In this document: one piece after another, positions 1 to 64,000 of the stretch
Layout of the letters: each line of letters opens with the position of its first letter
Numbering within the stretch: position 1 is the stretch's first letter
Assembly: GCA_020444265.1 (NCBI GenBank)
Contig: JAHLLH010000010.1
Location: forward strand, 1-64,000
DNA: 64,000 nt
Reading direction: 5' to 3'
Source of the DNA: a bacterium
GTDB taxonomy: Bacteria; Electryoneota; Electryoneia; Electryoneales; Electryoneaceae
Translations under genes and position numbers: made by a program
Notes under the pieces: model-generated
The model's database searches: none
What the model was told of the DNA's origin: nothing
Seen by the model: the letters and a program-made list of their open reading frames with translations, nothing else

Positions 1-85
1 AACATGAACTACGAAACGAAAATCGCTTGACTGCCAAAACAGTCGCTACATTTGACAACCCCCCGTACCCATACCGGAGCTGACC

Positions 86-622
86 ATGAACGCGCCTGAT
101 CAGATGGAAACCGACCGCCTCCTCCTGCGCAAAATCCGCTTCGAGGATGCGGACTGGATATTCAGTCGTTATGCTACTGATCCCTCTGTATCCCGCTATC
201 TCCGTTGGCAACCGCACCGTTCCATTTCCGAGACCCATCAATTCCTCGAAGAAGCCTTGCGGGGCTGGAAAGCGGGGCGCGCCTTTACCTACATCATCGA
301 GAAACGATCCAGCGGAGAAGGGGTTGGGACTATCGACATACGTGACCAAAGCAGCGATCTCGAAATCGGCTATGTCCTCGCCCAACCCTTCTGGGGCCTA
401 GGTTACGCTACCGAAGCAGCGACCGCAGTCATCGAGTGGGCCAAACAGCAGCAGGACATCCATCGCATCCACGCCTACTGCGACCCCGACAATCCCGCCA
501 GCAGCCGTGTCCTCGAAAAGGCTGGCCTGACCTTTGTCAAGATCCTGCCGCATTTCGGAGTACACCCGAACGTGAGTGATGAACCGAGGGATATACGGTT
601 GTTCGAGTGGCATCGAGCGTAG
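86..622 (+). CDS. GNAT-family N-acetyltransferase (RimJ/RimL-like)
   Basis: A 178-residue single-domain acetyltransferase that probably moves acetyl from acetyl-CoA to an amine of a protein N-terminus or small molecule. The N-terminus METDRLLLRKIRFEDAD is typical of the RimJ/RimL subgroup. GYVLAQPFWGLGYATEA around residues 110-127 is the acetyl-CoA pyrophosphate loop (Q/RxxGxG/A), and NPASSRVLEKAGL is the usual motif-B helix. The ATG follows a GGAG at a normal distance. The TAG stop (620-622) lies inside the terminal repeat of the palindromic element starting at 619, so the native C-terminus may have been altered by that insertion. The substrate cannot be told from sequence. The 85 bases upstream hold no gene I can support; a frame ending at position 30 could be the tail of an upstream gene. 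Confidence 0.88.
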   Translation: MNAPDQMETDRLLLRKIRFEDADWIFSRYATDPSVSRYLRWQPHRSISETHQFLEEALRGWKAGRAFTYIIEKRSSGEGVGTIDIRDQSSDLEIGYVLAQPFWGLGYATEAATAVIEWAKQQQDIHRIHAYCDPDNPASSRVLEKAGLTFVKILPHFGVHPNVSDEPRDIRLFEWHRA

Positions 623-737
623 GCCGGGGTTTCCAACCCCGGCAACAAAAGAAGGGGCCTCAGGGCCCCTGATACCTTTTTATAAGGAACGTCATGGCGA
701 TGCCATGACATCGCCGGGGTTGGAAACCCCGGCCTAC
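619..737. repeat. Family A palindromic element, copy 1 (perfect 25-bp terminal inverted repeats)
   Basis: The ends at 619-643 and 713-737 are perfect inverted complements (GTAGGCCGGGG.../...CCCCGGCCTAC). Each end is itself a small palindrome (CCGGGG-N7-CCCCGG). The interior holds a GGGGCC/GGCCCC hairpin with a T-run when read on the minus strand, and the palindrome GTCATGGCGATGCCATGAC. The interior matches the copy at 18531-18648 in inverted orientation. The left end supplies the stop codon of the acetyltransferase gene. Confidence 0.85.
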
Positions 738-745
738 ATCTGAGT

Positions 746-799
746 TCGGTCAGGTCTCCCGACCTGACCGAAAAAGCGGCAGGTCGGGAGACCTGCCGC
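746..799. repeat. Paired CAGGTC hairpins
   Basis: Two adjacent hairpins, CGGTCAGGTC-TCCC-GACCTGACCG (747-770) and GCGGCAGGTC-GGGA-GACCTGCCGC (776-799). Their cores are reverse complements of each other, so the pair also forms a larger inverted repeat. The same GCGGCAGGTC/GACCTGCCGC stem is found at 26811-26838, and a decayed relative lies near 1153-1172. Confidence 0.75.
771..799 (-). terminator. Rho-independent terminator of the 68-residue protein gene
   Basis: Read on the minus strand, GCGGCAGGTC-TCCC-GACCTGCCGC is followed directly by TTTTTC, 16 bases past the stop of the small gene at 815-1021. A 10-bp GC-rich stem plus U-tract is a standard intrinsic terminator. Confidence 0.75.
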
Positions 800-814
800 A
801 ACGATTATCGCGGT

Positions 815-1021
815 TTACTGCGTGTGGCAAGCGTTCGAACAGTAATAGCATCCGTTCGATTGTTTGTAAGTCTTCTTCGCTTCCTTCACGGCATCTTGGC
901 AATTGGTGTAATCCCCAAGATACTTTCGGTTTTGTTCTTCAGGCATGTACGTGCAACCACTCTTGTGAACTTCATGATCGCCGTTTGCCTGAGCGTTCTT
1001 GTTGACATAGTACTTCGCCAT
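815..1021 (-). CDS. Small conserved Cys-rich protein of unknown function (68 aa)
   Basis: Begins MAKYYVNKNAQANGDHEVHK at an ATG preceded by AGGAGG six bases away, which fixes the start; longer in-frame starts upstream lack a ribosome site. The protein has Cys residues in HKSGCTYM, DYTNCQDAV, and the C-terminal NGCYYCSNACH, which look like a small metal-binding or disulfide cluster. There is no signal peptide. The arrangement NxNGDHEVHKxGC...YLGxxxxC...AKKxYxQxNGCxYCxxxCH is familiar from uncharacterised proteins in many bacteria; no function is known to me. It is monocistronic, with its own promoter-like sequence and terminator. Confidence 0.8.
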   Translation of the reverse strand: MAKYYVNKNAQANGDHEVHKSGCTYMPEEQNRKYLGDYTNCQDAVKEAKKTYKQSNGCYYCSNACHTQ

Positions 1022-1085
1022 GTTGCCTCCTTTTTCTGGAATGATACATCGACGAGATGGGGAGGCGAAGCTGATAGTGATTAGT

Positions 1086-1115
1086 AAGATAGGGTGAAAA
1101 ATTTGTAAAAGTAAA
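1086..1115 (-). promoter_or_regulatory. Candidate sigma70-type promoter for the 68-aa gene
   Basis: On the minus strand TTTACT (1110-1115), an 18-bp spacer and TATCTT (1086-1091) lie about 65 bases before the start codon in an AT-rich patch. Fair but not exact consensus. Confidence 0.35.
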
Positions 1116-1193
1116 TATAAATAGGCGTAAATCTGACGAAAGCGGCGGGAAATTTGAGCAGGTCGAGAGACCGGCGGCAACATTGTTAGAAGT

Positions 1194-1242
1194 AACGTCA
1201 TGGCGTCGCCATGACAACGCCGGATTCAAGAATCCGGCCTAC
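1194..1242. repeat. Family A palindromic element, partial copy 3
   Basis: Contains the interior palindrome GTCATGGCGTCGCCATGAC and one intact end (1219-1242, GCCGGATTCAAGAATCCGGC followed by CTAC). The opposite end is missing; upstream is a degraded CAGGTC hairpin. The CTAC end, read on the minus strand, is GTAG and supplies the TAG stop of the potassium channel gene. Confidence 0.7.
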
Positions 1243-2246
1243 GCTTCCAACCGGAATTCCTTTTGGAATTTCTTGATCTGGGGCTCGGTCCCGAGGACGA
1301 GGACACGGTCTTTGGGTTGGATGCGGACGTCGCCGTCGGGGTGGAGGACCATACGGCCATCCTCGCGCTCGATGCCCATGATCATCGCGCCGCCGGTGAC
1401 ACGCCTCAGGTCGAGCTCCTTCAGCGATTTGCCGATCAGGATGTTGGTCGCGGGGATGATCGCCTGCTCCATGTGGAGATCGTCCGAGAAGGTGCGGCTG
1501 AAGAGGTCCATGAACTCGATGAAGCCGGGTTTGAGGACCAGGGTGGTCAGGCGTCGCCCGGAAATCTTGAAAGGCAATTCGACACGGTCCGCCCCAGCAC
1601 GTCTCAACTTCGCTACGCTGTTGTCATCGATTCCGCGTGCCACAATTTGCATTTTCGGATTCATCTCACGGGCGGTGATGGTCACCATCACGTTGCTCGC
1701 ATCTCCTGTCAACGCTGCGACCAGACCGTAGGCTTTCTTCACCCCTGCCTCTTCGAGGATGGTCTCGTCGGACGCGTCCCCACGGATCACCAGGAATCCC
1801 GCATCGAGGGCCGCACTTGCGTGATCATGGTCGACCTCGACAACACAGAACTGAGCATTGGCTTCATCGAGCTCACGTGCGATTTCACGTCCCAGCTTAC
1901 CATACCCGGCGACGATGACATGGTTCTCAAGGCTGTGGATTTTTTTCTCCATACGTCGTCCCTTTAGAGTTTCCATGATTTCGCCGCCCACGATGTAGCG
2001 GGTCAGGCTGGTGAGGCCGTACGCGCCGACGGTCAGCGCGGAAATGATCAGCACGATGGTAAAGGCACGTCCTGCCGCATCCAGTTCGCCCACCTCACGG
2101 TAGCCGACGGTTGAGACGGTGATCATCGTCATGTAGAGGGATTCCTCGATGGAAAAGCCCTCGAGGATGTGGTAGCCGAGAGTGCCAAACACGATGACAA
2201 ACAGGAGCGCCAGAAAGCTGAGCAGCAGTCGTAATCGGACGCTCAT
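1239..2246 (-). CDS. Potassium channel with RCK (TrkA-N/TrkA-C) regulatory domains
   Basis: A 335-residue ion channel of the two-TM plus RCK class. TM1 spans about residues 5-25, a pore helix precedes the selectivity filter TVGYREVGE near residues 46-54, and TM2 covers about 62-85. A Rossmann-fold RCK-N domain starts at VIVAGYGKLGREIARELD (GxGxxG nucleotide-binding loop) and runs to about 230. An RCK-C domain fills the last 85 residues. The family conducts K+ across the inner membrane and is gated by Ca2+, nucleotide or redox ligands; the ligand here is not evident. Length is normal. The start is ATG with an upstream GGGGGTGA. The gene stands alone, and its TAG stop is contributed by a family A repeat. 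Confidence 0.9.
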   Translation of the reverse strand: MSVRLRLLLSFLALLFVIVFGTLGYHILEGFSIEESLYMTMITVSTVGYREVGELDAAGRAFTIVLIISALTVGAYGLTSLTRYIVGGEIMETLKGRRMEKKIHSLENHVIVAGYGKLGREIARELDEANAQFCVVEVDHDHASAALDAGFLVIRGDASDETILEEAGVKKAYGLVAALTGDASNVMVTITAREMNPKMQIVARGIDDNSVAKLRRAGADRVELPFKISGRRLTTLVLKPGFIEFMDLFSRTFSDDLHMEQAIIPATNILIGKSLKELDLRRVTGGAMIMGIEREDGRMVLHPDGDVRIQPKDRVLVLGTEPQIKKFQKEFRLEA

Positions 2247-2334
2247 AGGGTCACCCCCGGGTTGGATGCGGTTTCAGTCACGGTGGAGTATACGAAAATT
2301 CAATAGGGGACGGTATGCTGCAAAGGCCAATCGA

Positions 2335-2362
2335 CTGACCCGACACTTCAGTGTCGGGTCAG
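2335..2362. repeat. Perfect 13-bp inverted repeat (hairpin)
   Basis: CTGACCCGACACT-TC-AGTGTCGGGTCAG forms a perfect 13-bp stem between the potassium channel gene and the end of gatE. It lies 24 bases past the gatE stop on the minus strand but has no T-run, so it may stall transcription or stabilise the 3' end rather than act as an intrinsic terminator. Confidence 0.6.
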
Positions 2363-2385
2363 GGCGCGTAGTTAAGCAGTAGAGC

Positions 2386-4278
2386 CTACCCTTCTAACAT
2401 CCTCAATACATCCGCCGAGGAGACTCGTCCGGCGAGACGGGCCATGACCAGACCCATCGCGATGGGGTGGAGGTTCTCTTCGACGCGAGGTTCCAGTTCA
2501 CGGGCGGCGTCAAGGGCCTTTGCGACTTCGTCACGGACATCACTTTCCTCGAGTGGGAACCAGCCCAACTCGCCAAGGATCTCGCCAAAACTGAGGTCGG
2601 GTTCGGCGGTCCAGGCGGATAGCAGGTCGAACAGCCCTTCGCGGTACACCTTGCCCGAGCCGAGCGCACGCAGGATCATTTCGAGCTTCTTCTCGTTCAG
2701 GTTCTCGACTGGGACCTCTTGACGACTTAACGCCACCAGCATCCGTGTCAGCACTTCCGCGGCACGCATCGGGGCAACAGCTTTCTCTTCGATCAGCCGG
2801 TCATAGAGATTTGCCCAGGGGCTGAAGGACAGCCGTGCAGCCATATCTGCGGACAGGCCCTGCTCGAGGTAGCGTTCCTCACGAATCCAGGGCAGAACGG
2901 GGACCATTGCGCGGGCTCGTTCGACACGCTCGTCGGTCAGCATCGTCGGCGGGGAGTCCGTGTCGGGATACATGCGGTCCGGGCCGGGCAGGACACGTTC
3001 GAAGTCGGTGGCATTGTTGGCAAGCGCCTGACGGGTTTCGCTGGGGATCCCATCAATCGCTTCGGCGTAACGGTCGATCACTTCACGAGCCGCAGTCTCG
3101 GTGTCCTCGTCGGACCCCCAAACGACGACCACAGCATCCTCATCACCGCAACCAGCCAGCTCGTGCAAGAGGTCGAGATCGTTCCGATCCAGCCCACCGC
3201 CGAGGTCGGTGTGGAAGAGGTTGGGCACTTGGTCAAGGCAGGCGATGACACGGACCCGTCCGGCGAGATCATCCGCAAACACACGTCCCCCCGAAAGCTC
3301 GTGGCTCAAAATTCCGAGCGATTTCGGCAGCTTGATCACACGGACCGTGTCGCCCGCTTTGAGGGCAGCCATCAGCTCCGGCTGATGCAGCTCAGCATCG
3401 GTTGGGACCACATGGACCGTGCCAGGTCTGTCACCTGCTTTCAGACCGCTATCTTGAAGGGTCTTACTGATATCGAGCAGTTCCTGCTGACGCAGGGCCT
3501 CGTAGGCAGTGAGTTCCGGGATACGAGGGATGCGCGGCACACCCTTGATCTCGACGCGGGTCGATCCTTCGATCGAGACATTGACATCCTGACGGCCTGC
3601 ACCGCTGCCGCGACGGACCATCTGGGTGGCGCGCAGCAGACGTCGAATCCGTTCCGCCGCTTCACCCGCCTCCTCCGGAGTGTTGAGGTTGCTGTCGGTC
3701 ACCACCTCGATGATAGGCATCGACAAGCGGTCGGCCATGAAGATGACACGGTGCCCCTCATCGGAGATTTCACGGCAGGCATCTTCCTCGAGACCGAGCT
3801 GGATGATCTTGATCACTTTGCCGCTCGACAGGGTGATTTCACCGTCCACACCGACAATCGTCGTCCGCTGGAACCCGGCCGGGATGGAACCATCGAGGTA
3901 CTGCTTGCGGATAATATGCAGCTCACCAACGATCTTGCACTTGAGCGCAAGGGCGATGGTCAATGCGATGTCCACCGCCTGGTCGTTGATGAGGAAAGGA
4001 GGATTGTCATCCATCTCATAGGTGCAGACGGTGTCCCGGTTCAGACGATAGATAATTTCTTTCTTCGTCTTGAATTCCATCAACGCGGTACCGTCATATT
4101 CACCCAACTCGCTGAGAGTCGGACGCATGTGACGTTGCACTTCGGCGTGGTACTTGTCGCTGTATTTGCCGGCGGGGCAATGGCAGAAGAGCTTCTTTTC
4201 GGTGAGCAACTGGTGGTGAATTTCGAGGCCGCAACGGAAGCCGAGGGCTTTCCAGTCGGCGCTGGGCATATTCTGCAT
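2386..4278 (-). CDS. gatE: Archaeal-type Glu-tRNA(Gln) amidotransferase subunit E
   Basis: A 630-residue protein matching GatE, the tRNA-binding kinase subunit of the archaeal GatDE complex that turns Glu-tRNA(Gln) into Gln-tRNA(Gln). The N-terminus has FRCGLEIHHQL followed by KLFCHCP, the GatB/GatE signature. Mid-protein, VLPGPDRMYPDTDSPP is the GatE form of the cradle motif. A region around residues 300-420 (VIKLPKSLGILSHEL...) resembles the GAD insertion that separates GatE from GatB. The C-terminus is the helical YqeY-like tail. The start was set at MQNMPSADW, which has AGGAG 10 bases upstream; the frame extends 56 codons further without family similarity. No gatD is visible nearby. GatE is characteristic of archaea and unusual in bacteria. 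Confidence 0.85.
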   Translation of the reverse strand: MQNMPSADWKALGFRCGLEIHHQLLTEKKLFCHCPAGKYSDKYHAEVQRHMRPTLSELGEYDGTALMEFKTKKEIIYRLNRDTVCTYEMDDNPPFLINDQAVDIALTIALALKCKIVGELHIIRKQYLDGSIPAGFQRTTIVGVDGEITLSSGKVIKIIQLGLEEDACREISDEGHRVIFMADRLSMPIIEVVTDSNLNTPEEAGEAAERIRRLLRATQMVRRGSGAGRQDVNVSIEGSTRVEIKGVPRIPRIPELTAYEALRQQELLDISKTLQDSGLKAGDRPGTVHVVPTDAELHQPELMAALKAGDTVRVIKLPKSLGILSHELSGGRVFADDLAGRVRVIACLDQVPNLFHTDLGGGLDRNDLDLLHELAGCGDEDAVVVVWGSDEDTETAAREVIDRYAEAIDGIPSETRQALANNATDFERVLPGPDRMYPDTDSPPTMLTDERVERARAMVPVLPWIREERYLEQGLSADMAARLSFSPWANLYDRLIEEKAVAPMRAAEVLTRMLVALSRQEVPVENLNEKKLEMILRALGSGKVYREGLFDLLSAWTAEPDLSFGEILGELGWFPLEESDVRDEVAKALDAARELEPRVEENLHPIAMGLVMARLAGRVSSADVLRMLEG

Positions 4279-4412
4279 CGGGACCCGTCTCCTGCCGGTA
4301 CAATCGTTGGTCGGACGTCTTGTCTGATGGTCCAAAAAGGTGACGGGGTAGTTTAGTGTTCCACAGGAAGCGCCGCAACGGGTGGGGAGGCGCGCGAGGG
4401 GGAGTGGTTTCT

Positions 4413-4441
4413 TTGTCCAAGTGCTCTCAAACGTGTAGATT
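4413..4441 (+). promoter_or_regulatory. Candidate sigma70 promoter of the secreted-protein/nucleoside salvage operon
   Basis: TTGTCC, 17-bp spacer, TAGATT, ending 24 bases before the first start codon of the operon. Moderate match only. Confidence 0.35.
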
Positions 4442-4464
4442 AGCAAAGATGGGGATCACTCTGC

Positions 4465-5286
4465 ATGGGGGATGGGATGGGTCAAGCGAACCGATGGATT
4501 TTACCTGCTGCCGCAGTGCTACTGCTTGGTTGCCAGCCTCTGCTCGCAGAAGAATCCGAATCCCCACCATCCGATGCTGTCGGGGCGCATGTTTTTACCT
4601 TTACTCCGGGCTGGAACCTGATCAGCTTTCCACTGATAGACGAGAATGACACATTTGTAGAGTTGTTTTATGGTCACCTCGATGGCACAGGAACCAGCGA
4701 GAACTCGGACTTGATCCGTGGGATCAACCCGGAGACGGGATTGATGGATTCTCTCTGGTTTGAGGAAGGTATGGTGCCACATGGCGGGCTTGCATTGCAT
4801 CCTCCCTCGCCAGGTGCAGCCTACTGGCTATACCGGAATCCCATGTTTGAGGAGAATGCTCGACTGGTTGTGATGGGGCAACCTCGTACAGAGCCATCGT
4901 TGGACCGTGGCACCTTTGAACCGGGCACTCATCTGGTTGGCACCTTTTACGCGGATGTTATTCCCTTCAGCGAATCAGGACTGGCAGAAGCGGGTATCGA
5001 ACCCTCACCCGGGATCCTCGGCCCTGAAGGGGATGGTGTGGAGGCGGTACTGGGTTGGGATACGATCGAGCAGCGCTACCGGATGGCCTATTTCGATGGG
5101 GAACAGTGGCGAGGCGATCTACCCGCCATGCTGCCAGGGCATGGATACCTGTTGTGGAACCGTCATCTGATCGATTGGGATCAATTTGCTGATCCAACAC
5201 ATGTTCATCAGGTTGCTACCACCCCTGAACCCTTTTCATTACCACCGGTAAACCGGGTTCATTCGATTGAGGGGAGGGGACAATGA
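4465..5286 (+). CDS. Secreted protein of unknown function, first gene of operon
   Basis: A 273-residue exported protein. A signal peptide covers about residues 8-29 (ILPAAAVLLLGCQPLLA); a Cys in it could be a lipobox (LLGC), so lipoprotein status is possible. The mature part opens with the phrase FTFTPGWNLISFPL, which recurs in T9SS-associated surface proteins, and has a similar motif later (GTHLVGTFY...GHGYLLWNR). No catalytic motif is seen. It ends in the ATGA overlap with the next gene, so the two are translationally coupled. ATG 4465 was chosen; ATG 4477, just after GGGGGATGG, is an equally good start. Confidence 0.7.
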   Translation: MGDGMGQANRWILPAAAVLLLGCQPLLAEESESPPSDAVGAHVFTFTPGWNLISFPLIDENDTFVELFYGHLDGTGTSENSDLIRGINPETGLMDSLWFEEGMVPHGGLALHPPSPGAAYWLYRNPMFEENARLVVMGQPRTEPSLDRGTFEPGTHLVGTFYADVIPFSESGLAEAGIEPSPGILGPEGDGVEAVLGWDTIEQRYRMAYFDGEQWRGDLPAMLPGHGYLLWNRHLIDWDQFADPTHVHQVATTPEPFSLPPVNRVHSIEGRGQ

Positions 5287-6551
5287 GAGGTGTAACCCTT
5301 CTTCTGGTTTTCTTTCTGGTGGCTGGTAGCGTGGTTGCCCAACCCGATAGCGTACCGGTCCTTTTCGCGACAGCGGACACGGTACGTGGCTACCTCGACA
5401 TGCCGGATGCCTATGGCAACCCGGCCCAGGTCGGGAACATCTGGCAACTTATCCGTATCCCAGAAGGATCGGATGGGTATCCGCCCTCCCTCGATCCCGA
5501 TAACTTTGGTATGCCTGGGGAAACGGATGAACTGCTTGCCTCGGGTCGAATCGGGGAAGGGAGTTTCCTACCCGAGGGGAGTCGTGGGATAGGGTTTCTG
5601 CTCAGCTTCCCATCCGACTATCTCCTGGATCGGACGACTCTCCGTGTATTTGGATCCGACACCCTCGCCGAAGGGGTACGCTACCTGGATTCCGGACTGG
5701 CAATGGCGAATCCTCTTGTTTACAGCTTCATGGGTCCGTTCCTCTATCAAACCTTTTCCGCTGGCCATGGTGGCTTCCTGATAAGGGAGTTGAGCGAGGA
5801 GGATTCCATCCTCGCTAGTCCCATCGCAGCCTATCTGGACCCTGCAAGCAATTCAATTGATTGGGGGATCCCGTCGGAAGGTGTTGATGTTTCTTTCGTT
5901 GTTCAGCAGGGGGGATTGGGATTGCAGGCCCTGGTCCTCGAAAGTGCCGCGACACCGATCCGTGGCTGGACCTCGGACTTTCCTCCTCTGCAACGAAATG
6001 TCGTTGTATTGACGGACCAGGTTCGGGAACCAGGCGAGGGAAGGACCGTGACCCTGAGAATGCATTTCTCACAGGAGGAGTTGGATACCCTCTATCATGG
6101 TGAAGTGAGCGTCAACGAGATAGCAATGTTCCGTGAGACGGCTGATGGCTGGGAACTTCTCCCAACCACCTACTCGCCTGGATCAGAGCTGACCTACACC
6201 ACCACCGATCCCGCTCCCTTCTTCGGGCGATTTACTCTGGCACCACGTTGGGCTCTTGGGACAGATGAGGAAACCGATGCACTGCCTCTCGCGTTCAAGC
6301 TTCACCCGGTCTATCCGTCACCCTTTAACCCCGATGCACGGATTCGTCTCGACCTGCCAAGGACCCTTCCAGTCCGGCTCGAGGTCTTCGACATTCTTGG
6401 GCGGCAGGTTGCGACACTCCAGGATGGTGTCTTGCCCGGGGGCAGCCATGCCTTTACCTTCTCCGGCGGTCATCTTGCCAGCGGCACCTATTTCCTCCGC
6501 GTCCGTGCTGGTGACCATCACGCGGTCCAAAAGATGGTACTGATACGATGA
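5283..6551 (+). CDS. Secreted protein with T9SS C-terminal sorting domain
   Basis: A 422-residue protein with an N-terminal signal peptide (MRGVTLLLVFFLVAGSVVAQ). Its last 85 residues form a type A sorting domain: VYPSPFNPDARIRLDL, then VRLEVFDILGRQVATL, then the Gly/His turn and SGTYFLRV. In the T9SS this domain directs export through the SprA channel and is usually removed on attachment to the surface. The central 300 residues are beta-rich and I recognise no enzyme. It overlaps the preceding gene by 4 bases and the following one by 4, placing a T9SS client in the middle of a nucleoside-salvage operon. The cognate translocon gene sprA is at 47974. Confidence 0.8.
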   Translation: MRGVTLLLVFFLVAGSVVAQPDSVPVLFATADTVRGYLDMPDAYGNPAQVGNIWQLIRIPEGSDGYPPSLDPDNFGMPGETDELLASGRIGEGSFLPEGSRGIGFLLSFPSDYLLDRTTLRVFGSDTLAEGVRYLDSGLAMANPLVYSFMGPFLYQTFSAGHGGFLIRELSEEDSILASPIAAYLDPASNSIDWGIPSEGVDVSFVVQQGGLGLQALVLESAATPIRGWTSDFPPLQRNVVVLTDQVREPGEGRTVTLRMHFSQEELDTLYHGEVSVNEIAMFRETADGWELLPTTYSPGSELTYTTTDPAPFFGRFTLAPRWALGTDEETDALPLAFKLHPVYPSPFNPDARIRLDLPRTLPVRLEVFDILGRQVATLQDGVLPGGSHAFTFSGGHLASGTYFLRVRAGDHHAVQKMVLIR

Positions 6552-7555
6552 AACTTTTCCAGATACATCTCCTTTTGCTGCTTGCACTTGCACTGTTGAC
6601 CGCTGGTTGCGGTGGGGATGCTGCGACCGAGCCAAAACCCTTCTTTGTGGCTTCGAGCGGCTACCTGCGTGGCATGACTGAACCCTGCGCCTGCCCGGGC
6701 CATCCATTGGGTGGGCTACCCAGGCGTGCACACCAGATGACGCTGACCATGCGCTGGCCGACGGCTACGATGAAAGTGGATGCCGGCAATTTCATCTCGC
6801 TGGATCGTAATCTCGCGAAACCGGAAACGGAACTGCTGGTCGCCGGCTTGATGAAGCTTGACTACCAGGCAATCCATGTTGCCCGCCGTGACCTGCAAAT
6901 CGGGGTCGATTTCTTACAGGAATTGCAGACCAATTACCTGGTCCCGTTCACGTCAGCCTCCATCCTCGATGCTGAGAGCAACAAACCGATCTTCGATACG
7001 CACAGAATCGTTCGTCTGAAGACCGAAACCGGGCCGATTGATGTCGCGGTGATTGGGGTGACGATGGGGCAGGGTCGTTACCTGCCGCCGGAGTGGGGAG
7101 TTGCGATCAAGGCACCGGAAAAGGCATTGCGTGAGGAATTGGATAGGTTACATGGCAAGGTTGGCGCGGTGGTGCTGCTGACCGATGCACGCCGTCGTGA
7201 AGTTGCCGACTGGCTGGAGAAGGCAGAAGCATTCGATGAGATCGCTGCCATCTTCTCCTGTTCCATCAGCCCAAACCGTTCCACGTATACCACCGTCTCA
7301 GAGGTCCCCTACACGACCAACGGCCAGCAGGGGAAATTCTTCGACATCACCGAACTGACCCCGGGCGAGAATGACCGTTGGAAGATGGACAAGAATGGCT
7401 GGCCGTTGAACGATTCAGTTGAGGATGATCCAGCCATGATGGCCTACCTGGATGAGATGCGCTCGAAGCTTGGGATTGAAGCGACAGCCGACAAAAACAA
7501 GAGCGTCGGGACCATCCTTAAAAGTGATGGGACCAGCTGGGAGTCGGGAAAATGA
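6548..7555 (+). CDS. Lipoprotein related to 5'-nucleotidase metallophosphoesterases, active site degenerate
   Basis: A 335-residue lipoprotein (lipobox LTAGC, acylated Cys21). Residues 44-60, TEPCACPGHPLGGLPRR, carry the CxCP-x-PLGGL-RR motif of a nucleotidase-like subfamily in which these Cys replace the usual DxH metal ligands. KVDAGN (76-81) aligns with the DxGD motif. The later GNHE, His-Gly and GHSH motifs of true 5'-nucleotidases are not present (LLTDARRRE and IFSCSIS stand where they would be). It therefore looks like a binding protein or an enzyme with altered metal chemistry. Joined by ATGA overlaps to the T9SS client upstream and cdd downstream, which fits a role in nucleotide capture. 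A better-preserved paralog is at 18852-19718. Confidence 0.65.
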   Translation: MKLFQIHLLLLLALALLTAGCGGDAATEPKPFFVASSGYLRGMTEPCACPGHPLGGLPRRAHQMTLTMRWPTATMKVDAGNFISLDRNLAKPETELLVAGLMKLDYQAIHVARRDLQIGVDFLQELQTNYLVPFTSASILDAESNKPIFDTHRIVRLKTETGPIDVAVIGVTMGQGRYLPPEWGVAIKAPEKALREELDRLHGKVGAVVLLTDARRREVADWLEKAEAFDEIAAIFSCSISPNRSTYTTVSEVPYTTNGQQGKFFDITELTPGENDRWKMDKNGWPLNDSVEDDPAMMAYLDEMRSKLGIEATADKNKSVGTILKSDGTSWESGK

Positions 7556-7974
7556 GCGCACCAGTCGACAAAGAGCGCAGCTTGATTGATGCTGCCTTAG
7601 CGGTACGTGAACATGCCGCCGCGATCTACTCAGGCTTTAAGGTGGGTGCTGCCCTGCTCGACAGCACCGGACGTACCTGGACCGGCTGTAATGTAGAATC
7701 CTCTTCGTATGGCCTGAGTTGCTGCGCAGAACGGACCGCGCTGTTCAAGGCGATTTCGGAAGGGGTACGTGACTTTGAGACCATCGCGGTTGTCGCGGGC
7801 GGAAACGGTGTGGCAACCCCTTGCGGTGCCTGCCGTCAGGTGCTGCACGATTACGCGCCCAAACTGAAGATCATGTTGCACAATCCTGATACGAACGAGT
7901 CACGCAGTATGCCGCTTTCCGAACTTCTGCCCCATGCCTTCAGCGAGGCGAACCTGAAAGGAACCGGGAGATGA
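7552..7974 (+). CDS. cdd: Cytidine deaminase
   Basis: Deaminates cytidine and deoxycytidine to the uridine forms in pyrimidine salvage. The 140-residue length matches the small tetrameric class. Zinc site: CAE (Cys58-Ala-Glu60, Glu being the proton shuttle) and PCGAC (Cys91 and Cys94). The substrate-binding NVE (47-49) and FKVGAALL are also present. It overlaps the preceding lipoprotein gene and udk by 4 bases each (ATGA), so it is co-translated with the salvage kinases that use its products. Confidence 0.95.
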   Translation: MSAPVDKERSLIDAALAVREHAAAIYSGFKVGAALLDSTGRTWTGCNVESSSYGLSCCAERTALFKAISEGVRDFETIAVVAGGNGVATPCGACRQVLHDYAPKLKIMLHNPDTNESRSMPLSELLPHAFSEANLKGTGR

Positions 7975-8609
7975 AACCGGTCGCTCTTGTTGGCATCGCC
8001 GGAGGGACATGCAGTGGCAAGACCCTTGTCGCGAAACGGCTGATGGCACGTGTCGGCGAAGACAATGTCCTGTTGATCAAGCAGGACAGCTACTACCGTG
8101 ACCTGCATGATCTCGGCCCCGAGGAACGCGCCCAGATCAACTTCGACCACCCGGAATCCTTTGATACGGGCCTGCTGCACCAGCACATGGTGAAGCTTAT
8201 GGAAGGCGAAGCGATTGACGAGCCGGTCTACAGTTATGTGAACCACTCGAGGACCGGTGAGTATGAGCATCATGTTCCGCGTCCCGTGGTCATCCTCGAG
8301 GGTATCCTCGTACTTGACGATCCAGCCCTGCGCGAGCTGATGGATTTTAAGGTTTTTGTCGATGAGGATGCGGACATTCGTCTGGCGAGACGCATCCGTC
8401 GTGATGAAGTGGAACGTGGACGCTCCGCACAGAGTGTCCTGCTGCAATACGAGGAGTCGGTCCGTCCCATGCACATGCAGTTTATCGCCCCCACCAAACG
8501 ATTTGCCGACATCATCATCCCTCGCGGCGGTGAAAACCACGCCGGGATCGAAATTCTCGCCAACCATATCCGTGCCCTGATCGACAGTGCCTTAGTGGGG
8601 GGGGAGTAA
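7971..8609 (+). CDS. udk: Uridine/cytidine kinase
   Basis: Phosphorylates uridine and cytidine to UMP and CMP. Walker A is GGTCSGKT (residues 11-18) after GIA. The nucleoside-binding segment DSYYRDL is followed by NFDHPESFDTGLL, the family signature. RLARRIRRDEVERGR is the lid region. At 212 residues it is a normal bacterial Udk. It starts in the ATGA overlap with cdd and stops directly before the start codon of tdk. Confidence 0.95.
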   Translation: MKPVALVGIAGGTCSGKTLVAKRLMARVGEDNVLLIKQDSYYRDLHDLGPEERAQINFDHPESFDTGLLHQHMVKLMEGEAIDEPVYSYVNHSRTGEYEHHVPRPVVILEGILVLDDPALRELMDFKVFVDEDADIRLARRIRRDEVERGRSAQSVLLQYEESVRPMHMQFIAPTKRFADIIIPRGGENHAGIEILANHIRALIDSALVGGE

Positions 8610-9218
8610 ATGCTGAACATTGTCCCCAAAGGCACCGGTTGGGTCGAAGTCATTTGCGGGTGCATGTTTTCCGGTAAGACGGAAGAGATGATCCGCAGGC
8701 TGCGCAGGGCTCGTATCGCGCAACAGACGGCGATTGTCTTCAAACCAGTCATTGATGATCGCTACGATGTCACCGATGTGGTCAGCCACAGTGAGCAGCG
8801 GATTCAATCTGTGCCGGTGAAGACCGCACGAGCTATTGAGGAAAAAGCGGCGGACTACCAGGTCATCGGGATCGACGAGGGTCAGTTCATCGAGGGTGAT
8901 CTGGTGGCGGTGGTGCGTCGGTTGGCAAACATAGGGAAACGAGTTGTTGTCGCCGGACTTGACACCGACTACCGTGGCATCCCCTTTGAACCGATGCCGC
9001 AGCTGATGTGCGAAGCGGAATTTGTTACCAAGCTGACGGCCGTCTGCCACCAGTGCGGTGCCCCGGCGCATCGTACACAACGAATCGGCGGTGGCAAGGA
9101 ACGTGTGGTGGTCGGCGGTACGGAACGTTACCAGGCCCGTTGCCGCTCCTGCTGGGAAGAACCGACAGAAGATGGCGAAGCGACCGGCCAGACCGGACTC
9201 GATCTGAACGGTGAGTAA
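8610..9218 (+). CDS. tdk: Thymidine kinase (type II)
   Basis: Makes dTMP from thymidine. The P-loop GCMFSGKT (17-24), the DEGQF motif (DEGQFIEGDL) and the Cys-based zinc lasso (CHQCGAPA...CRSCW) define the type II class. The 202-residue length is normal. No gap separates it from udk (stop 8607-8609, start 8610), so it is the last gene of the operon that begins at 4465. A family C hairpin lies 4 bases past the stop. Confidence 0.95.
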   Translation: MLNIVPKGTGWVEVICGCMFSGKTEEMIRRLRRARIAQQTAIVFKPVIDDRYDVTDVVSHSEQRIQSVPVKTARAIEEKAADYQVIGIDEGQFIEGDLVAVVRRLANIGKRVVVAGLDTDYRGIPFEPMPQLMCEAEFVTKLTAVCHQCGAPAHRTQRIGGGKERVVVGGTERYQARCRSCWEEPTEDGEATGQTGLDLNGE

Positions 9219-9220
9219 GT

Positions 9221-9259
9221 GGCTTGGGTGCCCCGCCACCCAAGCGTGCATGTCAGCAC
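9221..9259. repeat. Family C palindrome, copy 1
   Basis: GCTTGGGTG-CCCCGC-CACCCAAGC (9222-9245) followed by GTGCATGTCAGCAC. Nearly the same sequence is at 16391-16430, and inverted copies are at 41930-41970 and 46091-46132. It directly follows tdk and might end the operon transcript, but no T-run follows. Confidence 0.75.
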
Positions 9260-9452
9260 AGGATTGGATACGATGAGCGAGTTGTATCAAGCGTGGCATA
9301 CTGCCCTACCGTGCTACACGATGAATCGGTGGGGTAAATCCGCAATCTGACAACGCGTCAAAAATCAGTATTCAAAGACATGGTGATTGATCAACTACCG
9401 AATAAACGCTAGTATGTATGAAGGTTTATCAGGTAAACAGGGAATAGTGATA

Positions 9453-10754
9453 ATGAATAAAAATGCGCGAAATCAAATCAGTCTGTTTGTCTTACCCCTT
9501 CTTCTCCTCTTCTTCCTATTGGGCTGCAGCAAAAACAATGTGGAACCAGATCCTTCCAATAATGGTCTGGAGAGATTTCTGCTTGCTCAAGGGACTGAAG
9601 AGAGAGTCTTTGCGTATGCAAATGGCGATTCACTTAACCCCAAATTGGTTTCTCTCAGTCTTGACACCTTTGTGACGGATGCTAATGAAACCCTCCTAGT
9701 ATTCAAGCAAACAGCCCTCGACTGGTGGCCTTTAGACCTTCCTGCTGGAACATGGAAAAGCGACACGTTCAAAGTCGATGGGAATCGTCTCAGTTTCTGG
9801 GTTGATGACCATTGGGCAGAAATGGTTTCGTTAGATAACGTAGATGATATGACTCGCAATAATATTTTCTACTTTGAACACTACTCTACTGATGAAAATC
9901 CATCTGTCTACATAGAATCAGCTGTTCACTCAATTCGCTATGGCTGGAGAGGGCTCCAACAATATCAGAATAACAAGCTTATCACAGAGTATACAACGTA
10001 TTCCACGCTTGGCTACGGTGGATGGAATTGGCGTCGAGTGTTCCTTTTTCTTGAAAACCATGGAATTGTCTATTACGATTTGCAGCGTTATGGCGAGGAA
10101 CCGGGGGGTCGCGAACGATACTTCTATGAAGAAGTCGATTCCTCACGATCAATCGATGGCACCATTCTACCAACATCTCCGGGTACACCTTCCGATATCC
10201 AGACTCGTTATTTTCCTTTGGAAGTAGGGACTGAATGGGTTTACAGCCTCACATCGACGACGGGATCAATCTATCGCCCTGATACTGTCAGAGTCACCGT
10301 TGTTGAACCCTATTCAACTGCACCAAGCGGTGAACACCGTTTGCAGCTATACTCCCCGCCACAGAACTCGCATCCTGAAACAGTTGCTGAAAGACTTCTT
10401 TACCTCAACGGCGGCTATTGTTTGCGACCTTTACCGAGTGGATTAAAACTTACTTTCACCTTTGGCGGGCTTGATCTTGCGCAGCCGGGCGATACGTTGT
10501 TCAGAGCGTCCTCAGATGAACATTTTGACTATACGATACTTATCGCAAATGGTGTCGATCGGTCCGTACAAAATGTCCAGTACAGCGATGTAATTATCCT
10601 TGAAGCGTTTGGCCTGTTGACGTATACCAAGTGCCGTTACAGCTTTGCACCTGGAATTGGGATCATCGAAATGGAATATACTGGGACGGATTATCTCAAC
10701 AATCCTTACGAGTTTACATACAGTCTCGTTTCAGATGGACTGTCTATCGAATGA
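9453..10754 (+). CDS. Lipoprotein of unknown function, paralog 1
   Basis: A 433-residue outer-envelope lipoprotein: signal MNKNARNQISLFVLPLLLLF with lipobox FLLGC, then an Asn/Asp/Pro-rich linker (SKNNVEPDPSNNG). The start at 9453 puts the positive n-region correctly before the hydrophobic stretch. Two halves can be seen: a first with TALDWWPLDLPAGTWKSDTFKVDG and a second beginning RYFPLEVGTEWVYSLTS, a segment that recurs in the next gene and at 13744. No catalytic motif. Its codon usage is more AT-rich than that of the next gene. Probably a surface-anchored beta-rich protein; function unknown. Confidence 0.75.
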   Translation: MNKNARNQISLFVLPLLLLFFLLGCSKNNVEPDPSNNGLERFLLAQGTEERVFAYANGDSLNPKLVSLSLDTFVTDANETLLVFKQTALDWWPLDLPAGTWKSDTFKVDGNRLSFWVDDHWAEMVSLDNVDDMTRNNIFYFEHYSTDENPSVYIESAVHSIRYGWRGLQQYQNNKLITEYTTYSTLGYGGWNWRRVFLFLENHGIVYYDLQRYGEEPGGRERYFYEEVDSSRSIDGTILPTSPGTPSDIQTRYFPLEVGTEWVYSLTSTTGSIYRPDTVRVTVVEPYSTAPSGEHRLQLYSPPQNSHPETVAERLLYLNGGYCLRPLPSGLKLTFTFGGLDLAQPGDTLFRASSDEHFDYTILIANGVDRSVQNVQYSDVIILEAFGLLTYTKCRYSFAPGIGIIEMEYTGTDYLNNPYEFTYSLVSDGLSIE

Positions 10755-10767
10755 ACGGGAATTCAGC

Positions 10768-12060
10768 ATGAGACGGATTGCTACTTTCGACTTGTTTCTG
10801 TTTGCCTTGGTGATTGTTTTAGCTGGCTGCACCAAGGAAGATCCATCCGGCCCCGGTTCCGATAACCACGAGATGGAACGTTTCATTTTCTCCAACCTCG
10901 GCATACCCAGGGTTCTCGATTCCTACTCACCAGCGGATACTTCAATGCCGAGACGCATCGCGTTGACCCTCGAATTGGTTGAAGCAGACAACGGCGATTC
11001 GTTCCTCGTGCGTCACAGGAAAGCGCTGGACTGGTACCCCATCCGGGAGCGTGAAGGCTACTGGTTCAGTGACAGCCTGAAAGTCGAGGGCACAACCCTC
11101 CTGACCTGGATGGATGGCCGTTGGCTGCCCTACCTGGATCTGCACGGAATAGATTCGAAACAGTACGGGGACACACTCCTGTCGGGCTACTATGTCAGCC
11201 CAAAGCTGCTGGGAGTGAATTACACCTCGCTCGTCGTGAACCAGGTCGATCACACGGTATTGCAGGGTAAACCTTCGGGCAGCAGCTTCACCTGCCTGTA
11301 TTTTTTCAGGCCGAATTGGCCGGGCGCATGGGTAGACGAGCAGGTGACGCTGAACGAGGACTACGGGATCGTGCATCTCGGCTCACGCCTTCGCGCTGGG
11401 GGCGGGTTCGGGTACAAACTAGCGGATTCTAGTCTGACATTTGATCATACACTGCCACCCCTATCACCCGGCTCACCCTCCTCGACTCTCCAGTCCTGGT
11501 TCCCCATGCATGAGCAACAGTCCTGGACCTATGGGCTGACCCGGGGCACGACTGGTATCTACCTTCCTGAGGTCATCAAGATCAGTGTCATGGAAACGCC
11601 GGAATCTGGATCCGGCGACCGCTACAAGCTGGCACTTCACGAGGAACCCCGCATTGAACCGTATCTTCTGAATCACTATAGCAGTTTCATGGTGAACGGG
11701 GACTATCTGCTGACCTCCCGGTTTGAGGGAATCCGCCCGGCGATCTCGCTGGCAGGTGTGGGGAATGCATCTCCCGGTGATACACTGTATCACTGGGAAG
11801 TCGAGGTGGATTGGGACTTCTACGAGGTGATCAAGACTATCTTTCTCGCGAGTGGGGTTTCGGGTACCATCAACGGTGTTGTGTATGACGATCTGCTCTA
11901 CCTTGAGACGACAGATCTGTTTGATTTTGGCTTCCAGCGGATGACGCTTGCGCGTGATGTTGGCATGGTGAAGCTGGAGGGGTACCGGTATGTTGAGCCC
12001 TTTGAGTATCAACTGATCGGGTACAGCGGACCGGGTGGACACAAAACCGTACAGAAGTGA
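10768..12060 (+). CDS. Lipoprotein of unknown function, paralog 2
   Basis: A 430-residue lipoprotein (lipobox VLAGC, then TKEDPSGPGSDN). It begins 13 bases after the previous gene and is clearly its paralog: MERFIFSNLG parallels LERFLLAQGT, KALDWYPIREREGYWFSDSLKVEG parallels the matching stretch upstream, and SWFPMHEQQSWTYGLTRGTTGIYLPE matches the second-half motif. The pair looks like a tandem duplication that has diverged strongly. The ATG at 10768 was chosen because the signal peptide starts there (MRRIATFDLFLF). A hairpin with T-rich tail follows the stop. Confidence 0.75.
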   Translation: MRRIATFDLFLFALVIVLAGCTKEDPSGPGSDNHEMERFIFSNLGIPRVLDSYSPADTSMPRRIALTLELVEADNGDSFLVRHRKALDWYPIREREGYWFSDSLKVEGTTLLTWMDGRWLPYLDLHGIDSKQYGDTLLSGYYVSPKLLGVNYTSLVVNQVDHTVLQGKPSGSSFTCLYFFRPNWPGAWVDEQVTLNEDYGIVHLGSRLRAGGGFGYKLADSSLTFDHTLPPLSPGSPSSTLQSWFPMHEQQSWTYGLTRGTTGIYLPEVIKISVMETPESGSGDRYKLALHEEPRIEPYLLNHYSSFMVNGDYLLTSRFEGIRPAISLAGVGNASPGDTLYHWEVEVDWDFYEVIKTIFLASGVSGTINGVVYDDLLYLETTDLFDFGFQRMTLARDVGMVKLEGYRYVEPFEYQLIGYSGPGGHKTVQK

Positions 12061-12083
12061 GACGATTTATTGCTGTGGCAACC

Positions 12084-12120
12084 AGCAGGGCCGTTCGGGA
12101 GAACGTCCCTGTTTCTCTTG
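12084..12120 (+). terminator. Probable terminator of the lipoprotein pair
   Basis: CAGGGCCGTTC-GGGA-GAACGTCCCTG (one mismatch in an 11-bp stem) followed by TTTCTCTT. Confidence 0.55.
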
Positions 12121-12174
12121 ACATGCCTCGCACCGTATCAAGACCTTTACGGATTGCTCTGACTGACCTTAGTA

Positions 12175-12307
12175 GTCGTTGCGACTCCGGCTGTAGCCGG
12201 GTGAAGCAATCTCGCAGCACTCATCCAATTTTCCTGCACGCTCCGCGCGCAGCTGCCACCATTAGAGTGCTATGAGACTGCTTTGTCCCTGTGGTCCTCG
12301 CAGCGAC
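12175..12307. repeat. Inverted-repeat element of the GTCGTTGCGA...AAGCAATCTC type
   Basis: The left arm (12175-12213) has GTCGTTGCGA and AAGCAATCTC around a CCGGCTGTAGCCGG hairpin. The right arm (12274-12307) has GAGACTGCTTT and CTCGCAGCGAC, its reverse complement with mismatches. The space between lacks coding signals. Together with the upstream terminator this accounts for most of the 293-bp gap before the nucleoside transporter gene. Confidence 0.5.
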
Positions 12308-12353
12308 ACGCGAGTAACATCCTGTTTGAAATGTTTGAACGAAAGAGGTATCT

Positions 12354-13661
12354 GTGGAGAGATTCATCGGGATTCTGGGTGTGGTGGCGATGTTGGGCAT
12401 CGCCTACCTGATGTCCAACAATCGCAAGGCGATTAACTGGCGTACGGTTGGTGTTGGTGTTGGCCTGCAAATCTTTTTCGCGCTCTTCGTGCTGCGGACC
12501 AAGCCGGGCGAATGGATGTTCCAGGGGGCACGTGCCTTCATCGCGAAGATCCTCACCTTCACCGATTATGGTGCCCACTTCCTCTTCGGCAACCTCTACC
12601 TGACCAGCTCCGATCTGGCGGGAAATATCGCGAATGACGTGCCACCGGGTATGGAACAGGGGTTCACCGTGATGAACCCCTCAACCGGCGGCCTGATGGA
12701 GATCGGAACCGTCTTCGCGATTCATGTCCTGCCGACCATCATCTTCTTCGGATCGCTGATGGCGGTCCTCTATCACCTGGGGGTGATGCAGCGCCTTGTC
12801 CAGGGCTTCGCCTGGGTGATGAGCCGTGCGATGCGCACCAGCGGTGCCGAATCGCTGTCGGCAGCCTCGAACATCTTTGTCGGGCAGACCGAAGCGCCGT
12901 TTGTCGTCAAGCCCTTCCTCGGTAAAATGACCCCCAGTGAAATCATGGCGGTGATGACCGCTGGTTTTGCGACCGTCGCGGGTGGCGTGTTGGCTGCCTA
13001 TGTCCGTTTCGGCGTCGACCCGGGCCACCTGATGGCGGCTTCGGTGATGAGTGCGCCAGCGGCGTTGGTGATGGCGAAGTTGATGATTCCAGAAGTGAAT
13101 ACCCCGGATACGGGGCAGTCGCTGAATATCAATGTCGAGAAGATGTACTCGAACGTTATTGATGCGGCTGCGGGCGGTGCGTCGGACGGTCTCAAACTGG
13201 CGGTGAATGTCGCCGCGATGCTGATCGCCTTCATCGCACTGGTCGCGATGATCAACGGCTTCCTCGGCTGGGTGGGTGGTCTATTTGGTCTGGAAGGATT
13301 TTCGCTGAAAATGATCCTCGGCTACCTCTTCAGCCCGCTCGCCTTCCTGATGGGGGTCAACTGGCATGATGCGCTCAACGTCGGCTACCTGATGGGCGCA
13401 AAAATTTCGATCAACGAGTTCGTTGCCTATATCGATCTGGTCGGCATGAAAGATCAGATCAGCCCGCGCAGCTTCACCATCGCGACCTATGCCCTCTGCG
13501 GCTTTGCAAATCTTTCCAGCATCGCGATCCAGATTGGCGGCATCGCAGCGCTGGTGCCCGAGCGGCGTAAAGACCTCGCGCGCCTCGGCGGACGTGCCAT
13601 GATCGCCGGCGCCCTCGCCAGCTTCCAGACCGCGACCATCGCAGGGATTTTATTGCATTGA
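12354..13661 (+). CDS. Concentrative nucleoside transporter (CNT/NupC family)
   Basis: Cation-coupled nucleoside importer of the inner membrane, 435 residues with about ten hydrophobic segments. Family motifs: GQTEAPFVVKPFL near residue 182, AGFATVAGGVLAAYVRFG around 210, and the conserved MTPSEIMAVM between them. The start is GTG with AAAGAGG seven bases upstream. It stands alone but is only 3 kb from cdd-udk-tdk and would supply their substrates. The carried ion (H+ or Na+) cannot be told from sequence. Confidence 0.9.
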   Translation: MERFIGILGVVAMLGIAYLMSNNRKAINWRTVGVGVGLQIFFALFVLRTKPGEWMFQGARAFIAKILTFTDYGAHFLFGNLYLTSSDLAGNIANDVPPGMEQGFTVMNPSTGGLMEIGTVFAIHVLPTIIFFGSLMAVLYHLGVMQRLVQGFAWVMSRAMRTSGAESLSAASNIFVGQTEAPFVVKPFLGKMTPSEIMAVMTAGFATVAGGVLAAYVRFGVDPGHLMAASVMSAPAALVMAKLMIPEVNTPDTGQSLNINVEKMYSNVIDAAAGGASDGLKLAVNVAAMLIAFIALVAMINGFLGWVGGLFGLEGFSLKMILGYLFSPLAFLMGVNWHDALNVGYLMGAKISINEFVAYIDLVGMKDQISPRSFTIATYALCGFANLSSIAIQIGGIAALVPERRKDLARLGGRAMIAGALASFQTATIAGILLH

Positions 13662-13743
13662 TAATTTTCTGATCATTACTTAGACGCCCTGTGCGTTTGG
13701 CTTTGGTGGGGCGTCACCAATATGCTAAAGGAACCCCGATCAC

Positions 13744-15228
13744 ATGTTTGAGCAACCAATGAAACGCTCGCTAATTCTGGTAGTTTCAATCTGCCTTACC
13801 TCGGTGCTTATGATTGCCTGCCGTTCCTCCTCGCCGGGGAATGGCAACACTCCGATCGGTCCGAGCGACACAACAGAGACTCGCAGCCCCAACCCCTCCC
13901 GTCAACCGGGCGATCCGATCTTGCCCGACCCGGATTGGGCGGACTACTACGCCAGCCATTGGGATTCGACAGGACTGGGTCCGGATGATTTGAGCTGCGA
14001 CTACCGGCAGATGCTGGATAGTTATGATCCCTATGAATATTTGCTGCGGTGGGTGTACCAACGGACCCGCTCCGGGGCAGAGGATACTGTTGACTATGTC
14101 CACAAACTTGTGGAGAGGGATTCGGATGATTATTCGAAACAACTCATCGTTCGGCAATCCAATTCACTTGCGGATGTCCGACATGGTCAACTGATCGCAA
14201 CTATTTGGCATTCCCACCAAGATTATTCCGTTCATGACTATTTCATAATTGACGGGTATTATCACGACATCATGCATTGGCCGTTCTACTGCTTTTGTGC
14301 TGCCCAAGCGGGTGACACGATTCGCTACCGTCAGCATGTCGTTGAAGGAGAAAGTGTACGAAAAGAATTGGTTCAAGTCATTGGTTGGGATGAAACCGTT
14401 CACCTGCCTGATACTACGTTCACTGGTTGCTATGGCGTTGTAATCGATACACTTGTTTCCGATTCGACTCAGGATTATCATCGTCAGGTTTTTAACTATT
14501 ACGCCCCGGGAATTGGTTTGGTGAAGCAGGTGGACATCCTCAACTCCGATCAGGATTCGCATACGACAACCGTTGAATACAAACCTCCGGTGTCCATGCC
14601 GTGGTACTACCCCATTCCCACAGGGCCAGGTGAACCGGGTGAAGCAATTCAGGAGTTCTATCCATTCGCCGAAGGACGACAATGGGAGTATCGTCAAACG
14701 GGGGGGTGGCAGGATTCTCTGTTTATACGTGATGAATGCGGTGCGCCGAGCTCAGGGGAGCAGGGGTATGCACACTTTCCGGTCCAGGAGTTTCAGGCTT
14801 CATGGGGGGACACATCAGGTATAATGGAAGAACCCGTGATCTCTTTCTGGGGAACCTACAATGGAAATGATGTCCTGAAATGCAATACTCCGAATACAAC
14901 GTATAAAGCAATGCCGCAATTCTTTCGCTTCCCCAATGTTGAGCCTGGACAGCTCCTATTTGACTCAAGTCGAGTAGGCTCTTACTACGAATCAGCACGT
15001 GTAGTCAGTGTCAACAGCACAGTCGAAGTTGAGGCCGGTACCTTTGAAAACGTGTATGTGGTTCACTACCATCAAGCCTCAGGGAGTGGTCAGTGGCGAT
15101 CATCAATTACCGGTGATGAATACTATGCGCCGAATGTGGGACTAATCCTTGCTGAATGGGAAACCAGTTTTGATTACCAGGACTGGAACGTCCGCCAGGA
15201 GCTTCTATCCTGGGAGCCTGGGAACTGA
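13744..15228 (+). CDS. Lipoprotein of unknown function, distant relative of the 9.4-12 kb pair
   Basis: A 494-residue lipoprotein with lipobox LMIAC and a Ser/Pro/Thr-rich linker (RSSSPGNGNTPIGPSDTTE). The C-terminal half starts FYPFAEGRQWEYRQTGG, the same element as RYFPLEVGTEWVYSL and WFPMHEQQSWTYGL in the two lipoproteins upstream, so the three share a domain. The N-terminal half differs from theirs. AAAGGA precedes the ATG; a second ATG five codons later is possible. No function can be assigned. Confidence 0.7.
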   Translation: MFEQPMKRSLILVVSICLTSVLMIACRSSSPGNGNTPIGPSDTTETRSPNPSRQPGDPILPDPDWADYYASHWDSTGLGPDDLSCDYRQMLDSYDPYEYLLRWVYQRTRSGAEDTVDYVHKLVERDSDDYSKQLIVRQSNSLADVRHGQLIATIWHSHQDYSVHDYFIIDGYYHDIMHWPFYCFCAAQAGDTIRYRQHVVEGESVRKELVQVIGWDETVHLPDTTFTGCYGVVIDTLVSDSTQDYHRQVFNYYAPGIGLVKQVDILNSDQDSHTTTVEYKPPVSMPWYYPIPTGPGEPGEAIQEFYPFAEGRQWEYRQTGGWQDSLFIRDECGAPSSGEQGYAHFPVQEFQASWGDTSGIMEEPVISFWGTYNGNDVLKCNTPNTTYKAMPQFFRFPNVEPGQLLFDSSRVGSYYESARVVSVNSTVEVEAGTFENVYVVHYHQASGSGQWRSSITGDEYYAPNVGLILAEWETSFDYQDWNVRQELLSWEPGN

Positions 15229-15241
15229 ACGTTATCAAAGC

Positions 15242-16390
15242 TTAGAGCGGCATTTTTCTCTGTGAATCATCGAGTTGATCGACCAGCTTGAGCATCACCT
15301 TGTGAAGGGCGAGGGGGGAGGAACCATCAGGCCGTACCCAGGCGAGGGTGCGGCTATTGTGCTCGAAGGGGGTGTTGAGGGGTGGCTGCCAAATATCGTG
15401 AGATTGCGTCGCTTCGCTCGCGAGGACTTCAAAAGCCCGAACCGCAATGGTGAAATGGGAATAGGCGTGACGTGAGGTGGCGAGGATCGGCCCCACCTTG
15501 GTTGACAACTGAAGTTGATTCTTCAGCATTTCCTGAAGTACTACTTGAGGTTCGATGGCGCCGGACAGCTCTACCACTGGCAGCTCCCACATCCCGCCCA
15601 GCAATCCATCTGGGGGCCGTTTCCAGATCATCAGGCCGCCATCATCGCGCCGGATCAGCGCCGCTACCGCGTGTTTGTGAGGGACCTTCTTCTTCGGGGA
15701 AGTGACCGGGATGCTGCCGATGCGTCCAGAGGCGAGGGCATCACACTCCTTCCACAACGGGCACTCTGGGCATTTCGGCTGTTTCGGGATGCAGAGGGTC
15801 GCGCCAAGCTCCATCATCGCCTGGTTATGGTCGCCGGGGTGGCTTGCGGGTACCAATTGTTCGGCGAGCTCCCACAATTCCTTCTCGGTCGTGCGCTCGT
15901 CGATGGGACGGCTGATCGCGAAAAGACGTGCCAGCACTCGCTTCACATTGCCATCGAGTACGGCCACCTGTTGATCCTGCGCGATGCTGGCAATCGCGGC
16001 TGCGGTGTAGCGCCCGATCCCCGACAGTTCCGCCCATTCGTCGGCATTCTCTGGGAAACGGCCATGTCGTTCGTGCGCCACTACCTGCGCGCCCTTCTGC
16101 AAGTTGCGAGCACGGCGATAGTACCCCAGTCCCTCCCACAACTTGAGAAGCTCTTCTTCAGGAGCGTCCGCAAGGGCACGTACTGTGGGGAAGGCTTCGA
16201 GGAATTGGTGATAGTAAGGGATGACCGTTTCCACTCGTGTCTGCTGGAGCATGATCTCGCTGACCCAGATACGGTAAGGGTCGCGTGTCTCGCGCCACGG
16301 CAGCTCACGGGCATTGCTACGGTACCACTCACCGAGTTTTTGTGGAATAGGGGAGGGCACTCTGCTTGTTTCTCCTTTTTTGTCGACCAT
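15242..16390 (-). CDS. mutY: A/G-specific adenine DNA glycosylase
   Basis: Base-excision repair enzyme that removes adenine opposite 8-oxoguanine. EIMLQQTRVETVIPYY carries the catalytic Glu, LSGIGRYTAAAIASIA is the helix-hairpin-helix, and VLDGNVKRVLARL holds the conserved Asp. A [4Fe-4S] cluster motif, CIPKQPKCPECPLWKEC, has the C-x6-C-x2-C-x5-C spacing. The last 130 residues form the NUDIX-like domain that reads 8-oxoG. At 382 residues it has normal length. The start is uncertain: no good ribosome site precedes the ATG at 16390, and a family C palindrome lies directly upstream, where a TTG at 16414 is also in frame. Confidence 0.93.
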   Translation of the reverse strand: MVDKKGETSRVPSPIPQKLGEWYRSNARELPWRETRDPYRIWVSEIMLQQTRVETVIPYYHQFLEAFPTVRALADAPEEELLKLWEGLGYYRRARNLQKGAQVVAHERHGRFPENADEWAELSGIGRYTAAAIASIAQDQQVAVLDGNVKRVLARLFAISRPIDERTTEKELWELAEQLVPASHPGDHNQAMMELGATLCIPKQPKCPECPLWKECDALASGRIGSIPVTSPKKKVPHKHAVAALIRRDDGGLMIWKRPPDGLLGGMWELPVVELSGAIEPQVVLQEMLKNQLQLSTKVGPILATSRHAYSHFTIAVRAFEVLASEATQSHDIWQPPLNTPFEHNSRTLAWVRPDGSSPLALHKVMLKLVDQLDDSQRKMPL

Positions 16391-16430
16391 TGGCTTGGGT
16401 GCCCCGCCACCCAAGCTTGCATTTCAGCAC
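16391..16430. repeat. Family C palindrome, copy 2, touching the mutY start
   Basis: GCTTGGGTG-CCCCGC... and CACCCAAGC (16393-16416), followed by TTGCATTTCAGCAC. The hairpin begins two bases before the mutY start codon and occupies its expected ribosome-binding site. Confidence 0.75.
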
Positions 16431-16456
16431 GATTCGTCTATCGAACGGGAATGAAA

Positions 16457-16478
16457 CCCCGGCAGGGGACTGCCGGGG
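16457..16478. repeat. GC-rich hairpin between divergent genes
   Basis: CCCCGGCA-GGGGAC-TGCCGGGG, an 8-bp stem. The same stem with another loop is the terminator at 36679-36700; here no T-run follows on the plus strand. Confidence 0.4.
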
Positions 16479-16533
16479 CCACCCCCCCATCTCGCAAAGG
16501 CACCAATTCCTTTGCCCCATCGCAGGTTTTTCC

Positions 16534-16561
16534 TTGACGGCATACCCCTCGAGAGTATATT
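16534..16561 (+). promoter_or_regulatory. Sigma70-type promoter of the peptide transporter gene
   Basis: TTGACG, 16-bp spacer, TATATT, 60 bases before the start codon. Strong match to the general bacterial consensus. Confidence 0.6.
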
Positions 16562-16620
16562 TCTCAATCTCCGGCGAGAGGGTGCCGGATGAGAAACGGT
16601 GAGAGACGAAGGAGCACCGC

Positions 16621-17964
16621 ATGGCGCAACAAGCGGAAGCAGTGGCCGTGAAACGACCGCATCCGAAAGGATTGCCGGTTCTCTTCATGACCGAGATGTG
16701 GGAACGATTCAGCTTTTACACGATGCGGGCGATCTTTGCCCTCTATATGGCGACCCCCGTGGAGTACGGCGGCCTGGGGTTCACGGTCCAGCTGACGGCC
16801 ACCATTTACGGCCTCTATGTCGGGCTCGTCTATTTTACACCCCTGTTTGGCGGCATCCTGGCCGACAAGGTGCTGGGGATCAAACGATCGGTGACGGTTG
16901 GTGGTCTCTTCTTCCTGTTGGGCCACCTCCTCTTGGCGTTCCGTCCCCTGCCTTTCTTCTTTGGCGGTCTGCTGGCGTTGATCATTGGTAACGGCTTGTT
17001 CAAACCGAACATTTCGACCATGCTCGGCAACCTCTACCGTGAGGTACCGGAACGTCGGGATGATGGCTACAACATTTTCTACATGGGCATCAACCTCGGT
17101 GCCTTCCTCTCGCCCTTTGTCGCTGGCTACCTGCGTGTCAATTATGGCTGGCACTATGGCTTTGGCGCGGCGGCGATCGGGATGATCTTCTCGATGGCGG
17201 TCTTCTGGACCTTCCAGAAACATGTCGCAGCGGGCGATGTAGGTCCTGCGGCGAAACGTTTGCGTCACGAGGAAGCCACTCCTGTGAAGGAAGAGAAGTC
17301 CGATCCTGTGAAGGACAAGCAGCGCACCAAGGCGCTGATGATCATCTTCTTCATCGTCATCTTCTTCTGGATGGCCTTCGAACAGCAGGGCTTGACCCTC
17401 ACCTTCTGGGCGCAGAACGCGACCAACACCGCGATTGCGGCAGAAACCTTCCAATCGGTCAACCCGATGTTCATTCTCGTGCTGACCGTCCCCCTCGTCG
17501 CCTTCTGGGGCCTGCTAAGGCGTCGCGGCAAGGAACCGACCACCGCAACCAAGATGTTCATCGGCATGCTGCTGGCGGTCGTCGCTTTCATCATCATGGC
17601 TATCTCCGGCTATGCAGGTGGTAACGGCGGGCATGTGAGTGTCTACTGGTTGATGGGGGCTTATGCGGTGCTGACGACCTCCGAACTGATGCTGTCGCCA
17701 ATGGGTCTCTCGCTGGTCAGCAAGCTGGCACCGAAGAAGAGCCTCGGGATGATGATGGGCGGCTGGTTTGTCGCATCGGGCATCGGCGGCTACCTCTCCG
17801 GCCTGATCGGCGGGTTCTGGAACAGCATGAGCCACAGCGGCTTCTTCCTGCTGATCGCGGGAATCCTGCTGGTTATCGCGCTGGTCCTGGCGACCCAGCT
17901 GAAAGCCTTGAACCCGATCATCCATGAAGCAGAACAGGAAGCCGCTGAAGCGGCCGGGCACTAA
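16621..17964 (+). CDS. Proton-dependent oligopeptide transporter (POT/PTR family)
   Basis: Major-facilitator importer of di- and tripeptides, 447 residues with about 12 to 14 membrane spans. The proton-coupling motif ExxERF is present as EMWERFSFY (residues about 22-30). The second family signature is seen in GNGLFKPNISTMLGNLY. A charged loop around 205-235 (KHVAAGDVGPAAKR...KEEKSDPVKDKQRTK) separates the two halves. It is followed closely by the SNase-like gene (17 bases), which may be co-transcribed. Confidence 0.92.
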   Translation: MAQQAEAVAVKRPHPKGLPVLFMTEMWERFSFYTMRAIFALYMATPVEYGGLGFTVQLTATIYGLYVGLVYFTPLFGGILADKVLGIKRSVTVGGLFFLLGHLLLAFRPLPFFFGGLLALIIGNGLFKPNISTMLGNLYREVPERRDDGYNIFYMGINLGAFLSPFVAGYLRVNYGWHYGFGAAAIGMIFSMAVFWTFQKHVAAGDVGPAAKRLRHEEATPVKEEKSDPVKDKQRTKALMIIFFIVIFFWMAFEQQGLTLTFWAQNATNTAIAAETFQSVNPMFILVLTVPLVAFWGLLRRRGKEPTTATKMFIGMLLAVVAFIIMAISGYAGGNGGHVSVYWLMGAYAVLTTSELMLSPMGLSLVSKLAPKKSLGMMMGGWFVASGIGGYLSGLIGGFWNSMSHSGFFLLIAGILLVIALVLATQLKALNPIIHEAEQEAAEAAGH

Positions 17965-17981
17965 GCCGGAAGGAGATGACC

Positions 17982-18527
17982 ATGAAGATTAACGGACTAT
18001 CCCTGCTCCTCCTGCTGCTGGCCGCAGTTCTGGTGGGCACCTACGGATACTTCAGTGACCACGACAAAGTTGTCGCGGTCCTCGATGACAATACGATTGA
18101 GCTGAGCAAAGGGCGGATCGTTCACCTCGTAGGTGTCGATCCTGTTGCCGATCCGGTAGGGATCACCCCGGCAACGGGTGCCAGCCATACCCCCGAGGCT
18201 ACGGATGAGGCTGCGGAACCCGAGATGGAGATTGATTCTCCCTACCTCGACGCGATCACCGGCAAAGCGATGGACCAGAAGGTGAAACTCCATTTCCCGT
18301 CCAACTACAACGGTGACATGCCGACACCCGACCTCTTCGCCTATGTCGAACTCGCAGATGGAACCGACCTTGGCGGTTGGATCATCGAGCAGGGCTTTGC
18401 GAGGGCGGACGGCCAACATCAGTACGACCAGGCCGCCTCCTACAAGTCGACCGAAAGCGCGGCGATGGAGGCTCACATGGGCATGTGGAGACCCGTCAAA
18501 CCCGACACGATGGATGTGATGGAGTAA
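17982..18527 (+). CDS. Exported SNase-like (thermonuclease-fold) protein
   Basis: A 181-residue protein with an N-terminal hydrophobic signal/anchor (MKINGLSLLLLLLAAVLVGTYGYF). The rest follows the staphylococcal nuclease fold: IELSKGRIVHLVGVDPV matches the beta-strand that in active enzymes reads RLxGIDxPE, LADGTDLGGWIIEQGFARAD matches the nLnxxLvxxGlAxv motif, and AAMEAHMGMW matches AxxxxxGlW. The usual catalytic Glu after GID and Arg residues are not evident, and a Thr/Pro/Glu-rich insert replaces the active-site loop. It may have lost nuclease activity. The start was placed at 17982, six bases after AGGAG. Confidence 0.65.
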   Translation: MKINGLSLLLLLLAAVLVGTYGYFSDHDKVVAVLDDNTIELSKGRIVHLVGVDPVADPVGITPATGASHTPEATDEAAEPEMEIDSPYLDAITGKAMDQKVKLHFPSNYNGDMPTPDLFAYVELADGTDLGGWIIEQGFARADGQHQYDQAASYKSTESAAMEAHMGMWRPVKPDTMDVME

Positions 18528-18530
18528 AGT

Positions 18531-18648
18531 GTAGGCCGGATTCTTGAATCCGGCGAGGTTATGGCAAAGCCATGACGTTCCTCTTGAAAGATGTGTCAGG
18601 GGCCTTCGGGCCCCTTCTTTTGTTGCCGGATTCAAGAATCCGGCCTAC
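18531..18648. repeat. Family A palindromic element, copy 2
   Basis: Perfect 24-bp terminal inverted repeats at 18531-18554 and 18625-18648 (GTAGGCCGGATTC... / ...GAATCCGGCCTAC). Each end is a palindrome with a stem (CCGGATTC/GAATCCGG) different from that of copy 1. The interior matches the copy at 619-737 in reverse orientation, including TTATGGCAAAGCCATGA and the GGGGCC hairpin. It starts 3 bases after the SNase-like gene. Confidence 0.85.
18599..18621 (+). terminator. Rho-independent terminator carried inside family A element
   Basis: GGGGCC-TTCG-GGCCCC followed by TTCTTTTG, in the correct orientation to end the peptide transporter/SNase-like transcript. Confidence 0.65.
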
Positions 18649-18661
18649 ATTGATAACGAGT

Positions 18662-18824
18662 TGTCATCCCCAGCTCGCATGTCCATCGTCAGATGGGCAC
18701 GCGCGCAGCGCCCGCGACCGTCGGGGATCCCCCAAGACCTCGCAGTCGCATGGGGATTCCCGACGCGCGAGGGTGTCCTGTGGACACGAGGCTGTTGCCA
18801 CAGCCTTTCGCACTGGGAATGACA
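18662..18824. repeat. Family B MITE-like element, copy 1
   Basis: Ends TGTCATCCCCAG (18662-18673) and CTGGGAATGACA (18813-18824), inverted with one mismatch. The interior has an inverted pair TCGGGGATCCCC and GGGGATTCCCGA, also found in the copies at 36725-36905 and, reversed, 30373-30600. No open reading frame inside is convincing. Confidence 0.8.
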
Positions 18825-18851
18825 GGACAGTTCAGCTTTCGAGACGTACCC

Positions 18852-19718
18852 ATGAAAACGCTGCTCACACTGACGCTACTCCTCCTGACCGCCCTGCCCG
18901 CCCTCCCGGCGGAGATCCTCTACACCGGGTGCACCAATGCGGTCATCGAGAATTGTCGTTGCCCGAACGATCCGCTCGGCGCGCTCGAGAAGCGGCTGCC
19001 CGAGATCGAGCGGAGACGTGCGCTGGGTGAGGTGCTGCTGCTGGACAGCGGCGATTTCATGCCGGCAACCGTCGATCCCATCGCCGCCGAGGCAGTCCTC
19101 GACATCTATGCTCTCACCAACTACGATGCCCTCACCCTCGGCGATCAGGAACTGATCCAGGGCGAGGAGATGGTGCGCCGAATGCTGGAGAAACTCCCTG
19201 TGATCAGTGCCAACCTGACTTTCGCTGACGGCACCCCGTTGGGCGAACCCTTCAAACTCTTCGAATTCGAACGCCAGACCTACTTTGTCACCGCCATCTT
19301 CGATTCGAGCGCCTTGCGTTTCATCGAGCCGGAGCTAGTGGACTACATCAAGGTGTTGCCCGAAGAGGAATCGCTGAAACAGGTGCTGAAACAGGTGCCG
19401 GATGGGGCGGAGGTGATCGTGCTCTCCCATTCCGGCATAGACCGGGACCGCAGGAATGCGGACAGCTGGACAGGCGTCAACCTGATCGTCGGCGGCCATT
19501 CCCAGACCAAACTGTTCGAGCCCTACACCAAGGGGAAGGTGCCCGTCGTGCAGTCCGGCGGTAATGCCCGCTACCTCGGCGTCGCCCAGCTTCGCGGAAA
19601 CCGTATCCGTTCCGAATTGATCGAAATCCGCCCCGAACTCCCCGACGACCAGCGTGTCATCGAGCGGTTGATGGAGATGAAGGTCGAGAAGCGGAGAGCC
19701 AGGGAGAATGTCAGATAG
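18852..19718 (+). CDS. Exported 5'-nucleotidase-like metallophosphoesterase with CxCP motif
   Basis: A 288-residue exported protein with a cleavable-type signal (MKTLLTLTLLLLTALPALPA). Residues 34-45, NCRCPNDPLGAL, hold the same CxCP-PLG motif as the lipoprotein at 6548. The metallophosphoesterase skeleton is readable but altered: LLLDSGDFM (DxGD, 65-68), ALTLGDQEL where GNHE would be, VISANL, VIVLSHSGID (HxG) and LIVGGHSQTKL where GHSHT would be. The loss of two metal-binding His residues and gain of a Cys pair suggest altered metal use or loss of catalysis. The start is set by the signal peptide; no strong ribosome site is seen, possibly because the repeat at 18662-18824 ends only 27 bases upstream. 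Confidence 0.7.
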   Translation: MKTLLTLTLLLLTALPALPAEILYTGCTNAVIENCRCPNDPLGALEKRLPEIERRRALGEVLLLDSGDFMPATVDPIAAEAVLDIYALTNYDALTLGDQELIQGEEMVRRMLEKLPVISANLTFADGTPLGEPFKLFEFERQTYFVTAIFDSSALRFIEPELVDYIKVLPEEESLKQVLKQVPDGAEVIVLSHSGIDRDRRNADSWTGVNLIVGGHSQTKLFEPYTKGKVPVVQSGGNARYLGVAQLRGNRIRSELIEIRPELPDDQRVIERLMEMKVEKRRARENVR

Positions 19719-19748
19719 TCTCGGTTCCAAAAATACGTACCAATCTTG

Positions 19749-19879
19749 CCCACCCCTGAGCCATCCCTTTGCCTCCTCCGATCACTTTAATTAGTGACAG
19801 TTACGAATTAAGCTAATTCGTAACTGTCACTAATTAAACCACACCAAAGTTACCCACCCTGAGCCATCCCTTTGCCTCC
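19749..19879. repeat. Perfect 24-bp palindrome flanked by 27-bp direct repeats
   Basis: The inverted repeat arms are 19787-19810 and 19814-19837 (TTAATTAGTGACAGTTACGA... and its exact complement) around a 3-base spacer. On either side, 19749-19776 and 19853-19879 are direct repeats CCCACCC(C)TGAGCCATCCC then TTTGCCTCC, differing by one C. This fills the gap between the nucleotidase-like and antiporter genes. No gene is seen in it. Confidence 0.85.
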
Positions 19880-20042
19880 ACCCATCCTTCGGCGTACCTT
19901 TTGCGATGTTCGTTTGAACGGTGTGGGGGGTGACCCTTTTTGAAACAGGGCCGTAACAGTTGCTGATTACGTTTGGAATGACCGCCTGTTGGTTTGACGA
20001 AAAACCGTGGCGGCATTCGCGTTTACCTGGAGGAGTGGTTCA

Positions 20043-21665
20043 ATGACCGTTCGCAGGGTTGGGTTGCTGGTGATGGTGATGGCGGCGATGCTGTTTGCAG
20101 CGGGACCGTTTATCGCCACAGCACAAGCGCAGCATGGCGATGAGGGGCAGGCGGATGCTCATGAGATGAGCGGCGAAGCCTCGCAAGAAGAGGGTCTTGC
20201 AGCGGATGGGGAACATGGCGAAGAGATGCACGGCGAAGCGGCCATGCATGGCGAGGAAGCTGGCGGACATGGCGGAGGGCATGGGAATGCTGAGGACTCG
20301 CTCGGTGCCCATCTGCCAATCTGGACCGCAGTTCCTTTTGTCGGGATCCTGCTTTCCATTGCACTCTTTCCACTCTTTGCACCAGCCTTCTGGCATCACC
20401 ACTTCCCGAAGATTTCCGCGTTCTGGGCGTTGGTCTTTGCGATACCCTTCCTGCTGGTCTACAAGGGGGAGGCCTTCCACTCGATTTTGCACATCTATTT
20501 AGCGGACTACATCCCGTTTATCATTCTACTGTTGGGCCTCTTCACCGCCTCAGGTGGGATCCTGCTGCGTGGGACCCTGGTCGGTACACCGAAGGTCAAC
20601 CTGACTTTCCTGGTCATCGGCACGATCCTCGCGTCGTGGATGGGCACCACCGGTGCGGCGATGGTTCTGATTCGCCCGCTGTTGCGTGCGAACAAGAACC
20701 GTAAGTCGAAGATGCATGTCGTCATCTTCTTCATCTTCCTGGTCGCCAACATCGGCGGCTCATTGACCCCGTTGGGCGATCCGCCGCTCTTCCTCGGCTT
20801 CCTGCACGGTGTGCCCTTCTTCTGGACCTTCCACATCCTGCCGCACTTCGCGATCACATCCGTGATCCTGCTGCTGGTCTTCTTCATTCTCGACAGCATT
20901 CTCTACAAGCGTGAGGGTGTCCACGAGGCGACCGGCGAAGATGCGATGGTCCATGAACCGCTCAAGCTCGAAGGTCTGCACAACATCATCTTCCTGCTCG
21001 GCGTCATGGGCGCGGTCCTCTTCAGCGGGTCGGTACGCTTGGGCGATGTCAATGTCCTCGGTGTTCATATGCGCTGGGAGAACATTGCACGCGATCTCTT
21101 CATCCTGTTGATGGTGTACCTCTCGATGAAGACGACAACGAAAAAAATCCGTACGGACAACGGCTTCACCTGGTTCCCGATCCAGGAAGTGGCCTACCTC
21201 TTTGCAGGCATCTTTATGACCATCATTCCTGCCTTGGCGATGTTGCAGGCAGGGATGCACGGTGCGTTGGCAAGCGTGGTCGAGTTTGTCAAGGAGCCGG
21301 TTCACTACTTCTGGGTCACCGGTTCGCTGTCGGCCTTCCTTGACAATGCTCCGACCTACCTGACCTTCTACAACCTGGCCCAGGGACGACTTGGCCTCGA
21401 TGACATGATGGTCAACGGCATCCTGACGGGTCGGATCACCGACTATGCGCACGAAGCGGCGTTTGTGCTCGACCTGATGGCGATCTCGGCGGGTGCGGTC
21501 TTCTTTGGTGCGATGACCTACATCGGCAATGCGCCCAACTTCATGGTCCGTTCGATTGCGGAAGAGAACCACATCAAGATGCCCAGCTTCTTCGGCTACA
21601 TGCTGTGGTCGATTGGCTTCCTGGTGCCGGTCTTCCTGCTGGTCACCTTTATCTTCTTCGTGTAA
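20043..21665 (+). CDS. NhaD/CitMHS-type Na+/H+ antiporter with His-rich N-terminal extension
   Basis: A 540-residue ion-transporter-superfamily protein with about 12 membrane spans. Family features: ASWMGTTGAAMVLIRPLLRAN, then NIGGSLTPLGDPPLFLGFLHG, and later SLSAFLDNAPTYLTFYN and GAMTYIGNAPNFMVRSI, the repeated N-x-P/G-x-P elements of NhaD-like sodium:proton antiporters. Unusually, a signal peptide (to about residue 28, TAQAQ) is followed by some 55 residues rich in His, Glu and Gly (EEMHGEAAMHGEEAGGHGGG) before the first span. This segment would be periplasmic and could bind metal ions. The start at 20043 follows GGAGGAG. A universal stress protein gene follows after 34 bases. Confidence 0.85.
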   Translation: MTVRRVGLLVMVMAAMLFAAGPFIATAQAQHGDEGQADAHEMSGEASQEEGLAADGEHGEEMHGEAAMHGEEAGGHGGGHGNAEDSLGAHLPIWTAVPFVGILLSIALFPLFAPAFWHHHFPKISAFWALVFAIPFLLVYKGEAFHSILHIYLADYIPFIILLLGLFTASGGILLRGTLVGTPKVNLTFLVIGTILASWMGTTGAAMVLIRPLLRANKNRKSKMHVVIFFIFLVANIGGSLTPLGDPPLFLGFLHGVPFFWTFHILPHFAITSVILLLVFFILDSILYKREGVHEATGEDAMVHEPLKLEGLHNIIFLLGVMGAVLFSGSVRLGDVNVLGVHMRWENIARDLFILLMVYLSMKTTTKKIRTDNGFTWFPIQEVAYLFAGIFMTIIPALAMLQAGMHGALASVVEFVKEPVHYFWVTGSLSAFLDNAPTYLTFYNLAQGRLGLDDMMVNGILTGRITDYAHEAAFVLDLMAISAGAVFFGAMTYIGNAPNFMVRSIAEENHIKMPSFFGYMLWSIGFLVPVFLLVTFIFFV

Positions 21666-21699
21666 ACGGTACGACAGGACTTATCTGGAGGATTAAACG

Positions 21700-22146
21700 A
21701 TGTACACTCACATTCTTTATCCGACTGACCTGTCGCCGGTGGCCAATGAAGGCTTCGCGACCGCGGTCGATTTGGCGCGTACGCTCGATGCTCGCATTAC
21801 CCTGCTGAATGTTCACGAGGAGTTCATGGACGCGCAGGAGATGCAGTCTCTCCGTGTCAGCGTTGAGAACTACCAGGAGATGATGAAGAACAAGGCTGTC
21901 TCAAGCCGTGAAAAGATGCAGGAGATGCTGGACGAGAACGATGCGGCATCGTTCGGTGAAATCCTGCTTCGCGAGGGAAAACCACGCAAAGAAATTGTCA
22001 CCACGGCCAAGGAGATCGGGGCGGACCTGATTGTGATGACGTCCAATGGACGGTCCAACCTGGCGCAACATGTGATCGGTTCGGTAGCGGAGCATGTGGT
22101 CCGCACCTCATCGCTTCCTATCCTGGTGATAAAAGCTGAGGATTGA
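21700..22146 (+). CDS. Universal stress protein (UspA family)
   Basis: A 148-residue single Usp domain. ILYPTDLSPVANEGFATAVDLA is the N-terminal strand-helix. The ATP-binding type signature GxxGxxxx(G)SxAxxVxxxxxxPVLVI appears as SNGRSNLAQHVIGSVAEHVV...PILVIK, with G-x2 to x9 spacing slightly altered. TGGAGGAT precedes the ATG. Its short distance from the antiporter gene suggests an operon in which Usp modulates or accompanies ion transport, an arrangement common for Usp proteins. Confidence 0.88.
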   Translation: MYTHILYPTDLSPVANEGFATAVDLARTLDARITLLNVHEEFMDAQEMQSLRVSVENYQEMMKNKAVSSREKMQEMLDENDAASFGEILLREGKPRKEIVTTAKEIGADLIVMTSNGRSNLAQHVIGSVAEHVVRTSSLPILVIKAED

Positions 22147-22175
22147 ACCGGGAGCCCTCGGGCCCCTGATTCACC

Positions 22176-22204
22176 TTGACACAGCAGGCCTCCCCGCCTA
22201 TATT
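22176..22204 (+). promoter_or_regulatory. Near-consensus sigma70 promoter for the tRNA operon leader
   Basis: TTGACA (22176-22181), exactly 17 bp, TATATT (22199-22204). The best promoter match in the window; initiation is expected near 22211. Confidence 0.75.
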
Positions 22205-22231
22205 TCCGCTCGCCTCGAAAGTGGGGGCGGA

Positions 22232-22253
22232 CACGGGCCGGGAGGCCCGTTTT
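22232..22253 (+). terminator. Terminator-like hairpin in the tRNA leader
   Basis: ACGGGCC-GGGA-GGCCCGT followed by TTTC. It lies about 20 bases after the predicted start of transcription and 42 bases before the first tRNA, so it is either an attenuator for the tRNA transcript or the end of a very short RNA. It could also serve readthrough from the stress protein gene. Confidence 0.6.
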
Positions 22254-22294
22254 CAAGCGGGGAGGGGCGTCCCAGAAACTTCCCGTGACAGTTT

Positions 22295-22367
22295 GGGGCC
22301 TTAGCTCAGCTGGGAGAGCGCCTGAATGGCATTCAGGAGGTCAGCGGTTCGATCCCGCTAGGCTCCA
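22295..22367 (+). tRNA. tRNA-Ala (anticodon GGC)
   Basis: Complete cloverleaf: acceptor GGGGCCT/AGGCTCC, anticodon stem CCTGA/TCAGG with loop ATGGCAT, T arm AGCGG-TTCGATC-CCGCT. CCA is encoded (22368-22370). Confidence 0.95.
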
Positions 22368-22546
22368 CCACGTAGCGATACGTTCTGGTATTTGACAAGC
22401 GTGGGCGTGCCGGAGAAACGGTATGCTGTGGTCCGGGTAGCTGGCCGGATGGGGATGGAACGAGACCTCTCGCGAGGCGAGAAAAGGGTCTCGAGGGAAT
22501 CTTGCTTTTGGGTCCGCTTCCTTCTACATTTTTGGCCGATCATTTT

Positions 22547-22619
22547 GCGAGAGTAGCTCAGTTGGTAGAGCTCCACGTTGCCAACGTGGTTGTCGCGGGT
22601 TCGAGTCCCGTCTCTCGCT
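22547..22619 (+). tRNA. tRNA-Gly (anticodon GCC)
   Basis: Acceptor GCGAGAG/CTCTCGC, anticodon stem CCACG/CGTGG with loop TTGCCAA, T arm GCGGG-TTCGAGT-CCCGT. CCA is encoded (22620-22622). Confidence 0.95.
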
Positions 22620-22716
22620 CCAGCCCCGGGTGAGGGTCCCCAAGGACGCCTGGTCCGGGGTTTTTCCACCTCGCCGAGGCACATTGCCGGATGGTAATGG
22701 TCTTGTATGTCCACAA

Positions 22717-22789
22717 GGCGGCGTGGCCAAGTGGCTAAGGCGAAGGTCTGCAAAACCTTTATTCGCCGGTTCGAATCCGGCCGCCGCCT
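22717..22789 (+). tRNA. tRNA-Cys (anticodon GCA)
   Basis: Acceptor GGCGGCG/CGCCGCC, anticodon stem AAGGT/ACCTT with loop CTGCAAA, T arm GCCGG-TTCGAAT-CCGGC. CCA is encoded (22790-22792). Confidence 0.95.
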
Positions 22790-22864
22790 CCAGGTTTGGG
22801 AGGAGGTTTGGCCTCCCCGAAGTTTTGGGGAAACCGGCACGACCCCTTTCCATGTCTTCCGAGC

Positions 22865-22948
22865 GCCGGGGTGGTGAAATCGGTAGACACAGGGGACTTA
22901 AAATCCCCCGGGGGCAACCCCATGCCGGTTCGAGTCCGGCCCTCGGCA
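22865..22948 (+). tRNA. tRNA-Leu (anticodon TAA)
   Basis: Class II tRNA with long variable arm (GGGGGCAACCCC). Acceptor GCCGGGG/CCTCGGC, anticodon loop CTTAAAA, T arm GCCGG-TTCGAGT-CCGGC. The next bases are CGA, so CCA must be added after transcription. Confidence 0.95.
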
Positions 22949-22979
22949 CGATGGGGATTCACAATCTGTGGTAAAGTTT

Positions 22980-23054
22980 GGGCGCTTAGCTCAGCTTGGT
23001 TAGAGCGCCGTCTTGACATGGCGGAGGTCACTGGTTCGAGTCCAGTAGTGCCCA
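22980..23054 (+). tRNA. tRNA-Val (anticodon GAC)
   Basis: Acceptor GGGCGCT/AGTGCCC, anticodon stem CCGTC/GGCGG with loop TTGACAT, T arm ACTGG-TTCGAGT-CCAGT. CCA is not encoded. It lies 49 bases before infC. Confidence 0.95.
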
Positions 23055-23103
23055 CAGGTTGTTGTTAGTTAACTAATTACGCGGTTTTTCAGGAGAGTGT
23101 GTC

Positions 23104-23649
23104 ATCGCACATCCACGTGCTTTTGATCGTAAAGCGCCGGCCCAACCGGCGCATCGCATTAATGACCTGATCAAGGTTCCCCAGGTTCGCTTGATCGGTC
23201 CGGATGGTGAGCAGGTCGGGATTGTGCCGACTGCCAAAGCGATTACGATTGCGGAAGAGGCTGAGCTGGACCTCGTGGAGGTCGCACCGAATGCCGATCC
23301 GCCCGTTTGCCGCGTACTGGATTACGGTAAGTTCCGCTACGAGCTTCAGAAGAAGGAACGGGACAGCCGTAAGAAGGGCCACAACGTCCAGATCAAGAAG
23401 ATTCGGGTCAGCCCGAAAATCGATGAAAACGATTTCCAGGTGAAGTTACGCCGTCTTCGTGGTTTCATCGAAGCAGGGGACAAGGTCAAGGTGACCCTCC
23501 TGTTCAAGGGACGTATGGTTACCCACAAAGAGCTTGGCCGTGAAGTGATGGAACGCTATGTCGCTGAGACGGAAGACATTGCCAAGCTCGAGGGCATCAT
23601 CCAGATGGAAGGTCATCGGAACATGGTGATGACCCTGCAGAAAAAATAG
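23104..23649 (+). CDS. infC: Translation initiation factor IF-3, predicted ATC start
   Basis: IF-3 binds the 30S subunit and proofreads start-codon choice. Conserved N-domain RINDLIKVPQVRLIGPDGEQVGI lies partly upstream of the first standard start codon (TTG, 23191), so the gene must begin earlier. No ATG, GTG or TTG occurs between an in-frame stop at 23074 and that point. ATC at 23104, eight bases after AGGAG, gives a 181-residue protein, the normal length. infC of Escherichia coli starts at AUU and represses itself through that rare codon; the same logic probably holds here. The C-domain (KIRVSPKIDENDF...VTLLFKGRMVTHKELG) is complete. First gene of infC-rpmI-rplT. Confidence 0.92.
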   Translation: MAHPRAFDRKAPAQPAHRINDLIKVPQVRLIGPDGEQVGIVPTAKAITIAEEAELDLVEVAPNADPPVCRVLDYGKFRYELQKKERDSRKKGHNVQIKKIRVSPKIDENDFQVKLRRLRGFIEAGDKVKVTLLFKGRMVTHKELGREVMERYVAETEDIAKLEGIIQMEGHRNMVMTLQKK

Positions 23650-23709
23650 CACATCCACGGGTCAGGGTTTCCCGAGAATCCGTCGCCCGATTTTAAAGCA
23701 GGTGATACG

Positions 23710-23904
23710 ATGCCGAAGATGAAAAGCAACCGTGCCGCGAAGAAGCGTTTCACGCGCACCGGTACCGGCAAGATCCGGTTGAATCACAGCTACAAGCGTC
23801 ATATCCTGACGAAGAAGGCCCGCGGTCGCAAGCGTAAGCTGGCGAAGGGTGGGTTGGTAGCTGCAGTCGACATGCCCCGGGTCGCCCGGATGATCCAGGA
23901 GTAA
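23710..23904 (+). CDS. rpmI: Ribosomal protein bL35
   Basis: 64 residues, highly basic, MPKMKSNRAAKKRF at the start and HILTKKARGRKRKL in the middle, both characteristic of L35. It sits 60 bases after infC and 4 bases before rplT, the usual gene order. Confidence 0.97.
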   Translation: MPKMKSNRAAKKRFTRTGTGKIRLNHSYKRHILTKKARGRKRKLAKGGLVAAVDMPRVARMIQE

Positions 23905-23908
23905 GACC

Positions 23909-24256
23909 ATGCCTCGCGCTACGAACAATCCGGCGTCCAAAGCACGCCGTAAAAAGATTCTTGATCGCGCCAAGGGAATGCGCGGCCGCACCAAGTCCAC
24001 GATTCGCGCTGCGATCCGTGTCACCGACCGTGCAGGCCAGTACTCGTACCGGGACCGTCGTGTCCGTCGTCGCGAGTTCCGCGCCCTTTGGATTCAGCGG
24101 ATCAACGCTGCGGTCCGTCCTCACGGACTCAGCTATTCTAGATTTATGCACCTGCTGAAGGAGAAGGGGATCGACCTGGACCGCAAGGCCCTCGCCCACA
24201 TCGCCTTCCACGACAGCGAAGCGTTTGACGCCATCGTTGCACAGGTGCAGTCCTGA
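23909..24256 (+). CDS. rplT: Ribosomal protein bL20
   Basis: 115 residues, basic, with the L20 signature RRKKILDRAKGMRGR and YSYRDRRVRRREFRALWIQRINAA. It binds 23S rRNA early in 50S assembly and in many bacteria also represses its own operon. The intrinsic terminator at 24298 closes the operon. Confidence 0.97.
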   Translation: MPRATNNPASKARRKKILDRAKGMRGRTKSTIRAAIRVTDRAGQYSYRDRRVRRREFRALWIQRINAAVRPHGLSYSRFMHLLKEKGIDLDRKALAHIAFHDSEAFDAIVAQVQS

Positions 24257-24297
24257 TCGGTAGTAGTTAGCGTCCCCGCGCAGACGCATTGCTGATT

Positions 24298-24330
24298 AAA
24301 CGGCCATCCCTCTTGGGGTGGCCGTTTTTT
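24298..24330 (+). terminator. Rho-independent terminator of infC-rpmI-rplT
   Basis: AAACGGCCATCCC-TCTT-GGGGTGGCCGTTTTTT: a long GC-rich stem ending in six T. Confidence 0.9.
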
Positions 24331-24376
24331 GGTGGAGTACGTTTAGGATAACGTAGGCGAAAACAACGTTGTCCCT

Positions 24377-24406
24377 TGTAATTGGATGCGCGAAATCCGT
24401 ACTATG
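24377..24406 (+). promoter_or_regulatory. Candidate promoter of the BNR-repeat protein gene
   Basis: TTGTAA, 18-bp spacer, TACTAT, about 60 bases before the start codon. Confidence 0.35.
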
Positions 24407-24465
24407 TATCGCTATGTGACGTATGCATGACCCTATGATCAGATGATCCTTGACCGGGAGGCCGT

Positions 24466-26784
24466 ATGAATTGCCGACGTTTCTACGCTCGTTGTACTCT
24501 CCTTTTTCTATCCATCTTTCTCTTGACATCTCCCCTGTTCGCCGAGTGGACATACACCTCCATCGACGAACCACAGTTCGCCTACTTCAATGGAACTGCG
24601 GATGGTGAGATGTTGATTACATCCTCGCAAAAAGCTGGCTTGCGGATGTCACAGGATGGAGGAGCAACCTGGATTTCCTTCAACGACCGAATCACCACGG
24701 ACAATGCAAACTTTGACCGGGTGGAGGTCTATGGGGCCAGCGGAGATACAATCATCCTCTGTGGCCGGGTGGAATGGCCCTACAGCTACCAGACTTCCAT
24801 TCGGATGAGCATCGATGGTGGGCAGACCTGGATCGATGCGTTGGAGCAATGGAACACACCATCGTTCGACCTGCCGGGGAGTATTCATTTCTCTATTGAC
24901 CCCCTCGTGCCGACAAACTGGTACATGTCCACCAGTTCGTGGACTGGGGTCAGCATGGATGCTGGTGAGAACTGGACCTATTGTGATTTCTCGGATATGA
25001 GTACATACAAGCCAAATTTTGTGGCTGATTTATCCGATCCTGAAACGATCTACGTCCACCCCCTAATCTGGGCCAGTTCTGGTGAGGAAGACTGCATCTA
25101 TCGGTCAACCGATGGAGGCCAAAGCTGGAGCATCGTTCCCTTTGGTGACGCTATCTCGTTTGATCGAATCATGCAAATCCTTGTACAACCGGATGGGACT
25201 GTCCTTGTGACTGGGCTGGATCAATCGGAGAATTATACCGCTGCAATCGGAGGCGAACATGGCACATCATGGGCATCTTCCGATTTTGGTGGACTTGATT
25301 TGAGCGTTTATCGAACTCTCTTTGCAGCGAATTTTGAAAGCTTCACCATGCTTGCCTTTGGGCAAGCTTTTTCACCCGTCATGAAGTCCTTGGATGGCGG
25401 TCAAACCTGGGTGGAGGCCGATCTGGGTATCCCTGATGCGAACGGGTATGCCGGGGAATTCAGTTTCAATCCCTCTAGCGGGTCCCTCTTCGGGAATAAC
25501 TATGTGCAGGGAGCATTTCACATTCCTGCACCATGGGATCATGTTGAATGGATCGATGCTCCGGTTGTTGGCGGTGGTTTCAATGTTCCTCGCGGAATAG
25601 CCTTCAGTGATGCGGGAACACTGCTCGACACCTGGAACTACCGGTTGTATTTCGCCGAGGAAAATGGTACGGATTTCGAATTGATCCATCCTACCCTGGT
25701 TGGCGAATCGATCTATCGTGCGATGGATGTGATCTACTTCACCGATGACCTGATCCTGGTTGAATTTTATCGGCACAACCCACGGCAGGTGATCGATCAG
25801 GAACTTATCATCGGTTTGAGCGAGGACCTTGGAGAGACATGGGTGTATCGCGATGTCGGGTCGCACAAGACCAGGGTGCGTGAAACAGAAACAGCTCTTG
25901 AATTGCTGAGCTATTCCTACCATGAATCGGTGACGTATGTGTCCAGTGATACGGGCCGAACCTGGACGGAAGAGACCCGTCTACCGTCCAGTACGGATGC
26001 TTGGGAGATGTACGGTGATATGATCGTCGCCACCATTTCTGAAAGCGGCCTCAACAACATGATATTCAGCCTCGACGCAGGCTTGACCTGGCTGGATCCC
26101 GATCTTGGACCCGCTGAACAGTACTACCCCTTCGGTAGGACAGCCTCTTTTGAGGGTGGGGTCTTGTGGAGCGATGGAGAAACCCTCTTTGAATTCCGTG
26201 AAGATGGTGAGGCGACCACCTATCAACCCGGAGGAAACGGCCCTTTATACACTTGGTGCCTGGTTCCGATTCAGCGTGACGATGGCGCGACAGCCATCTT
26301 CGGTGTCAACCATCAGGATCCAAATATTTTCATGCTTCCCGAACCCTGGGAAACATGGGAGATAATCGACTTGGGTAGTGTGCAGCTTGGGCAGGGAGAA
26401 GGTCCGGTCTCGATGGCCTACGATCCGATTCGTGAACGACTATGGGTTGCGAATGGAGCTGGTCTTTTGTGGCAGGATTTTATTCTTTCAGTCGAGGGCC
26501 AACCCACTACCAGCCTGCCCTCTTCGCATGACCTGCTGACAAGCTGGCCCAACCCCTTCAATGCGATGACCACTGTCCAGATCACCCTTGCCAAACCAGG
26601 GGATGCGACCGTCTCACTGTTTGATCTGTTGGGACGGGAAGTGGCACGCTTGCATGAAGGCCATCTCGCCGCCGGGCAGCACTCGATGGAACTAGATGGG
26701 TCAGACCTGACCAGTGGAATCTATTTCCTGCGGCTGGAAACACCTACCGGCATGGTGAACCGGAGAGTGACCCTGTTGAAGTAA
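24466..26784 (+). CDS. Secreted BNR/Asp-box repeat protein with T9SS C-terminal sorting domain
   Basis: A 772-residue secreted protein, signal peptide to about residue 26 (LFLSIFLLTSPLFAEW). Several Asp-box turns (SxDGGxTW) recur: SQDGGATWISF, SIDGGQTWIDA, STDGGQSWSIV, SLDGGQTWVEA, SLDAGLTWLDP. They mark a multi-blade beta-propeller of the sortilin/sialidase type. The final 85 residues, SWPNPFNAMTTVQITL...VSLFDLLGREVARL...SGIYFLRL, are a T9SS type A sorting domain like that of the protein at 5283. No sialidase catalytic triad is evident, so it is more likely an adhesive or binding propeller. It is a single gene between two intrinsic terminators. Confidence 0.82.
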   Translation: MNCRRFYARCTLLFLSIFLLTSPLFAEWTYTSIDEPQFAYFNGTADGEMLITSSQKAGLRMSQDGGATWISFNDRITTDNANFDRVEVYGASGDTIILCGRVEWPYSYQTSIRMSIDGGQTWIDALEQWNTPSFDLPGSIHFSIDPLVPTNWYMSTSSWTGVSMDAGENWTYCDFSDMSTYKPNFVADLSDPETIYVHPLIWASSGEEDCIYRSTDGGQSWSIVPFGDAISFDRIMQILVQPDGTVLVTGLDQSENYTAAIGGEHGTSWASSDFGGLDLSVYRTLFAANFESFTMLAFGQAFSPVMKSLDGGQTWVEADLGIPDANGYAGEFSFNPSSGSLFGNNYVQGAFHIPAPWDHVEWIDAPVVGGGFNVPRGIAFSDAGTLLDTWNYRLYFAEENGTDFELIHPTLVGESIYRAMDVIYFTDDLILVEFYRHNPRQVIDQELIIGLSEDLGETWVYRDVGSHKTRVRETETALELLSYSYHESVTYVSSDTGRTWTEETRLPSSTDAWEMYGDMIVATISESGLNNMIFSLDAGLTWLDPDLGPAEQYYPFGRTASFEGGVLWSDGETLFEFREDGEATTYQPGGNGPLYTWCLVPIQRDDGATAIFGVNHQDPNIFMLPEPWETWEIIDLGSVQLGQGEGPVSMAYDPIRERLWVANGAGLLWQDFILSVEGQPTTSLPSSHDLLTSWPNPFNAMTTVQITLAKPGDATVSLFDLLGREVARLHEGHLAAGQHSMELDGSDLTSGIYFLRLETPTGMVNRRVTLLK

Positions 26785-26810
26785 GGGTATTGCTTAAATA
26801 GGAAATACAA

Positions 26811-26846
26811 CTGCGGCAGGTCAAAGGACCTGCCGCAGTTGTTTTC
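26811..26846 (+). terminator. Terminator between convergent genes, built from a CAGGTC hairpin
   Basis: CTGCGGCAGGTC-AAAG-GACCTGCCGCAG followed by TTGTTTTC. The stem core GCGGCAGGTC/GACCTGCCGC is the one seen at 776-799. Confidence 0.75.
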
Positions 26847-26849
26847 AAG

Positions 26850-27461
26850 CTAGTCAAGATCGTCCTTTTCAGGAGCTTGCTCGTCAGGTGGTCCCGCCGG
26901 TGAGGCGAGAGTTGGTGGTTGCTGTTGCGATTCGAGCAGAAGCGACATCATCAGACGGTCATTGAACTCATTGGCTGCGAGCACGGCAACCTCGAAGCTG
27001 TTTCCTGGCAGAACGTCTGAGTTGAGAATCCCCCAGATGCCGGAAACCGCCATTACAGCCCCAGTAACCGAGACATACGTTCCCGTTTCTTTCGAGGCAG
27101 CATCGTCATTATTGCGGAAGATTATCCCGGTAAGAACTGCCCCCACTCCAAAACCAACCATCGCCGGTGACGCACCAATTATGCGTTCCTGACGATCCAC
27201 ATTCCGTCTCCCATCCACGACAAGGTCTGGCCGGCCGGCCAATGTGAAAAACTCGTTCTCGGTCAGTTTTCGATCGCCCTGGAACACGGTCCAGTGATGA
27301 CTTTTTCGAGACGTCAATCGTGCCGTCGGGTAGGTTTGATTGACGCGAAGATGGTTCGCCGCGTACCGTTTCTGAGCATCCGAACCTTCAGGGAGGTGTG
27401 GAATACCTGCGAAGGAGGCGAGGGGAAGAATAAAGAACAGGGCGAATATCATTTTTTTCAT
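26850..27461 (-). CDS. Exported protein of unknown function with two hydrophobic segments
   Basis: A 203-residue protein with signal peptide MKKMIFALFFILPLASFA. Two hydrophobic stretches follow in the mature part, around PAMVGFGVGAVLTGIIF and YVSVTGAVMAVSGIWGIL, so it may be membrane-associated. A Pro/Glu/Asp-rich C-terminus (QQQPPTLASPAGPPDEQAPEKDD) ends it. GAGGTC six bases upstream supports the ATG at 27461 over one four codons earlier. No family recognised. Confidence 0.65.
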   Translation of the reverse strand: MKKMIFALFFILPLASFAGIPHLPEGSDAQKRYAANHLRVNQTYPTARLTSRKSHHWTVFQGDRKLTENEFFTLAGRPDLVVDGRRNVDRQERIIGASPAMVGFGVGAVLTGIIFRNNDDAASKETGTYVSVTGAVMAVSGIWGILNSDVLPGNSFEVAVLAANEFNDRLMMSLLLESQQQPPTLASPAGPPDEQAPEKDDLD

Positions 27462-27587
27462 GGTTGACCTCATTGGATTGATGCTTGTCCATGTTACAGC
27501 TTATCAAAATTATTCACAAGAGTAGAGACTCCTGGCACCCGATGTGAATCGTTCTGGAAGCGCTTCAGGTGTGTGCGTTCGTAGTAG

Positions 27588-27622
27588 AAAAACCGCGCCC
27601 CAGCCGTTTCGACTGGGGCGCA
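27588..27622 (-). terminator. Rho-independent terminator of the FlgT_N-like gene pair
   Basis: Read on the minus strand: GCGCCCCAG-TCGAAACGG-CTGGGGCGC, then GGTTTTT. It starts 10 bases after the stop at 27632. Confidence 0.85.
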
Positions 27623-27631
27623 GGATCCAGA

Positions 27632-28768
27632 TCATTCATCCAGCAGGCTGACTTCTTCCGGGACTCGATAGGTGACCGATGATCCATCGGCCGCCGAAAG
27701 GGCCCAGCTCCAACCCTTCTCCACCATCACCTGGCCGACAGCATCACCAAGATCGAAGGCGTTACCGTCGAGAGTGACCTGAAGGGTCGCGGTGCCGTCA
27801 CGGAACGAGCGACGCTCGACCATGTTGACACTGCCGCTTCGTTTCAGGGCTTCCTCGAAGGCCTGTAGATCCATGCCCTTGACGTTTTCGATAATCAGGC
27901 TGAGGACATTACCGCCGGTGGTGCCAGTATTCGACCAGTCGGCGAGGACCTGATCAAGAGCCTTCGCCATGGCGTTCTCGCCAGCAACCTTGCCTGCGGC
28001 GCGGTAGGCGAGGGACTCGTTCTGGTCGGTCCCGAGGCCACGCCCTTCCGCTTGCGCCACGACACGATAGGTGCCGGTGTGCACGACGGTCAGGTTGACA
28101 ACGGCGGTCGCCTTCTTGAAGGTCCGTCCACCAGCCTCTTTGAAGCCCATGACCGAATAGTAGACCACATATTCCGCGCCGATGCCTGCGCCCCACATGG
28201 AGAGGTCACGCATCGCCGCAGGGCTGGTCAGCCCGGTGGTCATGTTGTAGGCCGGGGCGCTCAGTACCTCGAGCTGACGCTGAACAAGAAAGCTCTGGAC
28301 ACCGTTGGACGCCTGCCCGATAATCGGATCACCGGGACGGAAGGCATCGGCGGCAGGGCTCGGGTCGGGCATCACGATAAACCGTGGGTTGCCACGTTTC
28401 GCACTCAGCACCTTGATCGCATTGACATCGTCACGAATGCTGGCCTGTTCAACGACTGCACGGATCCGGACACGATAACCGGCGGTGTTGGCCCCTTCCT
28501 CGATGACCTGGTAGGTCTTGAGGTAGCCTTGAGAACTGGTCAAGATACGGTCGCTGACAAGGTTGTAGTTGGCAACCAGGGTCCTGCTGTCGACCACCTG
28601 GCCGACGACGGTTGAGACGGCATTCCGTTGCGCGTCTTTGAGGGCGGCTTCACGGTCCGGGCCGACACCATCGACCACGATCTCCGTCGCCGCCATCGCC
28701 ACACTGGCGACAAACAGCAGGGTCACCACGCCAGCGGCTAGATGGGTCAAAAATGAGCGGGGGTGCAT
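27632..28768 (-). CDS. Exported protein with FlgT-N/LPP20-like domain
   Basis: A 378-residue protein with signal peptide to about residue 27 (VTLLFVASVAMAA). The first mature domain, VVDGVGPDREAALKDAQRNAVSTVVGQVVDSRTLV...LTSSQGYLKTYQVIEEG, follows the pattern of the N-terminal domain of FlgT and LPP20-type lipoproteins. The middle (NPRFIVMPDPSP...GAEYVVYYSVMG) resembles the curli-assembly/TolB-N-like periplasmic fold. No flagellar genes are nearby, so a flagellar role is unlikely. It lies 24 bases downstream of the gene at 28793 and shares its terminator. Probably a periplasmic or outer-membrane-associated assembly factor. Confidence 0.6.
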   Translation of the reverse strand: MHPRSFLTHLAAGVVTLLFVASVAMAATEIVVDGVGPDREAALKDAQRNAVSTVVGQVVDSRTLVANYNLVSDRILTSSQGYLKTYQVIEEGANTAGYRVRIRAVVEQASIRDDVNAIKVLSAKRGNPRFIVMPDPSPAADAFRPGDPIIGQASNGVQSFLVQRQLEVLSAPAYNMTTGLTSPAAMRDLSMWGAGIGAEYVVYYSVMGFKEAGGRTFKKATAVVNLTVVHTGTYRVVAQAEGRGLGTDQNESLAYRAAGKVAGENAMAKALDQVLADWSNTGTTGGNVLSLIIENVKGMDLQAFEEALKRSGSVNMVERRSFRDGTATLQVTLDGNAFDLGDAVGQVMVEKGWSWALSAADGSSVTYRVPEEVSLLDE

Positions 28769-28792
28769 AAACCCTCCAGAATCGTTGGCGCT

Positions 28793-29998
28793 TTACTGCG
28801 CGCGGTAGAATCGTATCGTGTTGGAGACCATCTCCGGGTCACCAGACAATTTCACGTCGTTGGCAGCGAAGACATCGTAGATGGAATACATCAGGTCTTC
28901 AGCACTGCCATCGTACCAGACCATATACTCATCCACGTTTCCAGCGGCTTTCAGACGTTTCTGGTCCTTCGCGAGGTCTTTGAGCGCATCACGTACCCAG
29001 CGCATATCGCCGAAGGAGAAATCGGTGAAGATGAGTTTGACGGGACGGCCATTTTTGGTGTAGTCGCGCCAGAAGCTGGTGACGCTGTCCATCACCCTGG
29101 TCATCGCGTTGTTCATCGCCTGGTCAATGCCCGCACCCACCGAAGCGCCATCGCTCGAGAGGGCCATCGGCTCGCTGAAGCCCTGACCTGACCCGATGAA
29201 TTCACCGGTCATGGCGTTGTAGGCACCCACGGTCAGGATCACCTTCTTGGTGGTCGCGCCGCCATAGGATCCAGATTCAATCTGGGCGGAAATCTTGATA
29301 AAGACATCTGCCGGAGTGTTGCGCGCCATCTGGAGCACGAGGTCTTCCTGGCCCTCTTCGCCGGAGGAGCTCTTCGACATCGCAACAACCTGCTCGTCCG
29401 ATTCGATCGCGGCGATCTCATCCTGGCCGATGGTTGGAATACCCTGGTCCTGGAAGAAGACACGGACACGGGTGTAGAAAAGCTCTTTGTACTTGGCTGC
29501 ATCCGGCGAGGAATTGGCAAGATCGAGATAGGGCATGATGGTAAAGCGATCCAGCTCTTTTCGGACATCTGCTGCGGAAGAGATCACCTTTAGGGCGACC
29601 AGCTTCTGCTGGAGTACATCGCGGATGATGGTGACGTGCAAACGGACCGTTGTCTGGTAGATCGGCTTGTCGTAGTTACTCTTCTCGAGATAGGTCGCAT
29701 GCTGGACGAACAGGTCGGTATCGGACATGATCTGGTCCTTGACCTTCTCGAACGCTTCTTTTTCATCCGGGGAACGCAGCATGTCATTGATCACGATCAG
29801 GATGGCATTCTCCTTCGCCTTCTTGAAGGCGAGGGCTTCCCGTTCCTTTTTCTTCTTAATGCCTTCGACCATGCCACGAGATTCAACGCGGACTGTTTTC
29901 TCATCCAGCACCTCAATGCTCTGCGCCGAAGCCTTGATGGCCCCTCCAGTCAGCAGTAGCCCGGCGAGGACAAGGGCGAGAGTTCGGATACCCCTCAT
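28793..29998 (-). CDS. Exported protein of unknown function, partner of the FlgT_N-like protein
   Basis: A 401-residue protein, signal peptide to about residue 26 (LALVLAGLLLTGGAIKASAQ). The first 120 residues have the same layout as the downstream protein: a strand (VRVESRGMVEG), a charged helix (KKKKEREALAFKKAKENAI) and QTTVRLHVTIIRDVL. It is followed by RFTIMPYLDLANS and a region that parallels the partner's TolB-N-like part. The two are likely ancient paralogs working together. First gene of the pair; promoter not identified. Confidence 0.6.
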   Translation of the reverse strand: MRGIRTLALVLAGLLLTGGAIKASAQSIEVLDEKTVRVESRGMVEGIKKKKEREALAFKKAKENAILIVINDMLRSPDEKEAFEKVKDQIMSDTDLFVQHATYLEKSNYDKPIYQTTVRLHVTIIRDVLQQKLVALKVISSAADVRKELDRFTIMPYLDLANSSPDAAKYKELFYTRVRVFFQDQGIPTIGQDEIAAIESDEQVVAMSKSSSGEEGQEDLVLQMARNTPADVFIKISAQIESGSYGGATTKKVILTVGAYNAMTGEFIGSGQGFSEPMALSSDGASVGAGIDQAMNNAMTRVMDSVTSFWRDYTKNGRPVKLIFTDFSFGDMRWVRDALKDLAKDQKRLKAAGNVDEYMVWYDGSAEDLMYSIYDVFAANDVKLSGDPEMVSNTIRFYRAQ

Positions 29999-30372
29999 AG
30001 TGGTTCTCCCTCCAGTACATCGGTTTGTTGTTGTCTACACAAATCACTCAACATCATCCGGGTACGTTCCCCTTGATCGCTCGCTGGGCGAGTCGAACCA
30101 TCGGGTCTGCACCCTCCGCTCGATGGGAAACGTACATGTCTTTCCCGGTTTGGACAAGGGGAAGGGTGTTCGTCTCAGGTTCCGAGGCAGCATGGGCTCC
30201 TGTTCCAATCCCTCCCCACAGTGTGGGGTGGTTGCCACATGGAAACGGATGATGATTTTGACAAAGATCACGTGGTGACAGGCGTTTCGGACGATTGCCA
30301 CCCTGTTGTACCGGTAGAGTATGCAAATGGGTTGCCAGTTTTTGTGACTTATTGGACACAGGCCATAATTTC
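29999..30372. other. Intergenic segment with no recognisable gene
   Basis: This 374-bp stretch between the minus-strand pair and the first repeat shows no convincing coding frame, RNA gene or strong promoter. Reading frames present are short and lack ribosome sites. Confidence 0.6.
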
Positions 30373-30600
30373 TGTCATTCCCAGCGCGATAGCCTGCTTT
30401 AGCAGGCTGGCTGCTACCAGCGCGTCGGGAATCCACGCAGTCAAGGTGAGAAGGGTGAGATATCGATCACAGCGGGATTTCTCCTCAAGACGAAGAACAA
30501 TACCAGTTGTCTTCGATCAAAGGGGATTCCCGACGGCTCCAATACGAAACACCCTGCACGCTGACGCGAGCATGGGGCCTGGGGATGACAGATGTAAATG
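30373..30600. repeat. Family B MITE-like element, copy 2 (inverted)
   Basis: Ends TGTCATTCCCAG (30373-30384) and CTGGGGATGACA (30589-30600). Reversed, it matches the copy at 36725-36905: CATGCTCGCGT near one end, the GTCGGGAATCCCC/GGATTCCCGACG pair, and the AGCCTGC...GCAGGCTATCGCG hairpin near the other. It is longer than the other copies by extra sequence between the internal pair. Confidence 0.8.
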
Positions 30601-30702
30601 ACGTTTATTTGGGACCTGGTAGTGGCTTGGGTGACGGGGTAGCCGACGGTTGGTCCGGGTCTTCAGACCCGGGTATCATTCTACTCCAACAGCCTCCCAG
30701 TC

Positions 30703-30918
30703 TGTCACCCCGGACTTGATCCGGGGCCCAGCCTCGAATGGATAAATAGTCCAAGAGAGATGGATCCGAGGTTGCGAGGTGGGGCTTTGCCGAGCTGGGT
30801 GAACTCGGATCAAACGGGCGTTCCTCGCCGGACCACCGCATGCTGGATCCCGGGTCGGGGCCCGGGATGACAGGGGGCGTACACGAAGGGAAGCACCCGG
30901 ATCAAGTTCGGGGTGACA
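30703..30918. repeat. Family D nested palindromic element
   Basis: Outer ends TGTCACCCCGGACTTGATCC and GGATCAAGTTCGGGGTGACA are inverted near-copies. Between them lies a further pair, CTGGATCCCGGG and CCCGGGATGACAG (30843-30873). The same sequence type, GTCATCCCGGGCTTGACCC, is at 41797-41825. A CCCGGGT hairpin and GGCTTGGGTGACGGGG (like family C) precede it at 30621-30675. Confidence 0.65.
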
Positions 30919-30996
30919 TCAGCTTGCCATCGGTCATCACTTGGCACGGTCACCGAAAAAGCAATAGATTGCCATCGCAATCACTGAGGAGCCTGG

Positions 30997-31506
30997 ATGG
31001 ACGACCCTCCGCGCAGAAAAATCCGTATCACTGACCGCGATCCCTATGTCTACCAGCGTGCACGTGCCGAAGCAGCCCGTTTCCATGTTGAACGGGAAAA
31101 GGCGAGGCAGAAAAAAATGCAGGATCGGGCCTGCGGACCGGAGAAAGTCAATGAAGGACGCAGGCGTCAAAGTCTCCTGCTAAGCCTGATGTTCGCTGCG
31201 CTCGCTTTCTTCATCTGGATCGGTACCCAGCTCGCCGGACCCAAATTACTGGTCACGGTCAATGGGGCAGAGGGGACTGTCCTGCTGGACAGTGTTGCAG
31301 TTGGTCCGACCAATGAAGTCCTCCGTGTCCCTTCTGGGAATCAGGTGGTGACCATTCGTTTCGACGATCCCCGTTACAAGCCAGAACCACTGATGCAGCC
31401 AGTGAAAACAGGTTTCGGCCTGAAGCCCTACGAAGTGAGCTTCACAGCAACCCTCCCCCTCGAACTAGACTCAGCCGGACCGGATAGCGCGGATTACCAC
31501 GACTGA
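30997..31506 (+). CDS. Single-pass membrane protein with PEGA-like periplasmic domain
   Basis: A 169-residue protein. The first 60 residues are cytoplasmic and strongly charged (RARAEAARFHVEREKARQKK). One membrane span follows at about 62-82 (SLLLSLMFAALAFFIWIG). The outer part, LLVTVNGAEGTVLLDSVAVG...LRVPSGNQVVTIRFDDPRY, resembles a PEGA domain (a short beta-sandwich named for its motif). GAGGAG precedes the ATG. It lies 39 bases before the lipoprotein at 31546 and may be transcribed with it. Exact role unknown. Confidence 0.6.
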   Translation: MDDPPRRKIRITDRDPYVYQRARAEAARFHVEREKARQKKMQDRACGPEKVNEGRRRQSLLLSLMFAALAFFIWIGTQLAGPKLLVTVNGAEGTVLLDSVAVGPTNEVLRVPSGNQVVTIRFDDPRYKPEPLMQPVKTGFGLKPYEVSFTATLPLELDSAGPDSADYHD

Positions 31507-31545
31507 TTGTGACTCCATCATGATTTAACTGGAGGTTGTTCCACG

Positions 31546-32919
31546 ATGAGAATTTCAGGTTACGGTTTAACCGCATTGCTGATCATCGTTCTGTTAGCCG
31601 GTTGCGACACAGGAAACGGGGCAACAGACCCCTCGAACATCGCTCAACTTCGGGATGACCTCGCGCAGGAGGAGTTGTGGCCCGGGTACGATCCGAGCAC
31701 AATTCCACTGGCCATTTTTCTTGATGCTACCACCTGGCTGTATAACTACCCTGGGACCCCTGAGGGTTTTCAACCCAGTAGTGAAGCGAACTGCTACTGG
31801 ATGGCCGGTAAACATCCCACCATCGTCGCCAATTCGAGCGGTCTGATCGATTCAGTGATGGTTTCCACCTTGCTGATCGAAGGGAATCAGAAACACTCCG
31901 ATGCCGAATGGGCTTCCATCGCACTGCATGAGGGCTTCCATGTCTACCAACAGCAGCACACCAGTTGGTCGACCAACGAAGCAGACCTTTTCCTCTATCC
32001 GCAGGAATCAGCAGAGGTTCTTGCGAATCGTCGCCTCGAAACCTGGGCACTGTCACAAGCCCTGAAAGCTGACGACGACGATCGAACACGATGGGCTGCA
32101 ACCGTACTTGAGCTGCGCAACGCGAGATATGATCTGTTGCCGATACCAGCACAACGCTACGAATGTGCTGTCGAACTGGTTGAGGGGACGGCTTATTATG
32201 TCGAATCCAAGGCAAGGAGCTTTGCAGATCAACCGATCAAGCCCGATGATCGGGTGAATCCGGATGGGTACGAGCTCGCAGGAATCCGTCAACGAAGCTA
32301 CCACTCCGGGATAGCATTCGCTTTGCTGCTGGATGATTTCCTCCCCGACTGGAAAGATAAGATTGCGGTTCCGGACGAATTTCTCGAGGTTGAATGGACA
32401 CCGCTTTCTGTGCTGCTCGGATCAAGTGATCTCTTGCAGCATGCAGAACCGATGACCATAGACGATGCGAAACGAGACCGCGTACAGGCGCAGGCAGAAG
32501 AGGAAGCGGCGCAGTATGTTTTGGACCGACAAGCAGAATTTGATTCATTCGCCAATCGATCCGGTTGGGCGATTGAACTGGAGACCGACCCTTCGGCGCC
32601 GCTTTTTATCCGTGGGTTTGACCCGATGAATGTCAGTCGTCTCGGGGAAGGGCGTGTGCTGAACAAGCGGTATCTCGCCCTGGGGAATGAGCAAGCGGAA
32701 CTGCAGGTTATGAATCAGCAGGTGCTGACCAAAACGGAGAATGGAGTCCCACTATTCTCAGGTGTTCAGCAGATATTGATCACTGGATTAAACGAGGAAC
32801 CTGCCGTCGAACAAATGCAGGGAATCACTCGTTACACCTTCGATGGTGGTCAACTGGTTGTGCGGAATGCTGCTGTGACGAAAGAGGGAAATAAACTCCT
32901 CATTCGCCTGCACGAGTAG
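31546..32919 (+). CDS. Lipoprotein with HExxH zinc-metallopeptidase-like motif
   Basis: A 457-residue lipoprotein (lipobox VLLAGC). Around residue 128, IALHEGFHVYQQQ contains HEGFH, the HExxH zinc site, on a helix. ELVEGTAYYVESKA about 80 residues later supplies a conserved-looking EG-x-A-x-Y-x-E helix suited to the third, Glu ligand of a gluzincin. The N-terminal part is Asn/Asp-rich and the C-terminal 150 residues are beta-rich. The substrate is unknown. I infer a surface-anchored peptidase; a non-catalytic member cannot be excluded. It is followed by a clear terminator at 33001. Confidence 0.65.
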   Translation: MRISGYGLTALLIIVLLAGCDTGNGATDPSNIAQLRDDLAQEELWPGYDPSTIPLAIFLDATTWLYNYPGTPEGFQPSSEANCYWMAGKHPTIVANSSGLIDSVMVSTLLIEGNQKHSDAEWASIALHEGFHVYQQQHTSWSTNEADLFLYPQESAEVLANRRLETWALSQALKADDDDRTRWAATVLELRNARYDLLPIPAQRYECAVELVEGTAYYVESKARSFADQPIKPDDRVNPDGYELAGIRQRSYHSGIAFALLLDDFLPDWKDKIAVPDEFLEVEWTPLSVLLGSSDLLQHAEPMTIDDAKRDRVQAQAEEEAAQYVLDRQAEFDSFANRSGWAIELETDPSAPLFIRGFDPMNVSRLGEGRVLNKRYLALGNEQAELQVMNQQVLTKTENGVPLFSGVQQILITGLNEEPAVEQMQGITRYTFDGGQLVVRNAAVTKEGNKLLIRLHE

Positions 32920-33000
32920 CCCTCACCCCGGTTGCAGATACAGGGTGGAGCACCTGTTTGTGAAGGACGATTGACCCGTGCCTCGTGTGAAAGAGTTGCG

Positions 33001-33028
33001 GAAAGCCGCTTTCGGGCGGCTTTTTCGT
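33001..33028 (+). terminator. Rho-independent terminator after the HExxH lipoprotein
   Basis: AAAGCCGC-TTTCG-GGCGGCTTTTT, a 7-bp GC-rich stem and T-run. Confidence 0.85.
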
Positions 33029-33040
33029 TCGTACAAACAG

Positions 33041-33070
33041 TTGACACGGTTAAGGTTAGCAGTGTCTAAC
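33041..33070 (+). promoter_or_regulatory. Promoter candidate for buk-iorAB
   Basis: TTGACA, 18-bp spacer, TCTAAC, directly after the terminator at 33001. The spacer and -10 contain TTAG...CTAA symmetry that could bind a regulator. Confidence 0.5.
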
Positions 33071-33177
33071 ATCTCTCGCGCTGTTTTTGGCACTTCGGGG
33101 GAGGGGCCTATCTTTGAACAGTGGATCAAATCTGGGAAACTGATCCACTGGGGGAAAGAAGGGAAGCAGGAGGAGAA

Positions 33178-34245
33178 GTGGAACAGGGAGTGCTCGTTAT
33201 CAATCCCGGGACCACCTCGACCAAAATCGCAGTTTTCGAGGGTGGCAAGCAGGTTCACGGGGACAACATCCGTCACGACGCAGCGACTCTTCACGGATTT
33301 GGGAGTGTTGCTGGACAGCTCGATTACCGGTATAAGTTGATCGACCAAGCCATTCCCGGGGAGTTCCGTGACGGCTGGGTGGCGGTTGTGGGACGTGGCG
33401 GCCTGCTACGCCCCTGCGAAGGCGGCACCTATCATGTTGATGCGGCGATGCTGGAGGATGCCGGGAAGGCGACCTACGGCGAGCATGCGAGCAACCTGGG
33501 ATCAATGCTGGCTGCCAAATTCGCTGAAGCTGCCGGAGTGCCCGCGGTTGTGGTAGATCCGGTAAGCACCGATGATTTCGATGAATTGCCGCGCATCAGT
33601 GGGGTACCCGGCATCGCTCGTAAGTGCCGCGCACACGCCCTGAACATCAAGGCAACGGCGCGTCGTACCGCGATAAATATCGGGAAGCCATTCGAGGATA
33701 CACGCTTTGTTGTGGCGCATCTCGGCGGGGGTATCTCCATCGCGGCCCTCGATGGCGGTAAAATCGCCGATGTGAATGATGGCTTGCTGGGTATGGGACC
33801 TTTCAGCCCGGAACGTGCCGGTGCGCTACCCCTGCAAGGGGTGATCGACCTCTTGCGTGACAAGGGCTACGACGAAGCAAAACGCATTTTCAGCCGTGAA
33901 AGTGGTTTTGTCGGCTACTTTGGTACCTCCGACCTGCGCGATGTGGAAGCGAAGATCGAGGGTGGCGATGCCCAGGCAAAGCTGATCTTCGATGCGATGG
34001 TCTACCAGATCGCGAAAGAGATCGGTGCGATGGCCGCTGCGTTGTCCGGCAAGTTGGACGGCATCGTCATTACCGGCGGCTTGATCCATTCGGAACGATT
34101 GTTAACCTCTCTGACCGCCCGTATTGATTTTCTCGGGCCAATTCATCTCCACCCGGGGGAAGAGGAGATGCTGGCGATGGCGGAAGGAGCGATGCGTGTG
34201 ATCCGCGGGGAAGAGACCGCGAAATCCTATGGAGAAAAGGCATGA
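33178..34245 (+). CDS. buk: Butyrate kinase (acetokinase family)
   Basis: Interconverts butyrate or a branched/aryl carboxylate plus ATP with the acyl phosphate. ASKHA-fold signatures: VLVINPGTTSTKIAVFEGG (phosphate 1), FVVAHLGGGISIAALDGG (phosphate 2) and GMGPFSPERAGALP. The 355-residue length is normal for Buk. The start is GTG at 33178 directly after AGGAGGAG; another GTG 4 codons on is less well placed. It overlaps iorA by 4 bases. Next to indolepyruvate oxidoreductase it would convert the acyl phosphate of the keto-acid product to ATP, provided a phosphotransacylase exists elsewhere. Confidence 0.9.
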   Translation: MEQGVLVINPGTTSTKIAVFEGGKQVHGDNIRHDAATLHGFGSVAGQLDYRYKLIDQAIPGEFRDGWVAVVGRGGLLRPCEGGTYHVDAAMLEDAGKATYGEHASNLGSMLAAKFAEAAGVPAVVVDPVSTDDFDELPRISGVPGIARKCRAHALNIKATARRTAINIGKPFEDTRFVVAHLGGGISIAALDGGKIADVNDGLLGMGPFSPERAGALPLQGVIDLLRDKGYDEAKRIFSRESGFVGYFGTSDLRDVEAKIEGGDAQAKLIFDAMVYQIAKEIGAMAAALSGKLDGIVITGGLIHSERLLTSLTARIDFLGPIHLHPGEEEMLAMAEGAMRVIRGEETAKSYGEKA

Positions 34246-36044
34246 GTGAGAAGCAGGAAAACCGTCTGCTGCTCTACGGCAACGACGCGATTGCGCACGG
34301 CGCACGTGAGGCTGGCTGTTATTTCGCAGTCGCCTACCCCGGCACTCCCTCATCGGAAATTCTGCCGGCGTTTGCCCAGTTCCCCGGCGTCTTTGCAAAA
34401 TGGTCGCCGAACGAGAAAGTGGCAGTGGAAGTGGGGATCGGGTCCAGCCTGACAGGCACCCGCACCCTGGTGACGATGAAGCATGTGGGTGTCAACGTGG
34501 CGATGGACCCGTTGATGACCTTTACCTATTCCGGGGTACGGGGTGGCTTTGTGCTGGTCAGTGCGGACGATCCAGAAATGCACTCCAGCCAGAACGAACA
34601 GGACAACCGCTGCATCGCCAAGTTCGCCAAGATGCCGGTCTTTGACCCGTCCAACAGTCAGGACGCGCACGATTTCACCAAGATCGCGTTCGAGCTGTCC
34701 GAGCAGTTCAATACCCCGGTGATGCTGCGTGAAACAACACGTATCGCGCACGCGCAGACGATGGTTACCCTCGGCGAATGGGAAGAACCGGTACAGGGCG
34801 AGCACTTCGTCCGTGACACCAGTCGTTTTGTGATGATGCCCAATTTTGCACGGCCGCGTCACGCCTTTGCCGAACAGCGTTCGTTGGATTTGCAGGATTG
34901 GTCGAACGAGTGGGATGGTAACCGTCTCGAACTGAAGTCGAAGAAGATCGGGATTATCACCAGCGGGATCGCCTACAATTACGTACGCGAATTGCTGCCG
35001 GATGCCAGCTATCTCAAGATCGGCATGCCCTGGCCCTTCCCGGACAAGAAGGCGAAAGAAATCTGTGACTACTGCGACCGTGTCCTGATCGTTGAAGAGC
35101 TCGAGCCCTTCCTCGAGGAAGAGGCGAAGATTCTCGGTCTGCCCGTTGAAGGTAAGAAGTTTGTCCCTCGTGAAGGCGAATTGAACCTCGACCGTGTAGC
35201 TGCATCCCTGGCTAAAGCTGGCCTGCTGGACGAAGTCCCGGAAGCTCGTGAAGGTGCGCCGGTGATCCCACGTCCGCCAGTCCTCTGCGCAGGATGTCCG
35301 CACCGCGGCATTTACATGGCGCTGAAGAAGGTGAATGCGGATGTCTATGGCGACATTGGCTGCTACACCCTCGCCGCCCTTCCGCCGCTCGAGACTCTTC
35401 ACACTTGCTTCTGCATGGGCGCGTCAATTGGCAACACAATCGGTACCTCGTTGACCGAGAGTGATCACAAACGGCCCCAGGTGGCGGTCATCGGTGATGG
35501 CACATTCTACCACAGCGGCATCACAGGCCTGCTCGATGCGGTGACCAGCGGGGTCAACATGACCGTGGTCATAGTTGACAACAGCATCACCGCGATGACT
35601 GGCGGCCAGGAAAACCCGGGGACTGGCACCGACCTGATGGGGAATACGGTTCCTGCTGTCAAGCTCGAGGAAATTGTCACCGCACTGGGTGTCAAGAAGC
35701 TGACCGTTTCGGATACCTACGATTTCGATACGACCCTCGCGCAATTACGTGAAGCCATTGAGTACGAGGGAACGTCGGTCGTGATCGCACGCCGTCCCTG
35801 CGCACTCTTCCCGAAGAAGAAAAAGACGAATCCGTTTGTGGTTCTTGAGGATGTCTGCAATGGCTGCGGCGCCTGTTTCCGCATTGGATGCCCCGCTATC
35901 GCTGACTCCGGGAAACGGACCGGAAAGGGATTGGCGATTGCAGAAATTGATCCTGCTGCCTGTACCGGTTGCGAATTATGTGTCCAGGTCTGTCCGGTGG
36001 ATGCCATCATCCCGCAAGGCAAGCGGGAGGAGGTGAACGCATGA
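34242..36044 (+). CDS. iorA: Indolepyruvate ferredoxin oxidoreductase, alpha subunit
   Basis: 600-residue thiamine-diphosphate enzyme that oxidatively decarboxylates aryl pyruvates from aromatic amino acids to aryl acetyl-CoA, reducing ferredoxin. The N-terminal pyrimidine domain has VAYPGTPSSEILPAFA. Around residue 350, CAGCPHRGIYMAL leads into the TPP domain, with GDGTFYHSGITGLLDAV (GDG...N). The end carries two [4Fe-4S] motifs, CNGCGACFRIGCP and CTGCELCVQVCPVDAI; the first lacks one spacing of the standard CxxCxxCxxxC pattern (CxxCxxCxxxxC), a change also known in this family. Coupled by ATGA overlaps to buk and iorB. Confidence 0.93.
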   Translation: MSEKQENRLLLYGNDAIAHGAREAGCYFAVAYPGTPSSEILPAFAQFPGVFAKWSPNEKVAVEVGIGSSLTGTRTLVTMKHVGVNVAMDPLMTFTYSGVRGGFVLVSADDPEMHSSQNEQDNRCIAKFAKMPVFDPSNSQDAHDFTKIAFELSEQFNTPVMLRETTRIAHAQTMVTLGEWEEPVQGEHFVRDTSRFVMMPNFARPRHAFAEQRSLDLQDWSNEWDGNRLELKSKKIGIITSGIAYNYVRELLPDASYLKIGMPWPFPDKKAKEICDYCDRVLIVEELEPFLEEEAKILGLPVEGKKFVPREGELNLDRVAASLAKAGLLDEVPEAREGAPVIPRPPVLCAGCPHRGIYMALKKVNADVYGDIGCYTLAALPPLETLHTCFCMGASIGNTIGTSLTESDHKRPQVAVIGDGTFYHSGITGLLDAVTSGVNMTVVIVDNSITAMTGGQENPGTGTDLMGNTVPAVKLEEIVTALGVKKLTVSDTYDFDTTLAQLREAIEYEGTSVVIARRPCALFPKKKKTNPFVVLEDVCNGCGACFRIGCPAIADSGKRTGKGLAIAEIDPAACTGCELCVQVCPVDAIIPQGKREEVNA

Positions 36045-36646
36045 ACGAGAAAACCACAAACGTCCTGATTGTCGGTGTCGGCGGGCAAGGTGTCGTCCTC
36101 GCCTCGAACATCCTCTGTGCAGTGGTGGTCGAAGCGGGCTACGATGTAAAGAAGTCGGAAATCCACGGCATGAGCCAGCGCGGTGGGGTGGTCACCAGCG
36201 ACATCCGTTTCGGGCCGGAAGTCTTGAGCCCGTTGATCGCGAAGGGCACGGTCGATGTGATGATGGCCTTCGAAGCGGCCGAAGCGCTGCGTTTTGCGCA
36301 TGAGGTCCGTGAGGGTGGCAAGCTGATGTCCTCGCTGACCAAGCTTGCTCCGCCGAAAGGTCCGACACGAAAAGGTCAGATCGAGTACCCGGAAAATCCC
36401 CTCGAACAAGCAAAAGAGTTTTGTAAGGGGACGATTATTCCGATCGATACCGACACGATCGCTCGTGAGCTTGGCAATATGCGTCTCGCAAACACGATCC
36501 TACTCGGCGGATTGTCGGCTGGGCTCGACATTGACGAAACTATCTGGACCGACATGATCCGCAAGATGGTACCACCGAAAACCATCGACAAGAACCTCGC
36601 CGCCTTCGCGCGGGGACGTGAAGTTGTGTCGTTGGCGGAAGCCTGA
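36041..36646 (+). CDS. iorB: Indolepyruvate ferredoxin oxidoreductase, beta subunit
   Basis: The 201-residue gamma-type subunit. NVLIVGVGGQGVVLASNILC and KKSEIHGMSQRGGVVTSDIR are the classic IorB motifs. It starts at 36041 in the ATGA overlap with iorA, after GGGAGGAGG. With IorA it forms the complete oxidoreductase. An intrinsic terminator follows 32 bases after the stop. Confidence 0.93.
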   Translation: MNEKTTNVLIVGVGGQGVVLASNILCAVVVEAGYDVKKSEIHGMSQRGGVVTSDIRFGPEVLSPLIAKGTVDVMMAFEAAEALRFAHEVREGGKLMSSLTKLAPPKGPTRKGQIEYPENPLEQAKEFCKGTIIPIDTDTIARELGNMRLANTILLGGLSAGLDIDETIWTDMIRKMVPPKTIDKNLAAFARGREVVSLAEA

Positions 36647-36678
36647 TTTTTGGTTAGTTGTGCCTCGTCTTTCAATGG

Positions 36679-36710
36679 CCCCGGCAGCTTGATGCCGGGG
36701 TTTCTTTGTT
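36679..36710 (+). terminator. Rho-independent terminator of buk-iorAB
   Basis: CCCCGGCA-GCTTGA-TGCCGGGG followed by TTTCTTTG. Confidence 0.85.
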
Positions 36711-36724
36711 TGCACAAAACCCTC

Positions 36725-36905
36725 TGTCATCCCCAGGTCCCATGCTCGCGTTAGCGGGCAACGGTTTTGGTGTTGGGGCCGTCGGGGATCCCCTTTGGTC
36801 GAGGACAAGAGTCAGCGTACGGTCACCCAATGGGGATTCCCGACACGCTGGAGGCAGCCTTCGGCTGCAAGCCTGCTGTTGCAGGCTATCGCGCTGGGAA
36901 TGACA
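36725..36905. repeat. Family B MITE-like element, copy 3
   Basis: Ends TGTCATCCCCAG (36725-36736) and CTGGGAATGACA (36894-36905). Internal pair GTCGGGGATCCCC and GGGGATTCCCGAC, and hairpins GCAGCCTTCGGCTGC and GCCTGCTGTTGCAGGC. It accounts for most of the 348-bp gap between iorB and the next gene. Confidence 0.85.
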
Positions 36906-36994
36906 GAAATCCTTTACGGGAGGTGGCAGGAAATGGAACATCCCCCACCCCGATACGCGTATCTTCAGTGGACGAAACCGAACAGGGAGCCCCC

Positions 36995-37582
36995 ATGAAA
37001 CGCTTAATCGCATTTGTTACTCTCGCCGCTATTGCCTCAGGATGTTCGATCACGAACCCCGGTGAAACGGTCATCGCCTACCTGCGTGCGCACAACGCCC
37101 ACGATCCCGAGCTGGCACTCACCCATGTCGCTGACTCCATCCACTATGAAATCGTGGGGGAGTGGACAATGGATGGTATCGATGCACTGCGTCAGATGGA
37201 GCAGTGGGATGCCGCGATGAACAGCGAATTGGATGGTTCAAACTACCAGATGAGTGGGGATACAGTCTGGTTCGACATGGTGGAGAAAACCGACTGGCTG
37301 AACGCAGCGGGGATCGGATCGCTGGAGTACAAGCAGGTCCGTGCCGTCGCGAAGCAGGGCAAAATTACAGACTTTCGCATCACACGCGACCCCGCGATTG
37401 GCAAGCAGATGGGGGAGACCTTCTCCAGCATCATCAGTTGGGCGAACGAGAATGATCGTCAAGCTGCCCTGGACAGCCTCATGCCCGAGGGGGAATTTGT
37501 CTGGACCGCCGACACCGCCCCGCTCTTCATCGAGCTGACGAAGGAGTGGCGATTCAAGAACTCTCAATCAGAGGGCAGTTAA
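36995..37582 (+). CDS. Lipoprotein with NTF2/SnoaL-like fold
   Basis: A 195-residue lipoprotein, lipobox AIASGC. The mature region starts ETVIAYLRAHNAHDPELALTHVADSIHYEIVGEW, the helix-strand opening of NTF2-like (SnoaL/DUF4440 type) domains, with DGIDALRQMEQW next. GGGAG precedes the ATG. No catalytic residues can be assigned; many such proteins bind small ligands. It is the last GC-rich gene before the AT-rich kinase segment. Confidence 0.65.
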   Translation: MKRLIAFVTLAAIASGCSITNPGETVIAYLRAHNAHDPELALTHVADSIHYEIVGEWTMDGIDALRQMEQWDAAMNSELDGSNYQMSGDTVWFDMVEKTDWLNAAGIGSLEYKQVRAVAKQGKITDFRITRDPAIGKQMGETFSSIISWANENDRQAALDSLMPEGEFVWTADTAPLFIELTKEWRFKNSQSEGS

Positions 37583-37771
37583 GGAAAACTTGTGCTAAAA
37601 CTGAATGCACTTATATCCTTCTAGTCGGTTTGACTTTGAGGTGCTTATTGGCTCTTTCAGTGGAAGAAATCTAGCGACAATAAGTGGATTCATCAATTTC
37701 TCTAGTATATATTATTTTATACTAGGTTGTGATGCTAGCAAACAGCAGTTATCGTTTTGGCGGAGGGGTAT

Positions 37772-39067
37772 ATGGACAAGGATAGCTATAGAGGAGGCTT
37801 CGGTAGAGTCGAAAAAATCAGAATTGATGGAGTTGATTATGCACGTAAAACATTTGATCCGCAGGATCATATTAGACAAAACCCGGATGTTAACTTAGAT
37901 AAGCTTAGATTGAGGTTTGTGAGAGAAGTGGGCGTGCAATCCCAACTACCATCTGATTTTTTTATTGAAATTTCAGATTATGATCTAGATGGGGACAATC
38001 CTTGGTATGATATGCCCTGGGCTGAGAAGAATTATGAAGAAAAAATTGTAGAAGATAGTAAATTAGATATTATTGATTATGATGCTTTGTTTGATATTAT
38101 CAACAGCTTAGAAGAATTACATAAACTAGAATATGTTCACCGTGATCTTAAACCAAAAAACATATTATTACATAATGGCCGCTGGAAGCTTGCAGATTTC
38201 GGCCTTGTATTAGTTCCCAGTAGTGAAAGCACGCAATTTACCTCTTACAATAGTGGGTGGGGGACTGCGTTATATATGGCTCCAGAACAAATGGTTAGCT
38301 TTCGTAATGTCACAAATAGGGCTGACATCTATTCGTTTGGATGCATCTTACATGATATAGCTGAAGGTCTTGGTCAAAGAGCTCCATTTCAGAGGCTTAC
38401 ATGCAGCGGCGCTCTATCTACGATAATAGAAAAATGTACGGATGTTGATGCCGAAAGGCGCTTTAAAAACATTTCCTTGGTAAGAGAATCCCTGAATAAG
38501 GTGATAATACCAGTAGTGGCCAAAATTGACCACGACGGTCAGGTCAAGACATTTGTTGAGAACTTCGGCGACATGAGGTTTACGACGATAGAAGAGTTCG
38601 AAGAATTCAATCGGGAGTTGGAAAAGCTTGCGGATGATGAAGATATATATAATTTGCTGACTTCTGTTGATAGAGATAGTATTCAAGCTATGTCAGAGCT
38701 TGATAAGTTTGAATTTGAGTTTTTTGCACTGTTTTACTGTGAATGGGTTAGAAATACATCGTTTGGGTTTGGTACATGTGATACAATAGCTTCTATACTG
38801 GAGTTAATATGTGATTTAACAAACGTTAATGTTCAATCATCATCTTTAATAGCGATGTCTATTATGGGGGATGGGCATAATAGATGGTATGTAATGAAAA
38901 AACTAATGCGTTTATGTAGCAATTCAATGAATGATAATTTAGCGCAGCGGGTGGCAGTTGATATAGTAGCGGAGGGCGTGAAAAGCTCATTTATTAGTTG
39001 TGCAAATTCTATTAATAGATCTATATCTAGTTATCATCCTTTAATCTACAATATATTGAAAGATTAA
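37772..39067 (+). CDS. Ser/Thr protein kinase, AT-rich and probably acquired; N-terminus uncertain
   Basis: A 431-residue Hanks-type kinase. Gly-rich loop RGGFGRVEKI begins at residue 7, YARKTF has the ATP-binding Lys, VHRDLKPKNIL is the catalytic loop, LADFGLVLVP the DFG Mg site, and MAPEQ the APE motif. The last 170 residues are helical, without transmembrane span or known sensor. All motifs needed for catalysis are present. The base composition and codon use (many AAT, TTA, ATA) differ sharply from all neighbours, indicating transfer. An ATG at 37732 in another frame opens a 17-codon frame reading YRFGGGVYGQG, which would complete the first kinase strand, so the present start may follow a +1 frameshift. 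Such kinases often occur in phage-defence loci, but no partner is visible here. Confidence 0.75.
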   Translation: MDKDSYRGGFGRVEKIRIDGVDYARKTFDPQDHIRQNPDVNLDKLRLRFVREVGVQSQLPSDFFIEISDYDLDGDNPWYDMPWAEKNYEEKIVEDSKLDIIDYDALFDIINSLEELHKLEYVHRDLKPKNILLHNGRWKLADFGLVLVPSSESTQFTSYNSGWGTALYMAPEQMVSFRNVTNRADIYSFGCILHDIAEGLGQRAPFQRLTCSGALSTIIEKCTDVDAERRFKNISLVRESLNKVIIPVVAKIDHDGQVKTFVENFGDMRFTTIEEFEEFNRELEKLADDEDIYNLLTSVDRDSIQAMSELDKFEFEFFALFYCEWVRNTSFGFGTCDTIASILELICDLTNVNVQSSSLIAMSIMGDGHNRWYVMKKLMRLCSNSMNDNLAQRVAVDIVAEGVKSSFISCANSINRSISSYHPLIYNILKD

Positions 39068-39077
39068 TGTATGTGAG

Positions 39078-40106
39078 TTACACAATCAACATTGCATCGC
39101 CGTAGCTGAAGAATCGGTATTGTTCCCGTACCGCTTCGGCGTAGGAGGAGAGGATACGGTCACGTCCGGCCAGGGCGCTGACCAGCATCAGCAGGGTTGA
39201 GCCGGGCAGGTGGAAGTTGGTCAGCAGAGCATCCACTATTTTGAACTGGTAGGGTGGACGGATGAAGAGGTTCGTTGCCCCGCTGCCTGCCTGGACGTGC
39301 CCCTCTTCATCGGTGACCGATTCGAGGGTCCGCACGGAAGTGGTGCCAACCGCAATGCATCGTCCACCACTTGCCTTTGCCGCGTTGATTCGCGATGCGG
39401 CTTCCTCACTCACTGTATACCGTTCGAAATCCATCTTGTGCTGGGAGACATCGTCGACCGTCACTGGACGGAACGTCCCGATACCCACATGCAGGGTGAT
39501 CCGGACGACGTGGACCCCTATCTGCTCCAGCGAGTCGAGCATGCCGTCGGTGAAGTGCAAACCAGCGGTGGGAGCAGCGACGGCTCCGTCATGACGCGCG
39601 TAGACGGTCTGGTAACGGTCCCGGTCTTCCTTGTCCGCGTCACGATGGATGTAGGGCGGCAAAGGCACGCTACCGTGGCCCTCCAGCCAGTCACGGAATC
39701 CTTCGGGAGGTTCGATACGGACGCGACGTCTGCCCTCGTCACCCTCCTCGAGGATGACCGCTTTGCGTCCCCCTTCGAACAACACCTCTGATCCGACAGT
39801 CAGCCGTTTCGCCGGTTTTGCCAAAACCACCCATTCGGCATCGCTGATCGGGTCGAGCAGCAGAAATTCGACTTGGCCGCCTGTTGGACGATGGCCGTTC
39901 AGACGTGCCGGAATCACTCGCGTGTCATTGAGGACAAGCACGTCGCCTTTACGGAGATAGCCAGGCAGGTCACGGAATTCATGGTGCTCGACTCCCTCGG
40001 CTGATCGGTCGAGGACCAGGAGACGGCTGGCATCCCGTTTCTCAGCCGGACTCTGCGCAATCAGCTCCTCAGGCAGGTCATAGAGGTAGTCGCTCCTGCG
40101 GTCCAT
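39078..40106 (-). CDS. queA: S-adenosylmethionine:tRNA ribosyltransferase-isomerase
   Basis: Adds the epoxycyclopentane ring of epoxyqueuosine to preQ1 at tRNA position 34. Opens YDLPEELIAQSPAEKRDASRLLVLDR and contains VAAPTAGLHFT, FRPVTVDDVSQHKMDFERY and the terminal NFHLPGSTLLMLVSALAGR...YRFFSYGDAMLI, all QueA hallmarks. The length of 342 residues is normal. It is 3 bases downstream of the HXXEE protein gene, with which and ruvB it forms a minus-strand operon. Confidence 0.97.
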   Translation of the reverse strand: MDRRSDYLYDLPEELIAQSPAEKRDASRLLVLDRSAEGVEHHEFRDLPGYLRKGDVLVLNDTRVIPARLNGHRPTGGQVEFLLLDPISDAEWVVLAKPAKRLTVGSEVLFEGGRKAVILEEGDEGRRRVRIEPPEGFRDWLEGHGSVPLPPYIHRDADKEDRDRYQTVYARHDGAVAAPTAGLHFTDGMLDSLEQIGVHVVRITLHVGIGTFRPVTVDDVSQHKMDFERYTVSEEAASRINAAKASGGRCIAVGTTSVRTLESVTDEEGHVQAGSGATNLFIRPPYQFKIVDALLTNFHLPGSTLLMLVSALAGRDRILSSYAEAVREQYRFFSYGDAMLIV

Positions 40107-40109
40107 CGG

Positions 40110-40595
40110 TTAACCAATCTCCTTGTGGGCAGATGTTCGTGAGACGATCCACTTCGAAACGAGCAGGGTTACGGGTAGCAAGCCGTGTATACCTGCTGCG
40201 ACAACAAAGGCGAGCAGTATGTCGGTCCAGGTCACACCCGTCCCCACCATTCCGCGAATGGTGAGAACACCTATTGGGAGGTAGAGCAGAATCGCTGAGG
40301 CCATTCCGGGGTTGTACCTGCGCCTGACCAGTCCAATGATCAGGTGAATGAAAGCATTCAAGATCAGGACGGCGATAAAACTAAGGCGAACCACAGTGGG
40401 TCCTGTTTCCCAGTTGACCACGATCAACCCATAGGTCACCAGCATCGTGTTGATGAAGGTGAACCAGGGGATATTGACCGCATGCTCAAATTTGGGGAAC
40501 AGACCACGATACCAGGTAAGAAATCCAGTCCAGACTTCTTCGAAGACATGCACCACGACAGCAGCGAGTGCAATCCAAAGATACTGAGTCAGCAT
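40110..40595 (-). CDS. HXXEE-motif integral membrane protein
   Basis: A 161-residue membrane protein with about five hydrophobic spans. VVVHVFEEVWTGF in the first span carries the H-x-x-E-E motif naming this family, and FINTMLVTYGLIVVN, LNAFIHLIIGLVRRRYNPG and LPIGVLTI are typical later segments with a further His. Function unknown; the conserved His/Glu could bind a metal. The ATG at 40595 was chosen; the frame upstream overlaps ruvB. It sits between ruvB (10 bases) and queA (3 bases). Confidence 0.75.
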   Translation of the reverse strand: MLTQYLWIALAAVVVHVFEEVWTGFLTWYRGLFPKFEHAVNIPWFTFINTMLVTYGLIVVNWETGPTVVRLSFIAVLILNAFIHLIIGLVRRRYNPGMASAILLYLPIGVLTIRGMVGTGVTWTDILLAFVVAAGIHGLLPVTLLVSKWIVSRTSAHKEIG

Positions 40596-40605
40596 GGTAA
40601 GTCGG

Positions 40606-41637
40606 TTACAGCAACCGCTCCTGTTGGGGGCTCTTTCCCGGGTACGACAATCCCAACCACTCGTAGGCAGTAAGCGTAGCAGTGCGACCACGCGGAGTAC
40701 GTTCGATCAGACCTTGTTGGATCAGGTATGGCTCGTACAGCTCTTCTATCGTTCCAGCGTCCTCGCCGACTGTCACCCCTAACGTGTTCAGTCCGACAGG
40801 GCCACCATGATACTTCTCAATAATCGATTTCAGGATGCGTTTGTCCATGTCATCGAGGCCGTGCTCATCAATCTCGAGACGGTGCAAACCATTCGAGGCG
40901 ATCTTGCTCGTCAGCACACCACTTCCCTCGACTTCGGCAAAGTCACGTAGACGACGGAGCAGCCGGTTTGCGACACGCGGAGTGCCACGGCTGCGCAGGG
41001 CCACCGATTCAGCTGCGCCATCCGCCATTTCGATCTCCAGCTTGCCGGCGTTCCGTGTGACAATGCTGGTAATCTCATCGGTACCGTAATAGTCTAGACG
41101 GCCTGTGATCCCGAATCGATCCCTCAGGGGCGCGCTCAGAAGCCCGGCACGAGTTGTTGCAGCAACAAGCGTGAAGGGCGGGAGGTTGAGCTGCACACTG
41201 CGTGCCGCCGGGCCACGGTCAATCAGGATGTCGAGACGGTAATCTTCCATCGCCGAATAGAGGTATTCCTCAACCACCTTATTCAGACGGTGGATCTCGT
41301 CGATGAAGAGAACATCATTTTCCTCGAGGTTGGTCAGCAGACCGGCGAGGTCGGCAGCCTTCTCGAGGACCGGGCCGGAAGTGGTGTGCATCCGGACCCC
41401 CATCTCAGCCGAGATGATGCCTGCGAGCGTCGTCTTCCCCAACCCGGGGGGGCCATAAAAGAGCGCATGATCGAGCGCATCACCACGCTGTCGAGCTGCG
41501 GCGACAAACACTTCGAGATTGCTCTTCAGTTTATCCTGGCCGACATAGTCCTCGAAGGTGACTGGACGCAGGGAACGGTCCAGTTCCTGATCTTCGGGAA
41601 GAATGTCCGGGGCGGTGATACGAATGTCGTCACTCAC
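40606..41637 (-). CDS. ruvB: Holliday junction branch-migration helicase RuvB
   Basis: Hexameric AAA+ motor that drives branch migration with RuvA. Walker [15 protein letters not shown], Walker [16 protein letters not shown], sensor 1 [20 protein letters not shown] with the Arg finger region, and the C-terminal winged helix ending [24 protein letters not shown]. 343 residues, complete. The start is GTG with only a weak ribosome site. ruvA and ruvC are not in the window. Confidence 0.97.
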
Positions 41638-41796
41638 TGGCAGGTTCCGTAGCTTCCTGTTGATACAAACCGTCGATGTTCAATCTACGAGGACCGTGCT
41701 CTCGGTGCAAGCGTTGTGAGCGGGGAGAGGGGGTGGTCTTGTCTGAATGACCAGGGTGCCAGACGTGCATGTCAGCCTACTAAAAGAGTGCAAGGT

Positions 41797-41825
41797 TGTC
41801 ATCCCGGGCTTGACCCGGGATCCAG
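41797..41825. repeat. Family D palindrome
   Basis: GTCATCCCGGG-CTTGA-CCCGGGATC then CAG, a stem with 6 bp of GC core. The same type is repeated at 30703-30918. It lies inside a longer region whose two ends carry family C tails (41767-41776 and 41930-41970), so it appears nested in a family C element. The 442-bp gap between ruvB and the methyltransferase gene is almost entirely repeat sequence. Confidence 0.7.
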
Positions 41826-41929
41826 CCGAGAATGCGATGGATGAGCGACTCGGTATAATCCTGGGCAGCCTGTCGATTGTAGAGGGACGCGTACCACGCC
41901 ACCCGCTCATCGCTTTAGCCAGACGGCGT

Positions 41930-41970
41930 GTGCTGAAATGCTTCGCCCGGGTGACGGGGCACCCGGGCCA
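41930..41970. repeat. Family C palindrome, copy 3 (inverted, covarying stem)
   Basis: GTGCTGAAATGCTTC followed by GCCCGGGTG-ACGGGG-CACCCGGGC (41945-41968). Relative to the copies at 9222 and 16393 the stem changes AA/TT pairs to GG/CC pairs while keeping full complementarity. Confidence 0.75.
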
Positions 41971-42079
41971 CTTGACAGCATTGCCACCCACCGGGGAGCG
42001 GGTTGTGATCCAAGTGGTTTTCTCCACCTGTCGAGTCGTGTATCTTCCACGTTACCCTGAAACGTTGGAAGGAAGCAGG

Positions 42080-42925
42080 ATGAAACGGTCAAAAGCGGCA
42101 ACGAGTTCCAGTCAGCGTGTACGTCCACCGGACCCGGCAGGTCCACCGAACCCGGGTGGCTGGTGGCAAATGACCGAGGACAATCGTCTTCGCAATGTTG
42201 CCGTGGTGCTTGTTGAACCGGCGCGCCCGGAAAATGTTGGTGCGGCAGCACGAGCGCTGAAAACGATGGGCCTGACACGCCTGATCGTTGTCGGTTCGAC
42301 CGCCTGGCGCAGTGGCAAGGCGCGTGCCCTTGCGGTTGGTGCGGGAGATGTGCTGGAATCGGTGGAAGAATATGCCACCCTTGCCGAAGCGGTTGATGGT
42401 ATGCATGCCGTTGCAGTGACCACCGCGAGACGACGTCGCCGTGCCCGTCCTGTTTTCCCTGTTGATTCGGTTGCACCACACCTGCTGGGCGTTGCCGAGC
42501 ATGGTCCTGTAGCGATTGTTTTCGGACGCGAGGAGTGGGGACTGAACAACAGTGAATTGCTGCTGGGCGACTGGTGGACCACCATCCCCATGGTGACAAG
42601 CTACCCCTCACTCAACCTCGCGCAGAGTGTCATGCTGGTCTGCCGTGAGCTGGCCCGTGCCTCGATGGGCCCGATGCCTGACTACCCCTGGAAACCGGCG
42701 ACACGTGGCGAACGAAGCCGTTTGCTGGAACACGCGGCGACCACGATGGTCAAGGCGGGGCTGCATCCACGACCCGACCTCGAGGGCTACATCACAGTGC
42801 TCGGGCGAATGATGGATCGAGCGCTTCTCGAGGAGCGGGATGTGTCCGTGCTGCACGGAATTTTCCACCAGATGGACAATTACATGCACCGCCACGGCCC
42901 CGAGGACCCTACTTTAGAAGATTGA
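42080..42925 (+). CDS. SPOUT RNA 2'-O-methyltransferase, TrmJ/TrmH-like
   Basis: A 281-residue SPOUT enzyme. Motif 1 ARPENVGAAARALKTMGLTRLIVV, motif 2 VAIVFGREEWGLNNSEL and motif 3 PSLNLAQSVMLVCREL match TrmJ, which 2'-O-methylates position 32 of tRNAs. The C-terminal extension (RSRLLEHAATTMVKAGL...) is also as in TrmJ. A basic, Pro-rich N-terminal tail of about 30 residues precedes the domain. The start at 42080 follows AGGAAGCAGG. Other rRNA or tRNA targets are possible. Confidence 0.85.
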   Translation: MKRSKAATSSSQRVRPPDPAGPPNPGGWWQMTEDNRLRNVAVVLVEPARPENVGAAARALKTMGLTRLIVVGSTAWRSGKARALAVGAGDVLESVEEYATLAEAVDGMHAVAVTTARRRRRARPVFPVDSVAPHLLGVAEHGPVAIVFGREEWGLNNSELLLGDWWTTIPMVTSYPSLNLAQSVMLVCRELARASMGPMPDYPWKPATRGERSRLLEHAATTMVKAGLHPRPDLEGYITVLGRMMDRALLEERDVSVLHGIFHQMDNYMHRHGPEDPTLED

Positions 42926-43001
42926 ACGTACCGGCGGCCTGAGGGCCGAAAGAGGGATTGGGAGACGTGGAGCCACGTTTCTACCGGGAGATGGCTTTAC
43001 G

Positions 43002-44387
43002 ATGAAGGCGACGGTTTTGGACCGGGGAAGAGGTCTGGGAGGGAAAAACCTTATTCTCCGGCTGATGGTTGGTCTCCTGCTGATCGCGGGAGGGATATCC
43101 ACCGCACACGCGCAATCCATCCTGGAACCTGTCGAGGGGGAAACCGCGGCGGTTCTTGGCTTCCAGGCGGAAGGGCTTAGCGCCTCCGCTGCGGAGGCGC
43201 TCTCCAATGTGGTCCGCAAAATTGTCCTTGAGAACGGCAGACTGATCTTGATTGACCGTGACCGCACCGAAGCGGTCCTGGCCGAACAGGGCTTTATCAT
43301 GGCGGGCGGTTGCTACGATGTCTCCTGCCTTGTCGAAGCGGGCCGTGTCCTCGGCGCAAACCGTGTGATCACCGGCTCGATCAATCTGCTCGGAAGGAAA
43401 TACCTGATCGAACTGCGTTCGGCGAATGTCGGCACTGGACGGATCGAAGCACTTGAGACGGCTGAGTATCGAGGTGAGGTCGAAGGATTGACCGAACCGG
43501 TGAACAAGATCGCGAAACGCCTCGTTGCACGGCTGATTAATGATCCCGGCATCATCTTTGTCGAGACTGAACCACGTTCCAGTGCGGTCGAAGTTGATGG
43601 GGAACCGATCGGGTTCGCGCCCATACGGATCGAACGCCCCGGTGGAGTCGAGTACAAGATTTTGGCCAGCAGGTTCGGCTACCAGAATCGCTCGACCATG
43701 GTTCACCTTGCCGAACATGATAGTGTCCATGTCATCTTGCGCCTCGACAAAGAGGCTGAGGAGAGACGTCGTCGGGGCACTCCAGCGGGACGTCTTTTTG
43801 TCTCAGGCGGGTTCCCACTGAACCAGGCTTCCTCGAACCTCGATACACGTATTTCCTGGGGTTCCGGGCAGACCTTTGGTGGGTTGCTGCAGTTCGGCAC
43901 CGACTGGCGCTTGAGTTTCGGCGGCTACAGTTATCGTGGTGAGATTGACGATGTGGATAACAGCATCCTCGCCGAATACGATGTGATCGCTAACCCGGAA
44001 TCCGAAGCGCTGGTCTATTATTCCTCGTTGACTGCCATGCTGGGAGATGAATACTTCGCTCCCTTTATCGGGGGTGGGCTCTGCGCAATGGGCAGGACAG
44101 TGACCAAGCAGTACGATCCCAATAGCCTTGGAAGTCTTCTTTTGGACGAGGATACAGAATCGCTTTCGACTGATTTCGAGGTAGGGTGGACCCTTTCGAT
44201 GGGGGTGGAGATCGGGATTACTCGTTTCCTCACGATGCAAGTTGAAATGCTTCACGCTCGCGCATTGTCCTCGGAACGATCCTGGTGGAAGGACACTGAG
44301 AACGAGCCCGATCCCTCGTGGACCGAATCGTTCAAGGCGTTTGAGTCCTTCACCATCTTTCGCATGAACGTAGGTTTGAAACTGTGA
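43002..44387 (+). CDS. Outer-membrane protein with TolB-N/CsgG-like, PEGA and beta-barrel parts
   Basis: A 461-residue exported protein, signal peptide to about residue 37 (LILRLMVGLLLIAGGISTAHA). The first domain, AAVLGFQAEGLSASAAEALSNVVRKIVL...LILIDRDRTEAVLAEQGF, followed by CYDVSCLVEAGRVLGANRVITGSI, is the CsgG/DUF2380-like fold that looks up marker proteins. The second, IIFVETEPRSSAVEVDGEPIGFAPIRIERPGG, is a PEGA domain. The last 190 residues alternate polar/hydrophobic in short strands and end in a Leu, as in an outer-membrane beta-barrel. Likely a surface assembly or anchoring protein. Seven bases separate it from the next gene. Confidence 0.7.
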   Translation: MKATVLDRGRGLGGKNLILRLMVGLLLIAGGISTAHAQSILEPVEGETAAVLGFQAEGLSASAAEALSNVVRKIVLENGRLILIDRDRTEAVLAEQGFIMAGGCYDVSCLVEAGRVLGANRVITGSINLLGRKYLIELRSANVGTGRIEALETAEYRGEVEGLTEPVNKIAKRLVARLINDPGIIFVETEPRSSAVEVDGEPIGFAPIRIERPGGVEYKILASRFGYQNRSTMVHLAEHDSVHVILRLDKEAEERRRRGTPAGRLFVSGGFPLNQASSNLDTRISWGSGQTFGGLLQFGTDWRLSFGGYSYRGEIDDVDNSILAEYDVIANPESEALVYYSSLTAMLGDEYFAPFIGGGLCAMGRTVTKQYDPNSLGSLLLDEDTESLSTDFEVGWTLSMGVEIGITRFLTMQVEMLHARALSSERSWWKDTENEPDPSWTESFKAFESFTIFRMNVGLKL

Positions 44388-44393
44388 GTTGGA

Positions 44394-44801
44394 ATGTCCG
44401 CTGAAACCACCCCCCCTATGGATCAGGATGCGCAGGGCCGTCAGAAGTATCTCGCTCTCAACATCCTGATTCTGCTTGGTTACAACAATGCTGTCTCGGT
44501 CGAGCAGGCAATGCGCATAGGTGAAATCGCGCAGATTGCCGGCGATCCGGATCAAACCGATGGGGTTAGCTACCCGCGCGAAGAAGTCCTGGCGGCTATT
44601 ACCAGCCTGGTTGAGGAGGAGCTGATACGTATTAACCGCAGCGACTTCGATTCCAGCAACCTTGTCAACTATGCAACCGGGATGCACGATGACCACACGG
44701 TCTACATCACCCCGGGTGGCATTTTGTTCGTGAAACGTCTTACGGAAAAGGCGGAACAGGACGAGGCGCAATCTCGTGGCGGCACTGCAGACAATAGTTA
44801 G
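44394..44801 (+). CDS. Small protein of unknown function, winged-helix-like
   Basis: 135 residues, no signal peptide. Helices in KYLALNILILLGYNNAVSVEQAMRIGEIAQIAG and EEVLAAITSLVEEELIRINR, then a strand hairpin HDDHTVYITPGGILFVKRL, resemble the winged helix of transcription factors such as PadR or MarR-like proteins. I infer a possible DNA-binding role only from this pattern. It follows the surface protein gene by 7 bases and is probably in its operon. Confidence 0.55.
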   Translation: MSAETTPPMDQDAQGRQKYLALNILILLGYNNAVSVEQAMRIGEIAQIAGDPDQTDGVSYPREEVLAAITSLVEEELIRINRSDFDSSNLVNYATGMHDDHTVYITPGGILFVKRLTEKAEQDEAQSRGGTADNS

Positions 44802-44803
44802 GC

Positions 44804-44840
44804 TCGTCAAATTCGACGAGAAACTCGTCGAATTTGACGA
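44804..44840. repeat. Perfect 17-bp inverted repeat
   Basis: TCGTCAAATTCGACGAG-AAA-CTCGTCGAATTTGACGA, 17-bp arms with a 3-base spacer, two bases after the stop of the small gene. No T-run follows. It may act as a terminator-like RNA structure, or be an insertion like the 24-bp palindrome near 19.8 kb, which has the same spacer length. Confidence 0.8.
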
Positions 44841-44916
44841 ATAAACAGAGAACCGAGACGTTGATCCATTTGAGTAACCTGTTGAAAGTAAATAAGTAAC
44901 GATTCTCCTTCCTCGC

Positions 44917-44949
44917 CAGTTGACAACTGGCACGGCCTTCGCATTTGTA
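44917..44949 (+). promoter_or_regulatory. Weak promoter candidate with operator-like palindrome
   Basis: CCAGTTG-A-CAACTGG (44917-44931) is a perfect palindrome that includes a TTGACA at 44920. An 18-bp spacer leads to TTGTAT, a poor -10. Located 135 bases before the lipoprotein gene. Confidence 0.3.
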
Positions 44950-45083
44950 TCGCACCGAGCGGCGAGGAGTTCCGGTTAAACGGATGGTGGGGGCAGACGT
45001 CCTATCTACAACCGGCAAATCCTCCCCGGGATTGTAACAGGTGTGGCGTGGTCCTGAACCCGCCGAACTAAGGGAGTAGAATC

Positions 45084-45926
45084 ATGAAGTTGACACCCTC
45101 CAGACTGATGGTCCTGCTGTTGGCCATTTCGATCTTTACGATCGGCTGCAGTGAGGATGCTACCAGCCCGGTGAATGATACCGAGGCGATGACCGTTACA
45201 GAGCAGGAAGATGTGGCGGATGATTTTGCCAGCACACTGGCGGATCCGGACGAAGGCATGATCCCGCTGTGGATGGGGGAATTCGGTGGAGCACCGCTCG
45301 CCTTTGTCGATCCAAAGGATGGCGCTGTCAGCACAATCGCTGATACAGTTGTCCGTGAAAACCGTTTCCTGACCGTTACCCGCATTCGCAACTTCTACGA
45401 TGCAGATGGCAACATGTCGGACAGCTACGATAGCCTGACAACGGTTGCTGTGGAACGTCTCTTCAGCCTGGTCGGTGACCATGAGGCGGAAGATGGCGGA
45501 CGCAGCATGTCGATTAACCACCAGGATTCCACCTGGGTGGATGGCATCGAGCCCGACAGCGAGTTGCACACCCTGAACGGAGAAGGCACCCGTCACAACG
45601 AGGGCAGCTTCGAGTCCCGTCTGCATGATGCTTCGGCCACCATGACCTCGGATTACGCCTGGACCGCGACAGACATCGAGATCAGCACGGACCGTGAAAC
45701 GAATCCCTTCCCGCTCTCCGGCACCATCGCTGTGGAAGGCGAAACCTACCACTACCGCACTGGTCCTCGTGGCGAAATCGAACGCACCCACACCGTCAGT
45801 CTGACAGTCACCTTCGATGGCACCCAGTACGCCCTGGTGACAATGGAAGATGGCACCGAGTACTACGTTGACCTGACCCTGGGCCGTCCGCACCGTGGCC
45901 GTCCCGGTGGTGGTGGCCCCCGTTAA
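45084..45926 (+). CDS. Lipoprotein of unknown function
   Basis: A 280-residue lipoprotein, lipobox FTIGC followed by an acidic, Thr/Ser-rich linker (SEDATSPVNDTEAMTVTEQED). The mature part is beta-rich with many Thr, Glu and Asp: FLTVTRIRNFYDADGN, SGTIAVEGETYHYRTGPRGEIERTHTVSLTVTFDGTQYALVTMEDG. It ends in a basic Gly/Pro tail (RPHRGRPGGGGPR). No recognised family. A terminator follows after 35 bases; the gene is likely monocistronic. Confidence 0.7.
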   Translation: MKLTPSRLMVLLLAISIFTIGCSEDATSPVNDTEAMTVTEQEDVADDFASTLADPDEGMIPLWMGEFGGAPLAFVDPKDGAVSTIADTVVRENRFLTVTRIRNFYDADGNMSDSYDSLTTVAVERLFSLVGDHEAEDGGRSMSINHQDSTWVDGIEPDSELHTLNGEGTRHNEGSFESRLHDASATMTSDYAWTATDIEISTDRETNPFPLSGTIAVEGETYHYRTGPRGEIERTHTVSLTVTFDGTQYALVTMEDGTEYYVDLTLGRPHRGRPGGGGPR

Positions 45927-45961
45927 GTAATCACCGCTCAGTTGCGCATTCCCGCATGCTC

Positions 45962-45990
45962 AAACCGCCCTTTCGTGGGCGGTTTGTTTA
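45962..45990 (+). terminator. Rho-independent terminator of the lipoprotein gene
   Basis: AAACCGCCC-TTTCGT-GGGCGGTTT followed by GTTTAGTTTT. Confidence 0.85.
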
Positions 45991-46090
45991 GTTTTGAAGT
46001 CGCCAGGGGCACGATTACCCGGGTTGACATCTCAGCACGCCTGAAGTTGGATAGCGTGGTGAGATACCTAGCCAATACCTGTTCATTTCT

Positions 46091-46132
46091 CTGTTGAAAT
46101 GCTTCGCTTGGGTGATGGGGCACCCAAGCCAG
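46091..46132. repeat. Family C palindrome, copy 4 (inverted)
   Basis: CTGTTGAAATGCTTC followed by GCTTGGGTG-ATGGGG-CACCCAAGC (46106-46129). It sits between the terminator at 45962 and the promoter of the NYN gene. The rest of this 363-bp gap holds nothing else recognisable. Confidence 0.75.
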
Positions 46133-46179
46133 TGGGTAATCTTTGTCCCTCGCCCTTCTCCAGCCAGAAAAATCCCTGC

Positions 46180-46208
46180 TTGATCGTTGAGAAACCGCTG
46201 GATATATT
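46180..46208 (+). promoter_or_regulatory. Sigma70-type promoter for the NYN-LOTUS gene
   Basis: TTGATC, 17-bp spacer, TATATT, 82 bases before the start codon. Confidence 0.6.
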
Positions 46209-46289
46209 GCCCACTTAAGCAATACGATTGTGAGGACGTCCGGGACTCGACGTATCGCTGTTTATTTCGCCCCGGACAAAGAGGAAAAC

Positions 46290-47789
46290 ATGAACAAAGA
46301 CAACGAACCAAAGATCGCGTTATTCATCGATTACGACAACATTGCCATCGGCCTGCGTGAAGCGGGTGGGCAGACTTTTGAAATCAACTTGATTCTTGAG
46401 CGCATCCTTGAAAAGGGACGAATCATTTTCAAGCGTGCCTATGCGGACTGGTACCTGTTCAGCGACGCCAAGCGTAAGCTGCACGAATACGGCATCGAGA
46501 TGATTGACATTCCGATGCGCCGCAACATTGGGAAAAATAGCGCCGACATCCGTATGGTCGTCGATGCACTCGACCTCTGCTACACCAAGGAACACATCGA
46601 TACGTTTGTCATCGGTTCCGGTGACAGCGATTTCACCCCCCTCGTTTCGAAGCTCAAAGAGAACAACAAGGAAGTCATCGGCTTCGGACTTCGCATGTCC
46701 ACCAGCAACCTGCTGGCGAACAACTGCGATGAGTTTCTTTTCTACGAAGACTTGACCAGCCTGCCGGTCAATCGTCCCCAAATGCCCAGCGGCCTGACCA
46801 AACGTCAGCACGATGCCTTCTCACTCGTGCTCGACGCCGTGGCGGCGCTGATCCGTGAGTCGAAAGACATCCTTTGGGGCAGCTTAATCAAGGATACGAT
46901 CCGCAGGAAACGGCCCTCGTTCAGTGAATCGCAGTTCGGCTATTCCAACTTCTCGCAGCTGCTTGAAGATGCGGCAAAGCACGGTCTCATCGGGCTGATC
47001 AAAGATCCGAAGAGCGGCGGGACCCCGGTCGTGACCGGGTTTGGTCATGTTGGTGAGAGCAGCTCCCAGCCGAGCTCACGAGCTTCTGCACCGGCCCAGC
47101 CGCGCAGCGGATCGAGCCTGCTCGTTAATACGGATGCGGCACGCAGCCTGCCAGCCGTTCAGGCGGAAAACGGGGACGAGAAAGCTCCACCGAGTCCGCT
47201 GAAGAAAACACCTTCACGCACGAGTACAGCAAAGCCGAAGGCAGAAGAAGCCAAGCCGGCGGTAGAGGCAGGGGACGAGGAGAAGAAGGACGCGGCGCCG
47301 AAGAAACCGACCCGCCGCCGTACCTCGACCCGAAAACCTGCTGCGAAGAAGGCTGATGAGGTCAAGAAGGATGCAGCCGACGAAAAGAAGGATGTGAAGC
47401 CTGAGGTTGTGGCGATAGAGAAGGCAGAGGGCAAGGTCGAGGAGAAGGGCGAAGAGAGTAAGCTCGTCGCCAAAACCCCGGCAAAGAAGCCTACCCGTCG
47501 CCGTGCTCCCGCGAAAGCGAAGAAGGACGAGCCAAAGGCAGATGCCGTGAAGGATGAAAAATCGGCGGAAGCCAAGCCGGCACCTGCGAAAAAAGATGCT
47601 CCGGCAAAGAAAGCGGCGCCCGCGAAGAAGGCAGTGGAACCGAAGAAAGCTGAACCGGCAAAAGCGGAACCGGTAAAGGTGCAGGAGTCGAAGCCAGAAC
47701 CATCTCCCGCGCCGCCGAGTGCAACCCCGGTATCAGAGAAGCCAAAAGGCCAGCCACTCAAGAGCAATGCACGCCGTCGTCGCAGGTGA
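46290..47789 (+). CDS. NYN-domain (LabA/DUF88) putative RNase with LOTUS domain and histone-H1-like tail
   Basis: A 499-residue cytoplasmic protein in three parts. Residues 1-155 form a NYN/PIN-like domain: ALFIDYDNIAIGL with the Asp pair, KNSADIRMVVDALDL and VIGSGDSDFTPLV, the acidic residues that would bind Mg2+ for RNA cleavage. Residues about 170-250 are an OST-HTH/LOTUS winged helix (AFSLVLDAVAALIRESKDILWGSLIKDTI...FGYSNFSQLLEDA), which binds RNA. The last 180 residues are low-complexity Lys/Ala/Pro/Arg, with repeated KKPTRRR units and AKKxAPAKKA runs like histone H1. NYN-LOTUS pairs are common in bacteria; the long basic tail is not typical. GAGGAAAAC precedes the ATG. Confidence 0.85.
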   Translation: MNKDNEPKIALFIDYDNIAIGLREAGGQTFEINLILERILEKGRIIFKRAYADWYLFSDAKRKLHEYGIEMIDIPMRRNIGKNSADIRMVVDALDLCYTKEHIDTFVIGSGDSDFTPLVSKLKENNKEVIGFGLRMSTSNLLANNCDEFLFYEDLTSLPVNRPQMPSGLTKRQHDAFSLVLDAVAALIRESKDILWGSLIKDTIRRKRPSFSESQFGYSNFSQLLEDAAKHGLIGLIKDPKSGGTPVVTGFGHVGESSSQPSSRASAPAQPRSGSSLLVNTDAARSLPAVQAENGDEKAPPSPLKKTPSRTSTAKPKAEEAKPAVEAGDEEKKDAAPKKPTRRRTSTRKPAAKKADEVKKDAADEKKDVKPEVVAIEKAEGKVEEKGEESKLVAKTPAKKPTRRRAPAKAKKDEPKADAVKDEKSAEAKPAPAKKDAPAKKAAPAKKAVEPKKAEPAKAEPVKVQESKPEPSPAPPSATPVSEKPKGQPLKSNARRRRR

Positions 47790-47820
47790 GCTTTCAGGGC
47801 TATAAAAGCAGGGATGGATG

Positions 47821-47850
47821 TTGGCATTTCCTGCTGTGACGGCCTATCTT
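47821..47850 (+). promoter_or_regulatory. Promoter candidate for sprA
   Basis: TTGGCA, 18-bp spacer, TATCTT, with predicted initiation near 47857, just before the palindrome at 47863. Confidence 0.4.
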
Positions 47851-47862
47851 AGAGCTAGTGAT

Positions 47863-47890
47863 CGGCGCGATGTGCTAGCACATCGCGCCG
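47863..47890. repeat. 28-bp perfect palindrome upstream of sprA
   Basis: CGGCGCGATGTGCT then its exact complement AGCACATCGCGCCG with no spacer. Position just after the predicted transcription start of sprA suits an operator or a 5' RNA hairpin. Confidence 0.75.
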
Positions 47891-47973
47891 GTGCATGACA
47901 ATGACCAACGTATAGACTTTCCTGGGAGGTGTCCCGCGGGCTTGTGATCGCGTTTTGACCCTCATCTTCATGG

Positions 47974-50900
47974 ATGCATGTGAACGATTCGGGCCGGATG
48001 AGCCACGCCGGAACGCGGTCTGTCGGGCGCAAGAGGTTTCGTACGCCCTGGCTGATGGCGGGACTGCTTCTCCCTTTCTTCCTGTTGCAACTCGCGCGGG
48101 CGGATGTGGGGATCTCCGTCACACCGCCCATTCCTGGCACATTTGATCCCGAGGCCGACTTACGGGCTCCGAAACCGCTCCGTCTTTACGGTGCGGACAG
48201 CCTGGCGGCCTTCTCCCACGAAGGGATCCTTTTCCGGGTGGAGACGGAATACGACTCCACATCCGGCTACTACGTCTCTACCCGAACGTTATTTGGCGAC
48301 AAATATGGCCCGGAACAGGTCTATTCGCCGGAAGCCTGGCGTGAGTTCCGTGTCCAGCGCGCCCGCCGTGAGAACCTCCGCAAGAAGTTCGATGACCAGA
48401 TTAACAGCCCCTCCCAGGAATCTGGGGGGAGTGCCCTCGAGATCCAGGTTCCCTTCAAAATTCGTAGTCGCACCTTCCGTCGAATTTTCGGCGGTGATCG
48501 TGTCGGCCTGCGTGTAACCGGTCAGATTACCATCGATGGTGGCTTACGTCGGGAAAAATCGGACCAGGTGCTCACCACACGGAACGATCAAGCGAACTAC
48601 AACTTCAAGATCGACCAGACGCAGCAGTTCCGGATTGTCGGGAAGGTGGGCGACAAGGTCAGTGTAGAAATTGACCAGGACTCGGAACGAATATTCGATT
48701 TCGAGAACAATGTCAAGCTTAGCTATGAGGGGTATGAGGACGAGATCATCCAGTCCATCGAGGCGGGAAATATCAGCTTGTCCCTGCCCGGTACCCAACT
48801 CGCAACCCTGACTGCCAACAACCAGGGGCTGTTCGGTTTCAAGACAGAGTCCAAGGTCGGTCCGCTCTCCATCACGACCATCGCATCTCTCCAGCAGGGT
48901 GAAAAAAACAAGCTAAGCTATGAGGGCGGCAGCGAAGCGACTACAGTCAAGATCAACGATACCAATTACCTGCGCAATCAGTATTTCTTCCTCGATTTCC
49001 TCTATCGTGAACAGTATCGCCGCTTCACCTCTGAAGTTCAGCATGTCGTCAACTCTCCAGACACGTATATCAACCAGATTGAAGTCTACCGTAGTGTGCA
49101 GCCCCAGGCAGACAATACAGACATCTATGATGGTGTCGCGGTCTATGATGAGAGCGAGGCGGAAAACTTCTTCGTACCAGCGATTGCGGGCGCGGACGAG
49201 ATCAATGAGATGGTCGATTATTACAAGTCTGCCGGTGATGAGGAAGGGGTCTTCAGCGAAAACGCTTTCTTCCGCAAACTGGACGAAAACGAATATGATG
49301 TCGACCTGCAAGCCGGTTACATCCGGTTAAGCTACCCCGCGAATGATGGTGAAATCATTGCAGTGGCATACAGTGTTGGCAGTGGAGCGAACAGGAAAAC
49401 AGTCGGTACCCTCAGTCCTCCCATTTCCAGGGGTGTCTTTAAGCTGCTGAAACCGAAGACAGTCAGTATCGAAAACCCGGTCTACCAGCTGTCCTGGAAA
49501 CATGTATACGATTTGCAGACCTCGGGGTTGAAAGAAGGCGATCTCGAAGCACGGATTGTCCGTGCCAACTCGGATGCCTCACCGACCAACCAGACGGGTG
49601 AGGCTTGGGTGCAGGTGCTGGGCGTGGACCAATTCAGCAACTCGGATGAAACCGGACCGCCTGACAACCAGATTGATGAACGCTATCAGAATGTTTTCGT
49701 GAATCGAGCCTATGGCGAGCTTCATTTTCCGGATTTGCGACCCTTCGATCCGGAAGGCTACTACAAGGGCAATGAGCTGATTGTCGCTGACCTGGATTCT
49801 CTCGAAAATCCGACGATCTATGATGTGCTGCCCAATAGTGGAACGACTCGTCCGAAAAACTTCAATATCGAAGCGACGTACTCGAGCGCTTCATCCAACA
49901 TTTCGCTGGGCATCAATGTTCTCGAAGGGTCGGAAGAGGTTTTCCTCAATGGCACCAAGCTGACCAAAGATGTCGACTACATCATCGACTACCTCTCCGG
50001 TCAGATCACCATTCTGAACGATCAAGCCTTCTTGCCCGGGGCAAACCTTGAGATCAATTACGAATCGGGTGAAGTATTCCAGCTTGACCAACGGACCATG
50101 CTCGGAATCCGTCTCGAATATGCCCTGTGGGAAGACAGTTTTATCGGCGCAACGTTCCTCTACTTCAATGAGGAACCAATCGATAAGCGGGTGAAGGTGG
50201 GTAATGAGCCCTTGCGGAACATCATCTGGGACGTCAATACGCGTCTCCGGTTCCGTCCCTACTGGATGACCCAGTTGGTCAATGCACTGCCCGGCATTGA
50301 GACGGATGAGCCATCCGAGGTCTCATTCGAAGGTGAAATTGCGCAGGTCTTCCCAAACCCGAACAGCTTGAACAGCGATGCGACCGGCGATCCGAACGGC
50401 GTGGCCTACATTGATGACTTTGAAGCGGCGAAACGTGCAACACCGCTTGGCGTACGTCGAAAGAACTGGTATGCTGCAAGCCACCCGAACCGTCTCCCTC
50501 GTGGCGACTTCCGAAGCACACCCGAGGACAGCACCGATTTCCGTGGACGACTCTTCTGGTACAATCCGTTCAATCGAGTGCAAATCAAAGACATCTGGCC
50601 AAACCGTGAAGTGAACACCAAGGTGCCAAACGAAACGGAAGTGTTGACGATTGAGTATGATCCGAACGTCAATAACTTCCGACGTGCAGGGGTTGATTCG
50701 ACAATCACCTGGAATGGTGTGATGCGTGCGCTGTCACCCGGTTTTTACAACCAGACGGCAACCAAATTCATCGAGGTCTGGCTCAATTGGCAAGGGGGAG
50801 GTCGTGACGCGACCCTTTACTTCGATATGGGGCAGATCAGCGAAGATGTAATCCCGAACGGCGAGTTGGACACGGAAGACGAGATCGTCGGTATTAAGGG

Positions 50901-53900
50901 CAACGACATCCTCGATGATGGAGAAGATTCGGGGTACGATGGAAAATTTGGTACCGATCCACCTTGGCGAAAAGATGGGAACGAAAGGTTTGGTGATCCA
51001 TGGATTGCTGAAGAAGAGGGCTACGATTTCCAGAACCCGACCCGAGATTGGTGGGATTTGAATGATGACGGCATTCATGATGAGAACGAGCCGTTTTCGA
51101 ATGATGACTGGAAGTACAACCCTGGAAATCGTGGTGAGACTGAATACATCGACGGTACCGAAGGGAATGCCCAGGACGAGGTTCGTTACCCTGACAGCGA
51201 AGACCTGAACAACGACAATAGTCCCAACCTGAAAGACAATTTTTATCGGTACCGGTTCCGTCTGAACAGCGCAGAGGACTCGATTCGATACGTACGAGGC
51301 GGGTATCAGAACGAGAAGGGGTGGAGGCTGGTCCGGATTCCACTTACATCGGTCTTCGACAATGTCAACCGTCCCAGCCTCAACCAGATCGAATCGTTCC
51401 GGATCTGGATCACGAATGCCAGTACCTACACCACTCTGCAGATCGCCCAGATCGAACTTGTAGGGAACGAGTGGCTCGAGGAACCGGTGGTAGAGGCTGC
51501 GTCGGGTGACACAACGATTTTTGTGACTAGCTCAACGATTAACACGTACGACAATCCGAACGATTACAACCCGCCACCGGGAGTCGCGGGGGAAGTGGAC
51601 CCGATTACCGACATTCGCAGCAAAGAGCAGTCGCTGATCCTCCAGCTCAACGATATGCCGACTGGCGCGACAGGGAAATTGATTAAAACACAGGGGTCCG
51701 CGAACGATCAGGATCTACGTGAATACCGAAAGCTGAAGATGTTTGTCAATGGTGGCGGTCGCAGCAACATCTCCGGCACGGACATTGAAATGTTCCTTCG
51801 CTTCGGTGATCGAGTGACTGACGATAACCCCAGTTACTACGAGTATTCGCAACGGCTCCAGCCAGGTTGGTCAGACAACGAGATCATCATCGACCTCGAC
51901 CAGCTCGCCTCGCTGAAGAAAAAAGCTGAAGAAGAGGGAACCGATGTTGCCTACGAGCGGCTCGCCAATGGCGATGTGATGAAAGTTGTGGGCAAACCCT
52001 CGATTGGTGCCGTCAGTGAGTATGCGATCGGTATCCGCAACCTGGGCCGACCGATTCGGAAAGAGGAAAACATCGAGGTCTGGGTGGATGAAATGCGCCT
52101 GTCCGGAGTCCGTAAAGAGGCCGGGATGGCGATGCGTTCATCGGTCTCCGCAAGCTTTGCCGACTTCCTCGACGTCAGCGCAAACCTGCGTCAGTCGGAT
52201 GCCAACTTCCACCAGGTGGATCAGCGGACAGGCGGCAACGAGAGCACGATTGACGGAACGATGAATGCGAAGGTCAGCATCGACAAATTCCTCGATCCCA
52301 ACCTTGGTATTTCCATCCCTGTATCCGGCTCGATGTCCAGCAATCTGCGTATTCCGAAGTATGCGGGCGGTAATGGTGATATCCGTACCACGGCTCTGGC
52401 CTCACAGGATGAGCTTAACATCTGGAACCAGTTTGGCCGACTCGGCTTTTCACGGCACCATCTCGAGGATCATTTTCTCGAGGATGAACGTGGCGAACTG
52501 GTGATGGACACGACACGTGGGGTGCCTTACCAGGACCTGTCGAAGTGGGGGGTGGATACTCTTTTCACCACGTCTCAGCAGTACAGCTGGAACATCAGCT
52601 ATTCGAAATCGAAAGAGAGCCCGAACTGGTTCCTCGCCTATACAACGGACAAGCTGAAACCACAGTTCAGCCACTCGCAGAAATACGAGACTTCCCAGAA
52701 AAACCAGTATTCGAAAGCGTTTACCAACACAGGGAAGCTGAGCTATTCTCTGCCCTTCGAGAAACACCAGCTCGATGTGTTCGGCTGGACAAGCGCGATT
52801 CCGGTGCTGAACCGGCTTCAGGATTCCAAGTTTAACTACATGCTGTCACGTTTCTCGGCTGGTGTAGATGCGACCGAGAAACGCACCAGTTCGAAGTATC
52901 GTAACGCCCAGGTACGTCCATCCTACAGCCTCTCCTCGACAAGAAACTTTGCGGTCGGGTACTCTCCTTTCCAGTCGATGAACTTCGATTTTTCAAGGAA
53001 CTGGGCCTCCCAGTATGTTCGGGAAGACAGCACACGTCAGGACTACCTCTACAAGGACCAGCCACTCAGTCAACGGTCTTTGACCTTCGAACCAGGGACT
53101 GGACCTTATACGATCATCGAGACGATAACGGACACCCTTCGTCTCGCAGATCGCTTCCTGGGGGGTGGCCCTGCGCTGGCGGACAGTGTTGACCAGTGGT
53201 TGGCGGACGGTGATGAGCCGAGCGATGTGGTCACCCGGATGTACGCATCAATCGAACGTGATTTCCCGGGTGTTCCTGTTCGTCAGCCCTGGGAAATTGT
53301 ACCGGACAATGATCCACGCTACCAGCGCATCTTCTTCGAAGCGTTCGGAATGCCCTTCGTGGATACCCAGAAATCGCAACGGTTCAGCGCCAGTTATTCA
53401 CCCAGTATCGTGCGCTGGCTGACCACCGATGCGAGCTATTCAACCAATTACAACTGGAATTGGTCCGCCTTCTCTTACACCGGTCGAAATCTCAGCAGTA
53501 CCAATACTTTGACAGGGAGTATGACCTTTAAGTTGCGTCAAATTCTCCCGCAGCGAAGCAAGAGTGGAGGCCGACGAAGCAGCCCATCCACTCCTCGACG
53601 AAGCGGTGGAACCGATCCCTTCAGCCCCAGAGGTCCCGAATCAGATAGCTTCGGTGAACCCCGGCCGGGCGACAGCGGTGGTCAAAAAGAGGAAGAATCG
53701 GCGAGTGGTGGTGGTATGCCGGATGTGCTCGGGTTTACCCTGGACGGACTTCGGAAACTGCAGGATATTCGATTCGACTACACGCAAAATCTCTCGTACA
53801 ACAATCCGAGCATGAAGGATGGCGAACCAGATTGGATGTATAAGCTTGGCTTGACGGGCAGACCAGGTCTGGAACCCGTGCAGGAGGAACGCGGAAGCTA

Positions 53901-54744
53901 TTCTTCGGTTCAACGAACGGATGATTACCGAGTAAACTCCGGCTTTGATCTCGGATCACGTGCCAGCCTTGGGCTAGATTACAACTACCGTCTGAACAGC
54001 AGTTCGTCCCCGCAGCAGACAACTGGTGGAAACACCCGAAGTGCCTTCTATATTTATGACAAAGGCAGCCGTTCACTGCAAACCTATGATCTGCCTAACT
54101 ACAACTTCCGCTGGTCTGGTCTCGAAGCTTTCGGACCATTGGAAATTGTCGCCCAATCGATCAGCGTCGAGCATTCGTATCGTGGTTCCTACACCGAGGA
54201 TTGGGAAGACGTTCTGAATATCGATTCGGAACGAGTCCGCCAGGTGAAAACGAAGAAGTACGAGAAAGCCTTCTCGCCATTGGCTGGGATGAACATTACC
54301 TGGAAGTACGGCATCTCGACCACGATCCGCTACAACGAGAGCATGTCGATCAATGAGACTGCTTCCAATGGTAGCCGTCGTCGCGATACGACAACAGGTA
54401 TAAGCTTCCAGGCGAACTATACACGCAAAGGCGGGTTCCGCATTCCGCTTCCGATCTGGCCGTTCAGGAACCGACGATTCAACAACGAGACCACCTTCTC
54501 ACTCGCTTTTGACCAGTCCAACACCTTGAAAGAGAATCGCAGTGTTATCAGCGATGATCCGAATCCGGATTTCACGAAGGAGAGCGAATCATCCAACTGG
54601 TCGGTCACACCCTCTGTTACCTACAAATTCTCGCGTACCGTCAGCGGCAGCGCGCGCTACAAGTACGGTGTAACAGAAAGCCAGTACAACACGACTCGCT
54701 ACCAGGAATTTGGTATCAACGTGAACATCAAAATCCAGGGGTAA
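47974..54744 (+). CDS. sprA: Type IX secretion system outer-membrane channel SprA
   Basis: A 2256-residue protein, the giant beta-barrel that forms the T9SS translocation pore in the outer membrane. The signal region is about residues 26-44 (PWLMAGLLLPFFLLQLARA). Two SprA_N-type segments are present: one near 160-330 (VPFKIRSRTFRRIFGG...QINYNFKIDQTQQFRIVG-like, VSVEIDQDSERIFDFENNVKLSYEG) and one near 690-830. An Asp/Asn-rich insertion around residues 970-1090 (GELDTEDEIVGIKGNDILDDGED, DLNDDGIHDENEP) looks like Ca-binding loops, usual in SprA. A Ser/Pro/Gly-rich linker lies near 1860-1915. The rest is amphipathic barrel strands to the end. The exact start is unclear (ATG 47974 or 47998). It would export the clients at 5283 and 24466. 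Confidence 0.92.
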   Translation: MHVNDSGRMSHAGTRSVGRKRFRTPWLMAGLLLPFFLLQLARADVGISVTPPIPGTFDPEADLRAPKPLRLYGADSLAAFSHEGILFRVETEYDSTSGYYVSTRTLFGDKYGPEQVYSPEAWREFRVQRARRENLRKKFDDQINSPSQESGGSALEIQVPFKIRSRTFRRIFGGDRVGLRVTGQITIDGGLRREKSDQVLTTRNDQANYNFKIDQTQQFRIVGKVGDKVSVEIDQDSERIFDFENNVKLSYEGYEDEIIQSIEAGNISLSLPGTQLATLTANNQGLFGFKTESKVGPLSITTIASLQQGEKNKLSYEGGSEATTVKINDTNYLRNQYFFLDFLYREQYRRFTSEVQHVVNSPDTYINQIEVYRSVQPQADNTDIYDGVAVYDESEAENFFVPAIAGADEINEMVDYYKSAGDEEGVFSENAFFRKLDENEYDVDLQAGYIRLSYPANDGEIIAVAYSVGSGANRKTVGTLSPPISRGVFKLLKPKTVSIENPVYQLSWKHVYDLQTSGLKEGDLEARIVRANSDASPTNQTGEAWVQVLGVDQFSNSDETGPPDNQIDERYQNVFVNRAYGELHFPDLRPFDPEGYYKGNELIVADLDSLENPTIYDVLPNSGTTRPKNFNIEATYSSASSNISLGINVLEGSEEVFLNGTKLTKDVDYIIDYLSGQITILNDQAFLPGANLEINYESGEVFQLDQRTMLGIRLEYALWEDSFIGATFLYFNEEPIDKRVKVGNEPLRNIIWDVNTRLRFRPYWMTQLVNALPGIETDEPSEVSFEGEIAQVFPNPNSLNSDATGDPNGVAYIDDFEAAKRATPLGVRRKNWYAASHPNRLPRGDFRSTPEDSTDFRGRLFWYNPFNRVQIKDIWPNREVNTKVPNETEVLTIEYDPNVNNFRRAGVDSTITWNGVMRALSPGFYNQTATKFIEVWLNWQGGGRDATLYFDMGQISEDVIPNGELDTEDEIVGIKGNDILDDGEDSGYDGKFGTDPPWRKDGNERFGDPWIAEEEGYDFQNPTRDWWDLNDDGIHDENEPFSNDDWKYNPGNRGETEYIDGTEGNAQDEVRYPDSEDLNNDNSPNLKDNFYRYRFRLNSAEDSIRYVRGGYQNEKGWRLVRIPLTSVFDNVNRPSLNQIESFRIWITNASTYTTLQIAQIELVGNEWLEEPVVEAASGDTTIFVTSSTINTYDNPNDYNPPPGVAGEVDPITDIRSKEQSLILQLNDMPTGATGKLIKTQGSANDQDLREYRKLKMFVNGGGRSNISGTDIEMFLRFGDRVTDDNPSYYEYSQRLQPGWSDNEIIIDLDQLASLKKKAEEEGTDVAYERLANGDVMKVVGKPSIGAVSEYAIGIRNLGRPIRKEENIEVWVDEMRLSGVRKEAGMAMRSSVSASFADFLDVSANLRQSDANFHQVDQRTGGNESTIDGTMNAKVSIDKFLDPNLGISIPVSGSMSSNLRIPKYAGGNGDIRTTALASQDELNIWNQFGRLGFSRHHLEDHFLEDERGELVMDTTRGVPYQDLSKWGVDTLFTTSQQYSWNISYSKSKESPNWFLAYTTDKLKPQFSHSQKYETSQKNQYSKAFTNTGKLSYSLPFEKHQLDVFGWTSAIPVLNRLQDSKFNYMLSRFSAGVDATEKRTSSKYRNAQVRPSYSLSSTRNFAVGYSPFQSMNFDFSRNWASQYVREDSTRQDYLYKDQPLSQRSLTFEPGTGPYTIIETITDTLRLADRFLGGGPALADSVDQWLADGDEPSDVVTRMYASIERDFPGVPVRQPWEIVPDNDPRYQRIFFEAFGMPFVDTQKSQRFSASYSPSIVRWLTTDASYSTNYNWNWSAFSYTGRNLSSTNTLTGSMTFKLRQILPQRSKSGGRRSSPSTPRRSGGTDPFSPRGPESDSFGEPRPGDSGGQKEEESASGGGMPDVLGFTLDGLRKLQDIRFDYTQNLSYNNPSMKDGEPDWMYKLGLTGRPGLEPVQEERGSYSSVQRTDDYRVNSGFDLGSRASLGLDYNYRLNSSSSPQQTTGGNTRSAFYIYDKGSRSLQTYDLPNYNFRWSGLEAFGPLEIVAQSISVEHSYRGSYTEDWEDVLNIDSERVRQVKTKKYEKAFSPLAGMNITWKYGISTTIRYNESMSINETASNGSRRRDTTTGISFQANYTRKGGFRIPLPIWPFRNRRFNNETTFSLAFDQSNTLKENRSVISDDPNPDFTKESESSNWSVTPSVTYKFSRTVSGSARYKYGVTESQYNTTRYQEFGINVNIKIQG

Positions 54745-54900
54745 GGAGGTACCGGACTCTCGGTGTGCGACGGGTCACGACTTTCACACCATGTAACTGG
54801 TACGCTACCTTCCCGGATTGACGAAGCATGATTTTTCATCGCTCACCGATCAAGCATATTGACGGTTTGATGCGAATCGATACATGAGCGTGAGGTATCC

Positions 54901-56727
54901 ATGTGTGGCATTATCGGTTATGTTGGATCAAAAGAAGCTGTTCCTCTTCTCTTGAATGGTTTGAAACGGCTTGAATACCGTGGCTATGATTCTTCCGGTA
55001 TCGCACTCATCGACGGGCCGGAAATTCAGATTTTGAAGAAGAAGGGAAAGTTAGAGGCCCTTGAGCAGGAGCTGCTAGGTGGAAAGCAGAAGGCGACCAT
55101 CGGGATCGGCCACACTCGCTGGGCAACCCATGGTGCTCCGAACGATGTTAACGCCCATCCCCACCTTAGCGGGAATGGTTCCATTGCCCTGATTCACAAT
55201 GGCATTATCGAAAACTACATCGAACTGAAGAAAACCCTGCTGACAAAGGGCTATACCTTCAAGTCTGATACCGACACAGAAGTCCTCGTGAACTTGATCG
55301 CGGAGTTCTATGATGGTGATCTCCAAGCTGCTGTGATCCGCGCTTTGCGTCGGGTGGAAGGAACCTATGGCATCGCCGTGATCCACGTAGATCACCCGGA
55401 TGAGATTGTTTTTGCACGCAAGGGCAGCCCGTTGGTGGTTGGGATCGGTGAAGGGGAATACCTCATCGCATCTGACCTTGCTGCGATGGTTGAACACACC
55501 CGCGACGTTGTTTTTCTAGAGGATGGTGAAGTCGGTACAATCTCTCGTAATGGGTTCACTCACATCAAGCTGGATGAATCCCCGATTTCCCGGTCAGTGA
55601 CCCATATTGACTTCACGCTCGAACAGATCGAAAAAGGTGGCTACAAACACTTCATGCTCAAAGAGATCATGGAGCAGCCGATTACCCTTGAAGACTCCAT
55701 GCGTGGTCGTCTGCTTGAGGAAGTGGGTGAGATACGGCTCGGTGGCCTGACAGAGCACCTTGATGCCCTCACCAGAGCGGAACGAATCCTCCTCTTGGCA
55801 TGCGGTACCTCTTATCACGCTGGCCTGGTCGGGGAGTACCTGATTGAAGATCTGGCGCGAGTACCTGTCGAAGTCGAGTATGCCTCCGAATTTCGTTATC
55901 GTCACCCGGTCATCAGCCCGAACACAGTTTCCTTCTCAATCAGTCAGTCCGGTGAGACGATTGATACGCTCGAGGCGATGCGTGAGGCAAAAAAGCAGGG
56001 TGCGCTGAGCCTGGGGATTGTCAATACCGTCGGTTCGACCATTGCCAGGGAAAGCGAAGGCGGCGTTTACCTTCACGCTGGACCCGAAATCGGGGTTGCT
56101 TCGACGAAAGCTTTTACCAGCCAGGTGACGATTTTTGCAATGCTGGCAATTCTGCTGGGTCGTCAACGTGGGATGAGTGACTCGGTAGCGAAGGAATTGA
56201 TCATAGCACTGAAGAAGATTCCAAGCCAGGTGGATCAAATCCTGAAACATCAGGACCAGATTGTTGACATTGCGAAGACCTTCAGCCGCGCGAGCAACTT
56301 TCTCTATCTGGGCCGTGGCATCAACTACCCGGTTGCCCTCGAAGGCGCTCTGAAGCTTAAAGAAATCAGCTACATCCATGCGGAGGGCTATCCAGCCGCT
56401 GAAATGAAGCATGGCCCGATCGCCCTGATTGACCGTCACATGCCGGTGGTTGTGGTGGCGCCCCAGGACAAGAACCACGCGAAAATTGTCTCCAACATCG
56501 AAGAAGTGCGGGCCCGTGATGGCGTGGTGATTGCGATTGTCAGCGAGGATGATCATGAGGTGGACCGTTTAGCGAATCACATCATTCGTGTACCGGAGAC
56601 TCATCCGAGCCTGATGCCCTTGTTGACCGTGATCCCGTTGCAGCTGCTTTCCTATTATGCAGCAGACTTGCTGAACCTGGATGTGGACAAACCCCGCAAC
56701 CTGGCAAAGTCGGTGACGGTAGAGTAG
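54901..56727 (+). CDS. glmS: Glutamine--fructose-6-phosphate aminotransferase (isomerizing)
   Basis: Makes glucosamine-6-phosphate from fructose-6-phosphate and glutamine, the entry to amino sugars for peptidoglycan and polysaccharide. Cys2 in MCGIIGYVG is the glutaminase nucleophile; RLEYRGYDSSGI and GHTRWATHG follow. Two SIS domains have LLACGTSYHAGLV and SISQSGETIDT, then FLYLGRGINYPVALEGALKLKEISYIHAEGYPAAEMKHGPIAL. The end is PRNLAKSVTVE, as in all GlmS. 608 residues, complete. No ribozyme-like structure can be claimed upstream. Confidence 0.98.
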   Translation: MCGIIGYVGSKEAVPLLLNGLKRLEYRGYDSSGIALIDGPEIQILKKKGKLEALEQELLGGKQKATIGIGHTRWATHGAPNDVNAHPHLSGNGSIALIHNGIIENYIELKKTLLTKGYTFKSDTDTEVLVNLIAEFYDGDLQAAVIRALRRVEGTYGIAVIHVDHPDEIVFARKGSPLVVGIGEGEYLIASDLAAMVEHTRDVVFLEDGEVGTISRNGFTHIKLDESPISRSVTHIDFTLEQIEKGGYKHFMLKEIMEQPITLEDSMRGRLLEEVGEIRLGGLTEHLDALTRAERILLLACGTSYHAGLVGEYLIEDLARVPVEVEYASEFRYRHPVISPNTVSFSISQSGETIDTLEAMREAKKQGALSLGIVNTVGSTIARESEGGVYLHAGPEIGVASTKAFTSQVTIFAMLAILLGRQRGMSDSVAKELIIALKKIPSQVDQILKHQDQIVDIAKTFSRASNFLYLGRGINYPVALEGALKLKEISYIHAEGYPAAEMKHGPIALIDRHMPVVVVAPQDKNHAKIVSNIEEVRARDGVVIAIVSEDDHEVDRLANHIIRVPETHPSLMPLLTVIPLQLLSYYAADLLNLDVDKPRNLAKSVTVE

Positions 56728-56919
56728 CGTTTGGGTTGCTGTTTTCTTTCTGCTATTCGAGACGGTGTGTCTTTCCATCCTCAGAGCAGCGAGGTTACGT
56801 TTTAACATTTCATCGGTTTGCAGACGGTGCAGAGTACCACGGGAAGCGTACTCTACAATCGTTGAAGTCATCTGGAATTCAATTTCTGGTTGGCTGGACT
56901 CACGTTGTTGTCCATTTGC

Positions 56920-57876
56920 ATGAAGAACCAGACCATGAAGAAGACGATTAGATCTGTCGTACAGAGGGTTTCAAACATTCATGTTCCAGGTCATGAAAAG
57001 GATATCTTTCTCTTCGCCACTCCGAGGGGGGGGTCCACCTGGTTCATGGAAATGATTTGTAGCCAACCTGGTTTCAAGTATTGCTGGGAACCATTTAATA
57101 TGCGGCTGGATCGGAATCGCATTCCGACAGGCTTCAAAGACTTCCTTGATCTTTACTCTGTAAACGCTAATTCGAAGTATGAATCCTATGTGCGACGATT
57201 TATAGAAAATAAGATTCCCAGTCACAATCCAGATCCTCTTAAGCCGAACTATAGATTTCTGACCAATAGAATTGTCTTCAAACTAATCCATGCCGGTACA
57301 GATCGAGTTGGCTGGTTCGAAGACACCTTTAATGGCTCCATTTTAATCCTTCTGCGTCATCCGATTCCGGTATCGCTATCGAGAACACGCTTTCCTCTGT
57401 TGGAAGTCTTTCCGGAAGCAAACCTAGTTGAACATTTTTCCCCAGAGCAGGTTGCTTTTGCGGACAAGGTCCGACGATCAGGTAGCCACTTGGAGAAGGG
57501 GATAGTCGCCTGGTGTATTCATAATGCCCTTTGGCTTCGCGAGAAACGTGATTCCTGGGTGGTCGCTTCTTACGAGGAAGCAGTCACCAACCCTGAAGAT
57601 CTGATCAATCATCTCGGGGACAAGCTGGTATTGCCCCGGGTGGATATGATGCTGGCAGCAAGCCGGAAAGCATCAACTACGACCTATAAGTCCAGTGAAG
57701 AGCGACGCAAACTTCTCGAAAATGATTCGAATCGCGCGAAACTGATCTCTTCCTGGAGGTCGAAGATCAGTGTGGATGATGAAAAGCACTTGATGCAAAT
57801 TCTGCAACGATTCGAAATTGACCTTTATCGGGAAGGCGAGGATTCGATCTCAGCGAAGTACAGCCTACTTACATAG
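56920..57876 (+). CDS. Sulfotransferase 1 of polysaccharide locus
   Basis: A 318-residue PAPS-dependent sulfotransferase. FLFATPRGGSTWFMEMICS is the 5'-phosphosulfate-binding loop, followed by WEPFN. ILILLRHPIPVSLSRTRFP is the 3'-phosphate-binding segment with Arg and Ser. It lacks membrane spans. The start is uncertain (56920 or 56935; neither has a strong ribosome site). Composition is more AT-rich than in the upstream genes. Given the polysaccharide genes after it, it most likely sulfates sugar residues, but lipid or protein acceptors are possible. Confidence 0.78.
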   Translation: MKNQTMKKTIRSVVQRVSNIHVPGHEKDIFLFATPRGGSTWFMEMICSQPGFKYCWEPFNMRLDRNRIPTGFKDFLDLYSVNANSKYESYVRRFIENKIPSHNPDPLKPNYRFLTNRIVFKLIHAGTDRVGWFEDTFNGSILILLRHPIPVSLSRTRFPLLEVFPEANLVEHFSPEQVAFADKVRRSGSHLEKGIVAWCIHNALWLREKRDSWVVASYEEAVTNPEDLINHLGDKLVLPRVDMMLAASRKASTTTYKSSEERRKLLENDSNRAKLISSWRSKISVDDEKHLMQILQRFEIDLYREGEDSISAKYSLLT

Positions 57877-58087
57877 CTTGTAGAACTGAGGAGGACGGCC
57901 CCCACTCCGGAGTACTCTTACCACTTGATGAACCTTTGACTCTTGAATTAGCATTTCTTCTATATTCCGGGATAAGATTTGGAATGGTCGTGCATTCCTG
58001 GCTAAGTAACCGCCCCAGATTTGCTCTGAGTGGGTAACTGGTCCAGAACGTCCACCAACAGCCACTTAAAGAGATCGACTACCTGCA

Positions 58088-59440
58088 ATGTCTGAGCTAA
58101 AAGCCATGGTGAGGAAACGAATGCGCGGCGGTCACACGGCCGATACTCTCGGGACGATCATTGCGCGGTTTGGTGGCTATGCACTCTCGTTTATTGTTGC
58201 AACTATTATTGCCCGCACTTTTGGATCAGAAGGATATGGTAGTTACTCCTTTGCCCTAGCATGGCTGAACGTCATGGTGGTTTTTGCTGTTTTTGGCGGG
58301 CAGACCCTCGTTGTACGAAATTACGCTGCTTACAACAGCGTAGGTGACTATGGCAAATCCCATGGTATTCTTACCGCATCCCTGTTGTTTGTTTCTGTCT
58401 GGTCGGTTATTCTGACGATTCTGCTTCGAGTAACGTCATCTTTTATCGTTAACAACGATGATCCATTACTCTTGCATGCATTCCAGATTGGTATTTTCGG
58501 CCTTCCCTTTGTTGCCATATCGCATATTAGCGAGGCGAGTTTACGATCCGTCAATAAGACGGTCATCGGGCAATTGATCAGCAAGATCCTTCGTCCGATT
58601 CTTATGATCGCGGCCGTCGGAACCTACGTACTATTAAAAGGGGGTTCCCAAGGCCCGCTTCAGATCGTGTGGATTCTGGTCGCAAGTTTTGTAGTGACTT
58701 CATTTACAGGTCTGATTCTACAAAGGATTTATCAGCCTAGAGAAGTAACGAAAGCAAAACGTGAATATGAATTCAAGGCGTGGCTTACTGAATCACTACC
58801 CTTGTTTTCACTAAACTTCTTCACGATTCTTACGCGCAGGCTTGAGACTATTCTGATTGGGCTCATGACGAATGCTCATCTGACAGGGTTGTTCAATGTC
58901 GCGTTCCGTGGCGCAGACCTGCTTGCCCTCCCGCATCAATCAATCGTCTTTGTAGTTGCACCAACCATCTCGAAACTATATGCGGCAGGTAAGTGGAAAA
59001 AGCTTCAGATGATGGTGTACAAGAGTGCAGGCGTTTCTGTAGCATTTTCGACCCTCTTCTTCCTGATGTTGTTGCTTTTTCGTGAGCAGTTTCTCTCCAT
59101 TTTCGGCGAGAAATTCCTTGAAGCCTCGTCTGCGATGATGATTCTCGCCTTAGGTGATTTGGTGAAAACCCTAGTAGGTCCTTCGGGATTGGTGTTGACC
59201 ATGACAAAACGTGCTCCTGTCGCATTCTATACGGCAATGGTTGGTGCGGTCATCCAAGTCTCGGCCAATCTGGTTTTAATTCCCAGGATGGGGATTGAAG
59301 GGGCTGCAATCGCCAATGCTTTTGGTTTAAATGTTCGGATGATTCTCAGTGCAGTGATGGTTTATCGTTATCACGGCATTCATACATCGGTTTTTGGCTA
59401 CCTTTTGGGCAAGACAACTCCTCGAGGACATGATGCGTAA
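58088..59440 (+). CDS. Polysaccharide flippase (Wzx/MATE-like)
   Basis: 450 residues with about 12 to 14 membrane segments. The opening, ADTLGTIIARFGGYALSFIVATIIARTFGSEGYGSYSFALAW, is typical of Wzx/RfbX proteins that move lipid-linked oligosaccharide across the inner membrane. Positively charged loops such as RIYQPREVTKAKREYEFKAW lie between the halves. The end overlaps the following sulfotransferase gene by 8 bases. A 211-bp gap upstream shows no gene. Confidence 0.85.
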   Translation: MSELKAMVRKRMRGGHTADTLGTIIARFGGYALSFIVATIIARTFGSEGYGSYSFALAWLNVMVVFAVFGGQTLVVRNYAAYNSVGDYGKSHGILTASLLFVSVWSVILTILLRVTSSFIVNNDDPLLLHAFQIGIFGLPFVAISHISEASLRSVNKTVIGQLISKILRPILMIAAVGTYVLLKGGSQGPLQIVWILVASFVVTSFTGLILQRIYQPREVTKAKREYEFKAWLTESLPLFSLNFFTILTRRLETILIGLMTNAHLTGLFNVAFRGADLLALPHQSIVFVVAPTISKLYAAGKWKKLQMMVYKSAGVSVAFSTLFFLMLLLFREQFLSIFGEKFLEASSAMMILALGDLVKTLVGPSGLVLTMTKRAPVAFYTAMVGAVIQVSANLVLIPRMGIEGAAIANAFGLNVRMILSAVMVYRYHGIHTSVFGYLLGKTTPRGHDA

Positions 59441-60290
59441 GCTCTTGAAGACAATCTTTTCGAACAGCCTTTCTAAATCCAGGAAAACAAGCCTTCGAGG
59501 GTTGCTGCCAGAGAGCTTGCTTGATTGGTATTACTACTATTCGACAGATGTGTTTCTAATTTCGTACCCCAAGTGTGGACGTACCTGGTTACGCATGATG
59601 CTGGGCCACATTCTAACCTCTTATTTCGGGGTCAAGTCCGATAACCTTTTGGATCTTAGGGCGATAGCTCGCAAAAATGCGGCGATTCCAACCATTCGTA
59701 CGATTCACGAAAACAATCCGCACTACAGCAAACCCGTTGAAATCAAACAAGACAAAAGTAAATACTATAATAAGAAGGTCATTTTTCTGGTACGAGATCC
59801 TCGTGATGTCATGGTGTCACTTTATTTCCATCAGAGTAAACGTGTGAAGATTTTAAAAGCATTTGAAGGGTCGCTTGAGGATTACATCTATCAGGATGTA
59901 GGTAGTATTGATACGATCATCACGTATTTCAATGTTTGGATGAGCGAAGGTCAACGCTTAAAGGATTTCCTCTTCGTTCGTTATGAGGATATGCGACGAG
60001 ACCCGATCAAAGAGTTAAAACGTGTGGTTGATTTTATTGGCTTAGAGCAAATTTCAGAGGCAGATATTAAAAAAGCCGTTGAGCTGTCCTCCTTTGAAAA
60101 AATGCGAGGGATGGAGAAGAAGGGTCAGCTTGGAACACGGATCCTGCAACCTGGCGACAAAAAGGATGAAGAGTCCTTTAAAACGAGGAAGGGTAAGGTC
60201 GGCGGATATCGGGACTATCTGGAACAGAAAGAGATTGACTATCTGAATAAGAAACTTGAATCACTAAATGAATTACTTGGATACAAATAA
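59433..60290 (+). CDS. Sulfotransferase 2 of polysaccharide locus
   Basis: A 285-residue sulfotransferase. FLISYPKCGRTWLRMMLGHIL is the 5'-PSB loop, VIFLVRDPRDVMVSLYFH the 3'-PB segment, with the later KLFVRYEDM-like FLFVRYEDMRRDP. GxKxGxxGxWxxy of the classic C-terminal motif appears as RKGKVGGYRDYLEQ. It is closer to the cytosolic type sulfotransferase family (Sulfotransfer_1) than the other two in the locus. The start at 59433 follows GAGGA; 59430 is an alternative. Translation is probably coupled to the flippase gene. Confidence 0.8.
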   Translation: MRKLLKTIFSNSLSKSRKTSLRGLLPESLLDWYYYYSTDVFLISYPKCGRTWLRMMLGHILTSYFGVKSDNLLDLRAIARKNAAIPTIRTIHENNPHYSKPVEIKQDKSKYYNKKVIFLVRDPRDVMVSLYFHQSKRVKILKAFEGSLEDYIYQDVGSIDTIITYFNVWMSEGQRLKDFLFVRYEDMRRDPIKELKRVVDFIGLEQISEADIKKAVELSSFEKMRGMEKKGQLGTRILQPGDKKDEESFKTRKGKVGGYRDYLEQKEIDYLNKKLESLNELLGYK

Positions 60291-60367
60291 TTGTTTGATA
60301 AATTGAAGGAAGCCGTTCGATCTAAACAAACAGGATATCCCGGTCCGATAGGGATTTAAACAACAGT

Positions 60368-61774
60368 ATGATAGCTTTATTCGCGATAGCATTTGCTGTT
60401 GTACTATTCGTACTCGCATTTGAGAAGCCGAAGTACGCCCTTTTCGTCTTTATTATTTTGGATATAACCCTTCCTACATACTTTTCAACATGGAACTATT
60501 TCCCATTGGGTGTGAATATCTACTTCTTGGATATAGCTTCCTTCTCGTTGTTGTTCAGTTTAATGGGAAGCAATAGGTTAAAGTTAAATAATGATCTGGA
60601 ATTAGATAAAAATTGGATATACTGGATTATTTATGCGTTCATTGCGGTATTTTTTTCGACCTTCATTCAAAATCATAGCTTAAACAATGTGATCGGTTTT
60701 TCGCGTCGGTATTTTATTTATCCCCTCATTTGCTACTATATAGTAGTCAATAATTTGAGAGATATGAATCCACGGGATACGTATAAGCTCTGGTCTTTGG
60801 TCCTTCGATTACCCGCATTTACCTTGTTGGCGCACGAGATCATCCGGTATTTACTTGGAACATCTTTCTACAATCAGGGATTGCCAACATATGATTTTGC
60901 GACAGATTTCCGAGGGGCTTCACCGGTTGAAGCGCTTGCCATGTTTCCTGCGTTTCACTATTCCTTTAATCGTGTGCTGACGCAACGAGCACGAATCTTC
61001 TCGATTGATGGATTGGTAATTATTGTTGGCTTTATCGCTGCAATCATGTGTGGGTTCAGGAAAATCCCACTCACGCTGGTGATCACAATCGCGATTCACC
61101 TTCTCTACCTGTTGCGATACCAGAGTCGTCGGACGTTGAGGGCGATCCGGAAGACGGTTTTCGTCATCCTGATCATCGCTCTCATCTTTACAGTGCTTGG
61201 GATTCAAGCTGTTCCCGGGGTGGTAGAAAATCAATTTGCCATGATGAAGGCCAAATTCTTCTCAGGGGACAATGGGTCATTCAGAATTGAGGGAATTGCT
61301 TTTCGGTATACCTTGGCCCTATACACATGGAGATCGTTCATTCAAAATCCAATTCTGGGACAAGGATTGGGGTATGAAAGTGTCTGGGTTTTTGGAGGGG
61401 AGTTACAAAATAATGACCCCCACAACCTCATTCTCTCAATTGCAGTTCGTCTTGGAATTATTGGGGTTATCTTGCTTGGAATCATCTTCTGGAAATTTTT
61501 CTTTTTCCTCAATCGACAATCCCGTGTGCGTGAGATACAACAATATTTTATTCCAGTTCTTCTATTTTTCCTGGCATACATTCTAAACGGAATGATATCG
61601 GCGGGGTCGTTCGGCCCTCATGGTGTAAGTATGCTTTCGATCTTCATGGGAATGAGCTATCGTCTTGCTGCCAGACCGGATGTCATCAGTTATTTTCTTC
61701 AGGTAGACCTGCGAAAATCGGAATTGCAGAAGTCTTCAAAGGAAAAGCGTTTAAACGATCTGGTCAAAGGATGA
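60368..61774 (+). CDS. O-antigen polymerase/ligase-like membrane protein (Wzy-type)
   Basis: 468 residues with about 12 spans and one large extracytoplasmic loop around residues 310-350. RIEGIAFRYTLALYTWRSFIQNPILGQGLG and NDPHNLILSIAVRLGIIGVIL match the Wzy_C/WaaL pattern (GxG...H-N-x-x-L-x-x-x-x-x-x-G-x-x-G). The protein polymerises repeat units or attaches the chain to a carrier; sequence alone does not separate these. 77-bp gap upstream. It ends one base before the next possible start. Confidence 0.82.
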   Translation: MIALFAIAFAVVLFVLAFEKPKYALFVFIILDITLPTYFSTWNYFPLGVNIYFLDIASFSLLFSLMGSNRLKLNNDLELDKNWIYWIIYAFIAVFFSTFIQNHSLNNVIGFSRRYFIYPLICYYIVVNNLRDMNPRDTYKLWSLVLRLPAFTLLAHEIIRYLLGTSFYNQGLPTYDFATDFRGASPVEALAMFPAFHYSFNRVLTQRARIFSIDGLVIIVGFIAAIMCGFRKIPLTLVITIAIHLLYLLRYQSRRTLRAIRKTVFVILIIALIFTVLGIQAVPGVVENQFAMMKAKFFSGDNGSFRIEGIAFRYTLALYTWRSFIQNPILGQGLGYESVWVFGGELQNNDPHNLILSIAVRLGIIGVILLGIIFWKFFFFLNRQSRVREIQQYFIPVLLFFLAYILNGMISAGSFGPHGVSMLSIFMGMSYRLAARPDVISYFLQVDLRKSELQKSSKEKRLNDLVKG

Positions 61775-61783
61775 GTGGTTGTC

Positions 61784-62959
61784 ATGAGTGGTGACTGGAA
61801 CAGACTACAAGAAATGCTTGGGGACGCTCTGGAAGATCGAGAGAAGGAGTACCCCGCCAAAGGGGATGCCTACTATCGTCTTGAGGATCTGCTGGTATCG
61901 GCCACGGACTATTTTCAGACTATTACTTTAGACTCTGGAAGCGACAGATCAGCATTCAGCTCAGTGTCGCAGCCCCTGTTTTTGTGCGGACCTCCTCGCT
62001 CTGGGACCACGTTTCTCAGTCAACTTCTGGACCATCATCCTGAAATTTTCATGATGCCGGGTGATTCAAAATACGCGATTGATTACATCCAATCTTGTAA
62101 CTTGGAATTCGATTCCTATCCATACCAATGGGTCAGGCGTTTGATCAATCCAACGGGACAGACACCTTTCTGGTTTATTGGTCCTGAAGAAGCCGAGTTT
62201 ATCAAATTTTTAACTGGCTACCAACGTCGAATCAAAGCTGGCGAGAAGGATCCATTCATTGCAGTGGTTGGAGCCTTGCAACAGGTGATTCATGGTGACA
62301 AACCCATTCGGTATTGGGGAGAAAAGACACCTGAAAACGAACTCTATGCAGATCTGCTCCTGAAGCGGTTCCCAGAAGCAAAATTTGTACACCTGATTCG
62401 TGACCCGCTATCCAATATTTATTCCCAGAAGCAGTTCCGGATGCAACGATCCCTTAGTTTCGACATCCGAAAAGTCAGCGTGCGTGAAAAACTGATGTTT
62501 GAGGCCGCATTACGAAACCTGGAGACGATCGGTCCTGAACGCTATATCTTGTTGAAATACGAAGATCTGGTTGCAGAACGGGAAGCAACTATGCGTGAGA
62601 TTGCGCGTTTCCTTGGTATAAACTTCGACCCGATTCTTCTAACCCCCACGATCAAAGGGTTAGAAGCCAGCTCGAATTCATCATTCGCGGATCGAAGGGC
62701 GAAGAAATCTCAGGCTCGTGACGAGAACAAGCCGCGATGGGAGGCGGGGTTAACTCGTGCAGAAAAGCAGATTATCGTCTCGTTTATGAAGCCATCTGCA
62801 GAGAAATTGGGGTACAATTGGTCCAAGGAGGGGCCGGGGAAGTATTCCACTTTATTGCACAAGATGGTCGCTCAGCCTCTCGCTATGCTCGCTGGAAGAA
62901 AAGAGGGGGCAAAACGAGCGAAACTTGCGCATCATCTTGCACGTATCACAACCTCATAG
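61784..62959 (+). CDS. Sulfotransferase 3 of polysaccharide locus
   Basis: A 391-residue protein with PQPLFLCGPPRSGTTFLSQLLDHHPEIFMMP, the Sulfotransfer_3-type 5'-PSB motif (GxPRSGTT). KFVHLIRDPLSNIYSQKQF is the 3'-PB segment and YILLKYEDLVAEREATMREIARFLGINFD the conserved tail. ATG 61784 was chosen; a GTG at 61775 with AAAGG 4 bases upstream is also possible. It starts within 10 bases of the polymerase stop, so they share a transcript. Confidence 0.8.
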   Translation: MSGDWNRLQEMLGDALEDREKEYPAKGDAYYRLEDLLVSATDYFQTITLDSGSDRSAFSSVSQPLFLCGPPRSGTTFLSQLLDHHPEIFMMPGDSKYAIDYIQSCNLEFDSYPYQWVRRLINPTGQTPFWFIGPEEAEFIKFLTGYQRRIKAGEKDPFIAVVGALQQVIHGDKPIRYWGEKTPENELYADLLLKRFPEAKFVHLIRDPLSNIYSQKQFRMQRSLSFDIRKVSVREKLMFEAALRNLETIGPERYILLKYEDLVAEREATMREIARFLGINFDPILLTPTIKGLEASSNSSFADRRAKKSQARDENKPRWEAGLTRAEKQIIVSFMKPSAEKLGYNWSKEGPGKYSTLLHKMVAQPLAMLAGRKEGAKRAKLAHHLARITTS

Positions 62960-63069
62960 GGTTGCATTGGTCAAGGGCTATAGGATTCGCTACAGTGTGA
63001 GGCTGGAAGGTATGGTAGTAAGCTGGAAAGTCATTGCTATTAAATCCCCATTTGAAGGAATTCGATTCC

Positions 63070-64000
63070 ATGAGTGAGATGGAACAGAGCAGAGGCAGAG
63101 AAGTGATTTCTAGTGAAGATCTGAACGATCACGCAGTGGATGTATTTCAGATTGCGAGATCATGGTGGCTGCTTCTTCTCAGCCATCTTCGAGTCTTTTT
63201 TATGGTGGGCTTTATAGCAGGAGTTGTGTCCATCGCGGTAGCTCTACTCTTGCCGCAGCGATATGAGGTTGAGGCTATTGTCCTGCCCCCTCAATCCAGC
63301 AGCTCCGGTGCCACAGCAAGTCTGCTGGCCCAGTTCGGCTCGATTTCGGGGATGGGTTTTGGCAGTGCACAACTTGTCGATCTCTATCCAGCCATTGCGA
63401 AAAGCAGTTCGATCTTGCAAACGACTCTAAAGCGGGAATTTGATGGTCGCAATTTTGCCCAGGCACTGTTGGAACTAACACCTTCTGATACTGTGAGTGA
63501 GCAGCAAATAGGCAATCTCATCATTGGGTTGCAAAACACACTATCTCCGACCACGAGTAGTTTGACGGATATCTTCAAACTGCGCTACCAGCATGAAGAC
63601 CCATACCTTGCTTCAGCACTCGTAAATGCTGTTCTTGCCGAAATAGAGGATTTTTTTCAAAACAGGTTTAAAACCGAAGCTCGCAGCCAGAGGAACCAGA
63701 TTCAGAATCGTCTTGTTCAGGTGGCAGATTCACTGAAAACGGCTGAAAACAAGCTGATGGAGTTTCGTCAGGAGAACCGTTCTATTTCTGGATCGCCCCA
63801 CTTATTGCTTCAAGAGGGCAGGTTGCGTCGAGAGGTTGAGATTAAAAATTCAATGTTCCTCGAGCTAAGCAAACAACTCGAGGTCGTCAAAATCAGTGAA
63901 ATCGGGGAACGGCCTGTCTTGAACGTTCTTGATTATGCCGAACCGCCTGATGATCCGTCCTACCCCCCTCGACGCACTATTGTGCTGGGTGGTACCATTG
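63070..64000 (+). CDS. Wzz-type chain-length determinant/polysaccharide co-polymerase (truncated by window edge)
   Basis: The 310 residues present start MSEMEQSRGREVISS. The first membrane span is at about 38-60 (LRVFFMVGFIAGVVSIAVALLLP), followed by the periplasmic domain opening QRYEVEAIVLPPQ, a Wzz signature. Helical coiled-coil stretches follow (ARSQRNQIQNRLVQVADSLKTAENKLMEF). Near the end the Pro-rich DYAEPPDDPSYPPRRTIV is the motif that precedes the second span, which begins as the window stops. A kinase domain after that (as in BY-kinases) cannot be excluded. Probably sets chain length in the sulfated polysaccharide locus. Confidence 0.85.
   Translation, partial: MSEMEQSRGREVISSEDLNDHAVDVFQIARSWWLLLLSHLRVFFMVGFIAGVVSIAVALLLPQRYEVEAIVLPPQSSSSGATASLLAQFGSISGMGFGSAQLVDLYPAIAKSSSILQTTLKREFDGRNFAQALLELTPSDTVSEQQIGNLIIGLQNTLSPTTSSLTDIFKLRYQHEDPYLASALVNAVLAEIEDFFQNRFKTEARSQRNQIQNRLVQVADSLKTAENKLMEFRQENRSISGSPHLLLQEGRLRREVEIKNSMFLELSKQLEVVKISEIGERPVLNVLDYAEPPDDPSYPPRRTIVLGGTI

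Follow-up and report, generated by a model that had tools for sequence, protein, structure and literature searches.

Results and discussion

Two inverted REP doublets in the window

The two palindromic elements found at positions 619-737 and 18531-18648 of the window, that is, the whole 64,000-nucleotide stretch of DNA analyzed (G000:C13:1-64000, from a 4.33-Mb assembly of 19 contigs), are very probably REPINs, i.e. non-autonomous miniature mobile elements moved in trans by a RAYT transposase of the HUH/Y1 family that is encoded elsewhere in the genome. We favor this reading because the elements belong to a REP family with inverted doublets, their stems covary, their ends match, a RAYT gene adjoins a member of the family, and RAYTs flanked by REPs occur in related genera.

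An earlier sequence-only reading had placed the two elements at these coordinates and proposed that they share an interior in opposite orientations, while the end hairpins and long terminal inverted repeats stay perfect in each. Our analysis bears this out, with interior identities of 86% over 43 nt and 83% over 40 nt (78% across the whole 119 nt), and a perfect terminal inverted repeat of 25 nt in each copy, every terminal repeat being itself a perfect hairpin. Both copies thus consist of two GTAG-tagged REP hairpins, inverted around a spacer of ~70 nt that holds two further hairpins, termed here hairpin 2 and hairpin 3. The first copy (619-737) lies on the minus strand, if oriented with the GTCATGGC hairpin first, and has G-type ends: its inverted repeat (GTAGGCCGGGGTTTCCAACCCCGGC) occupies 619-643 and 713-737, with a REP on the plus strand at 619-643 (GTAG tag, 9-bp perfect stem GCCGGGGTT/AACCCCGGC, loop TCC) and one with the same G-type stem on the minus strand at 713-737. 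Between these are hairpin 3 (AGGGGCC/GGCCCCT; 653-670), followed on the minus strand by a T-rich tail, and hairpin 2 (GTCATGGC/GCCATGAC, 8 pairs; 691-709). The second copy (18531-18648, plus strand) has T-type ends, with its inverted repeat (core GTAGGCCGGATTCTTGAATCCGGC) at 18530-18554 and 18625-18649; its REPs lie at 18531-18554 on the plus strand (GTAG tag, 9-bp perfect stem GCCGGATTC/GAATCCGGC) and, with the same T-type stem, at 18625-18648 on the minus strand. Hairpin 2 of this copy (GTTATGGC/GCCATGAC; 18558-18576, plus strand) contains one G-T pair, so that not all stems are perfect, and its hairpin 3 (again AGGGGCC/GGCCCCT; 18598-18615, plus strand) is followed by TCTTTTGTTG. In both copies hairpin 3 with its T-rich tail is terminator-like. 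The window additionally contains a half copy on the minus strand at 1196-1242, comprising a T-type REP with a perfect end (1219-1242) and an adjoining hairpin 2 (~1196-1216), its second REP being missing or decayed.

Folded as single-stranded DNA on each strand, as is characteristic of the long hairpins of REPINs, both elements are far more stable than shuffled sequences (z -12.0/-13.0 for the first copy and -11.4/-11.8 for the second; 0 of 200 shuffles as stable). Both also match our model R1 (E 6e-28 and 2e-28, respectively); 15 of the copies later matched, these two included, had gone into building it, and such matches are hence no independent confirmation.

A dispersed family of GTAG-tagged REPs

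The genome-wide search for further copies that the sequence-only reading had proposed recovered a family of dispersed REPs, many of them in inverted doublets. The pattern GTAGGCCGG-N-CCGGC has ~59 matches in the genome, a few of them double matches or unrelated, against 2 for the reversed control; this excess, along with the folding z-scores, indicates that the elements of the window are not chance occurrences. Three heads predominate, T (ATTCTTGAAT), G (CCGGGGTTTCCAACCCCGG) and C (ATTCTCCGAAT), and searches centered on them gave ~55 exact REP units and 79 approximate ones (up to 4 edits, within stretches fetched around search matches), with ~20 full doublets. The units have a stem of 9 pairs and a loop mostly of 2-3 nt, and 58 of the 79 approximate units begin with GTAG, unpaired at the 5' foot of the palindrome. 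Where units lie no more than 160 nt apart, 19 arrangements are inverted head to head, 9 are in tandem and none has the opposite inverted order, the gaps being mostly 57-75 nt, which is the defined spacing seen in REPINs. Outside the tag there is a weak preference over ~9 nt, with a purine invariably at -2 and T at -1 in most cases, beyond which the flanks carry no information, as fits dispersed insertions. That the GTAG tag tends to contribute an in-frame stop codon is unconvincing (10 of 58, versus 7 and 4 for the remaining two frames).

These features closely recall known systems. The REPINs of Pseudomonas fluorescens SBW25 (PMC3116915) are likewise RAYT-linked, hairpin-forming inverted REP doublets with spacers of ~70-110 nt, and show several head groups in one genome with compensatory changes; the present elements differ in phylum and sequence, are far fewer (~20 full doublets) and have two additional hairpins, also covarying, within the spacer. 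With the GTAG superfamily (PMC3733652) they share the unpaired GTAG tag, the perfect 9-bp stem with a small loop, the occurrence of both homodimers and heterodimers, and a preference for the 3' ends of genes.

Stem covariation and matched ends

For the covariation test proposed earlier we used 76 REP units whose arms are 9 nt long. Watson-Crick pairs occupy 375 of the 380 cells at the inner five positions, whereas 5,000 shuffles re-dealing the 3' arms averaged 285 and never exceeded 321; as these counts treat related copies as independent and come from searches centered on the three main heads, they establish pairing more safely than its strength. Stem positions were numbered starting from each end, since MAFFT displaces the 24-nt against the 25-nt ends by a single column. 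Five distinct perfect inner stems occur, namely GATTC and GGGTT, plus GGTTC, GGTTT and GTGTT in single copies, and in the order GATTC, GGTTC, GGTTT, GGGTT each stem differs from the next by one paired change. Random breakage of pairing among the other copies, which would have told against the earlier reading, was not the pattern seen: the type-defining positions change in matched pairs, and the 15 of 76 units with at least one unpaired position have these scattered, as expected of decay. That such decay preferentially affects immobile single REPs could not be demonstrated, the frequencies of broken pairs (9 of 37 single REPs versus 6 of 39 in doublets, p 0.39) showing a trend only.

The two ends of a doublet are of the same type in 20 of 23 cases (12.1 under random assortment, p 9e-5). 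In 19 doublets, 334 of 342 cells retain their pair within an end, and 322 match across ends. The distinction is sharper in the three doublets whose ends have clearly different stems, where pairing within an end holds at 18, 17 and 17 of 18 positions, and across ends at 14, 11 and 15 of 18. Since these unlike-ended doublets keep their end hairpins while the long inverted repeat fails, the single REP hairpin, on the evidence of these three, is probably the constrained unit.

The sequence-only reading had named an origin of the two end types from unrelated elements as a result that would refute it. Such elements might have come to share an interior by nesting or recombination of repeats, and the free combination of hairpin-2 types with head types, as well as the clusters and nested copies of the family (e.g. 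C11:270789-270976 and C15:25593-25807), are what this would produce. However, the tag, the outer stem GCCGG/CCGGC and the spacer anchors are common to all head types, and the intermediates GGTTC, GGTTT and GTGTT exist and are all perfectly paired. Given these shared interiors and paired intermediates, we reject unrelated end types as very unlikely.

The spacer hairpins

Hairpin 2 starts three nucleotides after the REP, usually following GAG or GAT. Its outer six-pair stem takes 14 distinct forms among 41 units, with 242 of 246 cells paired (shuffle mean 138, maximum 173), a count that is an upper bound as the search favored paired stretches. The GTCATGGC and GTCCGGC versions of this hairpin are both found with all three heads (T, G and C), and GATGGGC with T and G heads, which makes the elements mosaics. 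In hairpin 3, too, the sequence varies and the pairing is kept.

This variety bears on a mutational origin of the pairing, wherein intrastrand template switching or mismatch repair of the folded strand would correct all four arms and thereby generate both matched ends and perfect stems. Such a process is compatible with the REPIN reading and would account for the change of four linked positions at once, the scarcity of wobble intermediates and the diverse yet paired stems of hairpin 2 (242 of 246 cells Watson-Crick). Against it stand the persistence of unlike ends in 3 of 23 doublets and of broken stems in 15 of 76 units, and the upward bias of the hairpin-2 count itself; we therefore regard it as a tentative possibility, with the odds against it. 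A narrower proposal appears unlikely, namely that folded single-stranded DNA serves as its own template for correction and that this, not selection exerted through the RAYT, preserves the perfect stem of hairpin 2 in particular.

Gene context and a possible role as RNA

According to crude ORF calls, of the ~17 doublets that have a neighbor called on both sides, ~8 fall between convergent genes and none between divergent ones; the copies of the window also sit at gene ends. Three of 22 doublets overlap an ORF call, though such calls may be spurious in GC-rich DNA. This gene order, together with the terminator-like score of hairpin 3 and its T-rich tail in both window copies, would suit structures kept for their function in transcribed RNA, such as 3' end hairpins, terminators or mRNA stabilizers, with the link to a transposase being incidental. 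Yet the same bias is reported for REPs in general (PMC3733652), and the dispersal of the family, with conserved ends and random flanks, is not what a role in RNA would lead one to expect. Moreover, selection on RNA should tolerate G-U pairs on one strand, whereas the unpaired cells of the REP stems comprise 6 G-T, 6 A-C and 7 others, which, small as the numbers are, reveals no such tolerance. Accordingly, we consider preservation as RNA structure quite unlikely. Of the two branches of the earlier proposal, which invoked either processing by a transposase or action as RNA structure, it is thus the former that gains support, in the form of a RAYT beside a REPIN of the same family, while the equal G-T and A-C counts lend none to the latter.

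A RAYT adjoining a REPIN of the same family

The sequence-only reading had seen no transposase nearby, which holds within the window though not for the genome: the search that it suggested for a RAYT gene detected Y1/RAYT-family genes at five places. The strongest, on the minus strand of another contig (C1:59-562), scores 127 bits against the NCBI model for REP-associated tyrosine transposases (NF047646), above its curated cut-off of 80, and is homologous over residues 16-156 to the E. coli TnpA_REP of solved structure (PDB 4er8; E 4e-20). It displays both the HUH motif (DHLH) and the catalytic tyrosine motif (YIHANP) that typify such enzymes. Its start codon lies 8 bp from a full REPIN with two T-type ends. 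Beyond the opposite end of the gene, 9 bp after the stop codon, comes the CTAC tag of another REP (C1:46-49), into which the end of an apparent IS110-type element is inserted. With a full REPIN on one side and a REP tag on the other, this RAYT is flanked by outward-facing REPs of its cognate family. Location of a RAYT between outward-facing REPs is the usual layout of these systems. The other four Y1 genes have no REP detected beside them, and no RAYT was found linked to G- or C-type heads, the T-type head alone adjoining the strongest RAYT. We infer that the C1 RAYT is the mover of the window copies.

The TnpA_REP systems of E. coli and Stenotrophomonas (PMC8266576; PDB 4er8) have a homologous RAYT. 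The Stenotrophomonas REP resembles those described here in its perfectly palindromic stem and 2-3-nt loop (PMC8266576), unlike the REPs of E. coli, which carry a bulge. In published assays on a perfect-stem REP, cleavage by TnpA_REP was affected or nearly abolished by mismatches close to its middle, and complementary replacements were of less consequence (PMC8266576). A comparable process may be envisaged in our genome. Single-stranded REPIN DNA, probably exposed in replication, would fold each end into a short perfect hairpin, whereupon the RAYT would recognize the GTAG tag with the hairpin, cut, and then copy or move the element. A substitution that breaks pairing in a stem would yield a poor RAYT substrate, and one that restores pairing would rescue the end. 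The stem could thus drift among GATTC, GGTTC, GGTTT, GGGTT and GTGTT with its pairing kept, and the ends of an active doublet would tend to match, either through selection for recognition by the RAYT or because one arm was copied from the other.

Relatives and a probable IS110-type element at REP tags

The genome belongs to the family of Candidatus Electryonea, in the phylum Ca. Electryoneota of the FCB group; one locus of G001, a relative from the same family, matches a MAG of Candidatus Electryonea clarkiae exactly across 3,372 bp. In Ca. Electryonea doublets with the head ATGGCTTGCAT lie to either side of one RAYT, and doublets with the head ATTCTTGAAT, which is the T head of the window, to either side of another; in a third genus a RAYT lies between REPs with the head TTTCGTTGAAA. 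The C1 RAYT is 38-45% identical to these RAYTs. The outer stem of the relatives is CCCGG/CCGGG, as against GCCGG/CCGGC here, again a paired change.

A separate observation concerns the ends of contigs in this assembly, 12 of which, including the start of the window, stop inside one repeat at a REP tag. Six read ...ACAGTCG|CT|AC and six ...C|CT|TGTATATTCGTG. At the start of the window (1-49, plus strand), the putative 3' end of the repeat (1-45) is joined at the CT core to the CTAC tag of a REP (46-49) whose hairpin is absent from the contig; this junction is part of the history of the REP family and not of the two REPINs. In Ca. Electryonea, an element of the IS110 family closely resembles this repeat at its ends, likewise sits in a REP and uses the same CT core. 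We accordingly dropped the idea of an IS200/IS605-type insertion at GTAG, both ends matching the Ca. Electryonea element. Going by its ends, the repeat would be an IS110-type element; the IS110 protein or element body was not found in this assembly. REPs are also the target of IS621, an IS110 element of E. coli that has a CT core as well (PMC11208160), and of several IS110 elements from other bacteria (PMC1525189).

Conclusions

The REPIN-RAYT type of system and its general mechanism are already known. GTAG repeats have been reported from Proteobacteria, Cyanobacteria, Chloroflexi and the PVC superphylum, with Electryoneota not mentioned in the parts of that survey consulted (PMC3733652), nor in those of other REP surveys, and the system is likely to be new to this phylum. 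The REPIN-RAYT arrangement apparently extends to an uncultured FCB-group phylum, wherein related RAYTs with REPs of their own are found in sister genera. The family also offers stem intermediates that form a compact natural series, all of them perfectly paired, and its doublets in which the end hairpins are held while the long inverted repeat fails bear on what it is that RAYTs recognize. If hairpin 2 were indeed maintained by self-correction, these elements would be natural records of intrastrand template switching. Finally, the landing of an apparent IS110-type element at the REP tag would repeat, in a distant phylum, the targeting of REPs by IS621.

Insertion of an IS110-type element at REP tags

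The REP, a GTAG-tagged hairpin, is also the site at which a separate, multicopy mobile element of the IS110 type is inserted. Its 3' end occurs six times in the genome and its 5' end also six times, always at a contig end and in every case joined to the REP tag at a CT core. These ends lie at window positions 1-49, at contig ends of C1, C2, C3, C9, C10, C11, C12 and C18, and at the end of C13, the contig to which the window belongs. The body of the element is unassembled in this genome, its ends alone being seen.

GTAG tags as stop codons and neighboring repeats

At positions 619-622, in the first REPIN, and 1239-1242, in the half element, the last three letters of GTAG serve as the stop codon (TAG) of the adjoining gene, of which one encodes a GNAT acetyltransferase and the other a TrkA-domain potassium channel; across the genome the frame bias of the tag is weak. 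A perfect terminator-like hairpin of 10 pairs (776-799) adjoins the first REPIN, and sits among GGTCAGGTC/GACCTGACC palindromes of a different type.

Elsewhere in the window, a further dispersed palindrome family, GCTTGGGTG..CACCCAAGC, occurs at 9220, 16391, 41931 and 46092. Two direct repeats at 19754 and 19857, each 30 nt long and 93% alike, enclose a perfect AT-rich inverted repeat of 25 nt with a 3-nt centre (19786-19838). About 6 kb separates two other inverted repeats, one of 86 nt (85%) and one of 47 nt (89%), at 30368-30592 and 36676-36910.

IS110 elements and a RAYT-like remnant in Ca. Electryonea

The IS110 of the same-family relative has ends similar to those described here, and this element too is located within a REP. 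At L283, a locus on contig C6 of that genome (G001), a second IS110 element adjoins a stretch coding for YIHNNPVRNKLVEFPE, which is apparently the remnant of a gene resembling that of the REP-associated tyrosine transposase (RAYT).
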